From Pelagibius marinus (GTDB lineage Bacteria > Pseudomonadota > Alphaproteobacteria > Kiloniellales > Kiloniellaceae), in assembly GCF_014925385.1 (NCBI RefSeq), contig NZ_JACSDK010000003.1, positions 1 to 64,000 of the forward strand: DNA of 64,000 nucleotides, read 5' to 3'. Position numbers and translations under genes: made by a program. This document shows, in pieces, positions 1-64,000 of the stretch. Numbering within the stretch: position 1 is the stretch's first letter; each line of letters starts with the position of its first letter. The notes below the pieces were generated by a model. It made no database searches, was not told where the DNA came from, and worked only from the letters and a program-made list of their open reading frames with translations.

Positions 1-411
1 CGCCCCCCCTCCCCCCGGGGACCGGGGGGTCCAAGGGGGCGGGCCGCCGGGGCGACCCGGCGCCCGCTTTCTTTTGCGGTACGGTCTCGCCCGCGCTCTC
101 GTCTCGAGGGTGCCGGTCGACAGCAAGATGACACCGCCCTGCCGGGAAAGATCGCGGCGCCGCGAGCTTTATGGGGTCGGAAACCGCGGGGCGCTGCGGG
201 TTTTCGGCCTGGCCGGACCGAGACGACATTCGAGCGTTTCATTCGGGCTCAAATGCTCTAGGGTGCGCCGGGTCCCCGGAAGGGGGCCGAGAGCACGGTT
301 TCCACGCGGATCCGACCAGAAGAGACCGAGTGCCGGTGCCCCGAGCCCGGCCAGGCGGCTGCGCCCGCCTCCCCGCCGGACCGCCCGCAAAGCCCAAGAA
401 CGAGGATACTG
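1..411. other. Non-coding start of window
   Basis: No convincing gene is seen in these 411 bases. The open frames on both strands are arginine-, proline- and glycine-rich, lack ribosome binding sites and look like products of high G+C. The stretch holds a rho-independent terminator near its left end and the leader of the small gene that starts at 412. A second short palindrome, GGACC-GGGG-GGTCC, lies at 19-32. Confidence 0.5.
39..75 (+). terminator. Rho-independent terminator of an upstream gene
   Basis: Two arms of about 12 bases (GCGGGC-C-GCCGGG at 39-51 and CCCGGCGCCCGC at 56-67) pair with a single bulged base. A T-rich run, TTTCTTTT, follows at 68-75. It should end a plus-strand gene lying left of the window. 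Confidence 0.65.
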
Positions 412-585
412 ATGGCGAGAAAGCCCAACTACAGTTTTGAACGAAGAGAGCGTGAACGGCTGAAGGCCGAGAAGAAGGCGAAGCGCGCCGCTGCGAAGAC
501 CGAAGCACGCGAAGAGAAGACGCAGGAGCAAGAGACGCCGGAACAGGACGACGGCCAGGCCCCCGGGTCGCCGGCCACGGAGTGA
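412..585 (+). CDS. Small basic conserved hypothetical protein
   Basis: This 57-residue protein begins MARKPNYSFERRERERLK and is almost entirely charged: an Arg/Lys/Glu helix-prone N-terminal half followed by a Glu/Gln/Asp-rich tail. The start is supported by a GAGGA ribosome binding site five bases upstream. Short proteins with this opening are, to my recollection, widespread in Alphaproteobacteria, without an assigned function. It has no signal peptide or membrane segment and is probably a cytoplasmic helical or coiled-coil protein. Function is not known to me. Confidence 0.7.
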   Translation: MARKPNYSFERRERERLKAEKKAKRAAAKTEAREEKTQEQETPEQDDGQAPGSPATE

Positions 586-671
586 CGGTCTCCAGCGGCC
601 GTTCGGCGCGCCGCGCGCTCCGACTACGCCCCGGCCGGGGCTTGCCTCAACACAAGCGTGGAGACTGAGCG

Positions 672-902
672 ATGGCTCGCAAGAAGGCCGATCGTAAAAC
701 CGCGGCATTTACGATGTTCAACGTGACCTATGAAGACGGGACGATCACGTCCAACAGGCGTGTGTCCAACGAGCAGCTCGACCAGTCCTTCGGCGACGAC
801 CTGTTGGACCTGGCGCGCACCGCCATTCAGCAGCAGGACAACGACATTGCCGCGCGCTCCAACCAGCGGCGCGCCAAGATCAAGACCATCGCCAAGGTCT
901 GA
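672..902 (+). CDS. Conserved hypothetical protein (76 aa)
   Basis: This 76-residue basic cytoplasmic protein starts MARKKADRKTAAFTMFNV and ends with a Lys/Arg-rich tail. The middle reads like a small alpha/beta fold (a VTYEDGTITSNRRV strand pair, then an acidic helix). Codon use and G+C match the neighbours. It lies 86 bases after the small basic gene and on the same strand. I recognise the sequence as the kind of short conserved protein annotated only as hypothetical in Rhodospirillales; no catalytic or binding motif is visible and I assign no function. Confidence 0.75.
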   Translation: MARKKADRKTAAFTMFNVTYEDGTITSNRRVSNEQLDQSFGDDLLDLARTAIQQQDNDIAARSNQRRAKIKTIAKV

Positions 903-983
903 GGCGCCGGGCAGGCGTGGCCGCAGTTCCCATCGCACCCCCTGATCCTTTCCTGATCCTTCCCTGTCCGGCACTTTTCGGGC

Positions 984-997
984 TTGAGGCAGGTCAA
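984..997 (+). promoter_or_regulatory. FNR/FixK-like box upstream of the phasin gene
   Basis: TTGAGGCAGGTCAA, with intact TTGA-N6-TCAA half sites, matches 8 of 10 defined positions of TTGAT-N4-ATCAA. Its centre is 75 bases upstream of the phasin start codon, with a possible -10 (TAGCCT) near 1027-1032. Confidence 0.5.
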
Positions 998-1065
998 TGA
1001 CCTTGCCGCTGCAAAGGGGCATTGGTTAGCCTATCGGGGCGGACTCTGAAAATGGGAGTGATGCG

Positions 1066-1458
1066 ATGCCCTCAAAACCGAAAAAGCAGGGTGCGACCGG
1101 CGCCCCGGCAGCGGGGGGTCTCCCCACCCAGGGATTCGAGAGCCTGGTGGAGGCCAACGCCAAGGCCGCGGAGATCTGGCTGGAATCCTGGGCCAAGCTG
1201 GCCGGCGAGTCGGCTGGTTTCGTGACCCGGCGCTGGCAGCAGGACATGGACCTCATCGGGAAGATCTGCGCCTGCAAGTCCCCGGTGGAGCTGCTGCAGC
1301 TGCAGAGCGAGTTCATGCAGCGCGCCCTGGTCGACTACATGAAGGAAGCCACGCGGCTGGGCGATATGGAGACCGACGCGGGCGTCTCGGAACTCGAGGC
1401 CCTGGACGAAGGTGTGCGCGAGGCCGGCGAGAAGGCGAAGGGCGGGAAGAGCAAGTGA
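1066..1458 (+). CDS. Phasin family protein
   Basis: This 130-residue, largely helical protein has the phasin pattern: a basic Ala/Gly/Pro-rich N-terminus, a long amphipathic helix beginning near residue 25 (FESLVEANAKAAEIWLES), then the segment with KSPVELLQLQSEFMQRAL that is typical of phasin_2-type sequences. Phasins coat polyhydroxyalkanoate granules. The start at 1066 has GGGAG seven bases upstream; an ATG five bases earlier is in another frame. An FNR-like box lies upstream, which would fit carbon storage under oxygen limitation. The gene runs directly into the dehydrogenase gene, 10 bases downstream. Confidence 0.82.
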   Translation: MPSKPKKQGATGAPAAGGLPTQGFESLVEANAKAAEIWLESWAKLAGESAGFVTRRWQQDMDLIGKICACKSPVELLQLQSEFMQRALVDYMKEATRLGDMETDAGVSELEALDEGVREAGEKAKGGKSK

Positions 1459-1468
1459 GCTTGCCGGA

Positions 1469-2854
1469 ATGAATGATGCCGAAACCGGCGCCGCCTCCGG
1501 CCTGCCGGAGGAACTGGATCCGCTGCACATCACGCGCGAGCAGTTCAATCGCGCGCGCGCCCATCTGGAAGGCTTCAAGCGCGGCCTCATCGAGTTCTTC
1601 GAGGTGCCGAAGCGCACCATCTCGGTCTGCTTTCCGGTGGAGATGGAAGATGGCTCGGTGCGCACCTTCCACGGCTACCGTGTGCTGCACAGCCGCGTCC
1701 TGGGGCCGGGCAAGGGCGGTATCCGCTATCACCCGGAGCTGACCCGGCGCGAGGTCGCCGCCCTGGCCGCGCTCATGACCTGGAAGTGCGCCATCGTCAA
1801 GGTGCCCTTCGGCGGCGCGAAGGGCGGCGTGGTCTGCGACCCCAAGGATCTGACCGAGACCGACCTGCGCCGCATCACCCGCCGCTTCATCACCGAGCTG
1901 GGCGACAACATCGGCCCGCACATCGATATTCCGGCGCCGGATCTCTACACCAACGAGCAGACCATGGCGTGGATCTACGACACCTACGACATTCTGCACG
2001 CGGGCGGTAACAACCGCCCGGTGGTGACCGGCAAGCCGCTGGACCTGGGCGGCTCGGTGGGACGGCGCGAGGCGACGGGCTACGGCGCCTTCCTGGTGAC
2101 CGAGCGCTTTTTGGAACTGGCGCCGCCGCCGGGCTTCGGCGGCCTGAAGGGCGCGCGCGTCGCCATTCAGGGCTACGGCCAGGTCGGCGTCGCCGCGGCC
2201 GAGGCCTTCCGCGCGGCCGGCGCCAAGATCATCGCGCTCGGCGATTCCCAGGGGGCGATCCTCGAGGAGGAGGGGCTCGACCTGGAGGCCGTGGCCGCGC
2301 AGAAGCGCGAGCACGGCACCCTGGTCGGCCTGCCCGAGAGCCGCACCCTCACCAACGAGGACCTGCTGGCCCTCGACTGCGACATCCTCATCCCGGCGGC
2401 GCTGGGTAACCAGATCCACAGCGACAACGCCGGCGCCGTCCAGGCCAAGCTGATCGTGGAAGCCGCCAATGCGCCGGTCACGCCGGCGGCCGACGACATT
2501 CTCTCCGCCCGCGGCATCACCGTGCTGCCGGACATCCTGGTGAACGCCGGCGGCGTCACGGTCAGCTACTTCGAGTGGGTCCAGAACATCGAGAACGAAG
2601 AGTGGGACCTGGAGGAGGTCAACCGCCGCCTGCGCCAGCGTCTGCGCCGCGGCGTCGATGCGGTGGTGGAGTGCTGGCAGGAGATCAAGGGCGGGGCGAC
2701 CCTGCCGCTGGACAATCACCAGGAGCCGGCGGCGGAAAGCGGGGCCGCCGAGACCCCACGGGTCGAACGCAGGCCGGACCTGCGCACCGCGGCCCTGGTG
2801 GTGGCCGTGCGCCGGGTCGCGCGGGCGACCCTGAAGCGCGGCATCTGGCCGTAA
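1469..2854 (+). CDS. gdhA: Glu/Leu/Phe/Val dehydrogenase (glutamate dehydrogenase)
   Basis: This 461-residue enzyme should catalyse NAD(P)-dependent reversible oxidative deamination of glutamate or a related amino acid in the cytosol. The substrate domain shows GPGKGGIRYHP (residues 79-89) and MTWKCAIVKVPFGGAKGG (103-120), whose last lysine (K118) is the expected catalytic residue. The Rossmann domain shows GYGQVG at about 235-240. The C-terminus is longer than the usual 410-450 residues, with a Glu/Ala-rich insertion before a basic tail. I start it at ATG 1469, where the family homology begins. An upstream in-frame start would overlap the phasin gene. Substrate (Glu versus Leu/Phe) is not settled by eye. 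Confidence 0.85.
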   Translation: MNDAETGAASGLPEELDPLHITREQFNRARAHLEGFKRGLIEFFEVPKRTISVCFPVEMEDGSVRTFHGYRVLHSRVLGPGKGGIRYHPELTRREVAALAALMTWKCAIVKVPFGGAKGGVVCDPKDLTETDLRRITRRFITELGDNIGPHIDIPAPDLYTNEQTMAWIYDTYDILHAGGNNRPVVTGKPLDLGGSVGRREATGYGAFLVTERFLELAPPPGFGGLKGARVAIQGYGQVGVAAAEAFRAAGAKIIALGDSQGAILEEEGLDLEAVAAQKREHGTLVGLPESRTLTNEDLLALDCDILIPAALGNQIHSDNAGAVQAKLIVEAANAPVTPAADDILSARGITVLPDILVNAGGVTVSYFEWVQNIENEEWDLEEVNRRLRQRLRRGVDAVVECWQEIKGGATLPLDNHQEPAAESGAAETPRVERRPDLRTAALVVAVRRVARATLKRGIWP

Positions 2855-2857
2855 GCG

Positions 2858-4354
2858 CTATTCGGGCAGGAACGTCCCGAAAATCCATCCCACGGCGGCG
2901 TAGGCCGCGCCGGTGATCACCAGGATGCAAAGCAGGTTCAGCAGGAAGCCGGCCTTGGCCATCTGCGGAATGCGGATGTAGCCGCTGGCGTAGACAATGG
3001 CGTTGGGCGGCGTCGCCACCGGCATCATGAAGGCGCAGCTTGCCGCCAGGGCCGCCGGCACGGCGAAGATCATCGGGTCGGCGGAGATGCAGGCGCCCAG
3101 CGTCGCGGCGATGGGAATGAAGACCGAGGCGGTGGCGGTGTTGCTGGTCACCTCGGTCAGGAAGACCACGACCGCCGTGATCAGCAGGATCAGCGCGACC
3201 ACCGGCCAGCCGCTGCAGCCGGCCAGCACCTCGCCGATCCAGGCCGCCAGGCCGCTGGCCTGGATGGCCGAGGCGAGGCTGAGGCCGCCGCCGAAGAGCA
3301 GCAGCACGCCCCAGGGCAGTTGCTTGGCGGTTTGCCAGTTCATCAGAAAGACGCCGCGCCGCAAGTCGGCGGGGATGACGAAGAGGACGATGCCGCCGGC
3401 CAGCGCGATGATGGTGTCGGAAAGCTGCAGCGCCGGCAGCAGGTCGTTCAGCAGCGGTCGCGTGATCCACAGCAGGGCGACGACGACAAAGACCAGGGCG
3501 ACCAGCCGTTCTTCGCGGCGCGGCGGGCCCAGCGCGCGAAGCTGCCCGGCGATGGTTTCGGCGGCGCCGGCGATGGGGCGGCGGTCGATGCGGAAGGCGA
3601 GGCGGGTGAGCAGCAGCCAGGTGAGGAACAGCAGCGCCACGGCCAGGGGCACGCCCAGCAGCATCCACTGCGCGAAGCCGATAGTGATCTCGTAGCGTTC
3701 GGCCAGGAAGGCGGCCAGCAGCGCGTTGGGCGGCGTGCCGATCAGGGTGCCGAGGCCGCCCAGGCTGGCGGCGTAGGCGATGCCCAGCAGCAGCGCCAGG
3801 CCGAAGCCGTCGGAGGCGCCAGGTGTCGCGCCTCCGCTGCTTTCGCCGTCGCCGCCGTTCTCCAGCAGCGCGACGACGGCCAGCGCGATGGGCACCATCA
3901 TGATGGTGGTGGCGGTGTTGCTGAGCCACATGCTGAGCAGCGCCGTGGCTGCCATGAAGCCGCCGATCAGGCGCGCCGGCGAGGACCCGACGACCGTCAG
4001 CAGGGAAAGCGCGAGGCGCCGGTGCAGGTTCCAGCGCTCCACCGCCTTGGCGATGAGGAAGCCGCCCAGGAAGAGGAAGATCAGCGGATGGGCGTAGGGG
4101 GCGGTTGCCTCCTTCACGTCCACCACGCCCAGCAGCGGAAAGGCGACGATGGGCACCAGGGCCGTCACCGCCACCGGCAGGGCCTCGGTGATCCACCAGA
4201 TCACCATCAATGCCGCGGCGGCCGCCACCGCCCAGGCCGCCGGCGTGAGTCCGGCCGGCGGTGGCAACAACAGCAGGATCACGAAAACAAGCGGCCCCGC
4301 GGCGAGGCCGAGGCGCGGCAGGAGACTGGTTTCGGCGTCGGCCTCTGGGGTCAT
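2858..4354 (-). CDS. SLC13/DASS family anion:sodium symporter
   Basis: This roughly 498-residue inner-membrane protein has about 11-12 hydrophobic segments and both signature SNT motifs of the divalent anion:Na+ symporter family: LSNTATTIMMVP in the first repeat and EVTSNTATASVFIPI in the second. These motifs build the sodium and carboxylate (or sulfate) sites. Members carry C4-dicarboxylates, citrate or sulfate; the substrate here is not clear. ATG 4354 is preferred; a GTG at 4387 in the same frame is an alternative and neither has a good ribosome binding site. The stop lies only three bases from that of the convergent dehydrogenase gene. Confidence 0.85.
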   Translation of the reverse strand: MTPEADAETSLLPRLGLAAGPLVFVILLLLPPPAGLTPAAWAVAAAAALMVIWWITEALPVAVTALVPIVAFPLLGVVDVKEATAPYAHPLIFLFLGGFLIAKAVERWNLHRRLALSLLTVVGSSPARLIGGFMAATALLSMWLSNTATTIMMVPIALAVVALLENGGDGESSGGATPGASDGFGLALLLGIAYAASLGGLGTLIGTPPNALLAAFLAERYEITIGFAQWMLLGVPLAVALLFLTWLLLTRLAFRIDRRPIAGAAETIAGQLRALGPPRREERLVALVFVVVALLWITRPLLNDLLPALQLSDTIIALAGGIVLFVIPADLRRGVFLMNWQTAKQLPWGVLLLFGGGLSLASAIQASGLAAWIGEVLAGCSGWPVVALILLITAVVVFLTEVTSNTATASVFIPIAATLGACISADPMIFAVPAALAASCAFMMPVATPPNAIVYASGYIRIPQMAKAGFLLNLLCILVITGAAYAAVGWIFGTFLPE

Positions 4355-4438
4355 GGGCGGCGGGGACTCGCGGCGGAAATCGATCACCCTAGCCTATCGG
4401 CTTCGCACTCCCGGGCAAACCTTGCCGGATCGCGGCGG

Positions 4439-4714
4439 TCAGTTGCCGTGCTGCTTGGTCGGGGCTTTGTGCGGCGTGGTGCCGCCGGTGAGTTCCTCCA
4501 GGGCCAGGGCAACGCGGCGCAGCATCAAGGGGCGCTCGGCCTGCATGCCTTCTTCCTCGGCCACGGCGTCCTCGCTGGCATCGTATTCCCAGCGGCGCAG
4601 GATCTCGATCTTCTGGTCCTTGCTGAGCCCCTTCTGGGTCAGGACCGCTTCCGGCGTCTCGAAAACGGCGGCCGGGTTCAGCAGGGCCTCGTCGTAGTTG
4701 ATTGGCTCGCTCAT
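4439..4714 (-). CDS. Small conserved hypothetical protein
   Basis: This 91-residue protein, MSEPINYDEALLNPAAVFET, is hydrophilic and acidic, with a KIEILRRWEYDASE segment. I recall this as a common alphaproteobacterial small-protein pattern ('rRNA processing/hypothetical' type annotations), without known function. The start at 4714 is set by GAAAGGA about six bases upstream; an upstream in-frame start would add a poorly conserved 16-residue leader. No membrane segment, cysteine cluster or catalytic motif is visible. It lies between the symporter and the lipoprotein gene on the same strand. Confidence 0.75.
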   Translation of the reverse strand: MSEPINYDEALLNPAAVFETPEAVLTQKGLSKDQKIEILRRWEYDASEDAVAEEEGMQAERPLMLRRVALALEELTGGTTPHKAPTKQHGN

Positions 4715-4784
4715 TGTGTCCTTTCTCGGGTTCGAGTGGGAAACAGCGGCTTGCTTTCTCACCTAGGCAGGGGAGGCGTCGAGA

Positions 4785-5906
4785 TCAAGGCAGTTCTCGG
4801 CGGCGTTGCAGGAGGGCCTTGATGGCGCTGACCAACTGCAATTGCCCGGCCCAGCCGACGCCGCGCGGCGTGATGTGGGAAAAGCCGTCGATGAGGAAGA
4901 GCTCCGTTCCCGGCACCGCCCGGGCGAGGGCCTGGCTTTCGCTGTAGGGGATCAGCGGGTCGAGGCGGCCGTGGATCAGGATCAGGCGCCCGGCCAGGGG
5001 CGCGAGGTCGCGGCCTTTCAGGGAGAGGCCGCGCAGGCGCAGGGCGACGCTCTCCGGCAGCGCCTCCAGCAGCTCCGTTACGCGTGCAGGATCGTCATTT
5101 GTGATGAGCGCCAGCAGCGCACGGCCCTCGGCCCCCAGGTCCCGCGCCAGCGCGGCCACGTCCGGGTCGCAGCCGTGGAAACATTCGCGGCCGAGGGCTT
5201 CAAGCCGGCGGCGGTCTTCCGCATCGCTCAGCACCGCCGCGTTGCCGGCCAGGAAAATCCACTTGGCTGATTTCAAAGGATGGCCGCGCTGCCATTTGCG
5301 TTCGCCCGGTGCGCGGTAGCGCCCGGTGGTGGCGAAGGTGACCACGGCGGTCGTGTCGTGGTAGCCGCCGAGGCCGACCAGGAAGTCGGGGCGCGCGGCC
5401 GCGTTCAGTTCCAGGGTGGCGAGCATGGCGAGCCCGGCGGCGTAGGAGATGGCGACCACGCCGACGCCGCGGCGTGTGAGCTCCGGGCGCTGTTCCTTCA
5501 GGAAGCGCAGGGCATCGGCGATGGTCTGCTTGTCTTCCAGACGCACGCGCAGTTCGCGCGAGCCCGGCACCTCCGGCACCAGCACGGTGAAGCGCGCGCG
5601 GGCGAGGGAGCGCGCCAGTTCCACCACGCGGCTGTCGTTCTTTCCCGCCTCGGTGAAGCCCGGGACCAGCACCAGCGCGCCACCCCGTGTTTGACCCGGC
5701 TCGTAGAGGTCGGCAAGTCCGGGGCGGCCGGCCACGGCATAGTGCAGGGTGGAGCGCCGCGGCGCCGGTGTGACTTCTTTCAGCGTGGAAGGTCCGCCTG
5801 CGGCGTCGATGTCCTGCAGCAGGCGTGTCGCCTCCCAGCTCTCTGTGCTGACGCAGCCGCCCAGCAGCAGGCACAGCAGCCAGGGCAGGTGGCGGTGGCC
5901 GGTCAC
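4785..5906 (-). CDS. Lipoprotein with alpha/beta-hydrolase fold
   Basis: This 373-residue protein starts with a signal peptide ending in a lipobox, LLLGGCVS, so it should be a membrane-anchored lipoprotein. The body reads as an alpha/beta hydrolase: a strand ALVLVPGFTEAGKND, a nucleophile elbow AISYAAG that departs from the usual GxSxG by lacking the first glycine, a late acid in HGRLDPLIP and a C-terminal histidine in GFSHITP. Substrate is unknown; an esterase or peptidase is possible. Its ATG overlaps the stop of the AraC-type gene by four bases (ATGA), so the two are translationally coupled and probably share a function. Confidence 0.8.
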   Translation of the reverse strand: MTGHRHLPWLLCLLLGGCVSTESWEATRLLQDIDAAGGPSTLKEVTPAPRRSTLHYAVAGRPGLADLYEPGQTRGGALVLVPGFTEAGKNDSRVVELARSLARARFTVLVPEVPGSRELRVRLEDKQTIADALRFLKEQRPELTRRGVGVVAISYAAGLAMLATLELNAAARPDFLVGLGGYHDTTAVVTFATTGRYRAPGERKWQRGHPLKSAKWIFLAGNAAVLSDAEDRRRLEALGRECFHGCDPDVAALARDLGAEGRALLALITNDDPARVTELLEALPESVALRLRGLSLKGRDLAPLAGRLILIHGRLDPLIPYSESQALARAVPGTELFLIDGFSHITPRGVGWAGQLQLVSAIKALLQRRRELP

Positions 5907-6847
5907 GGCCAGGCGGCGAAGGATGTGTCGGTCTCGGTCTTCTGCTGCGAGACGCTGTGACGGAACTTGCCGGGCGGCAGGCCGGCATGGCGCTGGAAGA
6001 AGCGGTTGAAGTAGGCGGCGTCCTTGAAGCCCAGCATGTAGGCCACCTCGGCGACCTGCAGGCTGGAGCCGGTGAGCAGCGTCTTCGCCTCGGCCATCTG
6101 GCGCCGGTGGATGTGGGCCAGCGGCGTGCGCCCGGTGGCGCGCTGCACCGCTGTGTTGAGGCGGTCCTTGGAGACGCCCATCTGGCCGGCGTACTGCTGC
6201 ACCGTCCAGTGGTCGCGCAGGTGCAGGTCGACCAGCGACATGAAGTTGTGGACGATGTTGCGGGGCAGGGCCCTGGGGCTGGAGATCTCCGGGCGCGACA
6301 GCCGCCAGAACTCGATCAGCAGCAGCGAGACGCGGTACTGCACCACGGTTTGGGCGGCGGGGCCGTTCTCGAACAGCTCCTGCTCGATGGTGGCGATCAT
6401 CTCGGCCAGCTTGGCGAGGCTCGCCGGCTCCGGGTTGCGCACGATGGCCGGGAAGCCGATGACCTCTCGGATGTGGCTGCCCAGCGAGCCCGCGGGGATC
6501 GAGGAGCCGAGCCGGGCGTCGGGAATGCTCAAGACCAGGCCGCGGGTGCCGGCCTCCAGGCGCAGGCTGCGCGACTTGCCGTGAGGCAGCCAGCAGAAGC
6601 CGGGGCCTTCGAGGGCATTCTCGCCGTCCTCCGAGGTCAGCAGCCCGGCGCCGACCTGCAGCAGGAAGAGGTGCGAGCGCCCGCCGCGCAGCACGTATTC
6701 GCCGCGCGTCAGCGCGCTCTTGATGGTGCGCGCCTGGATGTGCTCCGGGGTGGACTCCCTCGGGCCGTCTCTGGGGGCTTCGTTGGGGGGGGCGCCCGGG
6801 GTCTCCGCGGGTTTGCCGCCGGTTTCCCGGCTTTGGAGGGTGGACAT
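5903..6847 (-). CDS. AraC family transcriptional regulator
   Basis: This 314-residue protein has an N-terminal cupin-like ligand domain (roughly 45-190) and a C-terminal AraC/XylS DNA-binding domain with two helix-turn-helix units (YAGQMGVSKDRLN and QVAEVAYMLGFKDAAYFNRF). I prefer ATG 6847 because GGAAG sits six bases upstream of it, whereas it is too close to the ATG at 6853. It is divergent from the broken livK/livF gene and the aldehyde dehydrogenase operon, so it is a candidate activator for that operon as well as for its own coupled lipoprotein gene. The effector is unknown. Confidence 0.85.
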   Translation of the reverse strand: MSTLQSRETGGKPAETPGAPPNEAPRDGPRESTPEHIQARTIKSALTRGEYVLRGGRSHLFLLQVGAGLLTSEDGENALEGPGFCWLPHGKSRSLRLEAGTRGLVLSIPDARLGSSIPAGSLGSHIREVIGFPAIVRNPEPASLAKLAEMIATIEQELFENGPAAQTVVQYRVSLLLIEFWRLSRPEISSPRALPRNIVHNFMSLVDLHLRDHWTVQQYAGQMGVSKDRLNTAVQRATGRTPLAHIHRRQMAEAKTLLTGSSLQVAEVAYMLGFKDAAYFNRFFQRHAGLPPGKFRHSVSQQKTETDTSFAAWP

Positions 6848-6916
6848 CGGCATCTTCCGGGCCGCTTTCCCGTTACTGGAGACAGCCCTGAAGGGCCGCA
6901 GGCTTACGTCAAATGT

Positions 6917-6937
6917 ACAATTTTCCCTGTAAATTGT
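6917..6937. promoter_or_regulatory. Inverted repeat ACAATTT-N7-AAATTGT
   Basis: Perfect seven-base arms (6917-6923 and 6931-6937) sit in the divergent region between the AraC gene and the catabolic operon, inside an A+T-rich patch unusual for this G+C-rich window. It is a likely operator. AraC proteins more often bind direct repeats, so another regulator is possible. Confidence 0.45.
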
Positions 6938-7059
6938 CTATTCTCGCCAGGGCGTTCCCTCCCTAGGCTCCGGAAAGCGGTCCCGCCTGCAGGCGGGCCG
7001 ACAAGAAGGGTCCGTGTCTCCGATCGTCGGCGGCAACGGCCACGACCGGGAGGAAATGG

Positions 7060-7558
7060 ATGTTCACGACGCAACGCAGGGGCGTACTGCGCCTCTTCGG
7101 CCTGACGGCGGGCCATACCGCCGCCGCACTGTCGCTGGGACTGCCCGCCGGCGCCCGGGCGGAGTCCGTCCAGATCGGCGGCGCCGTCTCCAAGACCGGC
7201 CCGAACGCCGCCGGTGCCGGCACGTCGCCACCATGTCCGGCGGCGAGCAGCAGATGGTCGCCATCGGCCGGGCGCTGATGTCCCAGCCCGACATGCTGCT
7301 GCTCGACGAGCCCAGCCTGGGCCTGGCGCCGATCACGCTGGGCGAACTCTTCGACGCCCTGGCCAAGATGCGCGAGACCGGCGCCGGCCTGCTGCTGGTC
7401 GAGCAGAATGTGAAGGCCAGCCTCGCCTGGCGGAGCGGGGCTACCTCATGGAGGCCGGCCGCATCGTCGGCGAGGACTCGGCGGCGAAGCTTCAGAAGGA
7501 CGAAACCGTGCAACGTGCCTTCCTGGGCGTCGCCGCCCCGGAAAGGCATCCCCTCTAG
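7060..7558 (+). pseudogene. livK'-'livF deletion scar (broken branched-chain-type ABC transporter)
   Basis: The first 50 or so codons encode a Tat-type signal (RRGVLRLFG) and the start of a mature LivK-like binding protein (SVQIGGAVSKTGPNAAGAG). Around 7205-7222 the sequence jumps to the signature half of a LivF ATPase: MSGGEQQMVAIGRALM, then MLLLDEPSLGLAPI (Walker B). The reading frame also changes at the junction. Near 7425-7428 one C appears to be missing (ctcgcctgg for expected ctcgccctgg). After it, the LivF end (AERGYLMEAGRIVGEDSA) continues in another frame to the stop at 7558. Thus livK's body, livH, livM, livG and half of livF have gone. The remnant precedes the dehydrogenase by 15 bases. 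Confidence 0.85.
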
Positions 7559-7573
7559 CGGAGAAGTGACAAG

Positions 7574-9025
7574 ATGGATCTCGTAGGACTTCTGATCGAT
7601 GGTGAAAGCGTCGGGGCGACCGGCGATGCGACTTTCGAGCGGGTCAACCCCATAACCGGCGACGTCGCCACCACGGCGGCGGCGGCCAGCGTCGAGGACG
7701 CCCGCAAGGCGGCCGACGCCGCGGCCAAGGCCTTCCCGGAATGGGCCGAGACCGCGCCGGGCCAGCGCCGCAAGCTGCTGATCGCCGCGGCCGAGGCGCT
7801 GCGCGACCGCTCCAAGGACATCGTCGCGGCCATGGCCGAGGAGATCGGCGCCACCGAGGGCTGGGCCATGTTCAACATCGGCCTGGCCGCCGACATGCTG
7901 CTGGAGGCCTCGGCGCTGACCACGCAGATCAACGGCGAGATCATTCCCTCCAACCGCCCGGGCAGCCTGGCCATGGCGGTGCGTCAGCCGGTCGGCGTGG
8001 TACTCTCCATGGCGCCCTGGAACGCGCCCATCATTCTCGGCGTGCGTTCCATCGCCACGCCGCTGGCCTGCGGCAATACGGTGGTCATGAAGACTTCGGA
8101 GATCTGTCCGCACACCCACCGCCTGATCCTGGAAGCGGTGCAGGCGGCGGGCTTGCCTACCGGCGTGCTCAACGCCATCTCCAACGCCCCCGACGACGCG
8201 CCGGAGATCGTCGAGGCGCTGATCGCCCACCCGGCGGTGCGCCGCATCAACTTCACCGGCTCGACCCGCGTCGGTCGCGTCATTGCCGAGACGGCGGGGC
8301 GCTACCTGAAGCCGGTGCTGCTGGAACTGGGCGGCAAGGCGCCCATGGTGGTGTTGGACGACGCCGACCTGGACGCGGCAGTCGCCGCGGCAGCCTTCGG
8401 GGCCTACATGAATCAGGGCCAGATCTGCATGTCGACCGAGCGCCTGGTGGTCGACGAAAAGGTCGCCGACGCCTTCGTCGAGAAGATGACCGCCAAGGTG
8501 AAGACCCTGAAGGCCGGTGACCCGCGCAAGGGCAAGACGCCGCTGGGCTCCGTGGTCGACCGGCGCGCGACCCAGCGCATCGAGGGCCTGGTCGCCGACG
8601 CGGTCGACAAGGGCGCGGTGCTGGCCGCCGGCGGCGCGGCCGAGGGTACCATCATGCAGGCGACCTTGCTGGACCGGGTAACGCCCTCCATGCGCATCTA
8701 CAACGAAGAAAGCTTCGGCCCGGTGGTCAGCGTGATCCGCGTCGGCAGCCTGGACGAGGCTGTGCGCGTAGCTAATGACACCGAATATGGCCTCTCCGCC
8801 GCCGTCTTCGGCCAAGATGTGAACCGGGCGCTTTCGGTGGCCCGGCGCATCGAGTCCGGCATCTGCCACGTCAACGGGCCGACGGTCCACGACGAGGCGC
8901 AGATGCCCTTCGGCGGGGTCAAGGAGTCCGGCTACGGCCGCTTCGGCGGCAAGGCCGGCATTGACGAATTCACCGAACTCCGGTGGATCACCATCCAGGA
9001 CGGACCGCTGCACTATCCGATCTGA
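7574..9025 (+). CDS. Aldehyde dehydrogenase (aromatic aldehyde type)
   Basis: This 483-residue NAD(P)-dependent aldehyde dehydrogenase has the general base E251 in LELGGKAP and the catalytic C285 in GQICMS, with the coenzyme loop FTGSTRVG. Its central part (GVVLSMAPWNAPIILGVRSI) resembles the vanillin/salicylaldehyde dehydrogenase branch, which suggests an aromatic substrate. It stands between the liv scar and the TRAP transporter genes and upstream of a benzoylformate-decarboxylase-like enzyme. I infer that it oxidises the aldehyde made by that decarboxylase to the acid. The start codon ATG 7574 fits the family N-terminus. Confidence 0.87.
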   Translation: MDLVGLLIDGESVGATGDATFERVNPITGDVATTAAAASVEDARKAADAAAKAFPEWAETAPGQRRKLLIAAAEALRDRSKDIVAAMAEEIGATEGWAMFNIGLAADMLLEASALTTQINGEIIPSNRPGSLAMAVRQPVGVVLSMAPWNAPIILGVRSIATPLACGNTVVMKTSEICPHTHRLILEAVQAAGLPTGVLNAISNAPDDAPEIVEALIAHPAVRRINFTGSTRVGRVIAETAGRYLKPVLLELGGKAPMVVLDDADLDAAVAAAAFGAYMNQGQICMSTERLVVDEKVADAFVEKMTAKVKTLKAGDPRKGKTPLGSVVDRRATQRIEGLVADAVDKGAVLAAGGAAEGTIMQATLLDRVTPSMRIYNEESFGPVVSVIRVGSLDEAVRVANDTEYGLSAAVFGQDVNRALSVARRIESGICHVNGPTVHDEAQMPFGGVKESGYGRFGGKAGIDEFTELRWITIQDGPLHYPI

Positions 9026-9086
9026 GGTGTCGTCCGTTCGGACCCTGGCCAGGACGGCAATCTAATAGTTGGACGACAATAAAAAT

Positions 9087-9105
9087 TGGGCGGCGAGAGC
9101 GCCCA
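9087..9105 (+). other. Hairpin in the dctP leader
   Basis: TGGGCG (9087-9092) and CGCCCA (9100-9105) can pair around a seven-base loop in the leader of dctP. No T-run follows, so it is not a terminator; it may stabilise or pace the transporter mRNA after the dehydrogenase cistron. Confidence 0.3.
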
Positions 9106-9150
9106 GGCCGTAAAATAAGCCAAACAAAGAACGTAAAGGGAGGAAACCCA

Positions 9151-10197
9151 ATGAAACCGTTGCATCTTCTGAAGGCCGCCGCGTTAGGCGCCGTGCTGGC
9201 CGCCGCGGCCGGCTCCAGCGCCGTGGCGCAGGAATACACCTTCAAGTTTCACCATTTTCTGGGCGCCAAGTCGCCGGCCAACACGAAGATGCTGGAGCCC
9301 TGGGCCCGCCAGGTGGAGGAAAACTCCGGCGGCCGCGTGAAGATCGAGATCTTCCCGTCGATGACGCTGGGCGGCCGCCCGCCGGAACTGATCCAGCAGG
9401 CGCGTGACGGCGTGGTCGACCTGATCTGGGCGGTCAACGGCTACACCCCGGGCCTCTTCCCGCGCACCGAGGTCTTCGAACTGCCTTTCGTTTACGTGAA
9501 CAATATCAAGGCCACGAACCTGGCCATGTACGACATGTTCGAGAGCGACCTGAAGCAGGAGTACAAGGGCCTGGAGGTCATGTTCCTGCATGTTCATGCC
9601 GGGCAGGCCTTCCACATGCGCGACAAGCCGGTCCACACGCCGGCCGATGTCGAAGGCCTGAAGCTGCGCATCCCGACACGCACCGGTGCCTGGGTTATCG
9701 AGGCCCTGGGCGCGGCGCCGACGGCCATGCCGGTGCCTGAACTGCCGCAGGCCCTGCAGAAGGGCGTCGTCGACGGCGCGCTGATCCCCTGGGAGATCAT
9801 CCCGCCGCTGAAGATCCAGGAGCAGACCAAGTACCAGATCGAGGGCTTCAACGAGACCCGCTTCGGCACCACGACCTTCCAGGTGTCCATGAACAAGGCG
9901 CGCTGGGACGGCCTGCCCGCGGATATCCAGAAGGCCTTCCGCGACGCCTCGGGCCGCGACTGGTGGGGCAAGGTCGGCGAGATCTGGCGCGCTTCCGACG
10001 ACTTCGGCATCAAGGTCGCCACCGACGCGGGCAACGAGCACATCGTCCTGACCAAGGAGCAGACCGAGGCTTTCCGCGAGAAGCTGGAGCCGGTGGTGCA
10101 GCGCTGGATCAAGGAAGTCTCGCCGCAGGGCATCGGCGGCGCCCGCCTGGTCGAACAAGCGCGTGACCTGATCGCCAAGAACGGCGGCGGCAACTGA
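9151..10197 (+). CDS. dctP: TRAP transporter substrate-binding protein (DctP family)
   Basis: This 348-residue periplasmic receptor has a cleavable signal peptide (about residues 1-26, cut after SSAVAQ) and a DctP fold. FEL PFVY and the segment GLKLRIPTRTGAWVIEALGA (around 170-190) contain the arginine that usually binds the ligand carboxylate. It delivers an organic acid to DctQ/DctM. The start is fixed by GGGAGG upstream of ATG 9151. The next gene begins within its stop codon. Given the neighbouring ThDP decarboxylase, an aryl 2-oxoacid or hydroxyacid ligand is plausible but not shown. Confidence 0.88.
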   Translation: MKPLHLLKAAALGAVLAAAAGSSAVAQEYTFKFHHFLGAKSPANTKMLEPWARQVEENSGGRVKIEIFPSMTLGGRPPELIQQARDGVVDLIWAVNGYTPGLFPRTEVFELPFVYVNNIKATNLAMYDMFESDLKQEYKGLEVMFLHVHAGQAFHMRDKPVHTPADVEGLKLRIPTRTGAWVIEALGAAPTAMPVPELPQALQKGVVDGALIPWEIIPPLKIQEQTKYQIEGFNETRFGTTTFQVSMNKARWDGLPADIQKAFRDASGRDWWGKVGEIWRASDDFGIKVATDAGNEHIVLTKEQTEAFREKLEPVVQRWIKEVSPQGIGGARLVEQARDLIAKNGGGN

Positions 10198-10733
10198 TGA
10201 CGGCTTCGGGCCAAGAGCAGCGGGCGGGGCTTTCGGGCCTCGCCCGCGCCGCCATTACCGGCTGGGCGCTGCTCGGCGGCCTGGTGCTGGCCGCCGTGGT
10301 CCTGATCAACGTGCTCTCGGTGATCGGCGGTATCGTGTGGGAGCCCTTCCCCGGTGACTTCGAGATGACCGAGGTCGGCGTCGCCGTTGCGGCCTTCTCC
10401 TTCCTGCCCTACTGCCAGTTGACCGGCGCCAACGTGACGGCCGACATCTTCACTTCCAAGGCTTCGCCACGCTGGACCGGCATCTTCGCCCTGCTGGCCT
10501 CGCTGGTGGCCCTGGGCTTCAGCCTGCTGCTGCTGTGGCGCATGTACTTCGGCCTGCTGGACCAGAAGGCCTACGGCTACACCACGACGATCCTGCAGTT
10601 TCCGCAGTGGATCGGCTTCATTCCGATCCTCATCTCGCTTGCCCTCCTGGCCGTTGCCGCCCTCATCACCCTGGGCGAGGCCGCGCGGCAGATCGCCCAT
10701 CCCAGTGTCCCGCAGACCTCTGCAGAAGCATAA
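10197..10733 (+). CDS. dctQ: TRAP transporter small permease (DctQ family)
   Basis: This 178-residue inner-membrane protein has four predicted transmembrane helices (about 15-37, 55-75, 98-120, 138-160), the DctQ topology. It shares one base with the dctP stop codon (TGATG), indicating coupling. With DctM it forms the Na+-driven transport complex, in which DctQ is the structural partner of the large subunit. Order dctP-dctQ-dctM is the usual one. Confidence 0.87.
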   Translation: MTASGQEQRAGLSGLARAAITGWALLGGLVLAAVVLINVLSVIGGIVWEPFPGDFEMTEVGVAVAAFSFLPYCQLTGANVTADIFTSKASPRWTGIFALLASLVALGFSLLLLWRMYFGLLDQKAYGYTTTILQFPQWIGFIPILISLALLAVAALITLGEAARQIAHPSVPQTSAEA

Positions 10734-10751
10734 TCGGCGAAAGCGTAGTTC

Positions 10752-12110
10752 ATGACGGACCCCCTTCTGATCGGCGTGGCCGGCCTGGCCGTCCTCATTT
10801 TCCTCATCGTCATCCGCATGCCGATCGCCTATGCCATGATCCTTGTCGGGGGCATCGGGGTGACGCTGCTGAGCGGCGCCGCGATCTTCATGAGCCAGCT
10901 GAAGACGCTGGCCTACGGGCAGTTCTCCATCTTCGACCTTTCCGTCGTGCCGATGTTCGTGCTGATGGGCGCGCTGGCGACCCGCGCGGGCCTCTCCCAG
11001 GACATGTTCCGGGCAGCCAATGCCTGGTTCGGCTGGCTGCGCGGCGGCACCGCCATGGCGGCGATTGCCGCCTGCGCCACCTTCGGCGCGGTCTGCGGCT
11101 CCTCCCTGGCGACGGCCTCCACCATGGGCAAGGTCGCCCTGCCGGAGCTCAGGCGCTACAACTACTCCGGATCGCTGGCCACCGGCACCCTGGCCGCCGG
11201 CGGCGTTCTGGGCATCCTCATCCCGCCTTCGGTGGTGCTGATCATCTACGCCATCATCGTCGAGGCCAACATCGTCACCATGTTCATGGCGGCGCTGCTG
11301 CCCGGCATCATGGCCGTCTGTCTTTTCCTGCTGACCATCGCCCTCTATGTCGCGATCGTTCCTGACGCCGGGCCGCGCGGCGACCGCGTCGGCCAGACGG
11401 AGTTCGTCGACGCCACGATCAACATGATCCCGGTGCTGGTGATCTTCCTGCTGGTGATCGGCGGCATCTACGCCGGCTTCTTCAATCCGACACCGGCGGC
11501 GGCGGTGGGCGTCTTCCTGGTCTGGGCCTACGGCGCGGTCCACCGCGGGCTGCGCTGGGCGGAATTGAAGGACTCGCTGCTGGAGACCGCCAGGACCACC
11601 GGCATGATCTATCTGATCCTGCTGGGCGCGGAGATGCTGAAGATCTTCATGTCGCGCGCCGGGGTGCCCCAGGCCACCGCCGAGTGGATCGGCCAGTCCG
11701 GCATGGACCCCATGCTGGTCATGGTGCTGCTGCTGCTGGGCCTCATCGTGCTCGGCTGTCTCATGGACAGCCTGTCGATGATCCTGCTGGTCATTCCCTT
11801 CTTCTGGCCGGTGCTGGTGGAGATCAACGGCGGCCTCTACCAGGGAGCCGAGGGCGCCGGCTACGGCATGAGCACCGAGGACCTGAAGGTCTGGTTCGGC
11901 ATCCTCTCGCTCGTTGTCGTGGAACTGGGTTTGATCACGCCCCCCGTGGGGCTCAATGTCTTTGTGATCTCAGCTCTGGCCAAGGATATCCCGATGATCC
12001 AGACCTTCAAGGGCGTGGCGCCTTTCTTCGGCGCCGAGATGGTGCGGGTCTTGATCCTGCTGGCGTTTCCGGCCATCACCCTCTGGCTGCCACATCTGCT
12101 GGGCGGCTGA
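10752..12110 (+). CDS. dctM: TRAP transporter large permease (DctM family)
   Basis: This 452-residue protein has about 12 transmembrane segments and DctM hallmarks: PMFVLMGALATRAGLSQDMF near residue 62, the glycine- and proline-rich re-entrant loop LAAGGVLGILIPPSVVLIIY around 145-165, and a second one with LITPPVGLNVFVISALA near 395-410. These hairpins hold the sodium and substrate sites. It is the translocating subunit for the acid captured by DctP. It follows dctQ by 18 bases and precedes the ThDP enzyme by 16 bases, in one operon. Confidence 0.88.
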   Translation: MTDPLLIGVAGLAVLIFLIVIRMPIAYAMILVGGIGVTLLSGAAIFMSQLKTLAYGQFSIFDLSVVPMFVLMGALATRAGLSQDMFRAANAWFGWLRGGTAMAAIAACATFGAVCGSSLATASTMGKVALPELRRYNYSGSLATGTLAAGGVLGILIPPSVVLIIYAIIVEANIVTMFMAALLPGIMAVCLFLLTIALYVAIVPDAGPRGDRVGQTEFVDATINMIPVLVIFLLVIGGIYAGFFNPTPAAAVGVFLVWAYGAVHRGLRWAELKDSLLETARTTGMIYLILLGAEMLKIFMSRAGVPQATAEWIGQSGMDPMLVMVLLLLGLIVLGCLMDSLSMILLVIPFFWPVLVEINGGLYQGAEGAGYGMSTEDLKVWFGILSLVVVELGLITPPVGLNVFVISALAKDIPMIQTFKGVAPFFGAEMVRVLILLAFPAITLWLPHLLGG

Positions 12111-12126
12111 CGAGGAGGCGGCGCCC

Positions 12127-13833
12127 ATGAGCAAGCAGGAAGGCATCAGCGCCGGCGCCGCGCTCTTCACACGGCTGAAGGCGCTGGGCGTGGACTACGT
12201 CTTCGCCAACTCGGGGACCGACTTCCCGCCGGTGATCGAGGGGCTGGCCGAGGCCCAGGCCAAGGGCATCGGGCTGCCGCGCGCCCTGGTGATCCCGCAT
12301 GAACACGCCGCCATGGGCATGGCGCACGGCTATTATCTGATGACCGGGCGCGCCCAGGCGGTGATGCTGCACACCAACGTCGGCCTGGCCAACGGCGTCA
12401 TCGGCGCCATCAACGCGGCCTGCGAGCACATCCCCTTGCTGCTCATGTCCGGACGCACGCCGGTCATGGAGGAGGGGCGCTTCGGCGCGCGCACGGTGCC
12501 CATCGCCTGGGGCCAGGAGATGCGCGACCAGGCGGCGATGATCCGCGAGTCCTGCAAGTGGGAATACGAGCTGAGGTTCCCCGAGCAGGTGGCGGGCCTG
12601 CTGGACCGCGCCCATGCCATCGCCAACTCGACGCCCAAGGGACCGGTCTATCTCTCCCTGCCGCGCGAGGCGCTCTGCGAACAGACGCCGCGCGCGGGTC
12701 TGGAGGACCCGCCGAGCCTGGCGCCGGCGACCGGCGCTCCCGACCCGGCGTCCATTCAGGCGGCGGCGGAACTGCTGGCCAAGGCCAAGGCGCCGTTGGT
12801 CATCGCCCAGCGCGGTGTCGGCGACGCCGAGAACTTCGCTCTCTTCGCCGACTGGGCGAGACACTGGGGCATCGCCGTCTGTTCCTGGTGGGCGACCCAC
12901 CTGGCGATCTCCACCGAACACCCCTGCCACGTCGGCGCCGACCCCGGCCCCTGGCTGGCCGAGGCCGACGTGGTGGTGGTGCTGGACTGCCTGGCGCCCT
13001 GGTGGCCCGACAAGCACCACCTGGCCGACGGCGCCAAGGTCATCCATATCGGCCCTGACCCACTCTTCAGCCGCTTCCCGGTGCGCAACTTCCGTTCCGA
13101 CCTTTCCGTCTCCGGCGAGAACCACCTGACGATTCCTGCGCTGGTCGACGCCATGGCCGGACTGCCGCGCGACGAGAATGCCTTGGCCGCGCGCCGGAAG
13201 AAGCTGGCGGCGGCGTCGCGGGAACGGCGTGAGAAGCAGCGCGCGGCGGCGCGCGCGGGCCAGGAGCGCGGCATCACCAAGGCCCTGGTCAGCGGCCTGC
13301 TGGGCGAGGCGCTCAGCGGCCTGAAGTCCAGCGTCTTCTCCGAGCTCGGCACCATCCTCGGCGTTTTGAAGCGCGAGGATCACAAGAGCTGGTTCCAGGA
13401 GCCGCACTCCGGCGGCCTGGGCTGGAGCTTCCCGGCGGCGCTGGGCGCGCAGCTCGCCGAGCCGGACCGGGTCTGCGTCGCGACCCTGGGCGACGGCTCC
13501 TACATGTTCGCCAACCCCACCGTCTGCCACCAGATCGCCGAGGCCCTGGAACTGCCGGTACTGGTCATCGTGCTGAACAACGAGGAATGGGGCGCGGTGC
13601 GCGCCTCGGTGAAGGGGCTTTATCCGGAGGGCTATGCCGCCAAGGCCAACGCCATGCCGCTGACCGCGCTGCAGCCCTCGCCGGACTTCACGCAAACCGC
13701 GGCGGCCAGCCGCGCCTGGGCGCGCAGCGTCACTTCGGCCGAAGAACTGCCGGGCGTGCTGGAAGAGGCGCTGAAAGTGGTGCGCGAGGAGCGCCGCCAG
13801 GCGCTGCTCAACATCAAGGTGCTGCGGGACTGA
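12127..13833 (+). CDS. ThDP-dependent decarboxylase, benzoylformate-decarboxylase-like
   Basis: This 568-residue enzyme has the three-domain POX/decarboxylase layout. E59 in PHEHAAMGMAHGYY is the ThDP-activating glutamate; GDGS (455-458) through N484-N485 is the ThDP/Mg2+ motif. By eye, VMLHTNVG (H82) aligns with the active-site His of benzoylformate decarboxylase (H70), and a HH pair at 297-298 may supply the second. These histidines argue against a plain acetolactate synthase. A basic Ala/Arg/Lys-rich linker lies at about 352-380. Automatic annotation would probably call it acetolactate synthase large subunit. With the TRAP importer and aldehyde dehydrogenase it could decarboxylate an aryl 2-oxoacid. 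Substrate is inference. Confidence 0.75.
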   Translation: MSKQEGISAGAALFTRLKALGVDYVFANSGTDFPPVIEGLAEAQAKGIGLPRALVIPHEHAAMGMAHGYYLMTGRAQAVMLHTNVGLANGVIGAINAACEHIPLLLMSGRTPVMEEGRFGARTVPIAWGQEMRDQAAMIRESCKWEYELRFPEQVAGLLDRAHAIANSTPKGPVYLSLPREALCEQTPRAGLEDPPSLAPATGAPDPASIQAAAELLAKAKAPLVIAQRGVGDAENFALFADWARHWGIAVCSWWATHLAISTEHPCHVGADPGPWLAEADVVVVLDCLAPWWPDKHHLADGAKVIHIGPDPLFSRFPVRNFRSDLSVSGENHLTIPALVDAMAGLPRDENALAARRKKLAAASRERREKQRAAARAGQERGITKALVSGLLGEALSGLKSSVFSELGTILGVLKREDHKSWFQEPHSGGLGWSFPAALGAQLAEPDRVCVATLGDGSYMFANPTVCHQIAEALELPVLVIVLNNEEWGAVRASVKGLYPEGYAAKANAMPLTALQPSPDFTQTAAASRAWARSVTSAEELPGVLEEALKVVREERRQALLNIKVLRD

Positions 13834-13846
13834 GACGCCCTGGTGC

Positions 13847-14299
13847 CTATTTCACCGTCAGGCAGCAGCAGTCGACGGCCTGCGAGACCTTGTGGCTGAC
13901 GCTGCCCAGCAGCAGGCCGCCCAGGTCGCCAAGGCCGCGCCTTCCCATGACGATCAGGTCGACGTTCTGGCCATTGGCGGTTTGGACGACGTGACCGGCG
14001 GGATCACCGCTCTCCAGCAGCGTCGCGCAGTCCGCCGCGCCGTGGTTGCGGGCACGCTGCTCCGCCTTGGTGAGGATCTCCTGCCCGGCGCCTTCGATGA
14101 GGTCGTGCTCGGTGATACGCAGGTGTTCGATCTTTTCGAAGGCCAGCAGTTCGCTGGGCACCTGGTAGCCGCCGGCCTGGGTCAGCACGTGCAGCAGGGT
14201 CACCTTGGCGCCATAGCGCTGCGCCAGGTCGCCGGCGATATCGACGGCCCGCCCGGCATGCTCCGACCCGTCGACGGGCACGAGAATATGCTTGAACAT
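13847..14299 (-). CDS. Universal stress protein (UspA family, ATP-binding type)
   Basis: This 150-residue single-domain protein starts MFKHILVPVDGSEHAGRAVD and carries the ATP-binding motif GRRGLGDLGGLLLGSVSHKV near the C-terminus (G-2x-G-9x-G-S pattern). Proteins of this type accumulate in growth arrest, stress or low oxygen. It ends 14 bases from the convergent decarboxylase gene. Upstream is an FNR-like box centred about 80 bases from the ATG, with TAGAGT at the right spacing for a -10, so oxygen control is plausible. Confidence 0.9.
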   Translation of the reverse strand: MFKHILVPVDGSEHAGRAVDIAGDLAQRYGAKVTLLHVLTQAGGYQVPSELLAFEKIEHLRITEHDLIEGAGQEILTKAEQRARNHGAADCATLLESGDPAGHVVQTANGQNVDLIVMGRRGLGDLGGLLLGSVSHKVSQAVDCCCLTVK

Positions 14300-14372
14300 G
14301 GCAACAGCCTCCCGGTCGCAAAAGGAATCCTCAGAACTCTACCACTCTAGGAGTCGCGGTGGCGGCGCCTCC

Positions 14373-14386
14373 ATGACCTGCATCAA
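14373..14386 (-). promoter_or_regulatory. FNR-like box upstream of the universal stress protein gene
   Basis: On the minus strand this reads TTGATGCAGGTCAT (8 of 10 matches). TAGAGT at 14349-14344 would place transcription start about 42 bases from the box centre, the class II FNR geometry. The box overlaps the stop codon of pncB. Confidence 0.55.
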
Positions 14387-15762
14387 GCAGGTGCAGGGGG
14401 CGTAGCCTCCTCTGCCAGGCGCTTCAGCGGCGCTGAGACCGTGACCGGATAGGGCCGGGCCGGCTCCAGGCCTTTCAGGGCGGGCGGCAGCTTCTCCAGC
14501 CGCGCCAGGGTGGCGGCGCGGATGTTTTCCAACGTGGGCAGGGCGGCGATGCGGCGGCCACCGCGCATCACCGGCTGCAGCAGCGGCGTCCCCTCCTGCC
14601 GGTCGTCGACCAGGGTCAGCAGGTCTTCGCGCGGCCGGCCTTCGCCGTCGCTGCGGCGGTAGACCTGCTTGCGCCCCGGCCAGGTGGCCTTGCCCTCGGA
14701 AAGCTTGCGCTTGGGCTTGCCGGCGTATTCCTGAAGCTTGTAGGCGCAGTCCAATGCCGGGGCGTCCTGCGAGGTGGTGAGGCCGGTGCCGATGCCGTAG
14801 CCGTCGATCGGCGCTCCCTTGTCTCTCAGCTCGGCCAGCGTCCATTCGTCGAGGCCGCCGCTGGCGAAGATCTGCACGGCGGTCAGCCCGCCGCCGTCGA
14901 GGATCCGGCGCACCTTCACCGCGTGGGCGCCCAGGTCGCCGCTGTCCAGGCGCACGCCGCGCAGGGTGATGCCTTCGGCGGTCAGCTCCGGGGCCAGGGC
15001 CACGACCTTCCGCGCCGCCGCCTCGGTGTCGTAGGTGTCGATCAGCAGGATCACGCTGTCGGGGCGTGAGTGCGCGAAGTGGCGGAAGGACTCCACCTCG
15101 TCGTCGTGCGCCTGCACGAAGGAGTGCGCCATGGTGCCGCTGATCGGGATGCCGAAGCGCCGCCCGGCCTCCACCGTCGCCGTGGCGTCGAAGCCGGCCA
15201 GGTAGCTGGCGCGCGCGGCCAGCAGGCCGGCCTCGGCGCCGTGGGCGCGGCGCAGGCCGAAGTCGACGAGGGTCTTGTCGCCTGCGGCCAGGCGCAGGCG
15301 CGCCGCCTTGCTGGCGATCACCGTCTCGAAGTGCAACAGGTTCATGATGCGGGTCTCGAGCAGCTGCGCTTCGGGCAGCGGCGCGATGACGCGCAGCAGC
15401 GGTTCGTCGGGAAAGACGATCTCGCCCTCGGCCACGGCATCGACATCTCCGGTGAAGCGGAAGTGCTGCAGGCGCTCGAGGAACGCCGGCGAGAAACGCT
15501 GCTGATCTTCCAGCCAGGCGATTTCCTCAGGGTCGAAGGCGGCGCTCTCCAGGAAGTCCACGACCTGCGCCAGACCGGCCGCCACCAGGAAGTTGCGGGT
15601 CTCGGGCAGCCTGCGCACGAAGAGTTCGAAGACGGCGATCTCCGTCATGCCGGCCTCTTCGTAGGCCTGCATCATGTTGAGCTGGTAGAGGTCGGTCAGC
15701 AGCAGGCCCGGCGGCGCCGGCGCGCCGTGGCTTTGCCCGTGATCCCGGCTTCGCCCGTTCAT
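14383..15762 (-). CDS. pncB: Nicotinate phosphoribosyltransferase
   Basis: This 459-residue enzyme converts nicotinate, PRPP and ATP to nicotinate mononucleotide in NAD salvage. It begins with the family's LLTDLYQLNMMQAY and continues with FELFVRRLPETRNFLVAAGL, the phospho-site region DFGLRRAHGAEAGLLAARASYLAGF (the conserved histidine is phosphorylated), and GTMAHSFVQAHDDE. Its stop overlaps the box that precedes the stress protein gene; upstream it is nine bases from slyX, so slyX-pncB are likely co-transcribed. PncB beside universal stress proteins recalls the PncB2 (Rv0573c) segment of the mycobacterial DosR regulon. Confidence 0.9.
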   Translation of the reverse strand: MNGRSRDHGQSHGAPAPPGLLLTDLYQLNMMQAYEEAGMTEIAVFELFVRRLPETRNFLVAAGLAQVVDFLESAAFDPEEIAWLEDQQRFSPAFLERLQHFRFTGDVDAVAEGEIVFPDEPLLRVIAPLPEAQLLETRIMNLLHFETVIASKAARLRLAAGDKTLVDFGLRRAHGAEAGLLAARASYLAGFDATATVEAGRRFGIPISGTMAHSFVQAHDDEVESFRHFAHSRPDSVILLIDTYDTEAAARKVVALAPELTAEGITLRGVRLDSGDLGAHAVKVRRILDGGGLTAVQIFASGGLDEWTLAELRDKGAPIDGYGIGTGLTTSQDAPALDCAYKLQEYAGKPKRKLSEGKATWPGRKQVYRRSDGEGRPREDLLTLVDDRQEGTPLLQPVMRGGRRIAALPTLENIRAATLARLEKLPPALKGLEPARPYPVTVSAPLKRLAEEATPPAPA

Positions 15763-15771
15763 GGCACGGCC

Positions 15772-15960
15772 TTAATGTGAACCGGCCTCGCCTTCGGTGA
15801 GCTGCAGTATCTGGCGTCCCAGGATCTCGATTTCGGCCTTCAGCCGGTCGATCTCCTGGCCCTGGGAGACCACCACATCGCTGAGGTCGTTCAGCATCTT
15901 TTCGGTGTAGGCGATCTGGGCTTCCAGGTCCTCCATCGCCTTGGGTTCACTGCCGGTCAT
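15772..15960 (-). CDS. slyX: SlyX family protein
   Basis: This 62-residue protein is one heptad-rich coiled coil (LEAQIAYTEKMLNDLSDVVV then EIDRLKAEIEILGRQI), the SlyX pattern. The start is fixed by GAGGAGG eight bases upstream of ATG 15960; longer frames to 16209 read through without a better start. Biochemical function of SlyX is unknown. It precedes pncB by nine bases. Confidence 0.85.
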   Translation of the reverse strand: MTGSEPKAMEDLEAQIAYTEKMLNDLSDVVVSQGQEIDRLKAEIEILGRQILQLTEGEAGSH

Positions 15961-16061
15961 GACGATCCTCCTCTCGAGCGCTGTTCCTTGGACTGCGCCT
16001 GCTTCGGCTATAGTGGCGGCACGCAAGCCGAGGCGGCATTGATCTATCGTAAACTGGCGCT

Positions 16062-16868
16062 TCAGCCAGGAGTGTCCTCGCGCTGGTGCAGGCGGGTGAT
16101 GCTCTGCACCGTGCGCAGCACCTCCTCGTCCGGCAGCGGCGGTTGGCAGCGAATGCGGTTCCAGCACAGCAGCATCTCGCTGACCACGTCCGGGTCGACC
16201 TCGTGCCACAGCAGGTGGCCGGCGAGCGAGGCAATGGTGCTGTTGCGCTGACCCTCCGGTACGCCCTCGGCCACCAGGCCGCGCCAGTAGCTGGCGGGGT
16301 GGCCCTGGCGGCTGCCCCGGGCGGTCACCTCGATCAGCAGGCGCTCGGGCAGGGGCGCCGGGTCAGCCTCCCGCGGGCTGTGACCGCCCGCCCAGGCGTA
16401 GCGCTTGCCGGAGGGGTGGACCGAGGGCGGCACGATGATGATGCCGCCGTCGCCGCGCAGGTCGATGCCGGGGCGCAGGCCCGCCCGGTTGCGCACCCGG
16501 CGGCCCGGATAGGCGAAGTAGAGGTGGCGTCCACCGCCGCCGGTCAGGGCCTCCACGGTGCTGGGGATCGGCCCGATCTCGTCCTCCAGCAGGGCCAGCG
16601 AGGCCTCGCCGCCGTGACGCGGATCGATGTCCAGCACCACGATGTTGGAGATTTCGCCGGTCACCACGGCGATGTTGGCCTCGGGCCAGCGCCGGAACCA
16701 GCCGCGGATCTCCTCCGGGTCGGCGCGGCGTTGCTGGAATTCCAGCCAGGACAGCAGCGGCTGCTTGCCGCGCGGCGCCATGGGCACCACCGACCAGCCC
16801 GCCGCCGCATAGGCCAGGGCGGCGGCCTGTCCGTCTCCGGGCTCTCTGTCTTCGGGCGCTTCGGCCAT
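16062..16868 (-). CDS. Stand-alone PrimPol/PriCT-1 DNA primase-polymerase
   Basis: This 268-residue protein joins a bifunctional primase/polymerase N-terminal domain (about 12-180) and a primase C-terminal domain 1 (about 190-262, GVPEGQRNSTIASLAGHLL ... PPLPDEEVLRTV). Catalytic features of archaeo-eukaryotic primases are visible: D80-I-D82 metal ligands, H115 in GGGRHLYF, and D136 in GIDLRGDGG. There is no helicase or zinc domain. Such proteins usually belong to plasmids or phages, yet no replication or integration gene is nearby. ATG 16868 has GGAAG upstream. The gene is divergent from the phosphoribosyltransferase across an FNR-like box, so it may act in stress or repair synthesis; that is inference. 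Confidence 0.82.
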   Translation of the reverse strand: MAEAPEDREPGDGQAAALAYAAAGWSVVPMAPRGKQPLLSWLEFQQRRADPEEIRGWFRRWPEANIAVVTGEISNIVVLDIDPRHGGEASLALLEDEIGPIPSTVEALTGGGGRHLYFAYPGRRVRNRAGLRPGIDLRGDGGIIIVPPSVHPSGKRYAWAGGHSPREADPAPLPERLLIEVTARGSRQGHPASYWRGLVAEGVPEGQRNSTIASLAGHLLWHEVDPDVVSEMLLCWNRIRCQPPLPDEEVLRTVQSITRLHQREDTPG

Positions 16869-16908
16869 GCCGCTTCCGGTTTTCTGAAAAAGACCGCCCC
16901 AGTCTGGC

Positions 16909-16922
16909 TTGATCTGGATTAA
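16909..16922 (+). promoter_or_regulatory. FNR-like box between primase and phosphoribosyltransferase genes
   Basis: TTGATCTGGATTAA matches 9 of 10 defined positions. The centre is 71 bases from the phosphoribosyltransferase start and 47 from the divergent primase start, so it could govern either or both. Confidence 0.55.
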
Positions 16923-16986
16923 GGACAACCCCCAAGATTCCCGTGAGCCTGTCGTGTGAGATCTCTCAAACCGGAGCCTTCCTGCG

Positions 16987-17688
16987 ATGGTGATGTTCCG
17001 CGACCGCCGGGAGGCGGGCGAGCGCCTGGCCGGGCATCTGGCCGGGACCGTGGCGTCTTTTGAGGACACCGCGCCGCCGGTGGTGGTGGCGTTGCCGCGC
17101 GGCGGCGTGCCGGTCGCTGCCGCGATCGCCGCGCGGCTGCAGGCGCCGCTGGACGTGATCATTGCCCGCAAGATCGGCGCGCCGGGCCAGCCCGAACTGG
17201 CCATCGGCGCCGTCGCCGAGGGCGCCGGGGGGGAAGGAGCGGAGGAGACCGTGTGGAACCGGCGCATCATCGTCGACCTCGGCCTGCGCGAAGAGAGTCT
17301 CGAGCAGCGGCGCGCGGAAAAGCTGCGGGAAGTCCGCGAACGCGCGGCGCTCTACCGGGACGGCCGCCCGGCCGTGGTGCTGGAGGGCCGCAGCGTCATC
17401 CTGGTGGACGACGGCATCGCCACGGGGGCGACCACGGAGGCCGCCTTGCGGGCATTGCGTCGGCGACGGCCAAGGCGCATCATTCTAGCGGTGCCGGTGG
17501 CCCCGGAGGACACCCTGGCGCGCCTGCGCCGCCTGGCCGACGACGTGGTCTGCCTGGCGCAGCCCGCGGATTTCTACGCCATCGGCGCCTATTACCGTGA
17601 TTTCACCCAGGTGAAGGACGCGGACGTCATCCGGTGCCTATCTCAATACAGACCGGATCAGCCCGAAGAGGCGGTGGACGACAATTGA
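16987..17688 (+). CDS. Phosphoribosyltransferase family protein
   Basis: This 233-residue protein has the type I phosphoribosyltransferase fold: ALPRGGVPVAAAIA near residue 35, LDVIIARKIGAPGQPE, and the PRPP-binding loop VILVDDGIATGAT at 137-149 (D141, D142 bind ribose). A long helical hood (EESLEQRRAEKLREVRER) interrupts the fold, as in the family that includes mycobacterial Rv0571c of the DosR regulon. The nucleobase substrate is not known. The 3' end overlaps a weak FNR-like box preceding the RaiA gene, which lies 87 bases on in the same direction. Confidence 0.85.
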   Translation: MVMFRDRREAGERLAGHLAGTVASFEDTAPPVVVALPRGGVPVAAAIAARLQAPLDVIIARKIGAPGQPELAIGAVAEGAGGEGAEETVWNRRIIVDLGLREESLEQRRAEKLREVRERAALYRDGRPAVVLEGRSVILVDDGIATGATTEAALRALRRRRPRRIILAVPVAPEDTLARLRRLADDVVCLAQPADFYAIGAYYRDFTQVKDADVIRCLSQYRPDQPEEAVDDN

Positions 17689-17698
17689 TCAACCTCAT
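17685..17698 (+). promoter_or_regulatory. FNR-like box upstream of the RaiA-CSD gene
   Basis: TTGATCAACCTCAT (8 of 10 matches) overlaps the stop of the preceding gene and is centred 84 bases before the RaiA-CSD start. A possible -10, GATTAT, lies at 17725-17730. This is the weakest of the group because the right half site is CTCAT. Confidence 0.35.
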
Positions 17699-17775
17699 TG
17701 CAATTGTCGGCGCCGTTACAGGATGATTATGGGCAAAGTCAAATCGCCCCAAGGTAAGGGAGGTACAACGCAGCC

Positions 17776-18345
17776 ATGCAGACACCCCTCGAGATCACCT
17801 TCCGCAACATGGACCACTCGGACGCCGTCGAGGCCAGAATCCGGGAGAAAGTGGGCAAGCTGGAGCAGGTCTACGACCGTATCACCGCCTGTCGGGTGAG
17901 GGTCGAAGCGATCAACCGACAACACACCAAGGGCAATCTCTTCCAGGTCAACATCGAACTGTCCGTGCCCGGCAAGCAGGTCATGGTCGGTCGCAACCCC
18001 GGCAAGAACCATGCTCACGAGGATGTCTACGTGGCCGTGCGCGACGCCTTTAATGCGGCGCGCCGCCGCCTTGAGGACCATTCCCGGCGCAAGTCCGGCA
18101 AGGTGAAGACTCATGAGGTGCCGCCGCACGGCAAGGTGGCCCGGTTGTTCCCTTACGAAGGTTACGGGTTCATCGAGACGCCTGACGGCCGCGAGATCTA
18201 CTTCCATGAGAACAGCCTGGTGGATAGCGACTTCGCCAAGCTGGAGGAGGGCCAGGAAGTACGCTACGTGGCTGCCGAGAAAGAAAGCGAAAAGGGGCCG
18301 CAGGCCAGCACCGTGAAGCTGATCGGCAAGCACCACCTCGCTTAG
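17776..18345 (+). CDS. Ribosome hibernation factor RaiA/HPF fused to a cold-shock domain
   Basis: This 189-residue protein has an N-terminal RaiA/HPF domain (1-105, TPLEITFRNMDHSDAVEARI ... DVYVAVRDAFNAARRRLED) and a C-terminal cold-shock domain (about 118-186) with GYGFIETPDGREIYFHENSL, a variant of the RNP1/RNP2 nucleic-acid motifs. RaiA-type proteins inactivate idle ribosomes; the CSD in place of a normal HPF tail may bind mRNA or rRNA. AAGGTAAGGGAGG precedes the start. It is in the cluster of stress genes and has a possible FNR-like box upstream. HPF paralogues occur in other hypoxia regulons. Confidence 0.88.
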   Translation: MQTPLEITFRNMDHSDAVEARIREKVGKLEQVYDRITACRVRVEAINRQHTKGNLFQVNIELSVPGKQVMVGRNPGKNHAHEDVYVAVRDAFNAARRRLEDHSRRKSGKVKTHEVPPHGKVARLFPYEGYGFIETPDGREIYFHENSLVDSDFAKLEEGQEVRYVAAEKESEKGPQASTVKLIGKHHLA

Positions 18346-18363
18346 GCCCTTCGGGCGGAGACT

Positions 18364-19272
18364 TTAAGCGGGCGCGGGTTCCTTTTCCGTCTGCAGGACG
18401 ATGGGCACCTTCGCCCGCTCGATGATCTGCTCGACTTTGCCGTTCTCGAACCAGGGCTCGTCGGCGGGCAGCACCAGCAGGCCGCGATCCAGCGAGCAGA
18501 GCCGCTGCAGGGCGGCCTTGCTGTCGCGCGGGATCCAGATCTGCAGCGGCGGCAAGGGGTCCTTACCACCGGCGGCGCGGATTCTCTCGCCCATGTCTTC
18601 CAGCGAAGCGGCGGTTTCGCCCAGCAGCATGATCTCCAGCGGCGCGCGGCGGGTGACGGCCAGGCCGGCGGCGAAGGCGAGCATGTGCTCGGCCGCCGGG
18701 GAAGCGTCGTAGGGCAACAGCACTGTGCCTGGCTGTTCGGCCCCGCCGTCGCCGGCGACCAGCAGCGGTCCCGGCGCCCGGGCGGCGATGAGGCGGACCT
18801 CGCGGCTGATGCGGCCGAAGCGCGCCAGCGGGCCGAAGCCGCGCGCCACCGCAATGACGTCGCCGGCCGCCGCGGCCAAAAGCAGGGCTTCCTCGCTGCG
18901 CCCCTTGGCAACCTGGAACGACCAGGCGAGGCGGTGCAGGGCGGCCTGCTTGGCCATGGCCTCGCGCGCCACGGCAGCCTGGGCGCGCAGGTCCTGCAGC
19001 AGCAAGGCGGGATCCAGCGCCCGCGACAGGGACTTGCCGGCTGGACCTCTGCTCAACTGGACCTCACGGGCGAAGGGCAGTTCCGCCAGGCGCAGCAGGT
19101 CCTGATCCTCGACGAAGAGGCCGCTGAGTTCGCTGGCCGTGGCGGCGGCGAGGCCGGCGGCGACCTCCAGGGTGGCGGCGCAGGCCGCGGAACTGTCGAG
19201 CGCCACCAGCACCCGGCGCACGCGCAGAGCGTCGCGGCGGCCGGGTGATTCAGGCTTCTCAGTTGCCGGCAT
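18364..19272 (-). CDS. Universal stress protein family protein (tandem-domain length)
   Basis: This 302-residue protein carries a UspA-like N-terminal domain (VRRVLVALDSSAACAATLEVAAGLAA, then LSGLFVEDQDLLRLAELPF) and a second, more diverged half (GTVLLPYDASPAAEHMLAFAAGLAV). The ATP-loop glycines of the second half are degenerate, so ATP binding is uncertain. The start at 19272 has GGAAGGAGG upstream and overlaps the end of the LonB gene by 14 bases, so both are transcribed from the divergent region at 21.7-21.9 kb and are translationally coupled. A joint role in proteostasis or stress is inferred. Confidence 0.83.
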   Translation of the reverse strand: MPATEKPESPGRRDALRVRRVLVALDSSAACAATLEVAAGLAAATASELSGLFVEDQDLLRLAELPFAREVQLSRGPAGKSLSRALDPALLLQDLRAQAAVAREAMAKQAALHRLAWSFQVAKGRSEEALLLAAAAGDVIAVARGFGPLARFGRISREVRLIAARAPGPLLVAGDGGAEQPGTVLLPYDASPAAEHMLAFAAGLAVTRRAPLEIMLLGETAASLEDMGERIRAAGGKDPLPPLQIWIPRDSKAALQRLCSLDRGLLVLPADEPWFENGKVEQIIERAKVPIVLQTEKEPAPA

Positions 19273-21712
19273 TCCTGCCTCCTTCCTTGCCGCCGTCTTC
19301 GTCATGAGCGCCGAAACGGCGGCGCGCCTCGGCGAAGGCGACGAGGCGATCCTCGACCAGGCGGTTGACCGAGTCAGTCGGGAAGCGGCCCTCGGCATCG
19401 CGCTCGCCGGCGGGCCGCCCGGTCAGCAGCTCGATGCCCTGGGCGATGGTCTCCACCGGGTAGATGTGGAACTTTCCCGCGGCCACAGCATCGATGACAT
19501 CCTGGCGCAGCATCAGGTGCATGACGTTGCTCGCCGGGATCAGGACGCCCTGGTCGCCGGTCAACCCGCGCTCCCTGCAGATGTCGAAGAAGCCCTCGAT
19601 CTTCTCGTTGACTCCGCCGATGGCCTGCACATGGCCGTTCTGGTTCACCGAGCCGGTGACCGCCAGGTTCTGCTTCAGCGGCACCTCGGAGAGCGCCGAG
19701 AGCAGCGCGTAGAGCTCGGCCGAGGAGGCACTGTCACCCTCGACACCGCCATAGGACTGCTCGAAGACCAGGCTGGCTGCCAATGACAGTGGCTTATCGC
19801 CGGCGAAGTGGCTGGCCAGATAGGAGGAGAGAATAAGCACGCCCTTGGAGTGAATCGGGCCGCCCAGTTCCACCTCGCGCTCGATGTCGATGACCTTGCC
19901 GGCGCCCAGGCGCACGCTTGCGGTGATGCGGCTGGGCCGCCCGAAAGCGAAGTGGCCGAGCTGCAGCACGCTGAGGCCATTGACCTGGCCCACGGTTGTG
20001 CCTTCGGTGTCCAGCAGCACGATGCCGCGCTGGATGGCCTCGTAGCTGCGCTCGCGCAGGCGGTCGGCGCGGCGGATCTGCGCGTCGATCGCCTGCTGCA
20101 CGTGCGCGGCGTCGGTCACTTCGGCGCCGGCCTTGCCGGCGAAGAAATCCGCCTCGCGGGTCAGGTCGCAGATGGCGCGCAGGTTGATCGACAGCTTCTC
20201 GGCATCCTCGGCCAGGCGGGCGCTGTGCTCCATGACGCGGGCCACGGCGGCGCGGTTCAGCGGGCGCAGCTTTGACTGCTTCACCATGGTCGCCAGTTGG
20301 CGTGCGAAGAGCGCCTCGCCGGAACCGCTACGATCCATCGAGCCGCCGAAGTCGGCGGCCACCTTGAACAACGTTGCGAACTCCGGGTCGTACTCGCCCA
20401 GCAGGTAGTAGTACAGCGGATCGCCGCAGAGGATCACCTTGGCCTGCAGTGGGACGTCGCCGGGTTCCAGCGATACCGTGCTGATGAGGCTCATCATCTG
20501 TCCCGCGGACTCGATACGGATCGTGCTTGCCTTCAAGGCTCGCTTGAGCGCGTCCCAGGCGAGGGGCTGGCTCAGCACCTTCAGGACGTCGAGGATCAGG
20601 TAGCCGCCGTTGGCCCGGTGCAGCGCGCCACCCTTGATCAGGGTGAAGTCGGTGATCAGTGCGCCCATCTCCGAGATGTGCTCCACCCGGCCGATGAGGT
20701 TCGCCAGGGTGGGGTTGTTCTCGAAGATCACCGGGGCGCCTTCGCTTTCCTCGCCGCTGACGACGACGTTCACCGCATAGCGCTTGAAGCCGTTGAGGTG
20801 GCCGGGGCCGGGGGCCGGACCGGCGGCTGTCTCCCCGGGGCCCTGCTGCTGCGCGGCGATTTCCAGCTGCAGCAGGGAGTGCACGTTGTCCAGCAGGTCC
20901 TCACGGACCTCCTCCAGATGTTCGCCGATGCCCTCGATCTCGCCGAAGCGTTCGTTCAGCTTGTCGATCGGCTGGTCGATGGTCTGGGCGGTGACCTCGC
21001 GGTTCAACTCGCGCAAGGCGTCGCGGTGCTCCTTGGCCCAGCCGGGAATCTGTTTGACGATCTCTTCCAGCTCGGCCTGCAGCTTCTCGATCTCTTCCTG
21101 GATCCGCTCGCGTTCCTCGGCAGGCAGGGCGTTGAAGGCCTTGGGCTCCATTACCGCGCCGTCCTCCATGGGGGCAAAGGCGAAGCCCATCGGGGTGCGC
21201 ACCAGGGCGATGTTCTTTTCCTCGGCCCTCTCGCGCAGCACCTGGAAGGCTTTCTCCTGCCGCTCGCGCGCGCTTTCCTCAAGGGCCTGGCGGCGGTTGC
21301 GGTAGTCCTCGCTCTCGAAGGCCGCGGGCACGGCGGCGCGCAGTTCGTCGACCAGCTGCTTCATGGCGCTCTGCAGCTCACGTCCCAGACCGCTGGGCAG
21401 AGAGAGCGCCTTGGGCTGGTGCGGCGTGATGAAATTGTTGAGGTAGACCCAGTCCGGCGGCACCGGCTCCTCGGCCGCCTTTTGTTTCAGGATGCGCAGC
21501 ACGGTGGTGTGCTTGCCGGTGCCCGACGGGCCGAGGACGAAGAGATTGTAGCCCTCCTGCTCGATCTCGGCGGCGAAATGAATCGCTTCCAGAGCGCGGT
21601 CCTGGCCGATGACCTCCGCCAGGTCCTCCAGCTCAGACGTGGTCTCGAAATCGAGACCGTCGAGCTTGCAGTGCGTATAGAGCTTTTCCGGCGCGAGTGG
21701 TGAAGGTGCCAT
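19259..21712 (-). CDS. LonB-type ATP-dependent protease (COG1067 family)
   Basis: This 817-residue AAA+ protease lacks the Lon N-domain. The Walker A motif GPSGTGKHT is at 61-69, followed by a long coiled-coil insertion (about 115-285), the rest of the AAA domain (GGYLILDVLKVLSQPLAW) and a C-terminal Lon protease domain. The catalytic dyad is S661 in EGDSAS and K704 in GVNEKIEG; their spacing of 43 residues equals S679-K722 in E. coli Lon. It should degrade damaged or regulatory proteins in the cytosol. ATG 21712 is preferred over a GTG ten codons earlier. It is the first gene of a two-gene operon with the stress protein and faces acsA. Confidence 0.87.
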   Translation of the reverse strand: MAPSPLAPEKLYTHCKLDGLDFETTSELEDLAEVIGQDRALEAIHFAAEIEQEGYNLFVLGPSGTGKHTTVLRILKQKAAEEPVPPDWVYLNNFITPHQPKALSLPSGLGRELQSAMKQLVDELRAAVPAAFESEDYRNRRQALEESARERQEKAFQVLRERAEEKNIALVRTPMGFAFAPMEDGAVMEPKAFNALPAEERERIQEEIEKLQAELEEIVKQIPGWAKEHRDALRELNREVTAQTIDQPIDKLNERFGEIEGIGEHLEEVREDLLDNVHSLLQLEIAAQQQGPGETAAGPAPGPGHLNGFKRYAVNVVVSGEESEGAPVIFENNPTLANLIGRVEHISEMGALITDFTLIKGGALHRANGGYLILDVLKVLSQPLAWDALKRALKASTIRIESAGQMMSLISTVSLEPGDVPLQAKVILCGDPLYYYLLGEYDPEFATLFKVAADFGGSMDRSGSGEALFARQLATMVKQSKLRPLNRAAVARVMEHSARLAEDAEKLSINLRAICDLTREADFFAGKAGAEVTDAAHVQQAIDAQIRRADRLRERSYEAIQRGIVLLDTEGTTVGQVNGLSVLQLGHFAFGRPSRITASVRLGAGKVIDIEREVELGGPIHSKGVLILSSYLASHFAGDKPLSLAASLVFEQSYGGVEGDSASSAELYALLSALSEVPLKQNLAVTGSVNQNGHVQAIGGVNEKIEGFFDICRERGLTGDQGVLIPASNVMHLMLRQDVIDAVAAGKFHIYPVETIAQGIELLTGRPAGERDAEGRFPTDSVNRLVEDRLVAFAEARRRFGAHDEDGGKEGGRNAGN

Positions 21713-21787
21713 AATCCCTGTGTACCCAGTAGGTTCTTCCACGGTTCCCGGTGTGCACGACCTTGCGGAGCCGCCGCCGCCGCGGCA

Positions 21788-21801
21788 TTGACCAGGATCA
21801 A
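21788..21801 (-). promoter_or_regulatory. FNR-like box of the lonB-usp operon
   Basis: TTGACCAGGATCAA (9 of 10 matches, palindromic in its TTGA/TCAA halves) is centred 82 bases upstream of the LonB start. It is the left of two boxes in the divergent lonB/acsA region. Confidence 0.55.
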
Positions 21802-21836
21802 AGCCTATCGCCTGGGCGGCTGCCGCGGTAGGGGGC

Positions 21837-21850
21837 TTGATTTAGGTCAT
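21837..21850 (+). promoter_or_regulatory. FNR-like box of the acsA operon
   Basis: TTGATTTAGGTCAT (8 of 10 matches) is centred 87 bases upstream of acsA. Together with the box at 21788 it gives one site per divergent promoter. Confidence 0.5.
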
Positions 21851-21930
21851 AGAGACGCCGAGGCTGGGCGGAGAGGATGTCACAGACAGCGAGAAGCATC
21901 CGGCAAAGACCCTAGGCGGGAGGCCCTTTT

Positions 21931-23687
<1,757 letters not shown>

Positions 23688-23691
<4 letters not shown>

Positions 23692-25682
23692 CCAAGCCCC
23701 GCCTCAGCCGCGAGCATGCCCTTCACCTGCTGAAGCAGATGCTGCGCATCCGCCGCTTCGAGGAGAAGTGCGCCGAGCTCTACACCCAGGAAAAGATCCG
23801 CGGCTTCCTGCACCTCTACATCGGCGAGGAGGCCAACGCCGTGGGCGTCATGCAGGCCCTGCAGCCGGACGACGCCATCGTCGCCACCTACCGCGAACAC
23901 GGCCATGCCCTGGCGCGCGGCCTTTCCATGAACGGCGTCATGGCGGAGATGTACGGCAAGCAGGAGGGCTGCAGCCACGGGCGCGGCGGCTCCATGCACA
24001 TCTTCGACAAGGCGACCAACTTCTACGGCGGCAACGCCATCGTCGGCGGCGGCCTGCCGCTGGCGGTGGGCCTGGCGCTGGCCGACAAGCTGCAGGGGCG
24101 CGATCGCGTCACCGCCTGTTTCTTCGGCGAGGGAGCGGTGGCCGAGGGCGAGTTCCACGAGAGCCTTAACCTGGCGGCGCTCTGGGGCCTGCCGGTGCTC
24201 TTCGTCTGCGAGAACAACCTCTATGCCATGGGCTCGGCCCTCGACCTGACGGAGTCCGAGACCGACATTCACAAGAAGGCCGAGAGCTACCGCATCGCCT
24301 CCCGCGTGGTGGACGGCATGGACGTGGTAGCGGTGGAGGCCGCCGCCCAGGCCGCCGTCGAGGCGGCGCGCCGCGACGGCAAGCCGCAATTCCTGGAATG
24401 CCGCACCTACCGCTTCCGCGCCCATTCCATGTTCGACGCCCAGCTCTACCGCGAGAAGGGCGAGGTGGAGGAATGGAAGGGCAAGGGCCCGATCCTGCGC
24501 TACCAGACCTGGCTGCGCGAGACCGGCATCGCCCATGAGAGCGACTTCGAGGCCATGGAGGCGGCGGTGGCCGAGGAGGTCCAGGCTTCGGTCGACTTCG
24601 CCGAGGCGGGCAGCTGGGAGCCGGTCGAGGACCTGCTGCGCCATACCTATGCCGAGGAGGGCGCGGAGGTGGCCGTCACCGTCGGCGCCGCGCCGCCGCC
24701 GGAGATGACCTACCGCGAGGCCATGCGCGAAGCCCTGCGCGAGGCCCTGACCCAGGACGAGCGGGTCTTTCTCATGGGCGAGGACGTCGGCCACTATGGC
24801 GGCTGCTATGCGGTCTCCATGGGGCTGCTGCAGGACTTCGGGCCGGCGCGCATCCGCGACACGCCGCTGTCGGAGTCCGGCTTTACCGGCGCCGGCGTCG
24901 GCGCGGCGGTGAACGGCCTGCGGCCCATCGTCGAGGTCATGACCGTGAATTTCAGCCTGCTGGCCCTCGACCAGATCCTCAATTCGGCGGCGACCCTGCG
25001 CCACATGTCCGGCGGCCAGTGCGGCGTGCCGCTGGTGATCCGCATGGCGACCGGCGCCGGCAAGCAGCTCGCCGCCCAGCACTCGCACAGCCTGGAGGGC
25101 TGGTTCGCCCATATCCCCGGCATCAAGATCCTGGCCCCGGCGACGGTGGCCGACGCAAGGGCCATGCTGGCCCCGGCGCTGGCCGACCCGGACCCGGTGC
25201 TGATTTTCGAGAACGTCATGCTCTACAACCGCAAGGCCGCCGAGGAGGCGGAGCTGGCGCCCGCGCCGGAGAGCGTGTGGAAGGCGGCGGTGCGCCGCCC
25301 CGGCAAGGACGTGACGCTGATTTCCTATGGCGGCGCCCTGTGGCGCGCCCTGGCCGCGGCGGACATCCTGGCGGGCGAGGGCATCGAGGCGGAGGTCATC
25401 GATCTGCGCTCCCTGCGTCCCCTGGATGACGAGACCATCGCCGCTTCCCTCGCCAGAACCCGGCGCGCGGTCATCGTCGACGACGGCTGGCGCAGCGGCA
25501 GCCTGGCGGCGGAGGTCTCCGCGCGCCTCACCGAGTGCTGCTTCTGGTCGCTGGACGCGCCGCTGGAGCGGGTCTGCGGCGCCGAGGTGCCGATCCCCTA
25601 TCCGCAGCACCTGGAGCAGGCCTCGATCCCGCAGCCGCCGCAGATCGTCGCCGCGGCCAAGCGCGCCCTGAACAAGACATGA
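23688..25682 (+). CDS. Fused alpha-beta E1 component of a pyruvate/2-oxoacid dehydrogenase
   Basis: This 664-residue protein fuses the two halves of an E1 heterotetramer. Residues 1-320 are the alpha type, with the ThDP motif [19 protein letters not shown] ... CENNLYAM (about 146-183). Residues 340-664 are the beta type ([52 protein letters not shown]). It decarboxylates a 2-oxoacid and acylates the E2 lipoyl arm. Resemblance to PDH and acetoin dehydrogenase E1 is about equal by eye; neighbours (acsA, ACP) favour acetyl chemistry. It overlaps acsA and E2 by four bases each (ATGA). No E3 gene is in the window. Confidence 0.85.
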
Positions 25683-26863
25683 GCGACTTCCTCATGCCCT
25701 CGCTGGGCTCCGACATGGAGGCCGGCACCCTGGTCGAGTGGCTGAAGCAGCCGGGCGAGGCGGTGCGGCGCGGCGACATCGTCGCCGTGGTCGAGACCCA
25801 GAAGGGCGCCATCGAGATCGAGTGCTTCCAGGACGGCGTGCTGGAGGAATATCTGGTCGACATCGGCCAGACCGTGCCGGTCGGCACGCCGCTGGCGCGC
25901 ATCCGCGGGGCGGGCGAAGCCGCAGCGGCGCCGGAAGCGCCGAAGGCCGCACCGGAAGCGGCTGCCGAAGAGCCGCCGACGCCCCTGCCGCTGCCGGTCG
26001 CCCCGCCGCCCGGGGCGCCCAAAGTGGCGCCGGCAGGCGGTGTCAGGGCCTCTCCGGCGGCACGGCAGGCGGCGGCGGAACGCGGCCTCGACCTCGCCGC
26101 CCTCAAGGGCAGCGGCCCCGGCGGCGCGGTGGTGCTGGCCGACGTGGAAAGCGCACCGGCAGCCAAGCCAAAACCCAAGAGTAAGGCCGGCGGCCTCGAC
26201 CTGGACGAGATGCGCAAGGCCATTGCCGCGGCCATGAGCCGCTCCAAACGCGAGATCCCGCACTATTACCTCTCCCACGACGTGGACCTGGCGGCGGCCA
26301 GTGCCTGGCTGGAGCAGACCAACGCGGCGCGCGAGCCGGCCCAGCGCCTGCTCATCGGCGCGCTGTTCCTGAAAGCCGTGGCGCTGGCGCTGAAGAAGCA
26401 CAAGGCGTTCAACGGCTTCTACCGGGAGGACGGCTTCGCGCCCAGCGACGCCATCCACATCGGCACCGCGGTCTCGATCCGCGGCGGCGGCCTGGTGGCG
26501 CCGGCGATCCACGACACCGACCAGCTGGACCTCGACAGCATCATGGCGAAGATGCGCGACCTTGTGGCGCGGGTGCGCGTCGGCACGCTGCGCTCTTCGG
26601 AACTGGCGGACCCCACGGTGACGGTCTCCAGCCTGGGCGAGCGCGGCGTCGAGGGCATGTATTCCATCATCTACCCGCCGCAGGTCGCCATCCTGGGCAT
26701 CGGCAAGGTGGTCGAGCGGCCCCGCGTGGTTGAGGGTAGGATCGAGGCGCGGCCGCTGGTTACGATGACGCTGGCCGGCGATCACCGGGTGAGCGACGGC
26801 CACCGCGGCGCCCTTTTGCTGAACGACATCGACCGACTGCTGCAGGAGCCCGAGGCCCTATGA
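25679..26863 (+). CDS. Dihydrolipoamide acyltransferase (E2) of a 2-oxoacid dehydrogenase
   Basis: This 394-residue protein has a single lipoyl domain (1-75) with K42 in [12 protein letters not shown] as the attachment site, a Pro/Ala/Glu-rich hinge (80-115), a peripheral-subunit-binding domain (about 120-156, [18 protein letters not shown]) and a catalytic domain (175-394) ending with the active-site motif DHRVSDG (H369). It moves the acyl group from E1 to CoA. The catalytic domain is slightly short. ATG 25679 lies in the four-base overlap with E1, and the next start overlaps its own stop by four bases. Confidence 0.87.
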
Positions 26864-27108
26864 CACCTGATGAAGCGCGCGCCGTCTTTTTCGAGGAACT
26901 CGGCAACATCGCCCCCGAGTGGGACCCGGCGGAGATCGACCCCGGCGAGGACATCCGCGAGGCCATGGACATCGATTCCATGGATGTCCTGAACCTGGTC
27001 ATCGCGCTCCACAAACGCACCGGCATCGACATCCCGGAATCGGACTACGCCAAGCTGATCACCATCGACGGCGCCGTCGCCTATTTGAGCGCCAAGAGTG
27101 GCGGGTAG
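26860..27108 (+). CDS. Acyl carrier protein
   Basis: This 82-residue acidic protein contains the phosphopantetheine site S40 in AMDIDSMDVLNLVIAL. The helix pattern and length are those of a free acyl carrier protein, but it differs from housekeeping AcpP, whose site reads DSL. It begins within the E2 stop codon (ATGA), which suggests it receives or supplies the acyl group handled by the upstream AcsA/E1/E2 enzymes, or serves a specialised lipid. Such a pairing with an acyl-CoA-producing complex is uncommon. Confidence 0.85.
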   Translation: MTPDEARAVFFEELGNIAPEWDPAEIDPGEDIREAMDIDSMDVLNLVIALHKRTGIDIPESDYAKLITIDGAVAYLSAKSGG

Positions 27109-27754
27109 GGGCCGCTTGCTCACCAGCGCGCGGGATGTAGTCACGGCGGACTTCGCCCGCAACCGCCTGCTGCAGGGACTCACCGCCGCCTATGCGCTCT
27201 GGTGGCTGGCACTCGCCATCGCCCCCTACGACCGCTTCGACTGGTTTCTGGAGAACCTGCTGGTCGTGTTTTTCGTCGGCCTGCTGGCGGTGACCTACCG
27301 CGCCTTTCCCTTGTCGAACCTCTCCTACCTGCTGATCACGATTTTCCTCGCCCTGCATGCGGTGGGCGCGCACTACACCTATTCCAAAGCGCCGGTCGGC
27401 GGCTGGATGACGGAGGCCTTCGGCTGGGAGCGCAATCACTACGACCGCGTGGTGCATTTCCTCTTCGGCCTGCTCTGCAGCTATCCCCTGCGCGAGACAT
27501 TGCTGCGCGGCAGCGGCGGGGCGCTCGCTGCCGGGGGCTGGCGGGCCGGTCTGCTGGCCTTCGCCGTGGTCCTGGCCTTTTCCAGCGGCTATGAGATGCT
27601 GGAGTGGGGAGCGGCCATGCTGCTGGATCCCGAGGCCGGCATGGCCTTCCTCGGCACCCAGGGCGACGTCTTCGACGCCCAGAAGGACACTACCCTGGCC
27701 GCGCTGGGCGCGGTCCTGGCCATCGTTCTAAGTCGCTTGGCCGAAGGGCACTAG
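27098..27754 (+). CDS. DUF2238 inner-membrane protein
   Basis: This 218-residue protein has about six hydrophobic segments and the DUF2238/YjdF features: a conserved HYTYSKAPVGGW loop, the NHYDRVVHFLFGLL helix with its histidine, and GTQGDVFDAQKDT near the C-terminus. Function is unknown. Start GTG 27098 overlaps the ACP end by 11 bases; a TTG at 27116 is an alternative. Its stop codon shares the CTAG tetranucleotide with the stop of the convergent SPW gene (27751-27754). Confidence 0.8.
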   Translation: MAGRGRLLTSARDVVTADFARNRLLQGLTAAYALWWLALAIAPYDRFDWFLENLLVVFFVGLLAVTYRAFPLSNLSYLLITIFLALHAVGAHYTYSKAPVGGWMTEAFGWERNHYDRVVHFLFGLLCSYPLRETLLRGSGGALAAGGWRAGLLAFAVVLAFSSGYEMLEWGAAMLLDPEAGMAFLGTQGDVFDAQKDTTLAALGAVLAIVLSRLAEGH

Positions 27755-28119
27755 CCCTCCAGGCGGCGGTTGCGGTCCTGCCACAATTCAAACAGCGCCA
27801 GCACGGCGACTGCGGCGCCGAGCACGAAGTGCGCGAGGCGCAGCGTGCCGCCGTAGCCGAAGACCAGGGGCGAGACCACGACCCAGAGGCCGCAGGCAAG
27901 CTCCAGCACCTCTTCCCAACGCTGCAGCGACATGATCTCCAGCAGCGCCAGCATGGTGATGAGAACGCCGGCCAGACCGGCAGAGATGGAAGCCGCCGCG
28001 GCCAAGTCCCCGGCGGTCAGGGCGGGGGAGAGGACGATGAGCACGCCGCAGCCGGCGGAGCAGAAATCCTCCCAGCGGCGATGCTCTGTGAACCAGCCGT
28101 GTTTGACAGAGGTATTCAT
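27751..28119 (-). CDS. SPW repeat membrane protein
   Basis: This 122-residue inner-membrane protein contains two internal repeats of a helix pair, each with an SP-motif (LSPALTAG at about 32-39 and VSPLVFGYGG at about 85-94), as in the SPW family; the tryptophan of the motif is replaced. Four transmembrane segments are expected. The start is fixed by GGAAGGAGG upstream of ATG 28119. Function is unknown. It is divergent from the sulfur transporter genes. Confidence 0.75.
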   Translation of the reverse strand: MNTSVKHGWFTEHRRWEDFCSAGCGVLIVLSPALTAGDLAAAASISAGLAGVLITMLALLEIMSLQRWEEVLELACGLWVVVSPLVFGYGGTLRLAHFVLGAAVAVLALFELWQDRNRRLEG

Positions 28120-28330
28120 GACAAACCTCCTTCCAAGCTGCTTTGACGGCAACGCGAGCGCCCGAAAGGAGATGATGCCGGCGGTGTCGAGCCGTCCCCC
28201 GATCGGGCGCTCTCACACCTACTTTATGTGGAATTCTACGCCTCTCCGCGGCCGGCAGCAAGCGAATCGCGCGCATCGGGACGCATGGAAAACCCCGGGA
28301 ATCCTGGATTTTTTCCAGATCTGACGTCTT

Positions 28331-28344
28331 TTGATCCAGATCAT
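28331..28344 (+). promoter_or_regulatory. FNR-like box upstream of the YeeE/YedE genes
   Basis: TTGATCCAGATCAT matches 9 of 10 positions, centred 63 bases before the YeeE start. It abuts and slightly overlaps the inverted repeat at 28343-28366. Confidence 0.5.
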
Positions 28345-28366
28345 ATATGCACGATTATGAATATAT
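28343..28366 (+). promoter_or_regulatory. AT-rich inverted repeat, ArsR-type operator candidate
   Basis: Arms ATATATGCA (28343-28351) and TGAATATAT (28358-28366) match at 8 of 9 paired positions around a six-base spacer. It resembles operators of ArsR-type sulfide sensors such as BigR/YgaV/SqrR, which control YeeE/YedE-type genes in other Alphaproteobacteria. TATATT at 28362-28367 could serve as a -10. Confidence 0.45.
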
Positions 28367-28400
28367 TAGCCTCGGGACATCTGAGAGAGGAGATATCCCC

Positions 28401-28961
28401 ATGATCCTGCCTTGGCGCCTTGGAGGCCTCGCCCTCGGCCTCGTGTTCCTGGCCGCCGTGGTGCTGGTCAAGCCCATCGGCGTGTCGACCCAGTTCGTCA
28501 TCTTCGACGGCATCCTCTGGGATGCGGTCAATCCCGCGGTGGTCGTCGAGTCCCTCGACGCCAAGAGCGGCTATGCCAGCCCCAACGCCTATCTCGACAA
28601 GAGCGGCGGGGCCTACGCGAAGCACGTCGCCAACCCGCTGAACTACGGCTTCGTCTTCGTCCTCGCCATGATGGCCGGCGCGGCGCTCTCCGCGCTGCTG
28701 CGCGGCGGCGTGCCGAAAGCCGAGCGCGCCATGCCGCCGGTCTGGCGCGCCAACTTCGGCGCCTCGCCCATGAAACGCTACCTCGTCGCCTTCGTCTCCG
28801 GCTTCCTGGTGCTCTACGGCGCCCGCCTGGCCGGCGGCTGCACCAGCGGCCACATGATGAGCGGCATGATGCAGACGGCGGTCAGCGGCTACATCTTCGC
28901 CGCCGGCACTTTCCTCGCCGCCATTCCTCTGGCGCTCATCATGTTCCGCAGGGAGGGTTGA
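28401..28961 (+). CDS. YeeE/YedE sulfur transporter, N-terminal half
   Basis: This 186-residue membrane protein is one half of a thiosulfate/sulfur-compound transporter (TsuA-like). GGCTSGHMMSG (about residues 148-158) holds the conserved cysteine that relays the sulfur substrate. About five hydrophobic segments are present. Start ATG 28401 has GAGAGGAGAT upstream; a TTG/ATG further upstream lies in the operator. The partner gene follows after three bases. Confidence 0.85.
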   Translation: MILPWRLGGLALGLVFLAAVVLVKPIGVSTQFVIFDGILWDAVNPAVVVESLDAKSGYASPNAYLDKSGGAYAKHVANPLNYGFVFVLAMMAGAALSALLRGGVPKAERAMPPVWRANFGASPMKRYLVAFVSGFLVLYGARLAGGCTSGHMMSGMMQTAVSGYIFAAGTFLAAIPLALIMFRREG

Positions 28962-28964
28962 GCC

Positions 28965-29576
28965 ATGACCTCGATCATCCTCGCCATCGTCATCGGCGGC
29001 GCCTTCGGCTTCGTGCTGGACCGCGTCGGCGCCACCAACCCCAACTACATCATCGGCATGCTGCGGCTCGGCAACCTGCACCTGATGAAGACCATCCTGC
29101 TGGCCATCGGCGTGTCCTCGCTGCTGATGTTCGCGGGTCTTCTGGCCGGCGTCATTGACCCGGGCCACCTGAGCGTGAAGACCGCCTACCTGGGTGTCTT
29201 CCTGGGCGGCGCGCTGCTGGGCCTCGGCTTCGCCGCCGCCGGCTACTGCCCCGGCACCGGTCTCGCCGCCGCGGCCACGGGGCGCAAGGACGGCGTCGCC
29301 TTCCTGCTCGGCGGCCTGCTGGGTGCCGCCGCCTACATGGCCAGCTATGCCTGGGTGAAGTCGACCGGCGTGCTGGACTCGATCCTGGGCGGCAAGGCGA
29401 CCCTGGGCGTCGTCGCCGGCACCGACTATCCGGCGCTGATGCCCGGCCTCTCGGGCGAGGTCGTCGGCCTGGTGCTGGGGGCGGTCTTCATCGCCGTGGC
29501 CTTCCTGCTGCCCGACAGCCTGCGGCCGGGAGAAGGCATCGCGGCGCACCACAAGGGCCACCACGCGCATTCCTGA
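28965..29576 (+). CDS. YeeE/YedE sulfur transporter, C-terminal half
   Basis: This 203-residue membrane protein is the second half of the pair, with GYCPGTGLAAAATGRKDG (about 92-109) providing the other conserved cysteine. The two halves together match one full-length YeeE/YedE. A His-rich cytoplasmic or periplasmic tail (HHKGHHAHS) ends the protein. A terminator follows at 29615. Confidence 0.85.
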   Translation: MTSIILAIVIGGAFGFVLDRVGATNPNYIIGMLRLGNLHLMKTILLAIGVSSLLMFAGLLAGVIDPGHLSVKTAYLGVFLGGALLGLGFAAAGYCPGTGLAAAATGRKDGVAFLLGGLLGAAAYMASYAWVKSTGVLDSILGGKATLGVVAGTDYPALMPGLSGEVVGLVLGAVFIAVAFLLPDSLRPGEGIAAHHKGHHAHS

Positions 29577-29614
29577 CCCTGCCCGCCCCAACTTGCCTGT
29601 GTAAGGGGCTACCT

Positions 29615-29650
29615 GCGGTCTTCCTCCAAGGGGGAAGGCCGCTTTTTCTT
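29615..29650 (+). terminator. Rho-independent terminator of the YeeE/YedE operon
   Basis: GCGGTCTTCC (29615-29624) pairs with GGAAGGCCGC (29633-29642, one G-T) and is followed by TTTTTCTTTCT. It ends plus-strand transcription before the convergent binding-protein gene. Confidence 0.75.
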
Positions 29651-29660
29651 TCTCGGGATT

Positions 29661-30395
29661 TCAGCGGTAGCGGGCGAGGATTTCGGCCTGGGTGCCGTCG
29701 GCGATGATGCTGACCAGCGCGTCCTGCATGCGCGAGACGATGCCGTCGGGGGTGCCGGGCGAACAAGCGATGGAAAAGATCTGCTCGAAGAGTACGGCGA
29801 CTTCCTCGATTGGCACGCCGTCATTGTGCAGGCGGCGGACAAAGGATTCCGAAACGGCCATGAGGTCGACGCGGCCGCTCAGCAGCTTCTTCAGGGTCAG
29901 ATCCAGGTCGCGCGCCAGGTCGATCTCGGTGAAGCCGGCGTCGCGCAGCAGTTCGACGGTGTAGTCGCCGGTCTGGGTGCCCGTGCGGTAGGCCGTCGCC
30001 TCGGCGACGCTGGAGGCCTCGACGCCGGAGCCGGCGGCGCGGATCAGCAGGGTGCGCTCGACCAGCAGGGGCTCGACCCACTTGAAGTGCGCGTCGCGGT
30101 CCATCGTGTGAGCGGTGGTGAAGACGCAGGTCATGGCCTTCTCGCGGGCCAGGCCGATGGCCCGCGACCAGGGCAGCAACTCCATGTCGTAGTCGATGCC
30201 GCTGCGCTTCATGATCTCGCGCACCTGGTCCGCGCCGAGGCCGAGGATCTCGCCGTTGTTGTCGAAGTTGAAGGGCGCGTACTGCTCGGTCGTCAGGTGC
30301 AGGACGTCCTGGGCGGCGGCGGGCCCGCCGGAGAAAGCGAGCGCCAGGGTAATGGCCAGGGCGGGGGCTGCGAAACCTCGAGCGATCCGACGCAT
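29661..30395 (-). CDS. Periplasmic substrate-binding protein (type 2, amino-acid-like)
   Basis: This 244-residue protein has a signal peptide (cleavage near AAAQ, residue 29) and a type-2 periplasmic binding fold: LHLTTEQYAPFNF, GLGADQVREIMKRSG and DLTLKKLLSGRVDLMAVSES. It is shorter and more degenerate than amino-acid receptors of ABC transporters, and no permease or ATPase is adjacent. Proteins like this can serve as sensors. It is divergent from a histidine kinase, 250 bases away. The ligand is unknown. Confidence 0.82.
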   Translation of the reverse strand: MRRIARGFAAPALAITLALAFSGGPAAAQDVLHLTTEQYAPFNFDNNGEILGLGADQVREIMKRSGIDYDMELLPWSRAIGLAREKAMTCVFTTAHTMDRDAHFKWVEPLLVERTLLIRAAGSGVEASSVAEATAYRTGTQTGDYTVELLRDAGFTEIDLARDLDLTLKKLLSGRVDLMAVSESFVRRLHNDGVPIEEVAVLFEQIFSIACSPGTPDGIVSRMQDALVSIIADGTQAEILARYR

Positions 30396-30645
30396 TTTGG
30401 GTCTCCGTCAATCAAGGCCGGAAGAGTCCAGCAAAACCACCTGTCCGGCAAATAAAAATACGTAAGCGAGTAAACGCTCTGGCTCGAATCCTTGAATATA
30501 TTCTATAAGTATGTCGATTTGCGTAAAGAATCGTTTAAGGACAAGGGGCTAGTGTTCTGCGGTCTATATGCCCGGCAGGAGTGTTGCTTGACCCTTCCTC
30601 CTCCCGGTCTTTGGGCAGTGCTGTAGTAGAACCTCAACGGCCTGC
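30396..30645. other. Divergent intergenic region, binding protein / sensor kinase
   Basis: About 250 bases, distinctly A+T-rich at 30440-30560 (for example TTGAATATATTCTATAAG around 30493-30510). It probably holds promoters in both directions. No protein, RNA gene or clear operator is visible apart from a short direct A+T-rich stretch. Confidence 0.35.
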
Positions 30646-32163
30646 ATGCGTCAGAAGAACAAGAGACTTACGGGCACCTCGATCCGCAACCGCATCGTCG
30701 TCACGGTGCTGGCGACGGTCGTTGTCGTGTCGATGATCGGCACGGCGCTTTCCGGCCAGGAGCATGCGGCGCGGCTGATGAGCGACCTGAAGGCCGAGTC
30801 CCAGGTCCTCACCAGCGTCTTCGGCGACACCCTGGCCGATCCTCTGTGGGACTACGACTACGAGCGGGTGCAGCAGCGCCTGGAACGCCTGGCGGCGACG
30901 GGATCGATCGCCGGGGCGCGGGTGCTGGCGACCGACGGCGAGAAGCTGGCCGAGGTGATGATCGACGGCTTCCGTCCCGAGAACCTGGCGCAGGCGGATC
31001 ACGGCGATGTCCTGGTCTTCGACCGCAAGATCGCCGCCGAGACCGGGGAAGTCGTCGGCACCCTGTTCGTCTGGGTCTCCACCGCCGGCGTCTCCGCCGA
31101 GGTGTGGAAGACCGTGCGCGACGACGCCACCACCGCCGCCATTCTGGCGGTCATCACGGCAGTGGTCGTCTTCCTGGGCGTCAACCTGATCACCGGCTCG
31201 CTGTCGCGGGTCACCGACGCCATGGTGCGCATCGGCGAGGGTGACCTGGACACCGAGGTGCCTTCCGGCGGGCGCAACGACGAGCTGAGCCGCATGGCCG
31301 CGGCGCTGGAGCGCCTGCGGCTCAACGGCCTGCGCGTCGAACAGGCCGAGCGCGGCCTGCGCCGCGCCAACGCCTACCTGGAGGAGCGCGTCACCGAGCG
31401 CACGGCCGAGCTGGAGAAGGCGCGCTTCCAGGCCGAGCAGGCCAACCGCGCCAAGACCGAGTTCCTCGCCAACATGAGCCATGACCTGCGCACGCCGCTG
31501 AACGCCATCCTGGGCTTCAGCGAGATGATGCGCGCCCGAGCTTTCGGCCCGCTGGGCGACGCCCGCTACGACGAGTATGTCCAGGACATCCACCACAGCG
31601 GCAGCCTGCTCATCGCCCTCATCAACGACCTGCTGGACATCTCCAAGGTCGAGGCCGGCAAGTACGAACTGGCCGAGGAAAACGTCGACCTGGAGGCTTT
31701 GATCCAGAGCTGCATCCGGCAGGTGACCACCACCGCCGAGACCGGCGGGCAGAAACTGACCGCCAGGGTCGACCCCGACCTGCCGGCGCTGTGGGGCGAC
31801 GAGCGGGTGGTGATGCAGATCCTCAACAACCTGCTGTCCAACGCGGTGAAGTTCACGCCTGAGGGCGGCCGCATCGAGGTCAGCGCCTGGACCGACAGCC
31901 AGGGCCGCATCCTGATCTCCGTGGCCGACGACGGCATCGGCATGACCGACGAGGGCGTGGCCAAGGCGCTGCGGCCCTTCGAGCAGGCCCACAACGCCCG
32001 CGCCCGCGAGCATGCCGGCACCGGCCTGGGCCTGCACCTCTGCGACAACTTCATGGGCCTCTTCGGCGGCACCCTGGAGATCGAGAGCCAGGCCGGCGAG
32101 GGCACCACGGTCACCATCGCCTTCCCGGCCGAGCGCGCCGTCGACGCCCGCCGCACCGCCTGA
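30646..32163 (+). CDS. Membrane sensor histidine kinase (HAMP type)
   Basis: This 505-residue kinase has TM1 (about 16-36), a periplasmic sensor region of about 125 residues, TM2 (about 163-184), a HAMP linker (184-237), a coiled coil (AYLEERVTERTAELEKARFQ) and a DHp domain with H279 in FLANMSHDLRTPLNAI. The ATP-binding domain shows NNLLSNAVKF and DDGIGM, followed by GTGLGLHL. No response regulator gene is adjacent, so it is an orphan. The adjacent divergent binding-protein gene may supply ligand, which is inference. Confidence 0.87.
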   Translation: MRQKNKRLTGTSIRNRIVVTVLATVVVVSMIGTALSGQEHAARLMSDLKAESQVLTSVFGDTLADPLWDYDYERVQQRLERLAATGSIAGARVLATDGEKLAEVMIDGFRPENLAQADHGDVLVFDRKIAAETGEVVGTLFVWVSTAGVSAEVWKTVRDDATTAAILAVITAVVVFLGVNLITGSLSRVTDAMVRIGEGDLDTEVPSGGRNDELSRMAAALERLRLNGLRVEQAERGLRRANAYLEERVTERTAELEKARFQAEQANRAKTEFLANMSHDLRTPLNAILGFSEMMRARAFGPLGDARYDEYVQDIHHSGSLLIALINDLLDISKVEAGKYELAEENVDLEALIQSCIRQVTTTAETGGQKLTARVDPDLPALWGDERVVMQILNNLLSNAVKFTPEGGRIEVSAWTDSQGRILISVADDGIGMTDEGVAKALRPFEQAHNARAREHAGTGLGLHLCDNFMGLFGGTLEIESQAGEGTTVTIAFPAERAVDARRTA

Positions 32164-32187
32164 GGCGGATTTCCTTTCCGGATTTTC

Positions 32188-34218
32188 CTACCTGAAGCGC
32201 CAGGCCTGGGTGCGTTTCAGCACGCCCTTGGAGACCGCCAGGTGGATCAGGCGCGCCCCGGCGTTGGTGTAGAAGATCATCATGCCCATGGCCGCGGCCG
32301 GCGCGATGTCGCCGGCATCGTTCATGTTCAGGACGGCGACCGAGGCCAGGGTGGTGGTCGGCGAGTAGAGGAAGATCACCGCCGAGACCGTGGTCATGGC
32401 GTTGACGAAGAGGTAGATCGAGATGTCGAGGATGGTCGGCAGGCAGACCGGCACGGTCACCACGCGGAACAGCTTGTAGAAGGGCTGCTTCAGCGAGGCG
32501 GCCACGGACTCGAACTCCCGGTCCATCTGCTTCAGCGCCGTGACCGCCGTCAGGTGCGAGACGGTGTAGAAGTGCGTCACCGTGCAGATCACCAGGATCG
32601 CCATGGTGCCGTAGATGAAGTTCAGCGGATTGGCCGGCTCGTTGAAGAAGAAGATGTAGGCCAGGCCCAGCACCATGCCGGGGATCGCCATGGGCAGCAT
32701 GGCCAGCAGCTGGAACAGCGAGCGCCCGGTCTCGAAGCCCTTGGTCTTCTCCACCATGTAGGCGCCGACGAAGACCACCGCCGTGCCCGCCACCGCGGTC
32801 AGGAGCGCCATCTGGATGGAGTTGTAGTAGGAATCCCAGCCGCCGCCGTCCATCAGGTCGAAGGCGTAGTTCTTGAGGCTGAGGCTCAGGTCGTAAGGCC
32901 AGAACTTGATCAGCGCGGCGTACTGGCAGACCGCCAGCAGGCCGACGATGAAGACCGCGATCAGCCCGCAGTAGCCGAAGGCCAGCCAGTCGAAGCGTCG
33001 GTTGGGCTTGGGCTGGTAGGGCACCGAGCGGGCCGAGAGCAGGGCGACCTGCTTCTTCTGCACCTGGCGGTCGACGGCAAAGGCGACCAGCGCCGGCATC
33101 AGCAGAACCACCGAGACCACGGCGCCCATTTCGAAGTTCTGCTGGCCGATGACCTGCTTGTAGATGTCGACCGCCAGCATGTTGTACTGGCCGCCGATGA
33201 CCTTGGGCAGGCCGAAGTCGGTGATCACCAGGTTGAAGACCACGAAGGCGGCGGAGATCAGGCCGTAGCGCGCGCCGGGCACGGTGACGGTCCAGAAGAT
33301 CTTCCAACGGCTGGCCTTGAGGCACTCGGCGGCCTCGTAGAGCCGCGCGTCGGAGATCGCCAGCGCCGTGGTGATGATGATCATGGCGTGGGGGAAGGTG
33401 AAGAAGACCGAGCCGATGACGATGCCGATGGGCCCGTAGATCGACTCGCCCAGCAGCAACTCCTTGATCATGCCCTGGTTGCCGAAGAGGTAGACCAGGC
33501 CGATGCCGGGCAGCAGCGAGGGCACCAGGATGGGCGCCAGGGCGACCAGGCGGAAGAATCCCTTGAGACGCATGCAGCTGCGGCTCAGCGCATAGGCGAA
33601 GCCGAAGGCCAGCGTCACCGTGATGATGGTGCTGAGCGCCGAGATGAAGATCGAATTCTCGATGGACTGGAACAGCGCCGGCGTCGAGAAGTAGGTCACG
33701 TAGTTGGCGAAGCCGATGTCGCGGGCCGGGCGCAGCATCACCCGGCGGAAATTGTTGGAATCGACCTCCCGCCACTCGGTGCCGCTGAAGCGCTCCGTGC
33801 CGACCAGGTAGACCGCGTCGGCGCTGGTGCCGCGGATCTTGTACATGACCGGGCTGCGGAAGCTGAAGTCCGGGAAGAAGGAGGTCGCCGGCAGGCGCCC
33901 GTCGCTGGAGGTGGAGAGGTCTTCCGGCGACACGGCCTGAAGTTCGTCGTTCAGGGCGGCGGCGCTGACCGGCGGAGCGTCGAAGTTGCCCACCTCGTCG
34001 CTCACCTGGAACTCGTAGGCGGTGAGGTCGAAGCTGTAGGTGGAGAAGGACTTCGACAGCATGGCGTAGAGCGGCAGGGCGATGGCGATCACCAGGTAGA
34101 GGGCGATCACCGCCATGAAGCCGCGCATGATCAGGTCATCGCGCCCCAGCCGGGGCTTGATGGGCCTTGCCTTGGGGGGGCGGCCTGCCGCCGCCAGCGC
34201 GTCAGCCGTGCTCGCCAT
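32188..34218 (-). CDS. phnU: 2-aminoethylphosphonate ABC transporter permease (fused two-domain)
   Basis: This 676-residue inner-membrane protein is made of two binding-protein-dependent permease domains in tandem, joined around residues 330-360, as in the TIGR03262-type 2-AEP permease subunit. The first domain has GLISAAFVVFNLVITDFGLP and the second YKLFRVVTVPVCLPTILDIS as ATPase-contact (EAA-like) loops. A large periplasmic insertion (about 60-150) separates the first two helices. ATG 34218 overlaps the end of phnT by 17 bases. With PhnS and PhnT it imports 2-aminoethylphosphonate. Confidence 0.87.
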   Translation of the reverse strand: MASTADALAAAGRPPKARPIKPRLGRDDLIMRGFMAVIALYLVIAIALPLYAMLSKSFSTYSFDLTAYEFQVSDEVGNFDAPPVSAAALNDELQAVSPEDLSTSSDGRLPATSFFPDFSFRSPVMYKIRGTSADAVYLVGTERFSGTEWREVDSNNFRRVMLRPARDIGFANYVTYFSTPALFQSIENSIFISALSTIITVTLAFGFAYALSRSCMRLKGFFRLVALAPILVPSLLPGIGLVYLFGNQGMIKELLLGESIYGPIGIVIGSVFFTFPHAMIIITTALAISDARLYEAAECLKASRWKIFWTVTVPGARYGLISAAFVVFNLVITDFGLPKVIGGQYNMLAVDIYKQVIGQQNFEMGAVVSVVLLMPALVAFAVDRQVQKKQVALLSARSVPYQPKPNRRFDWLAFGYCGLIAVFIVGLLAVCQYAALIKFWPYDLSLSLKNYAFDLMDGGGWDSYYNSIQMALLTAVAGTAVVFVGAYMVEKTKGFETGRSLFQLLAMLPMAIPGMVLGLAYIFFFNEPANPLNFIYGTMAILVICTVTHFYTVSHLTAVTALKQMDREFESVAASLKQPFYKLFRVVTVPVCLPTILDISIYLFVNAMTTVSAVIFLYSPTTTLASVAVLNMNDAGDIAPAAAMGMMIFYTNAGARLIHLAVSKGVLKRTQAWRFR

Positions 34219-35317
34219 GAGTCTCTCCGGCACTCCCTGCGGCGGCAAAGGCGATCAGCCGCGAGGGCGGCAGCTCGATGGTCAGGCTCTTGCCCTCGTC
34301 GATCGACAGGCGCCGAACCGCGTTGATGGAGAAGTCGGCGTAGAGCACCTCGCTGTCCAGAGCCGCGCCGGTGAGGCGCGAGCGCCAGAAGGAGCCGAGG
34401 AACTCCATCTCGTCGACGGTCACCTCCAGCAGGCTGTCGCTGTCCTCGGCTTCGCGGAAGGCGGGTTCATGCGGCACGATGTCTTCCGGGCGGATGGTGG
34501 CGACGACCTTCTGGCCGGGCGCCAGTTCACCGGTCTGGCCCCTCAGCCGCGCCCGGCCGAGCGCCAGGCAGCCCGGCTCGGTGACGGTCGAGTGGATCTG
34601 GTTGGTCTCGCCGATGAAGTCGGCGACGAAGAGCGAGCGCGGCTCGCGGTAGATCTCCGTCGGGGTGCCGACCTGCTCGATCACGCCGTGGTTCATCACC
34701 ACGATGCGGTCGGCCATGGCCAGGGCTTCCTCCTGGTCGTGGGTGACCATGATGGTGGTGACGCCCAGTTTTCTCTGAAGTTCCTTGATCTGGTGGCGCA
34801 GGTGGACGCGCACCTTGGCGTCCAAGGCAGAAAGGGGCTCATCGAGCAACAAGAGGCCGGGGGAAGTGGCGATGGCGCGGGCCAGGGCGATGCGCTGCTG
34901 CTGGCCGCCGGAAAGCTGCGCCGGGTACTTTTTGCGCTGGTCGGCCAGGTTCACCAGGTCCAGCAGCTCGGTGACCCTGGCGCCGACCTCCGCCTTGGAC
35001 TTGCCCAGGTTCTCCAGGCCGAAGGCGATGTTGCGCTCGATGGTCAGATTGGGGAACAGGGCGTAGGACTGGAAGACGATGCCGAAGTCGCGCTGGGTGA
35101 CCGGCAGGTCGGAGATGTCGCGCCCGGCCTGCTCCACGCTGCCGTAGCTCTGCAGGTCAAGCCCGGCAATGGCGCGCAGCAGGGTGGTCTTGCCGCAGCC
35201 GGAGGGGCCCAGGAAGCAGACGAACTCCCCGTCCTCGATATCCAGGGAGATGTCCTTCAGGGCCGTGAAGTCCCCGAAGTTCTTAAACAGATTGCGGATG
35301 CGCAGGTAGCTGGACAA
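34202..35317 (-). CDS. phnT: 2-aminoethylphosphonate ABC transporter ATPase
   Basis: This 371-residue protein is an ABC ATPase: Walker A GPSGCGKT at 37-44, signature LSGGQ at 135-139, Walker B with D159-E160 (LLLLDEP) and the histidine loop VTHDQEEA. The C-terminal 130 residues form an OB/TOBE-like regulatory region. It powers 2-AEP uptake. The start is TTG 35317, with GAGG upstream. It follows phnS and a strong hairpin, and overlaps phnU. Confidence 0.88.
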   Translation of the reverse strand: MSSYLRIRNLFKNFGDFTALKDISLDIEDGEFVCFLGPSGCGKTTLLRAIAGLDLQSYGSVEQAGRDISDLPVTQRDFGIVFQSYALFPNLTIERNIAFGLENLGKSKAEVGARVTELLDLVNLADQRKKYPAQLSGGQQQRIALARAIATSPGLLLLDEPLSALDAKVRVHLRHQIKELQRKLGVTTIMVTHDQEEALAMADRIVVMNHGVIEQVGTPTEIYREPRSLFVADFIGETNQIHSTVTEPGCLALGRARLRGQTGELAPGQKVVATIRPEDIVPHEPAFREAEDSDSLLEVTVDEMEFLGSFWRSRLTGAALDSEVLYADFSINAVRRLSIDEGKSLTIELPPSRLIAFAAAGSAGETHGEHG

Positions 35318-35440
35318 GAAGAAGCCTCGCCTGATGATGCACTCGTTGGCGTCGCCACGGCCCGACTTCTGCCCGGCGCCGGAGGACGCCGGCCCTCTTG
35401 GGCCTTGCGGTCAGTATGCGGGAGGGCGCAGCGAACCGAA

Positions 35441-35466
35441 AGAGGGCGCCGCAAGCGGCGCCCTCT
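35441..35466 (-). other. Strong hairpin between phnS and phnT
   Basis: AGAGGGCGCCGC (35441-35452) and GCGGCGCCCTCT (35455-35466) form a nearly perfect 12-base stem with an AA loop, 21 bases downstream of the phnS stop. No T-run follows. Such hairpins after binding-protein genes protect the upstream message so more receptor is made than ATPase. Confidence 0.55.
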
Positions 35467-35486
35467 CGACAGGTTTCAGGCTCCGG

Positions 35487-36509
35487 TCAGCCCTTGGGAT
35501 CGGACTTCGAATCGTAGCGCTTCTGCCACTCTTCAAGGATCGCCGCGCGGTTGTTGGCGGCGAACTCGAAGTCGTTGTCGATCATCTTGTCGACCAGGTT
35601 CTCCGGGAAGAACTCGACCGGCTTGGCCACGCCCGGCATGGCGACCACGGCGTAGCCGGTGTTGTACATCTCGTTGGCCTTCTTGGTGATCGACCAGTCG
35701 ACCAGGGTCTTGGCGGCCTCCAGCTTGGCGGTGCCGGCGATGATGGCCGTGGCTTCCATATCCCAGCCGACGCCCTCTTCGGGGACGATGATCTCCAGCG
35801 GCGCGCCCGCGGCCTTGGACTTGGCGCCGCGGAAGGCGAAGGAGATGCCGATGGGAATTTCACCCGCGGCGGCCAGCTTGCAGGGGGCCGAGCCGGAGTG
35901 GGTGTAGCGCGCGATGTTCTCGTGCAGGGCGTCCATGTAGTCCCAGCCGCCCTTCTCGCCGAACATCTGCAGCCAGGAGGAGACGTCCAGGAAGCCGGTG
36001 CCCGAGGAGTTCGGGTTCGGCATGATGAGGTGGCCCTTGTAGGCCGGATCGGTCAGGTCCTTCCAGGACTTGGGCATCGGCAGGCCCAGCTTGCCGGCCT
36101 CGACGGTGTTGTAGCAGACCGAGGCGACCCAGGCGTCCATGCCGACCCAGGCCGGCGGATTGCTCTTGTCGACGAACTTCTTGTCCAGCTTCTCGACGCC
36201 CTTGGGCGCGTAAGGCTCCAGCATGCCCTCGGTCTTCAGCAGCAGCAGCGAGGTGGCCGCCAGGCCCCAGACCACGTCGGCCTGCGGATTGTTCTTCTCG
36301 GCCAGCAGCTTGGCCGTGACGATGCCGGTCGAATCGCGGACCCAGTTGATCTTGATGTCCGGGTGGTCCTGGTTGAAGGTCTCCGCGTAGCGCTTCAGGT
36401 CTTCCGCCTCGACGGCCGTGTAGACCGTGAGCTCGACTTCCGCTTTCGCGGCCGTCGCGACCAGGAGGCTGACCGCGGCCGCGGTCAGCAGAGTTTTCCG
36501 AAATGCCAT
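35487..36509 (-). CDS. phnS: 2-aminoethylphosphonate-binding periplasmic protein
   Basis: This 340-residue protein has a signal peptide (cleavage near TAAKAE, residue 23) and an iron/2-AEP type binding fold: ELTVYTAVEAEDLKRYAETF, NWVRDSTGIVTAKLLAE, and MPNPNSSGTGFLDVSSW, characteristic of the TIGR03261 2-AEP receptor. It feeds PhnT/PhnU. The start is ATG 36509. It lies at the head of the transport part of the cluster and is preceded by the EamA-type gene. Confidence 0.88.
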   Translation of the reverse strand: MAFRKTLLTAAAVSLLVATAAKAEVELTVYTAVEAEDLKRYAETFNQDHPDIKINWVRDSTGIVTAKLLAEKNNPQADVVWGLAATSLLLLKTEGMLEPYAPKGVEKLDKKFVDKSNPPAWVGMDAWVASVCYNTVEAGKLGLPMPKSWKDLTDPAYKGHLIMPNPNSSGTGFLDVSSWLQMFGEKGGWDYMDALHENIARYTHSGSAPCKLAAAGEIPIGISFAFRGAKSKAAGAPLEIIVPEEGVGWDMEATAIIAGTAKLEAAKTLVDWSITKKANEMYNTGYAVVAMPGVAKPVEFFPENLVDKMIDNDFEFAANNRAAILEEWQKRYDSKSDPKG

Positions 36510-36689
36510 GGTTGTCAGTGCTCCCTGTTGCTAGCCGAACGTCCGTTTTTTGGTGGGTTTTCTTTTGGCTGTGCGTTCCCCCTGCCGCCCTTCCCCGGTG
36601 ATCGCGGGCGGCGGCAGCTTGCCCTGAGGCATAGTGACCACAATGTTACAATCGGGGAAATCTATTCTTTTTATGTATTGAAAGATTCT

Positions 36690-36711
36690 GCTGATACTCC
36701 GAAGGATCAGC
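36690..36711 (-). other. Hairpin at the end of the EamA-type gene
   Basis: GCTGAT (36690-36695) and ATCAGC (36706-36711) pair around a ten-base loop overlapping the EamA stop codon. On the minus strand the following bases (AGAATCTTTC) are only partly T-rich, so it is a weak terminator at best. Confidence 0.3.
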
Positions 36712-37549
36712 GTGTCAGCGTCAAAACCAGGACTCCCGCGCCGACCGTGACGGCGGCGGCGAGGCGGCTGATCCAGGGGCGCTCGCGAAATATGACAACC
36801 CCAAAGAGAGCGGCGATGATCACACTCGACTCGCGCAGGGCCGAGACCATGCCCAGCGGCGCCAGGGTGTTGGCGTAGATGACCAGGGCGTAGGCGGCCA
36901 CGGCGCAGAGCCCGCCCAGGTAGCCCACGCGCAGGGTGGCGCGCACCTCCGGCGTGAAACGCGGCTTCAGGCGGGCCAGTACGAAGAGGGTGACCAGGAA
37001 CTCGGTGAAGAACAGCCAGCCGATGTAGCCGAAAGGGCTGCCCGAGAGCCTGACGCCGATGCCGTCGATCACGCTGTAACTGGCGATGATCAGCCCGGTG
37101 GCGACGGCCGCGCCCGTGGATCGCGGGTCGGGGACGCTGGGGCCCTTGGAGAAGAAGGCGAGCAGGCAGATGCCGGCGGAGACCAGGGCGACGCCGCCCC
37201 AGCCCAGGGCCGAGAGCTGCTCGCCGGCGAAGATCAGCGCGCCGAGGGAGACCAGCAGCGGCGCGATGCCGCGCGAGATGGGGTAGACCCGCGAGAGGTC
37301 GCCCCATTTGTAGGCCAGCGACAGGAAGTAGTAGTAGCCGTAGTGCGTCGTCGCCGAGGCGGCGATGTAGGGCCAGGAGGCCGGCTGCGGAAGCTCGAAC
37401 CACAGCAGCATGAGGAGGCCGACGGTGCCGTGGGTGCCGGCCACGGCGGCCAGCACCAGGGCACGCGCCCGGGTGCCCTTGACGATGGCGTTCCAGGTGG
37501 CGTGCAGCACCGCCGCGCTCAAGACCAGCGCGACAGCGAACTCAGACAA
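36707..37549 (-). CDS. EamA/DMT-type membrane protein linked to phosphonate utilisation
   Basis: This 280-residue inner-membrane protein has ten predicted helices in two EamA repeats (SAAVLHATWNAIVKG at the start, and GLIISYSVIDGIGVRLSG in the second half). Length and context fit TIGR03340 ('phosphonate utilization associated putative membrane protein'), which occurs next to 2-AEP catabolism genes. It may export an amine or handle pathway intermediates; that is inference. It lies between phnY and phnS on the minus strand, and its ATG is 37549. Confidence 0.8.
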   Translation of the reverse strand: MSEFAVALVLSAAVLHATWNAIVKGTRARALVLAAVAGTHGTVGLLMLLWFELPQPASWPYIAASATTHYGYYYFLSLAYKWGDLSRVYPISRGIAPLLVSLGALIFAGEQLSALGWGGVALVSAGICLLAFFSKGPSVPDPRSTGAAVATGLIIASYSVIDGIGVRLSGSPFGYIGWLFFTEFLVTLFVLARLKPRFTPEVRATLRVGYLGGLCAVAAYALVIYANTLAPLGMVSALRESSVIIAALFGVVIFRERPWISRLAAAVTVGAGVLVLTLTR

Positions 37550-37721
37550 TCAGAACCCTAGCTTTCTATCGTTTACTCGTCTCGGAGCGGCTTCTGCGGC
37601 CGACCGTTGCTTGAACATTTGCGCCGCGCCCTCTGCAAGGCAAGCGGGAAACGCAGCCATCTTTTCTCTTCAGCTTGTCGCCCAAGTCAGGCTAAATCGG
37701 GAGAGAAATGGGAGATCCAGT

Positions 37722-38033
37722 TTGCTCGAAGTCCTAGCAGACTTGCCGCCGGTGCCGCGGGTTTTCGTCGTACTCTTTGCAGTGTTCTGTTTTGCCGCTG
37801 TGCCTTTCTGGCTTGCTGCAGCGATCTACATGCTTCGCATCCCCTTCAACGCCAAGCCGGACAGCATCCAGGGGTGGCTGCGCCTCAATCCTCTCAATCT
37901 TATGTTCTACGGCGACAGACTGACTCCGAAAGGGCTTCTGCTCCGGAAGCGCATGATGATTTCCGCTGGCGGGTTCTTCGCTTCCCTTGCCCTGGGTTCC
38001 GTCTGTTACTGGATTGCGATGGCCTTAAATTAA
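37722..38033 (+). CDS. Small two-helix membrane protein of unknown function
   Basis: This 103-residue protein has hydrophobic segments at about 14-32 (VFVVLFAVFCFAAVPFWL) and 82-100 (GGFFASLALGSVCYWIAMAL), separated by a cytosolic-looking loop with basic residues (LTPKGLLLRKR). I choose TTG 37722 because GGAG lies seven bases upstream; longer frames run back into the antisense of the EamA gene. It is on the plus strand, opposite to the flanking phn genes. I do not recognise a family. Confidence 0.6.
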   Translation: MLEVLADLPPVPRVFVVLFAVFCFAAVPFWLAAAIYMLRIPFNAKPDSIQGWLRLNPLNLMFYGDRLTPKGLLLRKRMMISAGGFFASLALGSVCYWIAMALN

Positions 38034-38058
38034 GACGGGCGGTGGATGATCGTTCTCC

Positions 38059-39519
38059 TCACCCCCAGGGCAGCGAGAAGGTCTTCACGTTGGTGTAGCT
38101 CTTGGCGGCCTCGATGACGCCTTCCTTGTAGCCCAGCCCTGAGTCCTTGATGCCGCCGAAGGGCGACATCTCGATGCGGTAGCCGGGCACTTCCCAGATG
38201 TTCACCGTGCCGACCTTGAGGCCCTTGATGTAGGCCTGCATGCGGCGGAAGTCGTTGGTGCAGACGCCCGAGGAGAGGCCGAAGGCGGTGGAGTTGGAGA
38301 TGCGCATGACGGACTCGTCCTCGTCGGGCACGCGCACGATCGGCACGATGGGGCCGAAGGTCTCCTCCATCACCAGCTCGGACTCGTGCGGCACGCGGTC
38401 GACCACGATGGGCGGCAGCAGCGCGCCCTGGCGGCCCGGATTGTAGAGCACCTCCGCGCCGGCCTCGGCGGCGGCGTGGACGCGGTTCTCGAAGACCTCG
38501 GCGGCCTGGGCGTGGACCACGGTGCCCAGGTCGGTGTCCTTGGCCATGGGGTCGCCGAAGCGGATCTTCCTGGCGCGCTCCAGCACCAGCGGCACGAAAG
38601 CGTCGGCCACGCCCTCCTGGCAGAGGATGCGTTTCACCGCCGTGCAGCGCTGGCCGGAGTTCTTGGTGGCCCCGGCCACGGCCAGGTCGGCGGCCCTGGC
38701 CAGGTCGTCGTCGGTCAGGTCGTTGAGGATGATCAGCGGGTCGTTGCCGCCCAGTTCCAGCACCGTGCGCTTGTAGCCCGCCTTCTCGGCGATCATCTTG
38801 CCCACCGGCACGCCGCCGGTGAAGGTGATGAGCTCGATGTTGGGATTCTGGATCATCTCCAGGCCGATGTCCTGGGGCCAGCCGGTGACCACGGAGAGCA
38901 TCTCCGGCGGCAGGCCCGCCTCGTAGAGCACCTCGGCCAGGCTCAGCGCCGTCAGCGGCGTCAGCTCGGTCGGCTTCACCACCATGCAGTTGTTGGTCAT
39001 GACCGCCGGGGCGATCTTGTGCGCCACCATGTTGAGCGGATGGTTGAAGGGCGTGATCGCGGAGATCGCCGTCAAGGGCTCGCGCGTGGTGAAGATCTTG
39101 CGCGCCTTGCCGTGCGGGGTCAGGTCGCAGGAGAAGATCTCGCCGTCGTCCTGAATGCACATCTGCGCCGAAAGCGTGAAGACGTCGTAGGCGCGGCCCA
39201 CCTCGTAAAGCGAATCGGCCTTGGAGATGCCCAGCTCCAGGGTGATGACATCGGAGATCTCCTCCTTGCGGGCGACCAGCAGCTCCGCCGTCTTCAGCAG
39301 GATCTGCTGGCGCTCATAGCGGGTCAGCTTGGGCGTGTAGCTCGCCGCGATCTCGAAGGCCTCGCGGGCGTGGGCGGCGTTGCCCGCCGGCACCGTGCCG
39401 ATCACCTCGTTCGTGTAGGGGTAGCGCACCTCGATGATGCCGTCCGCGTCGACCTTGCGCCCGGCGATGCGCATGGGCTCGTGGCGGGGCGAGGCCGCAA
39501 AGCTTTCAGCGATGCTCAT
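38059..39519 (-). CDS. phnY: Phosphonoacetaldehyde dehydrogenase
   Basis: This 486-residue NAD-dependent aldehyde dehydrogenase carries general base E255 (LELGG) and catalytic C292 in [11 protein letters not shown], the position of Cys291 in Sinorhizobium PhnY. The family-typical segments [20 protein letters not shown] and [20 protein letters not shown] are present. It oxidises phosphonoacetaldehyde to phosphonoacetate. It is the third step gene in the order phnW-phnA-phnY on the minus strand, 14 bases after phnA. Confidence 0.9.
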
Positions 39520-39533
39520 TCTCTTAAGTTCCT

Positions 39534-40808
<1,275 letters not shown>

Positions 40809-40811
40809 TTA

Positions 40812-42023
40812 TCAGGCGACCAGCTTGGCGCGCTCGTCCATGGCGGCGGCCGGCGGCGTGGCGTCCTCGACGCCCATTTCCTTCAGCGCCTCGGCGACGG
40901 CGCCCACCAGGCGGCGCATCACCGCGGCGTCCAGGCAGCCGATGCAGCCGATGCGGAAGGAGTCCACCACGGTCAGCTTGCCGGGGTAAATGATGAAGCC
41001 CTTGGCCTTCAGCAGGTCGTAGAAGGTCTGGAAGTCGAACTTCGGGTCGGCCGGGTTGAAGAAGGTGACGATGATGGGCGACAGCCAGCCGTCCTGGAGC
41101 AGGGTCTCGAAGCCCAGCTCGCGCAGGCCCGCCACCATGACGTCGCGGTTTTCGGCGTAGCGCGCGCCGCGCCCGGCGACCCCGCCCTCCGCCTCGTGTT
41201 CGGCCAGGGCCTGCAGGAAGGCGGCGACCACGTGGGTCGGCGGCGTGTAGCGCCACTGGCCGGTCTTTTCCATGTAGGCCCACTGGGCATGGAGGTCGAG
41301 GCTGAGCGAATGGCAGCGGCCCCTGGCGGCTTCCAGCTCTTCTTTCTTGGCGATGACGAAGCCGAAGCCGGGCACGCCCTCGATGCACTTGTTGGCCGAG
41401 GAGACCATGGCGGTGTAGGGGATCTGCTTGACGTCCAGGGGCAGGGCGCCGAAGGCGCTCATGGAATCGATCAGCAGCTTGCGGCCCTTGGCGGCCACCA
41501 CCTCGGCGATCTCGGCCACGGGGTTGAGGATGCCGGAGGAGGTCTCGCAGTGGACCAGCACCACGTGGGTGACGGCCGGGTCGGCCTCCAAGGCGGCGGC
41601 GACCTCGGGCCCGCGCGGCGGCAGGTAGTCGCCCTTGTCGATGACCCGGTAGGGGCGGCCGAGGTAGTCCAGGGTCTGCACGATGCGCTGGCCGTAGGCG
41701 CCGTTGATCAGCACCAGGGCCTTGCCGTCGCGCGGCAGGAAGCTGCCCAGCATGGCCTCCACGGAGAAAGTGCCGCTGCCCTGCATGGGCACGCAGTCGT
41801 AAGCCCCTCCGGTATCGCCGGCGATGTCCAGCAGGCGGCGGCGCAGCTCTGCCGTCATGGCGCGGAAATCACCGTCCCAGGAGCCCCAGTCCTTCAGCAT
41901 GCGGCGCTTCACGCTGGCCGAGGTGGTCAGCGGGCCGGGGGTCAGCAGGTAGGGCTCGCCCTCGGCGGGCGGCTCGCACAAGGCGGATTTGGGGGTCACG
42001 GCTGCGCCGCTGTCACGGGTCAT
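40812..42023 (-). CDS. phnW: 2-aminoethylphosphonate:pyruvate aminotransferase
   Basis: This 403-residue class V aminotransferase transfers the amino group of 2-AEP to pyruvate, giving phosphonoacetaldehyde and alanine. K212 in [15 protein letters not shown] is the expected PLP lysine, and D186 in [10 protein letters not shown] holds the PLP ring nitrogen. [15 protein letters not shown] is the family N-terminal motif. ATG 42023 has AGGAG about 11 bases upstream. It is divergent from the LysR gene across an A+T-rich region. Confidence 0.9.
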
Positions 42024-42121
42024 CAGCGTCGAACTCCTGAAGGGGGAGAGGCCCCGAGAGGCCGGCGGCCGGGCGTTGTCCCGGACACGGCGGGCATCCT
42101 GGCCCTCCTCCACATATCTGT

Positions 42122-42156
42122 AAAATCGTTATTTTGTATAAGTTGGATAGGTTATA
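42122..42156. promoter_or_regulatory. LysR-type operator region, phnW / lysR
   Basis: Two inverted repeats lie side by side: AAAAT-CGTT-ATTTT (42122-42135) and TATAA-N10-TTATA (42137-42156). The second has the T-N11-A spacing usual for LysR regulators. They occupy the A+T-rich middle of the divergent phnW/lysR region. Confidence 0.5.
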
Positions 42157-42217
42157 CTAATAGGTGGCTATGACGCTTTCTTGACCGCCCCTTGCGAAGA
42201 ACAGGAGCCGGCAAGCC

Positions 42218-43090
42218 TTGCGCTACGTTCAACTGCGGGCTTTTCACTACGTGGCCATCTGCGGCGGCTTTTCCCGTGCCGCCGAGGCGCTGTGCCTGAC
42301 CCAGCCGGCGATCTCCGACCAGGTGCGCAAGCTGGAGGAGGAGTATGACGTCATCCTCTTCAACAGGCACAAGAAGCAGGTCAGCCTGACCAAGGCCGGC
42401 CAGCAGCTGCTGGAGATCACCCGGCGCATGTTCGAGGTGGAAAAGCAGGCCCTGGAGCTGCTGTCGGAGTCGCGCGCCCTGCGCGCCGAGTCGCTGCGCG
42501 TGGTGGCGGATTCCGCCCATCACATGCTGCACATCCTGGGGCGCTTCCGCGAGCGCTACCCCGGCATCGCCATGGTGGTCAGCTCCGGCAATTCCGAGGA
42601 GGTCATCGCCCAGCTCTACGACTACGAGGCCGAGGTCGGCATCCTGGGAGAGGTGCCGGAGAGCCGCGACTTCGAGGTCATCAAGCTGAGCTCGACGCCG
42701 CTCATCGCCTTCACCAACAAGGACCACGCCTTGAGCCGGCGCAAGACCATCACCCTGGCCGAGCTGGCCGAGCAGATGCTGGTGCTGCGCGAGCGCGGCT
42801 CCAAGACCCGCCAGAGCATCGAGGCGGCGGCGCGCGGGCGCGGGCTGACCCTGGCGCCCTCGATCGAGGCCGAAGGCCGCGAGGCGGTGCGCGAGATCGT
42901 CGCCACCGGCGGCGGCGTCGGCGTGGTCTCCGCCGCCGAGTTCGGCCAGGATTCCCGCCTGGTGCCGATCCGCCTCTCCGACTGCGAGGTGCTGATGGAC
43001 GAGGCCCTGGTCTGCCTGCGCGAGCGCGCCGGCGGCAAGGTCATCAGCGCCTTCTTCGATACCGCCCGCGAGGTCGCCGCGGCCGGCTGA
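42218..43090 (+). CDS. LysR family regulator of 2-AEP catabolism
   Basis: This 290-residue LysR protein has the winged helix-turn-helix at about 18-37 (FSRAAEALCLTQPAISDQVR) and a two-lobed effector domain from about 90 onward. Its position, divergent from phnW, suggests that it controls the phnWAY genes and perhaps phnSTU, like AepR/PhnR-type regulators. The start is TTG 42218, with AGGAG about 11 bases upstream. The effector is likely 2-AEP or a degradation product; that is inference. Confidence 0.85.
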   Translation: MRYVQLRAFHYVAICGGFSRAAEALCLTQPAISDQVRKLEEEYDVILFNRHKKQVSLTKAGQQLLEITRRMFEVEKQALELLSESRALRAESLRVVADSAHHMLHILGRFRERYPGIAMVVSSGNSEEVIAQLYDYEAEVGILGEVPESRDFEVIKLSSTPLIAFTNKDHALSRRKTITLAELAEQMLVLRERGSKTRQSIEAAARGRGLTLAPSIEAEGREAVREIVATGGGVGVVSAAEFGQDSRLVPIRLSDCEVLMDEALVCLRERAGGKVISAFFDTAREVAAAG

Positions 43091-43181
43091 GCACGGGGGT
43101 TCCCCTGGGGCTTTCCGCCCGGCCGGCAGGCTATCCACAGGTGACGACAGCATAATTCCGTTGCCAGCCGCCGGAGATCGA

Positions 43182-43210
43182 CTGTAAGTTTTCTTACATA
43201 TAACTGTAAT
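43182..43210 (+). promoter_or_regulatory. Pho-box-like triple repeat / palindrome upstream of phnD
   Basis: CTGTAAG (43182), CTTACAT (43193) and CTGTAAT (43204) recur every 11 bases and match 5, 5 and 6 of 7 bases of the CTGTCAT Pho half site. TGTAAG-TTTT-CTTACA (43183-43198) is also a perfect palindrome. A near copy precedes the Na/Pi gene. An 8-base-stem hairpin (43217-43224 with 43238-43245) follows in the leader. Confidence 0.55.
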
Positions 43211-43277
43211 AAATCGTTCGCCCGTCACGCGCTTCGCCGGGCGAAACGGAAAAACATTCGCTTAGGGAGGCTCCGCG

Positions 43278-44258
43278 ATGCGCAGATTCCAGACTCTTAT
43301 TTCCTTTGCCCTGGCCGTCGGCCTGTTGGGCTTTTCCGGGGGGCTCGTCTCGCCCGCGGCGGCGCAAGACTGCCCGCGCAGCTTCCTGGACGATCGCTAC
43401 TGCGACCGTGACGGCAACCTGACGGCCGATCTGCCGACTGATCCGGCTGATTGGGTCAATCCGGATACGCTGATCTTCTCCTACACGCCGGTCGAGGATC
43501 CGGCGGTTTACAAGAAGCCCTGGGCCGAATTCATGGATCATGCGGCCAAGGTGACGGGCAAGAAGGTGGCTTTCTTCCCGGTGCAGTCGAACGCGGCCCA
43601 GCTCGAGGCCATGCGGTCCGGGCGGCTGCACGTCGCCGGCTTCAACACCGGCAGCAACCCGATCGCCGTGGCCTGCGCTGGTTTCGTCCCCTTCGCCATG
43701 ATGGCTTCGGCTGATGGTTCCTACGGCTACGAGATGGAGATCATCGTGCCGGTCGACAGCCCGATCCAGACTCCGGCGGACCTCAAGGGTAAGACCCTGG
43801 CCTTCACCTCGCCGACCTCCAACTCCGGCTTCAAGGCGCCCTCGGCGATCCTCAAAGCCGATTTCGGGCTGGAAGCGGACAAGGATTTCCAAACGGCCTT
43901 CTCCGGCAAGCATGACAACTCGATCATCGGCGTTGCCAACAAGGACTACGAGGCCGCGGCAGTCGCAAACTCTGTGATGAAGCGCATGATCGACCGCGAT
44001 GTCGTGAAGGCGGATCAGATCCGCAGTATCTACAAGTCGCAGACCTTCCCGACTACCGGCTATGGGCACGCACACAATCTGCATCCCGAAGTCGCCGCCA
44101 AGGTCAAGCAGGCCTTTTTCACCTTCGAATGGGAAGGCTCGGCCTTGAAGGAAGAGTTCAAGAAGGAAGACAAGTTCGTGGCCATCTATCACAAGACGGA
44201 CTGGGATATAATCCGCAAGATCGACCGCACCAACGGCATCACCTACGACTGCAAGTAG
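43278..44258 (+). CDS. phnD: Phosphonate ABC transporter substrate-binding protein
   Basis: This 326-residue periplasmic protein has a signal peptide (cut near AAAAQD, residue 30), then a mature N-terminus of about 40 residues with a pair of cysteines before the PhnD fold. LIFSYTPVEDPAVYK, GRLHVAGFNTGSNPIAVACAG and LAFTSPTSNSGFKAPSAIL are the ligand-site segments of PhnD-type receptors for phosphonates or phosphite. It heads the second uptake operon and is followed by a strong hairpin and phnC. Confidence 0.88.
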   Translation: MRRFQTLISFALAVGLLGFSGGLVSPAAAQDCPRSFLDDRYCDRDGNLTADLPTDPADWVNPDTLIFSYTPVEDPAVYKKPWAEFMDHAAKVTGKKVAFFPVQSNAAQLEAMRSGRLHVAGFNTGSNPIAVACAGFVPFAMMASADGSYGYEMEIIVPVDSPIQTPADLKGKTLAFTSPTSNSGFKAPSAILKADFGLEADKDFQTAFSGKHDNSIIGVANKDYEAAAVANSVMKRMIDRDVVKADQIRSIYKSQTFPTTGYGHAHNLHPEVAAKVKQAFFTFEWEGSALKEEFKKEDKFVAIYHKTDWDIIRKIDRTNGITYDCK

Positions 44259-44276
44259 GAAGCCTGATGCGTACGG

Positions 44277-44303
44277 GGGAGCCGGCCGCTGCGGTCGGCT
44301 CCC
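44277..44303 (+). other. Strong hairpin between phnD and phnC
   Basis: GGGAGCCGGCC (44277-44287) and GGTCGGCTCCC (44293-44303) pair with a five-base loop and one G-T pair, 19 bases after the phnD stop. As with phnS, it probably keeps receptor mRNA more abundant than the rest of the operon. Confidence 0.5.
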
Positions 44304-44345
44304 TTGCGCTTCCTTACCTTAGCCGAGGGCTGATTGAGAAAACCC

Positions 44346-45197
44346 ATGCTACGTCTGCAGAACCTCAAAAAGCAGTACAAGACCGGTGATCTCGCGCTGA
44401 AGGGCGTCGACCTGGAGGTGCCGGACGGCCAGATCATGGCCCTCATCGGCCCTTCGGGCGCCGGTAAGTCTACCCTGATCCGCTGCATCAACCGCCTGGT
44501 CGAGCCGACCGGCGGCAAGGTTTTCCTGAACGAACTGGAACTGAGCAACCTGGGCGCCGGGGCGCTGCGCCGAGCACGCCGGCGCATGGGCATGATCTTC
44601 CAGGAGTACGCCCTGGTGGAGCGCCTCTCGGTCATGGAGAACGTGCTCTCCGGCAGGTTGGGTTACGTCGGGTTCTGGCGCAGCTACTTACGCAAGTATC
44701 CGCAATCGGACGTTGACGAGGCCTTCCGCCTGCTGGGCCGGGTCGGCCTCGACCACATGGTCGACAAGCGCGCCGACGAACTTTCCGGCGGCCAGCGCCA
44801 GCGCGTCGGTATCTGCCGGGCCCTGGCGCAGGACCCGGAACTGCTGCTGGTCGACGAGCCCACGGCCTCGCTCGACCCCAAGACCTCGCGCCAGATCATG
44901 CGCCTCATCTGCGAGCTCTGTAAGGAGCGCAAGCTTTCGGCCATCATCAACATCCACGACGTCATGCTGGCGCAGATGTTCGCCGAGCGCATCGTCGGCC
45001 TGAAGTTGGGCGAGATCGTCTACGACGGCCCGCCCGACGGCCTGACGTCCGATGTGCTGACCGAGATCTACGGTGAGGAGGACTGGGAAGCCACCATCCG
45101 AAAGGTGGACGAAGACGAAAACGGCGAGTCCGAGGGTGAGGCGGATGGTCACCTTGCGCCCATCCTCGACCGCGACCGCATGGCCGGCGCCACCTGA
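44346..45197 (+). CDS. phnC: Phosphonate ABC transporter ATPase
   Basis: This 283-residue ABC ATPase carries Walker A GPSGAGKS (35-42), the signature ELSGGQRQR (LSGGQ 146-150) and Walker B with D170-E171 (LLLVDEP). The insert [12 protein letters not shown] and the final [19 protein letters not shown] are typical of PhnC. The tail after residue 255 is acidic ([11 protein letters not shown]) and unlike its neighbours. ATG 44346 is preferred; a TTG 12 bases upstream is an alternative. It energises PhnE/PhnE2. Confidence 0.88.
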
Positions 45198-45207
45198 GCC
45201 CCGCGTC

Positions 45208-46017
45208 ATGACCGGTATCGCCTATACCCCTGGTCGGCGCTGGAAGAAGCCACCGCTGATCACCTCGCCGCTGCTGCGCTGGTCGCTCGGCCTCGGCATC
45301 GCCGTCTATCTGGCGTTGGCACTGGGAACCACCGAGATCGACTGGGGCCGTGTCGCAGAGGGCATTCCGCGCGGGCTGCGCTTCATCACGGGCTTCTTTC
45401 CGCCAGATTTCGTGACGCGCTGGGATGAGATCTTTCAGGGCATTTCGGAAAGTCTTTGGATGACGGTGATCTCGACCGTCGTCGGCATCGCCCTTTCGAT
45501 CCCCATCGGGCTGGGGGCCGCGCGCAACCTGGCGCCAAGGCCGGTCTACTATTTCTGCCGGGCAGTCCTGGCGGTGTCGCGCTCCTTCCAGGAGATCATT
45601 ATCGCCATTTTCTGCGTGAAGCTCTTCGGCTTCGGACCCTTTGCCGGTTTCGTCACGCTCAGCTTCGCCACCATCGGCTTTTACGGCAAGCTGCTGGCCG
45701 AGGACATCGAGGACATGGACCCGGTGCAGGCCGAGGCGGTGCGCGCCACCGGCGCCGGCTGGTTCCAGTGGCTGAACTACGCGGTGCAGCCGCAGGTGCT
45801 GCCACGGATGATCGGTCTCGGGCTCTATCGCCTGGATATCAACTTCCGCGAATCGGCGGTGGTGGGGATTGTCGGCGCGGGCGGCATCGGTGCCACCCTC
45901 AACACCGCCTTCGACCGCTATGAGTTCGAGTCCGCGGCCGCCATCCTGCTGATCATCATCGCCATCGTCATGGCCGTGGAATACACCTCCAGCTTCGTCA
46001 GGAAGTGGGTGCAGTAA
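45208..46017 (+). CDS. phnE: Phosphonate ABC transporter permease (first)
   Basis: This 269-residue membrane protein has about six helices and the coupling loop DPVQAEAVRATGAGWFQWL followed by PQVLPRMIGLGLYRLDIN, which docks to PhnC. The C-terminal VGIVGAGGIGATL segment is the family hallmark. ATG 45208 is eleven bases after the phnC stop. Its own stop TAA shares a base with the ATG of the second permease. Confidence 0.88.
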   Translation: MTGIAYTPGRRWKKPPLITSPLLRWSLGLGIAVYLALALGTTEIDWGRVAEGIPRGLRFITGFFPPDFVTRWDEIFQGISESLWMTVISTVVGIALSIPIGLGAARNLAPRPVYYFCRAVLAVSRSFQEIIIAIFCVKLFGFGPFAGFVTLSFATIGFYGKLLAEDIEDMDPVQAEAVRATGAGWFQWLNYAVQPQVLPRMIGLGLYRLDINFRESAVVGIVGAGGIGATLNTAFDRYEFESAAAILLIIIAIVMAVEYTSSFVRKWVQ

Positions 46018-46832
46018 TGCCGGTTCGCGATCTTGGAGCGACGAAGGTCTGGCAGCGCCGCGAGCGCAGCAGGCAGTTGATGATCTGGGCCGGCTACCTG
46101 ACCGTCGGCATGATTTTCGTCTACTGCTGGAACCTGGTCTCCGAGACAACGATCTGGATGTTTGTCTGGGACGCCCACAACCAAGCGGTCGATCTGGGTG
46201 AGCGCATGGTGCCGCCGAAGTGGGACTACATGAGCAAGCTCTGGTGGCCGATCTGGGACACCCTGAACATCGCCACCCTGGGCACGGTGCTGGCGCTGAT
46301 CATGGCGGTGCCGGTGGCTTTCTTTGCAGCGCGCAACACCACGCCCAGCACGGTGATCCTGCGGCCCATCGCGCTCTTCATCATCGTTGCCTCGCGTTCC
46401 ATCAATTCGCTGATCTGGGCGCTGATGCTGGTGACCATTCTCGGGCCCGGCGTCTTCGCCGGCATCATCGCCATCGGCCTGCGCTCTATCGGCTTCTGCG
46501 CCAAGCTGCTCTACGAGGCCATCGAGGAGATCGACGAGCAGCAGGTGGAGGCGATCCGCGCCACCGGTGCCTCGGGTCCGCAGATTTTGGTTTACGGCGT
46601 GGTGCCGCAGATCCTGCCCGCCTTCGCCGGCATCTCGGTGTTCCGCTGGGACATCAACATCCGCGAGTCGACGGTGCTGGGGCTGGTCGGCGCCGGCGGG
46701 ATCGGCCTGCAGCTCAACGCCTCCATCACCAACCTGGCCTGGACCCAGGTTTCTCTCATCCTGCTGGTGATCATCGCGACGGTGGTGCTCAGCGAATGGG
46801 TCTCCGCCAAGGTCCGCCACGCGATTATCTGA
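46017..46832 (+). CDS. phnE: Phosphonate ABC transporter permease (second)
   Basis: This 271-residue membrane protein is a paralogue of the preceding permease, with EQQVEAIRATGASGPQILVYG as the coupling loop and VLGLVGAGGIGLQLNAS. The two presumably form a heterodimeric channel with PhnC2 as motor. ATG 46017 overlaps the stop of the first permease by one base (TAATG). A palindromic repeat element follows before the convergent DeoR gene. Confidence 0.88.
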   Translation: MPVRDLGATKVWQRRERSRQLMIWAGYLTVGMIFVYCWNLVSETTIWMFVWDAHNQAVDLGERMVPPKWDYMSKLWWPIWDTLNIATLGTVLALIMAVPVAFFAARNTTPSTVILRPIALFIIVASRSINSLIWALMLVTILGPGVFAGIIAIGLRSIGFCAKLLYEAIEEIDEQQVEAIRATGASGPQILVYGVVPQILPAFAGISVFRWDINIRESTVLGLVGAGGIGLQLNASITNLAWTQVSLILLVIIATVVLSEWVSAKVRHAII

Positions 46833-46857
46833 TCTCCGCACCTTCGCCTGCTCCGCT

Positions 46858-46973
46858 GTCGTCCCGGAGCTCGACCCCGGGACCATTGCCATTTGGAGGC
46901 GATGACATTCTGTTTGGCACACACTGGTGGAGCGGCCAAAGCAGTGGATCCCGGCAACAAGTGCCGGGATGAC
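46858..46973. repeat. Palindromic intergenic repeat (REP-like)
   Basis: The ends GTCGTCCCGG (46858-46867) and CCGGGATGAC (46964-46973) match at 9 of 10 paired bases, with inner pairs CCCCGGGACC and GGATCCCGG. The 116-base unit between phnE and the convergent DeoR gene resembles the small dispersed palindromes with GTCATCCCGG ends that are common in some Alphaproteobacteria. No other copy is in the window. Confidence 0.5.
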
Positions 46974-47004
46974 AGAGGAGGGACGGTGAGGGATCGCCTC
47001 CGCG

Positions 47005-47844
47005 TCAGCCGTCCTGCCGGGCGGCGCTCCGCTGCGCGGTGAAAAGCGCCACCTTGTTGTCGCTCAGCATGCGGCTCAGGCGCTGGGGCGGGGCTTCGTC
47101 GGTGAAGACCATGTCGATATCGCGCAGGTGGGCGACACGCACCATGGCGTTGGAATCGAACTTGGAGTGGTCCAGGGCGACCAGGCGCTTGCGCGAGATC
47201 TTCATCGCCGTGCTGGAGACGCCGATGTCGCGGAAGTCGTAGTCCATCAGGTCGCCGTCCTCGGAGATGCCGCCGATGCCGAAGATGCCGTAGCCGACGC
47301 GGAATTTTTCCAGGAACTCGCGCGTCGCCTCGCCGGTGGTGGCCTGGTCGTTGTGCTTCAGCACGCCGCCGGCCAGGATGACCTGGAAGTCGCGCTTGCG
47401 GTTGAGGGTCATGGCGACCGTCAGGTGGTTGGTCACCACGGTCAGGCGGTGATGCTGCAGCAGCGCCTCGGCCACCGCCTCCATGGTGGTGCCGATGTCG
47501 ATGAAGATGGTGGCGCCTTCCGGGATCTGGCTGGCGACCAGGGCGGCGATGCGCCGCTTCTCCTGGGCGTGGCGGCGCTTGCGCTTGTCGTAGTCGACGT
47601 CGCCGGTCACCGGCGGCAGACCGGCGCCGCCGTGATAGCGCGTCACCAGGCCGCGCCGCTCCAGGTCGTTGAGGTCGCGCCGCACGGTCTGCTCGGAGAC
47701 CGCGAAGGACTTGGCCAGGCTGCCGATGGAGACGAAGCCGCGGCTTTCCAGCAGGCTGAGGATGCGTTCGTGGCGGGTCGAGATGCCGTCGCGGGTGTTG
47801 CCCGCGCCCGCGTTGCCGATGCCAGTGCCGCCGATCAAAGTCAT
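47005..47844 (-). CDS. DeoR family transcriptional regulator
   Basis: This 279-residue DeoR/GlpR repressor has its winged helix-turn-helix at about 25-75 (FVSIGSLAKSFAVSEQTVRRDLNDL) and a sugar-phosphate-sensing domain (ATIFIDIGTTMEAVAEALL, GYGIFGIGGISEDGDLMDYD). It senses phosphorylated metabolites. It is translated from ATG 47844, which overlaps the HisE-like stop by one base, so the two form an operon. It lies between the phosphonate uptake and Na/Pi genes, whose promoters share a palindrome, and is a candidate regulator of both. Confidence 0.83.
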   Translation of the reverse strand: MTLIGGTGIGNAGAGNTRDGISTRHERILSLLESRGFVSIGSLAKSFAVSEQTVRRDLNDLERRGLVTRYHGGAGLPPVTGDVDYDKRKRRHAQEKRRIAALVASQIPEGATIFIDIGTTMEAVAEALLQHHRLTVVTNHLTVAMTLNRKRDFQVILAGGVLKHNDQATTGEATREFLEKFRVGYGIFGIGGISEDGDLMDYDFRDIGVSSTAMKISRKRLVALDHSKFDSNAMVRVAHLRDIDMVFTDEAPPQRLSRMLSDNKVALFTAQRSAARQDG

Positions 47845-48218
47845 TACTCGCCGCTGGCTTTCTTCTTGCTGGTCGGGGGACGGTTGGCGTTGCCGGCAGC
47901 TATGTCCGACTTGGGCAGCTTGCCGGCGATGCCGTATTCGGCCTCGCGGCGGTCCATCTCTTCCCAGATCTCGGCCGGGCGGATGCCCATCTCCGACAGC
48001 AGGACGATCCAGTTGTAGATCAGGTCGACCGACTCGTGGATCACCTCGTCCCGGTTGTTGGTGACGAATTCCAGCGACACTTCGGAAGCCTCTTCGACCA
48101 GCTTCTTGGCGATCTTGGTGCGCCCGTCGGAAAACAGCTTGGCGGTGCGCGAGAGCTTCGGGCTCTGGCCCCGCTCCAGCGTCACCGCGGCATAGAGTCT
48201 CTTTATCGCGTCGCTCAT
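47844..48218 (-). CDS. hisE: Phosphoribosyl-ATP pyrophosphohydrolase-like protein (HisE)
   Basis: This 124-residue MazG/HisE-fold protein has the metal-binding helix KKLVEEASEVSLE near residue 40 and ESVDLIYNWIVLLSEMG near 67. The C-terminal ~30 residues (after IAGKLPKSD) are basic and extra to typical HisE, which has about 90-107. It could be the histidine-biosynthetic HisE outside the his operon, but it is coupled to a DeoR regulator and flanked by phosphonate/phosphate genes, so a role on another nucleoside polyphosphate is possible. Confidence 0.78.
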   Translation of the reverse strand: MSDAIKRLYAAVTLERGQSPKLSRTAKLFSDGRTKIAKKLVEEASEVSLEFVTNNRDEVIHESVDLIYNWIVLLSEMGIRPAEIWEEMDRREAEYGIAGKLPKSDIAAGNANRPPTSKKKASGE

Positions 48219-48256
48219 CGCTGTCCCGGTTTCATCCTAGGGAAGGGGGCCGTCTA

Positions 48257-49948
48257 TCATGAGACGTCGGGCGTCGCGACGCCCTGCGGCCGGCACGCAC
48301 CGGCCTTGACCTTCTCGCGCAGGCGACTCTCGGAGAGCTCGCCGGCCCGCTCCAGGATGGTGTAGGCGGCGGAGGTCAGGTGGCTGTTGATGCGCTTCAG
48401 GTCGCGCAGCACGTCGAGGTGCAGCGACGAGGAGGTGATGGACTCAGGCCGGCCCTCGCCGATGCGCTCGTAGTGGTTCTCGATGTAGCGGCGCTCCAGC
48501 TCGCGGATCTGGGCCTTCTGGCGCAGCAGGTTCCGGGCCAGCTCGATGTCGCCGGAGGCGAAGACATTCATCGCCAGGTCCAGGTTGGCGACGATGTGGG
48601 CGTGGAAGTCTTCCAACTCCTCCATGCCGGCGGCGGAGAAGGAGGTGCGCTGCTTGATCTTCTTGCTGGCCAGCTCCATCAGGTTCTTGTCGATGATGTC
48701 GCCGATGTGCTCCAGGTTGGTGGTGAAGTTCAGGATCTCGACGCAGCGCCCGCTTTCCTGGCCGTCCAGCTCTTCGTTGTTCAGCTTGGTGAGGTACAGC
48801 TTGATGGCCTCGTGCAGCCGGTCGACCATGTCGTCGGCGGCCTCGGTCTCCTTCTTCAGGGCCTCGTCGTTGCTGCGCAGCACCCGACCGGTGGCCTGCA
48901 GCATCTTCTTCACCTCGTCGCCCATGCGCAGGGCCTCGCGCGTCGCGCAGGTCAGCGCCACGGCGGGCGTCTCCAGGGTGCCGTCGTCCAGGTACATGGG
49001 GCGGCCCGGATCGTCGGCCACCATCTGGTCGGGCAGCAGGCGGGTGATCAGCGCGCTCACCTGGCTGACGAGAGGCAGGAACAGCAGGGCGATGGCCAGA
49101 TTGAAGAGGGTATGGAAGTTGGCGACCATGCGCTCCGGCGCGGCGCCCAGCAGTTCCACGTAAGGCAGCAGCCAGTGCAGCACCGGCAACACCGCCAGCA
49201 CGCCGGCGGTGCGGATCACCAGGTTGGCGATCGGCGGGCGGCGCGCCGCGACCGGCGAGGCCCAGGTCACGCCCAGCGGCGTGATGGCGGCGCCCAGGTT
49301 GGCGCCCAGCACCAGGGCGAGGGCCAGCGGCGGGGCCAGCACGCCGGCCGAGGCCAGCGACATGATCAGCAGCACGATGGCGACGCTGGAATGCGAGGCC
49401 CAGGTGAACCCGGCGGCGACCAGGACCGCCAGCAGGGTCTCGTTGCCCAGCGGCTGCAGCAATGCGGTGAAGACCTGCGACTCGCGCAGCGGCGCCGAGG
49501 CTTCGACGATGAGCTGCAGCGCCAGCAGCATGAGCCCGAGGCCCAGGGTGATGCGCGCCAGGTTCTTGTGCCGGGTGCGCTTGGCCGACAGGAAGCCGAA
49601 GACGCCGCAGGCGATGAGCAGCGGCGACAGCCAGTGGAGGCCGAAGGACAGCACCTGCACCACCACGGTGGTGCCGACGTCGGCGCCCAGGATGATGGCC
49701 AGGGCGGCGGCGCCGGTGACCAGTCCCTGGGCGGCGAAGGAGGTGATGATCAGCGTGGTCGCGGTGCCGCTCTGCAGGGCGCCGGTGACGGCCAGGCCGG
49801 AAAGGAAGCCGGTGAAGCGGGACTTGGCGGAAAGCGCCAGCAGGCGTCGCAGCTCGGCGCCGAACGACCGGGTGACCCCGGTGCGCACCATGCGCACCCC
49901 CCAGAGCAGGAGAGCAACGCCGCCGACAATGCTGACAATCGTATCCAA
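48257..49948 (-). CDS. Na+/phosphate cotransporter with PhoU domain
   Basis: This 563-residue protein joins an NptA/PNaS-type membrane domain (two inverted repeats: GALQSGTATTLIITSF and FTWASHSSVAIVLLIMS) to a cytosolic PhoU-like four-helix region (about 350-540). It imports phosphate with sodium or forms part of phosphate signalling. The start appears to be TTG 49948. The short upstream region contains the palindrome shared with phnD. It follows the DeoR-HisE pair in the same direction, 38 bases upstream of hisE. Confidence 0.87.
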   Translation of the reverse strand: MDTIVSIVGGVALLLWGVRMVRTGVTRSFGAELRRLLALSAKSRFTGFLSGLAVTGALQSGTATTLIITSFAAQGLVTGAAALAIILGADVGTTVVVQVLSFGLHWLSPLLIACGVFGFLSAKRTRHKNLARITLGLGLMLLALQLIVEASAPLRESQVFTALLQPLGNETLLAVLVAAGFTWASHSSVAIVLLIMSLASAGVLAPPLALALVLGANLGAAITPLGVTWASPVAARRPPIANLVIRTAGVLAVLPVLHWLLPYVELLGAAPERMVANFHTLFNLAIALLFLPLVSQVSALITRLLPDQMVADDPGRPMYLDDGTLETPAVALTCATREALRMGDEVKKMLQATGRVLRSNDEALKKETEAADDMVDRLHEAIKLYLTKLNNEELDGQESGRCVEILNFTTNLEHIGDIIDKNLMELASKKIKQRTSFSAAGMEELEDFHAHIVANLDLAMNVFASGDIELARNLLRQKAQIRELERRYIENHYERIGEGRPESITSSSLHLDVLRDLKRINSHLTSAAYTILERAGELSESRLREKVKAGACRPQGVATPDVS

Positions 49949-49982
49949 GAGAGAGTCCCTGAGATTCCAGATGTTTAGAGAA

Positions 49983-49998
49983 TGTAAGATAATTTACA
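49983..49998. promoter_or_regulatory. Palindrome shared with the phnD promoter
   Basis: TGTAAG-ATAA-TTTACA is a near palindrome; read on the minus strand it agrees with the phnD element at 14 of 16 positions. It ends about 35 bases upstream of the Na/Pi start codon, so it probably overlaps that promoter. Confidence 0.5.
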
Positions 49999-50249
49999 TT
50001 TTCTGCTCGACTTCGCAAGTGGGTAGTCGTGCGGCCGGCCGGAATCCGCCCTTATCCTGCGCTCTATTGGTTAACCCTTTGTTGTCGGCGCCGCCGGCGT
50101 AGGGGCGGCGCGCGTCGGGGCCCGCTGCCGCCGGATGCGCCCGCTTGCGTCCGGAAGTCGTGCCGGAGAACCGCTTTCTCGGAAGGGGTAGGGATTCTGG
50201 AAAAGACAGATAAATAATCAATACGTCATTTAATTATTCACATATTGTT

Positions 50250-50272
50250 AATCACATGAGTCCTATGTGATT
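50250..50272. promoter_or_regulatory. Inverted repeat AATCACAT-N7-ATGTGATT
   Basis: Perfect eight-base arms (50250-50257, 50265-50272) lie 35 bases upstream of the LytS-like kinase start in an A+T-rich stretch. It is a likely operator; the regulator is unknown. Confidence 0.45.
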
Positions 50273-50307
50273 GGAAAATCCCGGCGGACAAGGCGGATCG
50301 AACAAGC

Positions 50308-52089
50308 TTGTATCTGACAACAGAACTCCTGCTTCAGTTCTTCGAGAACATCGGTCTGGCGGTCGTCCTGACCTACGGCCTGGGCCTGATCGCCGACCGG
50401 ATCGGTCCGCAGCGGCCGAAGCTGCTGCAGGCCGCCAAGTGTCTGCTTTTCCTTTTTCTCGCGATCCTCTGCATGGAGCTGCCGCTGGAGATCCAGCCGG
50501 GGGTGCGGGTCGATCTGCGCAACCTCATGGTCTTTCTGGCCGGGCCCTTCGGCGGCCCCCTGGCCGGGCTCTTCGCGGGAGCCTTTGCCGGGGCCTACCG
50601 CCTCTACCTGGGGGGTAGCGGCGCGGTCGCCGGAACCGGCTCCATCCTCACGGCGGCGATCCTGGGCAGCTTCATCGGGTGGAAATACGGGCGCCTGGCG
50701 ACCTGGAAGATGGCTGCCGTCGGCGGCGCGGCGCTCTTAGCCGTCGGCATACCGTGGTTCCTGGCGGTCGGCGATCTCAACCTCGGCCTGAGCCTTCTGA
50801 AACGCCTCACCCTTCCCTATGCTCTTTTCTATATACCCGGCGCGGTCCTGCTCTCGGCGCTGCTGATGTCCGGTCACAGGCGCCGCGAGGCGGAGAAGCA
50901 TGCGGCCTACAATGAAAGGCGCTTCCGCGACCTCGCCGAGATCGCCTCGGACTGGTTCTGGGAAATGGACAAGGACCTGCGGGTGACTTACGTCAGCCCG
51001 CGCCTGCGGGAGATCACCGGCTACGGCATTGAAGACTTCCGCGGCAAGCAGCGGCGCGATCTTGTGGCGGCCGTCTCGCAGAGCGAGTTGCGGCAGCACG
51101 AGGAAACGCTGCGCCGGCGCGAGGGCTTTCGGGACTTCAGCTATGCCATCAAATGCAAGGACGGGGTTGCCCGCCAGGTCCTGACCAGCGGCAAGCCGAT
51201 CTTCGACGAGAACGGGACTTTCCTGGGCTACCGGGGCAGCGGGCGGAATATCTCTGAGGAAGCCCGCTATCGGCGCGAACTGGAGACCGAACGCCTGAAG
51301 GCCGAACTTGCCAACAAGGCCAAGTCCAATTTTCTGGCCTCCATGAGCCATGAACTGCGCACGCCCCTGAACGCGATCATCGGCTTTTCCGAGATCATGG
51401 AAAAGGAGATGTTCGGCAAGCACAGCGTTCCTGCCTATGCGACCTACGCCGCCGACATTCACAACAGCGCCAGCTATCTGCTGAGCCTGGTCAACGACCT
51501 GCTGGACCTGGCGCGGGTCGAATCCGGCCGCCTCGAACTTGAGAAGTCGTCCTGCGATCTTGCCGATATCGCGACCTCCGCGCTGCGCCTGCTGGAGGAG
51601 CGCGCCAAGCGCCAGGGTATCGCGCTGACCTCGGAGATCCAGGCTGCCCTGCCGACGGCCTATCTCGACGGGCGCGCGGTCAAGCAGGTCCTGGTCAACA
51701 TCCTGAGTAACGCGGTGAAGTTCACCCAGCGCGGCGGTCGGGTGGAACTCGTCGTTCGCTTCGTAGCGGGCGAAGGCTTCAGGGTCATCGTCTCCGACAG
51801 CGGCATCGGCATTGCGCCGGAGGAACTGGATCTGGTGCTGCAGCCCTTCCGGCAGGCTGAGGGGGGGCGGGCCATGTCCAAGGAAGGCACGGGCCTTGGC
51901 CTGGCGCTCAGCAAGGCCATGGTCGAGGCGCATGGCGGTCGGCTCACCCTGCACAGCACCCTGGGCGAAGGCACGACCGTGGAACTCACCCTGCCCCAGA
52001 AGAGCCTGCCCCGGAAGATTGCCGAGGCGCAGGGCGGTACCCCGGCAGAGGCCGGCCCGCCGCCGCAGAACCTGAAGGCCAACGGCTGA
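50308..52089 (+). CDS. Hybrid-membrane sensor histidine kinase (5TM-5TMR + PAS)
   Basis: This 593-residue kinase has a LytS-type multi-helix sensor (about 1-190, GPFGGPLAGLFAGAFAGAYR), a PAS domain (about 205-318, DWFWEMDKDLRVTYVSPRLREITGYG), a DHp domain with H348 in FLASMSHELRTPLNAI and an ATPase domain ending with GTGLGLALSK. No response regulator is adjacent. The start is TTG 50308 with GGCGGA somewhat far upstream. It may sense cell-wall or small-molecule signals through the 5TMR; that is inference. Confidence 0.85.
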   Translation: MYLTTELLLQFFENIGLAVVLTYGLGLIADRIGPQRPKLLQAAKCLLFLFLAILCMELPLEIQPGVRVDLRNLMVFLAGPFGGPLAGLFAGAFAGAYRLYLGGSGAVAGTGSILTAAILGSFIGWKYGRLATWKMAAVGGAALLAVGIPWFLAVGDLNLGLSLLKRLTLPYALFYIPGAVLLSALLMSGHRRREAEKHAAYNERRFRDLAEIASDWFWEMDKDLRVTYVSPRLREITGYGIEDFRGKQRRDLVAAVSQSELRQHEETLRRREGFRDFSYAIKCKDGVARQVLTSGKPIFDENGTFLGYRGSGRNISEEARYRRELETERLKAELANKAKSNFLASMSHELRTPLNAIIGFSEIMEKEMFGKHSVPAYATYAADIHNSASYLLSLVNDLLDLARVESGRLELEKSSCDLADIATSALRLLEERAKRQGIALTSEIQAALPTAYLDGRAVKQVLVNILSNAVKFTQRGGRVELVVRFVAGEGFRVIVSDSGIGIAPEELDLVLQPFRQAEGGRAMSKEGTGLGLALSKAMVEAHGGRLTLHSTLGEGTTVELTLPQKSLPRKIAEAQGGTPAEAGPPPQNLKANG

Positions 52090-52215
52090 CCCCGGCCGCC
52101 GGATTCTGTGATCTAAATCCTATGTCAGCGGCCCGGCAGAAGCCGCGGCGGCAGCCCGTAGGCCCCAGAAATCTGCGGATTCTCCTGAAATCGCCGCCGC
52201 GATCGATGGCGAAGC

Positions 52216-52265
52216 TTGCGCGGGGACGGCAAAGGTCCTATATGTGAGTGAACGTTCACTCACAT
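52216..52265 (+). promoter_or_regulatory. Promoter and 24-bp palindromic operator of the TetR gene
   Basis: A possible promoter TTGCGC (52216) - 17 bases - TATATG (52239) is overlapped by a perfect 24-base palindrome at 52242-52265, with arms ATGTGAGTGAAC and GTTCACTCACAT. It ends 21 bases before the TetR start, the classic position for self-repression. Confidence 0.65.
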
Positions 52266-52286
52266 TCTTCGCGACGGAGAGACCCC

Positions 52287-52907
52287 ATGGCCGCCACCCC
52301 GGCCCGCGCAACGCCTTCCCGGGGCGCCCGCACCCAGGAGAAGATAGAGGAAGTGGCGCTGGCGCTCTTCGCGGAGAAGGGGGTCGACCGTACCACCATC
52401 GGCGACATCGCCGGGGCGGCGGGCATCGCCGAGGGCACGATCTACCGCCATTATGCGGGCAAGGAGGAACTCATCTGGCAGCTCTTCTCCGCCAACTATC
52501 TGCGCCTGGCCGCCGAGGTCGAGGCGCTGCAGGCCGAACGGCGGGACCTGCCGGGCAAGCTGAGGGCCATGGTCGGGATGTTCTGCAGCCTTTTCGAGCA
52601 GGACCCGAACATGTTCCGCTTCCTGCTGCTGGTGCAGCACGGCCAGCTGTCGCGCGTCACCGAGGAGATGCAGACCCCGGTGAAGGTCATCAAGACGGTG
52701 CTGAAGACGGCGATGGCGCGCGGCGAGATCCCCGAGCAGGATGCCGAGGTGGCCACCGCCATGGTCATGGGCATCGTTCTGCAGGTGGCCGTCTTCAGGG
52801 TCTACGGCCGCGTCACCCGGCCCCTGGGTGAGGTCGCCGACCAGCTCGCCGAAAGCTGCTGGCGGGCACTGGGCGGCGGCCAGGACGCCGCGCGGGGGAA
52901 GGGCTGA
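52287..52907 (+). CDS. TetR/AcrR family regulator
   Basis: This 206-residue protein has the TetR helix-turn-helix at about 15-60 (TTIGDIAGAAGIAEGTIYRHYAGKEEL) and a helical ligand domain. Start ATG 52287 has GGAGA seven bases upstream; an earlier in-frame start would overlap the operator. The palindrome at 52242-52265 is the expected self-binding site. It precedes lipid-handling genes (lipase-like, fused acyltransferase), so fatty-acid or acyl-CoA sensing is a reasonable guess. Confidence 0.87.
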   Translation: MAATPARATPSRGARTQEKIEEVALALFAEKGVDRTTIGDIAGAAGIAEGTIYRHYAGKEELIWQLFSANYLRLAAEVEALQAERRDLPGKLRAMVGMFCSLFEQDPNMFRFLLLVQHGQLSRVTEEMQTPVKVIKTVLKTAMARGEIPEQDAEVATAMVMGIVLQVAVFRVYGRVTRPLGEVADQLAESCWRALGGGQDAARGKG

Positions 52908-52911
52908 GGTC

Positions 52912-53805
52912 ATGCGCGTGAAGCTCACCCGGCGCCGCTTCCTGCTGCTGCTGATCCTGGCCGCCCTGATCGCCGGCGCCGTGCAGCTCAATCGCACGCA
53001 GCTTTGGGAAGACCGGCAGGTCTATGCCGGCTGGCGGGTGCAGCGCCACGTGATTCTGCCGACCTGCCGCCTGCTCGACGATCAGCACAAGACGCGGGAA
53101 CACGGCCTGTTCGGCGCCTGCGCGGCGGCGCTGGAGGCGGCCAGGCGCGAAGAGGGCCTGGCCCCCGTCAGCACCCACCTGGTGATCCTGCTGCACGGCA
53201 TGGGGCGCTCCCCCTTCCTGTTCCGCGACATGGAGCGCGCGCTGCGTGCGGCCGGCTTCGACGCCGTGGCGGTCAGCTATCCCAGCCTGACCCGGGACAT
53301 CGCCGGCCATGCCGACCAGATCGAACACCTGCTGGAAGGCGCGCGCGACGTGGAGAAGGTTTCCTTCGTCAGCCACAGCCTGGGCGGCCTTGTGGTGCGT
53401 GAGGTTTTGAACCGAAACGGCGCTTGGCGCGACGAACTGGCGCTTGGCCGCGTGGTCATGATCGCGCCGCCCAACCAGGGCTCGGAGCTGGCCGAGTCCG
53501 TCGCCGACCTGCCGCCCTATCACTGGATCGGCGGTCCCGCGGCCAGCGAGATCGCCGCCGGCCCGCCCTTCGCGCCGGTCTCCCCGGAAATCGAAGTGGC
53601 GATCATCGCCGGCGGCACCGACGGCGGGAACGGCTTCAACCCGCTGCTGTCGGAGAACAACGATGGGGTGGTCACGGTGAGCGAAACCTACCTGCCCGGC
53701 GCCAGCGATCACATCGTGGTCCGGGCGCTGCACACCTTCATCACCGGCGATCCGCAGACCATCGCGGCGACCCGCAAGTTTCTGGAGACCGGGCGGTTGC
53801 GCTGA
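52912..53805 (+). CDS. Alpha/beta hydrolase, lipase-like, membrane-anchored
   Basis: This 297-residue protein has an N-terminal hydrophobic anchor (RRRFLLLLILAALIAGAV, about 8-25) and a lipase-type fold: oxyanion strand HLVILLHGMG, nucleophile elbow SHSLGG (serine near residue 166), and a late histidine near the end in DHIVVRALHTF. It resembles extracytoplasmic triacylglycerol lipase/esterase-like proteins. It begins four bases after the TetR stop and precedes the acyltransferase fusion by 30 bases, so membrane-lipid turnover is plausible. Confidence 0.83.
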   Translation: MRVKLTRRRFLLLLILAALIAGAVQLNRTQLWEDRQVYAGWRVQRHVILPTCRLLDDQHKTREHGLFGACAAALEAARREEGLAPVSTHLVILLHGMGRSPFLFRDMERALRAAGFDAVAVSYPSLTRDIAGHADQIEHLLEGARDVEKVSFVSHSLGGLVVREVLNRNGAWRDELALGRVVMIAPPNQGSELAESVADLPPYHWIGGPAASEIAAGPPFAPVSPEIEVAIIAGGTDGGNGFNPLLSENNDGVVTVSETYLPGASDHIVVRALHTFITGDPQTIAATRKFLETGRLR

Positions 53806-53835
53806 AGCGCCGCCCGCTGAAGAGGACCGCACCTT

Positions 53836-56800
53836 ATGTCCGATCGTACCCTCGACATCCTGAAGAGCCGGCGCTTCCTGCCGTTGTTCGCGACGCAGTT
53901 TCTCGGCGCCTTCAACGACAACCTCTTCAAGAACGCACTGGTGGTCTTGGTCCTGTTCCGCATTGCGGCGGATGAGGGCGGGCGGGGCGAAATGCTGGCC
54001 GCCGCTGCCGCGGGTCTTTTTGTGCTGCCCTTCTTCCTCTTCTCCGCCACCGCGGGACAGCTTGCGGACAAGTACGACAAGGCGCGCATGATCCGCGGCG
54101 TGAAGCTGGCCGAGGTGGCGATCATGCTGCTGGCGGCACTGGGCTTCGCCTGGGAGCGAACGGACTTTCTCTTTGTGGTGCTGTTCCTCATGGGCATCCA
54201 GTCGGCCTTCTTCGGCCCCTTGAAGTACGGCATCCTGCCCCAGCACCTCGACACCAAGGAGCTGGTCGGCGGCAATGCCCTGATCGAGGCGGCGACCTTC
54301 CTCGCTATCCTACTCGGCACCATTGCCGGCGGCCTGCTGATCCTGGCCGACGGCGGGGTGACCGTGATCTCCGGCGGAATCATCGTGGTGGCGCTGCTCG
54401 GCTGGGCGGCCAGCCTGATGATCCCGGCGGCCCCGGCTCCCGCGCCGCAGCTGAAGGTCAACTGGAACTTCGTCTGGGAGACCGGGGAGATCCTGCGGCA
54501 CGCCGCGGCGCGGCGCGACATCTTCCTGTCGATCCTCGGCATCTCGTGGTTCTGGCTGGTCGGCCTGAGCTTCCTCGCCCTCTTTGGGCCCTATGCCAAG
54601 AACGTGCTGGGCGGCGACGAGCAGGTGATAACGCTGTTCCTTACGGTCTTCTCCATCGGCATCGGTGTCGGCTCCATCGGCTGCGACCGCTTGCTGAAGG
54701 GCGAGGTCTCCGCGCGCACCGTACCCTTTGGCGCGCTGGGCATGGCGGTCTTTTCCATCGACCTCTACTTTGCCAGCCTCGCGGCGCAGCCGGCTGTGCC
54801 CCCCGAGGTACTGGCAGGCGTCGGCACCTTCCTGGCCCAGGCGGCGCACTGGCGCATCCTGGCCGACCTGCTGCTGATCTCCATCTGCGGCGGCCTCTAT
54901 ATCGTGCCGCTCTACGCCATCGTGCAGGCGCGCGCCGAGCCCGAGCACCGCGCCCGCACCATCGCCGCCAACAACGTCATGAACGCGCTCTTCATGGTGA
55001 TCGGCGCCGGGGCGGCGGCGGTGCTCTTCGCCCTCGGCATGACGGTGACCGGCGTCTTCCTGATCATCGCCGGGGCCAACGTCATCGCCGCCTGGTACGT
55101 CTGCAAGCTGCTGCCGCAGGAGCTGCTGAAGGGCATCTTCGCCGCGGTCTTCCGCTTGTTCTTCCGGGTCGAGCTGCACGGCCGCGAGAACATCAGGGCG
55201 GCCGGCGACAAGGCGGTCATCGTGGTCAACCACGTCTCCTTCCTGGACGGCGCGCTGCTGGCCGCCTTCCTGCCGGGGCGGCCGATGTTCGCCATCGATT
55301 CCCACATGGCGACGCGCTGGTGGGTCAGGCCCTTCATGGCCCTGGTCGAGGGCTTCCCCATGGACCCGACCTCGCCCTTTGCAACCCGCGCGCTGATCCG
55401 CGAGGTGGAGAAGGGCAAGCACTGCGTGATCTTTCCCGAGGGCCGCATCACGGTCACCGGCGCCCTGATGAAGGTCTACGAGGGCCCGGGCATGATCGCC
55501 GACAAGTCGGGGGCGCAGATCCTGCCGGTGCGCATCGACGGCGCGCAGTTCAGTTACTTCTCGCGCCTGAAGGGCAAGTTCCGCCTCAGCCTCTTCCCTA
55601 AGATCACGATTACCGTGCTGCCGCCGCGCCACTTCGAGATTCCGGCGGAAGCGCGCGGGCGCAAACGCCGGCAACTGTCCGGCGACGCGCTCTACGAGGT
55701 TATGTCGGACATGATGTTCCGCATTCATCACCAGGAACCGCGCACCCTGTTCCAGGCGCTGCTGGAGGCGCGCTCCCTGCACGGCGGCGGCAAGCCCGCG
55801 GTGGAAGACATCGAACGCAAGCCGCTGACCTACGACCGCCTGCTGACCGGCGCCCTGGTGCTGGGCCGCCATATGGCGAAGGGTTCCCGCAGAGGCGATG
55901 TCGTCGGCCTCATGCTGCCCTCGGCCAGCGGCGCCGCGGTCTCCTTCTTCGCGCTGCAGGCCTTCGGGCGGGTGCCGGCCATGCTGAACTTCACGGCGGG
56001 CAGCGCCAATCTGATCTCGGCCTGCAAGACGGCGGAGATCGAGACGGTCTACACCTCCCGCCGCTTTGTCGAGCAGGCCAAGCTGGAGCAGGTCGCCGAG
56101 GCGCTCTCCAAGGAGGTGAAGCTCGTCTACCTGGAGGACCTGCGCCGCGAGATCGGCTTCTTCTCGAAGCTCTACGGGCTGGTCCTGCGGCCCTTCGCCG
56201 GCGCGCTCCATGCGCGGGCCTGCGGCGCCACGGGCCTGGACCCCGCGGCGCCGGCCCTGGTGCTCTTCACCTCCGGTTCGGAAGGCACCCCCAAGGGCGT
56301 GGTGCTGAGCCACGACAACCTGCTGGCCAACTGCCGTCAGCTCGCCGCGCGCATCGACTTCAATCCGACCGACAGCGTGTTCAACGCCCTGCCGGTCTTC
56401 CACTCCTTCGGCCTGACCGGCGGCCTGCTGCTGCCGCTGTTCTCCGGCGTAAAGACCTTCATGTATCCCTCGCCGCTGCACTACCGCATCGTGCCGGTGT
56501 TGGCTTACGACACCAACGCCACGATCATGTTCGGCACCGACACCTTCCTGGCCGGCTACGCCCGCATGGCGCATCCCTACGACTTCTACGCCATGCGCTA
56601 TGTCTTCGCCGGCGCCGAGCGGGTGCGCGAGGAAACCCGCCGCCTGTGGATGGAGAAGTTCGGCCTGCGCATTCTGGAAGGCTACGGCGCCACCGAGTGC
56701 GCGCCGGTCATCGCCGTCAACTCGCCGATGCATTTCAAGGCCGGCACTGTCGGTCGCCTGTTGCCGGGCCTCCACCACCGCCTCGAGCCGGTGCCGGGCG

Positions 56801-57294
56801 TGGCGGAGGGCGGGCGCCTGCTGGTCGCCGGTCCCAACGTCATGCTGGGCTACCTCAAGGCGGAGAATCCCGGCGCCCTCGAGCGCCCCGAAGACGGTTG
56901 GTACGACACCGGCGACATCGTCGACATCGACGCGGAGGGTTATGTCACCATCCTCGGCCGCGCCAAGCGCTTCGCCAAGGTCGCCGGCGAGATGATCTCC
57001 CTCGGCGCGGTGGAAAACCTGGTAAGCGCCCTCTGGCCCGACGAGATGCACGCCGTCGTCGCCCTGCCGGATGCGCGCAAGGGCGAGCAGCTGGTGCTGC
57101 TGACCGAGCGCGAGGGCGCGAAGCGGGAAGAGATTTCCGCCTACGCCCGTGCCGAAGGCGCCAGCGAGCTGGCGGTGCCGCGGCAGATTTTCTGCATCGA
57201 CAAGCTGCCGCTGCTGGGCAGCGGCAAGGTCGACTATCCCGCGGCCAAGGTTTTGGCCGAACAATTCGTGGGCGGTCCCGTCGGGGCCGCCTGA
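53836..57294 (+). CDS. aas: Fused LplT-like transporter / PlsC acyltransferase / acyl-ACP synthetase
   Basis: This 1152-residue protein combines three parts: an MFS-type lysophospholipid flippase like LplT (1 to about 420, FLGAFNDNLFKNALVVL at the start), a PlsC acyltransferase (about 430-640) with the HX4D motif at H466 (NHVSFLD) and FPEGRITVTG, and an AMP-forming acyl-ACP synthetase (about 650-1150) with the phosphate loop FTSGSEGTPKG near 811 and GYGATECAPV. In E. coli LplT and Aas are separate neighbouring genes; here one chain could import lyso-phospholipid and re-acylate it. It has no frameshift. Confidence 0.9.
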   Translation: MSDRTLDILKSRRFLPLFATQFLGAFNDNLFKNALVVLVLFRIAADEGGRGEMLAAAAAGLFVLPFFLFSATAGQLADKYDKARMIRGVKLAEVAIMLLAALGFAWERTDFLFVVLFLMGIQSAFFGPLKYGILPQHLDTKELVGGNALIEAATFLAILLGTIAGGLLILADGGVTVISGGIIVVALLGWAASLMIPAAPAPAPQLKVNWNFVWETGEILRHAAARRDIFLSILGISWFWLVGLSFLALFGPYAKNVLGGDEQVITLFLTVFSIGIGVGSIGCDRLLKGEVSARTVPFGALGMAVFSIDLYFASLAAQPAVPPEVLAGVGTFLAQAAHWRILADLLLISICGGLYIVPLYAIVQARAEPEHRARTIAANNVMNALFMVIGAGAAAVLFALGMTVTGVFLIIAGANVIAAWYVCKLLPQELLKGIFAAVFRLFFRVELHGRENIRAAGDKAVIVVNHVSFLDGALLAAFLPGRPMFAIDSHMATRWWVRPFMALVEGFPMDPTSPFATRALIREVEKGKHCVIFPEGRITVTGALMKVYEGPGMIADKSGAQILPVRIDGAQFSYFSRLKGKFRLSLFPKITITVLPPRHFEIPAEARGRKRRQLSGDALYEVMSDMMFRIHHQEPRTLFQALLEARSLHGGGKPAVEDIERKPLTYDRLLTGALVLGRHMAKGSRRGDVVGLMLPSASGAAVSFFALQAFGRVPAMLNFTAGSANLISACKTAEIETVYTSRRFVEQAKLEQVAEALSKEVKLVYLEDLRREIGFFSKLYGLVLRPFAGALHARACGATGLDPAAPALVLFTSGSEGTPKGVVLSHDNLLANCRQLAARIDFNPTDSVFNALPVFHSFGLTGGLLLPLFSGVKTFMYPSPLHYRIVPVLAYDTNATIMFGTDTFLAGYARMAHPYDFYAMRYVFAGAERVREETRRLWMEKFGLRILEGYGATECAPVIAVNSPMHFKAGTVGRLLPGLHHRLEPVPGVAEGGRLLVAGPNVMLGYLKAENPGALERPEDGWYDTGDIVDIDAEGYVTILGRAKRFAKVAGEMISLGAVENLVSALWPDEMHAVVALPDARKGEQLVLLTEREGAKREEISAYARAEGASELAVPRQIFCIDKLPLLGSGKVDYPAAKVLAEQFVGGPVGAA

Positions 57295-57321
57295 GCGCAG
57301 CTTACGCGAAGGAGCGGGGAC

Positions 57322-60159
57322 ATGGACGAGGTCTTCTGGGTTCTCATGGGCGGCTCGCTGGTGCTCTACCTGCTGATCGGCCCGGCACTCGGCATCGCCG
57401 CCTTCGCCCGCGGCGGCGGAGGGAGCATAGCGCAGGAGCTGACCAGCCTGCGCAAGCGGATCGATGAATTGAACCGTGAAGTCGCGGCGCTGCGCCGGCG
57501 GCTCGACGGCCGCGCGGAGGCCGCCGCGCCGTCGCCGGAGGCCGCGCCAGAACCGGCCCCCGAACCGGCCCCCGAACCCGAGTCGGAGCCAGAGCCCGCA
57601 GCGGAGCCGGAAGCCGTGTCCGAGCCGGCTGCCGGGCCCGCGGCCCCGCCGCCGCCCGCCGCGCCGCCTTCCACGCCGGCGCCGGGCCTCAGCATCGAGC
57701 AGTGGCTGACTTCGCGCGGCCTCATCTGGCTGGGCGGCATCACGCTGGCCCTGGCCGGCCTGTTCCTCGCCAAGTACAGCTACGAGCGCGGCTGGCTGGC
57801 CCTCGGGCCGGCGGCGCGCTGCGGCGCCGGCTTCCTCTTCGGCCTCGCGCTGACCGCCGGCGGCGAGTGGCTGCGCCGGCGCCCGCTGCAGCGGGCCATC
57901 GCCGCCATCGGCCCCAACTACCTGCCGCCGGCGCTGACCGCGGCGGGCCTCTCCTCGGCCTTCGCCAGCATCTACGCCGCCCACGCCCTTTACGGCCTGA
58001 TGCCGCCGCTGCTGGCCTTCCTGCTGTTGGCGCTGGTCGCTTTTGCCGCCTTCGCGCTGGCGATCCTGCAGGGCCCGCTGATCGCCGTCCTGGCCCTGCT
58101 CGGCGGTTTCGCAACGCCAATACTGGTGAGCACGCCCGAGCCTTCGGCCTGGGGCCTGTTCTCCTACCTGCTGGTGCTCACCGCGGCGGCCCTGGCGCTC
58201 ACGCGCTACATGGCCTGCTGGTGGCTCGCCTGGGGGGCGCTGGCCGGCGCCGTGCTGTGGCCGCTGCTGTGGTTCGCCGCCCTCTGGTCGCCCTGGGACA
58301 GCCCGGCGCTGGCTGTCTACGTGGTGCTGCTGGCCGGGCTGTTCCTGGCCCTGCGCTACCGTGTCGAGGCGGCGACGGACGACGGCCCCTGGCCGAAGAC
58401 CACGCCCGACCAGATCGCCTGGGCCGGCGCCCTGGCGAGCGCCGTCCTCGGCTTCATCCTGGTGCGCATGGACGGCTACGACCCGGTTTCCCTCATTGCC
58501 GTCTTCCTGCTGGCCGTTCTCTTCCTTGCCGCCGCCTGGCGCGAGCCGGTCTTCGAGGGCCTGGTGGTCGCCGGCGCCCTGCTGGCCCTGGCTGTGGTCG
58601 CCTTCTGGCATCTGCCGGCCATCGCCGACTGGCCCGCCTTCACCCACGACTACCGCGGCGAGGGCTATGCCGGGGCCCTGGGGCCGGTGGTGCCGCCGCA
58701 GCTCTCGGCTTTCGTGCTGGTCTGCCTGCTGTTCGGCGCGCTTTTCGCCGCTGCCGGCTTTCTGGTCCTGGCCCGGGCCAGGCGCCCGGTCATCTGGGCC
58801 GCCGTTTCCGCCGGCCTGCCGGTGGCGCTGCTGGCCGTCGCCTACTGGCGGGTCACCGGCCTGGGCGTCGATCTTGCCTGGTCGGCGGCGGCCGCCGGCC
58901 TGGCGCTGCTCGGCCTCGGCGCGGCGGCGCAGCTTCACCGCCGACCGCCCCGTCCCGCCGAAGAGCGGCTGGCGGGGGATTGCGTCAATGACCTGCTGCT
59001 GGCCATCTATGCCCTGGGCGGTGTCGCCGCCCTGGGGCTGGCCTTCGCCATGGCCCTGGAGCAGGCCTGGCTCACCGTCGCCCTCTCGCTGCAGCTGGCC
59101 GCCGTCGCCTGGGTCGCCGGCAGCTTGAAGCTGCGCAGCCTGCGCCTGGCCGCTTTCGCGCTTGCCGGCACGGTGCTGGTGCGCCTGGTGCTGAACTACA
59201 ACGTCCTCGACTACCCGCTGGGCAGCCTGCCGGGGGTCAACTGGATTTCCTACGGCTATGGCGTGCCGGCCCTGGCCTTCTGGTGGTCGGCGCGGCGCTT
59301 TCGCAAGCTGGTTTCCGGCTGGCCCTCCGACAGGTCTGGGGAACTGCTGGTGCTGCTGCTGGAGGGCGGCGCCCTGGTGCTTGCCTGGTTGCTGGTGACC
59401 CTGGAGATCCGCAGCCTCATCGCCGGCGACCTCGCCAGCCGGACCTACGACCTGGCCGAGCAGTCGCTGCAGACCGTGGCCTGGCTCGCCATGGCCTACG
59501 GCTGGCTGCGCGCCTACCGGGTCACCGGCCGCAAGGTGCTGCTGTGGGGCTGGCGCGTGCTGGCCGGGCTCGCCGCGCTGCATTCGGCGCTCTTCCCGCT
59601 GCTGCTGGGCAACCCCTTGTGGAACGCGGTGAACGTCGGCGACTGGCCGCTGCTGAACCTCCTGGCGCTGGCCTATCTGCTGCCCGGCGTCTTCGCACTG
59701 CTCTTCGCCTGGGAGCTGCGCCGGGACGGCCAGCGCAAGGCGGCCATCGCGGCGGCGGTCTACGCCCTGCTGCTGGTCTTCACCTGGCTGACGCTGGAGG
59801 TGCGCCACGCCTTCCACGGCCCCTGGCTGTTCCTCCATGTCACCACCGACGCCGAGCTGATGGCCTATTCCCTGGTCTGGCTCGGCTATGCCTGGCTGCT
59901 CTTCGGCTGCGGCCTGAAGACCGGCTTCGCCAGCCTGCGCTACGCCTCCCTGGCGGTGCTGGCTGTGGCCACCGGCAAGGTGCTGCTGTTCGACTGGGGG
60001 GCGCTGGAGGGCCTGTACCGCTTCATTTCCTTCGCCGCCCTGGGGTTCAGCCTGCTGGGGATCCCCTTCCTCTATCAGCGCTTCGTCTTCCCGCCGCGTA
60101 CAGGAGCGGCGGCGAGTGGGCCGGCGGCGGGCGAGGCAGCCCCTGAGCGATCCGATTAG
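57322..60159 (+). CDS. DUF2339 multi-pass membrane protein
   Basis: This 945-residue protein has an N-terminal anchor (about 5-27), a short coiled coil (LTSLRKRIDELNREVAAL), a low-complexity Pro/Ala/Glu linker (about 60-125) and about 20 or more transmembrane helices starting around 140, the DUF2339 pattern. It is unusually repetitive (Leu/Ala/Gly rich). Function is unknown; some members are called putative membrane remodelling or polymer-related. It follows the acyltransferase by 27 bases with a GAAGGAG site. Confidence 0.85.
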   Translation: MDEVFWVLMGGSLVLYLLIGPALGIAAFARGGGGSIAQELTSLRKRIDELNREVAALRRRLDGRAEAAAPSPEAAPEPAPEPAPEPESEPEPAAEPEAVSEPAAGPAAPPPPAAPPSTPAPGLSIEQWLTSRGLIWLGGITLALAGLFLAKYSYERGWLALGPAARCGAGFLFGLALTAGGEWLRRRPLQRAIAAIGPNYLPPALTAAGLSSAFASIYAAHALYGLMPPLLAFLLLALVAFAAFALAILQGPLIAVLALLGGFATPILVSTPEPSAWGLFSYLLVLTAAALALTRYMACWWLAWGALAGAVLWPLLWFAALWSPWDSPALAVYVVLLAGLFLALRYRVEAATDDGPWPKTTPDQIAWAGALASAVLGFILVRMDGYDPVSLIAVFLLAVLFLAAAWREPVFEGLVVAGALLALAVVAFWHLPAIADWPAFTHDYRGEGYAGALGPVVPPQLSAFVLVCLLFGALFAAAGFLVLARARRPVIWAAVSAGLPVALLAVAYWRVTGLGVDLAWSAAAAGLALLGLGAAAQLHRRPPRPAEERLAGDCVNDLLLAIYALGGVAALGLAFAMALEQAWLTVALSLQLAAVAWVAGSLKLRSLRLAAFALAGTVLVRLVLNYNVLDYPLGSLPGVNWISYGYGVPALAFWWSARRFRKLVSGWPSDRSGELLVLLLEGGALVLAWLLVTLEIRSLIAGDLASRTYDLAEQSLQTVAWLAMAYGWLRAYRVTGRKVLLWGWRVLAGLAALHSALFPLLLGNPLWNAVNVGDWPLLNLLALAYLLPGVFALLFAWELRRDGQRKAAIAAAVYALLLVFTWLTLEVRHAFHGPWLFLHVTTDAELMAYSLVWLGYAWLLFGCGLKTGFASLRYASLAVLAVATGKVLLFDWGALEGLYRFISFAALGFSLLGIPFLYQRFVFPPRTGAAASGPAAGEAAPERSD

Positions 60160-60283
60160 GCTCCCTGCGGAGTAATGGGGCGTCGCCCTACCCCTTCTTC
60201 GTGCTATGCTGCCGTCAGAAAACCGCATGCGGCGCCACCGGCCAGGGCCTCGGGGTTCCGCGCATAAGCGGGAGGGGAGCAGG

Positions 60284-60661
60284 GTGTCACAACGGGTTCT
60301 CGTCGTCGAAGACGAGCCGAATATTGTCGAATCCCTCAGTTTTCTGATGAAGCAAGAGGGCTTCGACGTGAAGATCGCGCAGGACGGCACGACGGCCTTG
60401 CGCATCGTGGAAAGCGACGTGCCGGACTTGGTGGTCCTGGACGTCATGCTGCCGCGGCGCGACGGCTACGACGTCTGCAAGGCGATCAGGGCCAACCGCA
60501 AGCTGGACGATGTGCGGATCATGATGCTGTCGGCCAAGGGGCGCGAACTGGACCGGCGCAAGGGCTTGGAACTCGGCGCCGATGACTACGTCACGAAACC
60601 CTTTTCGACCCGCGATCTGGTCGACCGGGTCCGGGCGCTGCTCGGCCTGCCGCCGGAGTAG
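60284..60661 (+). CDS. Single-domain response regulator
   Basis: This 125-residue CheY-like receiver has the phosphoacceptor D53 in VVLDVMLP, acidic pair at E9-D10, and K105 in VTKPFSTRD. There is no output domain. The GTG start is fixed by GGAGGGGAG upstream. It precedes a small membrane protein and a symporter-kinase, and is the likely phosphotransfer partner of that kinase; such relay partners without DNA-binding domain need a further partner. Confidence 0.85.
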   Translation: MSQRVLVVEDEPNIVESLSFLMKQEGFDVKIAQDGTTALRIVESDVPDLVVLDVMLPRRDGYDVCKAIRANRKLDDVRIMMLSAKGRELDRRKGLELGADDYVTKPFSTRDLVDRVRALLGLPPE

Positions 60662-60715
60662 CCCGATGCCGGCAGCGAGAGCGGGCCTGCGTGGCGCTTG
60701 CCCGGGAGGGTCGGC

Positions 60716-61033
60716 ATGAGCCGGCGCCGCAGCGGCGAGTGGTCGGTGGTGCTCTTCATCGTGGCGCTGCTGGCCTTCAACCCGCCGGTCCTCTCGATCT
60801 TCTCCGTGCCGGAGCTGATCCTCGGCGTGCCCGTTCTCTATCTCTACATATTCTTCGCCTGGGGAGCGGTGATCGTGCTGCTGGCGCTCAACGTCTCGGG
60901 GCTGACCGAGCGGGAGGACAGCCAGCCGCTGCACATTCCCGGCCCGGTGCCGGCGCGGCCGGCGGAGGATCTGGATTCGCCGCTGGTCGGGACCGATGAG
61001 GCCGCGCCCCGGCGCGGCGGCCCGGAGGACTGA
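60716..61033 (+). CDS. Small membrane protein, companion of the symporter-kinase
   Basis: This 105-residue protein has two hydrophobic segments (about 10-27, and 33-62, VLYLYIFFAWGAVIVLLAL) and a hydrophilic, Pro/Glu-rich tail. It resembles the small accessory subunits found next to CbrA-type kinases and SLC5-family symporters, with a FNPPVLSIF / VPELILGVPVLYLYIFFAW pattern. Start ATG 60716 has GGGAGGG upstream. It ends two bases before the kinase start, so they are co-translated. Role is inferred. Confidence 0.75.
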   Translation: MSRRRSGEWSVVLFIVALLAFNPPVLSIFSVPELILGVPVLYLYIFFAWGAVIVLLALNVSGLTEREDSQPLHIPGPVPARPAEDLDSPLVGTDEAAPRRGGPED

Positions 61034-61035
61034 AG

Positions 61036-63786
61036 ATGCTGTCCGGTTGGGGCATCCTCGCCGTCGCTTTCGGCTATCTCTGCCTGCTCTTCGCCATCGC
61101 CTACTACGCCGACAAGCGTGCCGACGCCGGGCGCAGCCTTATCCGCAGTCCCTGGATCTATACCCTGTCCATTGCTGTCTTCTGCACCTCCTGGACCTTC
61201 TACGGCTCGGTCGGGCGGGCGGCCTCCGGCGGTATCCACTTCCTGCCGATCTACCTGGGACCCACCCTGGTCTTTCTGCTGTGGTGGTTCATGATCCGCA
61301 AGATCATCCGCATCAGCAAGGCCCACCGCATCACCTCCATCGCCGACTTCATCTCCTCTCGCTACGGCAAGTCGACCAGCCTCGGCGCGCTGGTCACGGT
61401 GATCGCGGTGGTCGGCATCATCCCTTACATCTCTCTGCAGCTGAAGGCGGTCTCCACCTCCTTCAACGTGCTGCGCCAGTATCCCGTCGTGGCCATGCCG
61501 CTGCAGGAGAACGTGCCGCTGCTGGCCGACACGGCGCTGTGGGTGGCGCTCATCATGGCGGCTTTCGCGATCCTCTTCGGCACCCGCCACATCGACGCCT
61601 CCGAACACCACGAGGGCATGGTCGCCGCCGTCGCCTTCGAATCCCTGGTGAAGCTGATCGCCTTCCTGGCGGTCGGCATCTTCGTCACCTTCAGCGTCAA
61701 CGACGGCATCGGCGACCTGTTCCGCCGGGCGGCCGCCGACGAGTCGATCTCGCAGCTCTTTCTCGCCGACTCCGGCGGCAGCTACCTGCAGTGGATCACC
61801 CTGACCCTGCTGTCCATGGCCGCCATCATCTGCCTGCCGCGCCAGTTCCAGGTGACGGTGGTGGAGAACGTGAACGAGCGCCACCTGGCGCGGGCCGTCT
61901 GGCTGTTCCCGCTCTACATGTTGACCATCAACATCTTCGTGCTGCCCATTGCCATGAGCGGGCTGCTGCATTTCCCCGCCGGCCTGGTCGACGCCGACAC
62001 CTTCGTGCTGACCATCCCGATGAAGGAGCGGGCGGAGTTCCTGGCCCTCCTGGCCTTCATCGGCGGCCTCTCCGCGGCCACGGGCATGGTTATCGTCGCC
62101 GCCATCGCGCTGTCGACCATGATCTGCAACGACCTGATCATGCCGGCACTGCTGCGCATCACCTGGCTGCGCATGACCGAGCGCGGCGACCTCTCGGTCC
62201 TGCTGCTGCGTATCCGCCGCTTCGCCATCGTGGCGATCCTGCTGCTGTCCTTCGCCTACTTCCGCTTCATCGGGCAGCCGGAGGCGCTGGTCACCATCGG
62301 CCTGGTCTCCTTCGCCGCCGCCGCGCAGTTCGCCCCCGCCATCATCGGCGGCATCTTCTGGAAAGGCGGCTCGCGCCTCGGCGCCCTCACGGGCCTCACC
62401 CTCGGCTTCGTCACCTGGGCCTACACCCTGCTGCTGCCTTCTTTCGCGCGGCCGGGCTGGCTGCCGACCTCCTTCATCGAGCAGGGGCCGCTGGGCATTG
62501 CGCTGCTGAAGCCTTACGCGCTGCTCGGCCTGCAGGGCCTCGACAGCCTGTCGCACGCCATGTTCTGGAGCATGCTGGCCAATATCGGCGGCTATGTGGT
62601 GGTCTCCCTGCTGGCCCGCCAGAGCGCCATCGAGCGCATCCAGGCCGTCCTCTTCGTCGACGTCTTCCGGCACTCGGGCGTGCAGAGCGGCTCGCACTTC
62701 TGGCGAGGCTCGGCCACGGTGCCGGACCTGAAGAACCTGGTGGCGCGCTTCATCGGCCCGGGCCGGGCGGAGCGCGCCTTCGCCGACTACGGGCGTATCC
62801 ACGGCATCAACGTCACCAAGCTGCGCGAGGCCGACCCGGGCCTGGTCAGTTTCACCGAGCGCCTGCTGGCCGGCGCCATCGGCGCAGCCTCGGCGCGCGT
62901 CATGGTGGCCTCGGTGGCCAAGGGCGAGGTGCTGGGCATCGAAGAGGTCATGGAGATCCTGGAGGAGACCTCCCAGGTCATCGAGTACAGCCATGGCCTG
63001 GAGCAGAAGTCACGCGAGCTGGAGGCGCTGACCGCAGAGCTGCGCGGGGCCAACGAGCGCCTGCAGGAGCTCGACCGCATGAAGGACGAGTTCCTCTCCA
63101 CGGTCAGCCACGAGCTGCGCACGCCGCTGACCTCGATCCGCTCCTTCAGCGAGATCCTCTTCGACAACCCGGACCTGGGGGTCGGCGACCGGCGCAAGTT
63201 CCTCACCGTCATCGTCAAGGAGAGCGAACGCCTGACGCGGCTCATCAACCAGATCCTCGACCTCGCCAAGATGGAGGCCGGCAGCATCGACTGGGAGATG
63301 GTGAACCTCGATCCCCGCCCCGTGGTGGAGGAGGCCATCGCCGTCACCTCGACCCTCTTCGCCGAGAAGGCGGCGCGCCTGGAGGTGCAGATCGCCCGCG
63401 ACCTGCCCATGGTCCATGCCGACCGCGATCGCCTGATCCAGGTGCTGGTGAACCTGCTGTCCAACGCCGCCAAGTTCTGCGACGAGAAGGCCGGCTATGT
63501 GGTGGTCAGCGTCGAGAACCGCCCCGACGGTCTGCAGATCTCCGTCGCCGACAACGGGCGCGGGGTGCCGCCGGAGAACCGCCAGCTGATCTTCGAGAAG
63601 TTTCAACAGGCCAGCGAGAACCTGACCGACAAGCCGCGCGGGACGGGCCTGGGCCTCACCATCTCGCGCCAGATCATCGAGCACTTCGGCGGCCGGATCT
63701 GGGTCGAATCCTCCCCCGGCAACGGCGCGCGCTTCTGCATGGTGCTGCCCCGGCGCGCCAGGCAGGCGGCCCGCCAGGCGGTCTGA
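61036..63786 (+). CDS. CbrA-like sodium/solute symporter-histidine kinase
   Basis: This 916-residue protein joins an SLC5/SSS-type sodium:solute symporter (about 1-500, 12-13 helices, with WFMIRKIIRISKAHRITSIADFISSRYG), a STAC/PAS-like linker, and a histidine kinase: DHp with H692 in FLSTVSHELRTPLTSI and ATPase domain with NLLSNAAKF, DNGRGV and GTGLGLTIS. This is the CbrA/CrbS architecture; CrbS-CrbR controls acs in Vibrio, and CbrA-CbrB carbon use in Pseudomonas. No C-terminal receiver is present. The regulators' targets here are unknown. Confidence 0.87.
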   Translation: MLSGWGILAVAFGYLCLLFAIAYYADKRADAGRSLIRSPWIYTLSIAVFCTSWTFYGSVGRAASGGIHFLPIYLGPTLVFLLWWFMIRKIIRISKAHRITSIADFISSRYGKSTSLGALVTVIAVVGIIPYISLQLKAVSTSFNVLRQYPVVAMPLQENVPLLADTALWVALIMAAFAILFGTRHIDASEHHEGMVAAVAFESLVKLIAFLAVGIFVTFSVNDGIGDLFRRAAADESISQLFLADSGGSYLQWITLTLLSMAAIICLPRQFQVTVVENVNERHLARAVWLFPLYMLTINIFVLPIAMSGLLHFPAGLVDADTFVLTIPMKERAEFLALLAFIGGLSAATGMVIVAAIALSTMICNDLIMPALLRITWLRMTERGDLSVLLLRIRRFAIVAILLLSFAYFRFIGQPEALVTIGLVSFAAAAQFAPAIIGGIFWKGGSRLGALTGLTLGFVTWAYTLLLPSFARPGWLPTSFIEQGPLGIALLKPYALLGLQGLDSLSHAMFWSMLANIGGYVVVSLLARQSAIERIQAVLFVDVFRHSGVQSGSHFWRGSATVPDLKNLVARFIGPGRAERAFADYGRIHGINVTKLREADPGLVSFTERLLAGAIGAASARVMVASVAKGEVLGIEEVMEILEETSQVIEYSHGLEQKSRELEALTAELRGANERLQELDRMKDEFLSTVSHELRTPLTSIRSFSEILFDNPDLGVGDRRKFLTVIVKESERLTRLINQILDLAKMEAGSIDWEMVNLDPRPVVEEAIAVTSTLFAEKAARLEVQIARDLPMVHADRDRLIQVLVNLLSNAAKFCDEKAGYVVVSVENRPDGLQISVADNGRGVPPENRQLIFEKFQQASENLTDKPRGTGLGLTISRQIIEHFGGRIWVESSPGNGARFCMVLPRRARQAARQAV

Positions 63787-63816
63787 CCCCGGCCCCGGCC
63801 GCTGCCATGCGTTGCG

Positions 63817-63837
63817 CTAGCCCGGCTGATGGGCTAG
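63817..63837. other. Hairpin downstream of the symporter-kinase
   Basis: CTAGCCC (63817-63823) and GGGCTAG (63831-63837) pair perfectly around GGCTGAT. It lies between the kinase stop and the ettA start. No T-run follows on the plus strand, so termination would be weak. Confidence 0.4.
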
Positions 63838-63914
63838 AAACCGCGCCCAGCGGTCCCTATCTACAAAACTGATCCACCCACCCCAGCGATAACTTTCCCA
63901 GCGCCGGAGACTTC

Positions 63915-64000
63915 ATGGCTTCCTATCAGTACGTCTACCAGATGGACGGCGTGTCCAAGACCTACCCGGGCGGCAAGCAGGTCCTCAAGGACATCCGCTT
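63915..64000 (+). CDS. ettA: Energy-dependent translational throttle protein EttA (partial)
   Basis: Only the first 28 codons are in the window: MASYQYVYQMDGVSKTYPGG and on, the N-terminal strand preceding the Walker A of an ABC-F protein. The alphaproteobacterial EttA N-terminus (MASYQYVY then KTYPGGKKVL) matches well. EttA binds the ribosomal E site and gates translation when ADP/ATP is high. GGAGA precedes ATG 63915 by four bases. Truncated by the window end. Confidence 0.85.
   Translation, partial: MASYQYVYQMDGVSKTYPGGKQVLKDIR

Follow-up and report, generated by a model that had tools for sequence, protein, structure and literature searches.

The left part of the window (the whole 64-kb stretch of DNA analysed here) carries on its forward strand the genes for a phasin (PF09361; 1066-1458), a phosphoribosyltransferase-domain protein, PRT (PF00156; 16987-17688), and a protein in which a RaiA/HPF-like domain (PF02482) is fused to a cold-shock domain (PF00313), RaiA-CSD (17776-18345). 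On the same strand lie an overlapping chain (21931-27108) composed of acsA (acetate-CoA ligase), a fused E1 of 2-oxoacid dehydrogenase, E2 and a small carrier protein, and a pair of genes for YeeE/YedE-type sulphur transport proteins (PF04143; 28401-29576), which is absent at the corresponding place in the nearest relative, G057. The reverse strand encodes a universal stress protein, USP1 (PF00582; 13847-14299), a nicotinate phosphoribosyltransferase, NAPRT (14383-15762), without a box of its own here, and a LonB-like ATP-dependent protease (19259-21712; AAA_32, LonB LID, Lon_C) with a second universal stress protein downstream of it (18364-19221; weak PF00582 match). The genes were called with a home-made codon-usage caller, which makes the start codons and the intergenic totals approximate.

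An earlier note on this DNA had listed seven 14-mers resembling the palindrome TTGAT-N4-ATCAA, with scores of 8, 8, 9, 8, 9, 8 and 9 out of 10; all were found where it placed them and the scores were reproduced. On the forward strand, TTGAGGCAGGTCAA (984-997; 8/10), identical in G057, precedes the phasin gene with its centre 75.5 bp from ATG 1066, a codon with GGAG upstream from which the distance was measured, the gene caller's choice being GTG 1147. TTGATCTGGATTAA (16909-16922; 9/10) is centred 71.5 bp from ATG 16987 of the PRT gene and, on its other side, 47.5 bp from the start of the divergent Prim-Pol gene, TTGATCAACCTCAT (17685-17698; 8/10, the lowest of the seven by the matrix described below) 84.5 bp from the RaiA-CSD start, and TTGATCCAGATCAT (28331-28344; 9/10) 63.5 bp from ATG 28401 of the YeeE pair. 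Reading in the reverse direction, TTGATGCAGGTCAT (14373-14386; 8/10) is centred 80.5 bp from the USP1 start. The divergent lonB/acsA region has, as claimed, one box per direction: TTGATCCTGGTCAA (21788-21801, reverse strand; 9/10), which fits the full TTGAY-N4-RTCAA consensus, 82.5 bp from the LonB start, and TTGATTTAGGTCAT (21837-21850, forward strand; 8/10) 87.5 bp from TTG 21931 of acsA. The measured distances, 63.5-87.5 bp, agree with the 63-87 bases given before. That every box lies between genes held for five of them; those at 14373 and 17685 overlap the stop codons of the NAPRT and PRT genes, respectively, by 3-4 bases, and up to 4 bases of overlap with a gene were tolerated in the intergenic counts.

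Box density in the window and the genome

Seven boxes fall in the 2,948 intergenic bp of positions 1-28401, where 19 permuted palindromes gave a mean of 0.26 and a maximum of 2; the 3,262 intergenic bp of 28402-64000 contain none (permuted controls, mean 1.00), which bears out the previous remark on the lack of equally good boxes further right. Over the whole window, sites with at most two mismatches number 23 versus 6.07 (sd 2.58) in shuffles; 17 of these matches lie in 1-28401, 10 of them inside genes. The following 380 kb of the same contig hold 27 boxes in 78,491 intergenic bp (controls: mean 11.3, max 27), and fourteen 20-kb samples taken at fixed positions hold 9 in 42,261 intergenic bp (controls: mean 5.2, max 11). 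The box rate in this 660-kb same-genome background is about eightfold below that of 1-28401, and the nominal Poisson P for seven boxes at the background rate is 4e-5, for a region picked after looking. Score-8 sites elsewhere in the genome are just about 2-fold over permuted controls. The pattern read backwards (16 vs 95 sites) contains TAG and was set aside as a control, being judged biased.

A scoring matrix was built from 25 published FnrL ChIP sites, after the 3 weakest had been removed from a list of 28. All seven boxes lie 45-130 bp upstream of starts and score above 10 bits; in the same zone, 33 background stretches of 20 kb yielded six such sites in total, at most one per stretch. Six of the seven boxes fall in the score range of the ChIP sites used, and the RaiA-CSD box, at 11.7 bits, is under their minimum of 14.05, a floor raised by dropping the weakest sites. 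The enrichment check proposed in the earlier note was favourable, in that intergenic box density in 1-28401 exceeds permuted palindromes and the genome background; chance clustering was rejected by the palindromes, the shuffles and the 33 background stretches.

Conservation and promoter spacing

Against G057, the cores of five boxes are identical at 48 of 50 positions and the spacers at 18 of 20, versus 384 of 508 in the flanks (core against flank, Fisher P 2e-4). For the phasin and acsA boxes the comparison covers one relative each, and for the YeeE box no relative was comparable. The USP1 box has full-consensus counterparts in the two nearest relatives, G057 and G051, and the RaiA-CSD box is kept in G057, where it is changed towards the consensus; in G051 the RaiA-CSD gene has an upstream box scoring 9.

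LonB has a box scoring 9/10 or more within 200 bp in 15 of the 25 loci of the source genome's order (controls: mean 0.05, max 1), 10 being without it, as are 65 of 77 more distant loci. By the same measure, boxes precede RaiA-CSD in 7 of 29 loci (control mean 0.11; 22 without), PRT in 3 of 10, own locus included (control mean 0), USP1 in 3 of 5 (control mean 0) and NAPRT in 4 of 11 (control mean 0.11); the four NAPRT boxes and one of the USP1 boxes are not independent, because they are the box of the divergent lonB, which NAPRT shares in four relatives. Full-consensus sites around lonB in the named loci amount to 14 in Alphaproteobacteria and 10 in Beta/Gammaproteobacteria (permuted controls, mean 0.7 in each), and to 3 in Chloroflexi (mean 0.1). 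Co-location of window genes with lonB is weak across the 80 named loci retained (57 span at least 12 kb): NAPRT and RaiA-CSD occur in 4 each, phasin in 0 and acsA-like genes in 9, a count that means little, given that 10 loci contain an ABC transporter gene of the window's right-hand part. No close relative of LonB on plasmids was found among 44 records, all below 60% identity.

As regards a -10-like signal, TAnnnT occurs at offset 22 downstream in 9 of 37 pooled boxes versus 17 of 1,443 at other offsets, with P values that are optimistic because the pooled boxes are related sequences. This commonest offset would place the box centres near -41.5. A second pooled set of 22 boxes also peaks at offset 22 (1.95), slightly over offset 20 (1.82), with TA in 4 of the 22, one of them at a tRNA-like sequence. 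Individual promoters in the window are weak: TAnnnT stands at offset 22 solely for YeeE (TAGCCT, 28367-28372) and at 23 for USP1 (TAGAGT, 14349-14344), both candidate -10 elements, and the best -10-like hexamer of the phasin gene lies 29 bp downstream of the box instead of 22.

Candidate regulators and competing readings

An FNR orthologue is encoded at about 366 kb on contig C9, with CX2CX7C near the N-terminus and CLLC later, a cysteine pattern that we take to be that of the oxygen-labile iron-sulphur (4Fe-4S) FNR. Its recognition helix reads TTETVSR, its best PDB relatives are FNR and then FixK2, and a perfect box lies upstream of the gene. The caller's start falls inside CX2CX7C, and a longer start is backed by many genomes in which the match begins at residue 11-12. 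The predicted regulon is not limited to this region, good boxes elsewhere in the genome standing before hemN and before genes for a USP, a hemerythrin, a cytochrome cd1 and a further E1. A rule by which genomes with no close FNR orthologue have no lonB box was tried and failed: among the box-less lonB loci are those of G004, G025 and G017, which have FNR relatives of 62-65% identity, and G035 has a box despite just a 45% FNR match.

Since the enrichment, the conservation of the box cores, the boxes of LonB orthologues, the class II -10-like spacing (weaker in the second set) and the FNR-type proteins of the genome, an FNR orthologue among them, all agree, the FNR/FixK-type regulon proposed in the earlier note is supported. 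The genes of the cluster are probably induced together at low oxygen, because seven boxes of the oxygen-regulator kind precede them. Judging from the sequence, we give a probability of roughly 0.84 to a low-oxygen survival cluster (USP, RaiA-CSD, LonB, phosphoribosyltransferase, phasin, acsA-E1-E2-carrier and YeeE) switched on by an activator of the CRP/FNR superfamily, the likeliest being the genome's own FNR orthologue. The seven boxes would be the operators of this activator, most likely the C9 protein encoded at about 366 kb, and a DNR- or FixK-like protein may use the same boxes. As oxygen falls, an FNR dimer would bind each palindrome at about -41.5 and recruit RNA polymerase (class II activation), such that the seven transcription units would be induced together. 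The products would fit slow or arrested life at little oxygen, namely universal stress proteins, the ribosome-hibernation-like RaiA-CSD, proteolysis by LonB, the phosphoribosyltransferase, the PHA-granule phasin, the activation of acetate and 2-oxoacids to acyl-CoA and sulphur transport. We infer the acting regulator (FNR, FixK or DNR), its binding, activation and not repression, the oxygen signal and the survival role.

Another reading, in our judgement unlikely, keeps the boxes as real CRP/FNR-family operators and takes as their main regulator a FixK-like protein without iron-sulphur cysteines or an NO-sensing, DNR-like one, the signal being a relay or nitric oxide and not oxygen sensed directly by FNR. 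In its favour, C9 encodes at least two other proteins of the FNR type whose recognition helices read E-x-x-S-R and whose genes have boxes upstream, one at 268 kb, adjoining a double MFS gene, and one at 337 kb, near genes for cytochrome c and cytochrome cd1. FNR-type genes also lie near lonB in relatives, at about 6.4 kb and without the N-terminal CX2CX7C in G026, G027 and G028, which belong to one genus, and at about 8 kb in G051; however, such a gene was sought in the cluster of the source genome and was not found in the window. The targets of FNR, FixK and DNR are described as very similar and one USP family is assigned to DNR, but uspA and a hemN-type gene are assigned to FNR in Table 1 of the same source (PMC2908626).

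The list of targets could also be partly true, e.g., LonB, USP1, YeeE and acsA being targets and RaiA-CSD or phasin near-misses, or some boxes could be repressor sites. The low matrix score of the RaiA-CSD box, the phasin hexamer at 29 and the repressed genes among the published FnrL sites (PMC2908626, Table 2) point that way, whereas the preservation of both boxes in G057, with RaiA-CSD shifted towards the consensus, and the box of 9 in G051 speak for true sites, and we find this reading doubtful. In favour of a chance clustering of the palindromes, or of a CRP-type motif without an FNR role, are the matches inside genes and the modest excess of score-8 sites elsewhere; the scarcity of same-composition permuted palindromes in the same intergenic bases, the conservation of the cores, the LonB footprints and the offset-22 signal make this reading highly improbable.

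With the FNR-type regulon as the preferred reading, the by-eye motif call becomes a regulon prediction with conserved sites, adding a LonB-type protease and RaiA-CSD to the likely FNR-type targets in the source organism's group. Should this hold, low oxygen would couple both proteolysis and ribosome hibernation directly to transcription, a matter of relevance to the anoxia survival of denitrifying or facultative bacteria. We suggest, tentatively, that LonB, RaiA-CSD and universal stress proteins form a dormancy module for low oxygen, widespread and shuffled horizontally, that is unified by the FNR box and not by a fixed gene order. In such a module, genes might enter and leave (the TRAP block, the YeeE pair, PRT, and acsA or NAPRT as the divergent neighbour of LonB), the remaining or incoming units tending to carry FNR-type boxes, a picture that we hold with some reserve.

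Comparison with known systems

The sites are of the TTGAY-N4-RTCAA kind described for the FnrL regulon of Rhodobacter sphaeroides and for predicted alphaproteobacterial FNR/FixK/DNR regulons, which likewise include uspA and a hemN-type gene as targets and an FNR gene with its own box; unlike in the cluster, the entries consulted in Table 1 of that work do not include LonB, RaiA-CSD, nicotinate phosphoribosyltransferase, PRT or acsA (PMC2908626). The FnrL sites of Dinoroseobacter shibae lie 39.5-41.5 bp upstream of transcription starts and its regulon also has several USP and cold-shock genes as targets, whereas no LonB or RaiA target is named in the sections of that account used here, in which 'lon' appears solely in a strain genotype and inside other words (PMC5398030). 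In the literature covered, neither LonB nor RaiA-CSD was found to be described as an FNR target. The lxa (low-oxygen-activated) locus of Burkholderia cenocepacia, BCAM0275-BCAM0323, likened here by published descriptions only, is a similar cluster of USP-rich low-oxygen genes for which a Crp-Fnr regulator was proposed and which is missing from some strains; it has a BON-domain protein, as does contig C2 here, and no LonB, RaiA or nicotinate phosphoribosyltransferase is named as part of lxa in those descriptions (PMC6127331, PMC3759415, PMC9104464). Contig C2 may adjoin the left end of the contig analysed, in which case the cluster would gain two more full-consensus boxes. Herbaspirillum seropedicae has three Fnr proteins and, in the portions of the report cited, no comparable gene cluster is described, but a phasin (by Fnr3) and two USPs (by Fnr1 and Fnr3) are directly activated there, as proposed here (PMC5934665). 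An FNR-type regulon with universal stress proteins and a phasin is already known, and LonB and RaiA-CSD are the less familiar members of the cluster proposed here.

Seven FNR-type boxes in the first 28 kb

All seven sites of the FNR-type palindrome TTGAT-N4-ATCAA claimed in the earlier note were recovered by direct reading and by pattern search, each with the score of 8 or 9 out of 10 assigned to it. Their centres are found 75.5 bp upstream of the phasin gene (box at 984), 80.5 bp upstream of the universal stress protein gene USP1 (14373, reverse strand; gene 13847..14299, reverse strand), 71.5 bp upstream of the phosphoribosyltransferase gene (16909), 84.5 bp upstream of RaiA-CSD (17685), 82.5 bp upstream of lonB (21788, reverse strand), 87.5 bp upstream of acsA (21837) and 63.5 bp upstream of yeeE (28331). 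Five of them are placed between genes, as had been proposed for all; for USP1 and RaiA-CSD, the box shares bases with the preceding gene's stop codon. Gene identities were checked with Pfam and NCBIfam. In the acsA unit, genes for an acetate-CoA ligase, a fused E1, an E2 and a small phosphopantetheine carrier protein overlap to form a chain, and the nicotinate phosphoribosyltransferase gene (NAPRT) inside the cluster is without its own box in this genome. The RaiA-CSD product (17776-18345) joins a RaiA/HPF-like domain to a cold-shock domain. Nearly full-length matches at 50% identity or more come from 18 loci of the order, and other loci match the RaiA part only.

The seven boxes of score 8 or higher fall in the 2,948 intergenic bases of the first 28,401 bases, where nineteen control palindromes, permuted so as to keep the base composition, gave a mean of 0.26 and a maximum of 2. 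No box of such a score is present in the other 35.6 kb of the window, in agreement with the earlier reading, and the density also stands out from the rest of the genome: over the remainder of the contig, of which 380 kb were taken, 27 boxes occur in 78,491 intergenic bases, and 9 in 42,261 were counted in fourteen samples at fixed positions, both only about twofold above the permuted controls. We then scanned the region from 45 to 130 bp before gene starts with a matrix made from 25 ChIP-supported FnrL sites of Rhodobacter sphaeroides (PMC2908626, Table 2). All seven window boxes exceeded 10 bits, whereas thirty-three background stretches of 20 kb contained six such sites in total, never more than one per stretch. 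Six of the seven are within the score range of the 25 ChIP sites used; the RaiA-CSD box scores 11.7 bits, less than the lowest of them (14.05, the three weakest of 28 sites being omitted).

Conservation and make-up of the cluster

Among the relatives available the closest is G057, whose LonB is 90% identical; it also carries the cluster, with differences in gene content. For the five boxes compared, 48 of 50 consensus positions and 18 of 20 spacer positions are identical against 384 of 508 in the flanks (Fisher P 2e-4), and the two core differences are both towards the consensus. Beyond our own locus, 26 LonB loci of the order were surveyed, 25 of them with sufficient upstream DNA; a box of at least 9/10 occurs within 200 bp of the LonB start in 15 of these (controls: mean 0.05, maximum 1). 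Boxes of this score were found at 7 of 29 RaiA-CSD loci (our own, of score 8, being among the 29 and not the 7), 3 of 10 phosphoribosyltransferase loci (including our own, of score 9), 3 of 5 USP1 loci, one being the box of a divergent lonB, and 4 of 11 NAPRT loci, all four being boxes of divergent lonB. Since more distant LonB loci have it in 12 of 77 cases, the link between box and LonB is strongest inside the order.

The block 4794-13849 (about 9 kb; hydrolase, AraC regulator, aldehyde dehydrogenase, TRAP transporter and TPP-dependent enzyme) has no intergenic box of score 8 and looks like an insertion into, or a loss from, the box-bearing cluster, because it is missing from the same place in G057. 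Also absent from G057 are the YeeE pair and its box, and its phosphoribosyltransferase is reduced to a C-terminal remnant with a 53-residue match; the nicotinate phosphoribosyltransferase region of G057 is about 225 bp shorter than that of the window (L058 4621-5734 and L157 for both). In G051, of the same genus, the divergent neighbour of lonB is NAPRT, not acsA, and the interval keeps both boxes, the second about 410 bp from the called start of NAPRT. From synteny with G057, the right end of contig C2 (L308) should abut the left end of the window contig (window 1-972). As C2 has two full-consensus boxes, beside a small protein and between genes with orthologues in G057 that bear BON and CBS-MgtE domains, the cluster probably extends leftwards past the edge of the window. 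Of 8 genomes of the genus, 3 have a full-length match to LonB (19259-21712), and among the 80 named loci retained, a set from which its own relatives may be missing, the three best matches are from Chloroflexi (57-61% identity). This patchy distribution suggests horizontal spread.

Candidate regulators and boxes elsewhere

An FNR orthologue encoded at about 366 kb on contig C9 has CX2CX7C, later cysteines and the recognition helix TTETVSR. Among solved structures it is nearest to FNR, then to FixK2, and its gene is preceded by a perfect box. Two more FNR-type genes on C9 (268 kb and 337 kb) each have an upstream box, and sites alone do not separate FNR, FixK and DNR (PMC2908626, section 9). 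Further boxes lie upstream of hemN, a universal stress protein gene, a hemerythrin gene and a cytochrome cd1 gene, the last divergent from the gene for a large 4Fe-4S-domain protein, and about 250 bp separate another one from a COX1/ccoN-like gene. A full-consensus box (L096 12791; C9 270790), with TAGCGT 22 bp downstream of it, precedes a second E1 dehydrogenase gene by 77.5 bp, and a perfect one (contig C17 131867, L116) precedes a polyphosphate kinase gene by about 160 bp. Three genomes of one genus (L061, L062, L065) have, about 6.4 kb away from lonB, a gene for an FNR-type regulator without the N-terminal cysteine motif, and in G051 (L305) a further FNR-type gene is about 8 kb from lonB.

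Promoter geometry and known counterparts

We pooled the seven window boxes with 30 that precede LonB in relatives. Of these 37, 9 have a TAnnnT hexamer exactly 22 bp downstream, compared with 17 of 1,443 for the 39 other offsets together. At 22 box-gene pairs elsewhere in the genome, one with its box just upstream of an apparent tRNA, similarity to TATAAT peaks slightly at the same offset (1.95 versus 1.82 at offset 20). This signal would place the box centres near -41.5, and the near-constant distance from box to start codon would be expected of class II promoters with short leaders. Of the boxes in the window, that of yeeE is followed by TAGCCT at offset 22 and that of USP1 by TAGAGT at 23; poor -10 hexamers follow the others, phasin having TAGCCT at 29.

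The cluster is most likely a set of low-oxygen survival genes under an FNR-type activator, for which we infer the oxygen response, the direct binding and the survival role. In the literature searched for LonB or RaiA-CSD under FNR, no published report of either as a conserved FNR-type target was found. The general kind of regulation is already known. FNR regulons are described as including uspA and a hemN-type gene (PMC2908626), the Fnr targets reported for H. seropedicae include phasin and universal stress proteins (PMC5934665), the lxa locus of B. cenocepacia is rich in universal stress proteins (PMC6127331, PMC9104464), and the anoxic-survival fitness table of B. cenocepacia H111 lists a nicotinate phosphoribosyltransferase (PMC9104464). 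The reported FnrL targets of Dinoroseobacter shibae include universal stress proteins and cold-shock genes, and the sites reported there at 39.5-41.5 bp upstream of transcription starts (PMC5398030) are close to the position near -41.5 suggested here by sequence spacing.
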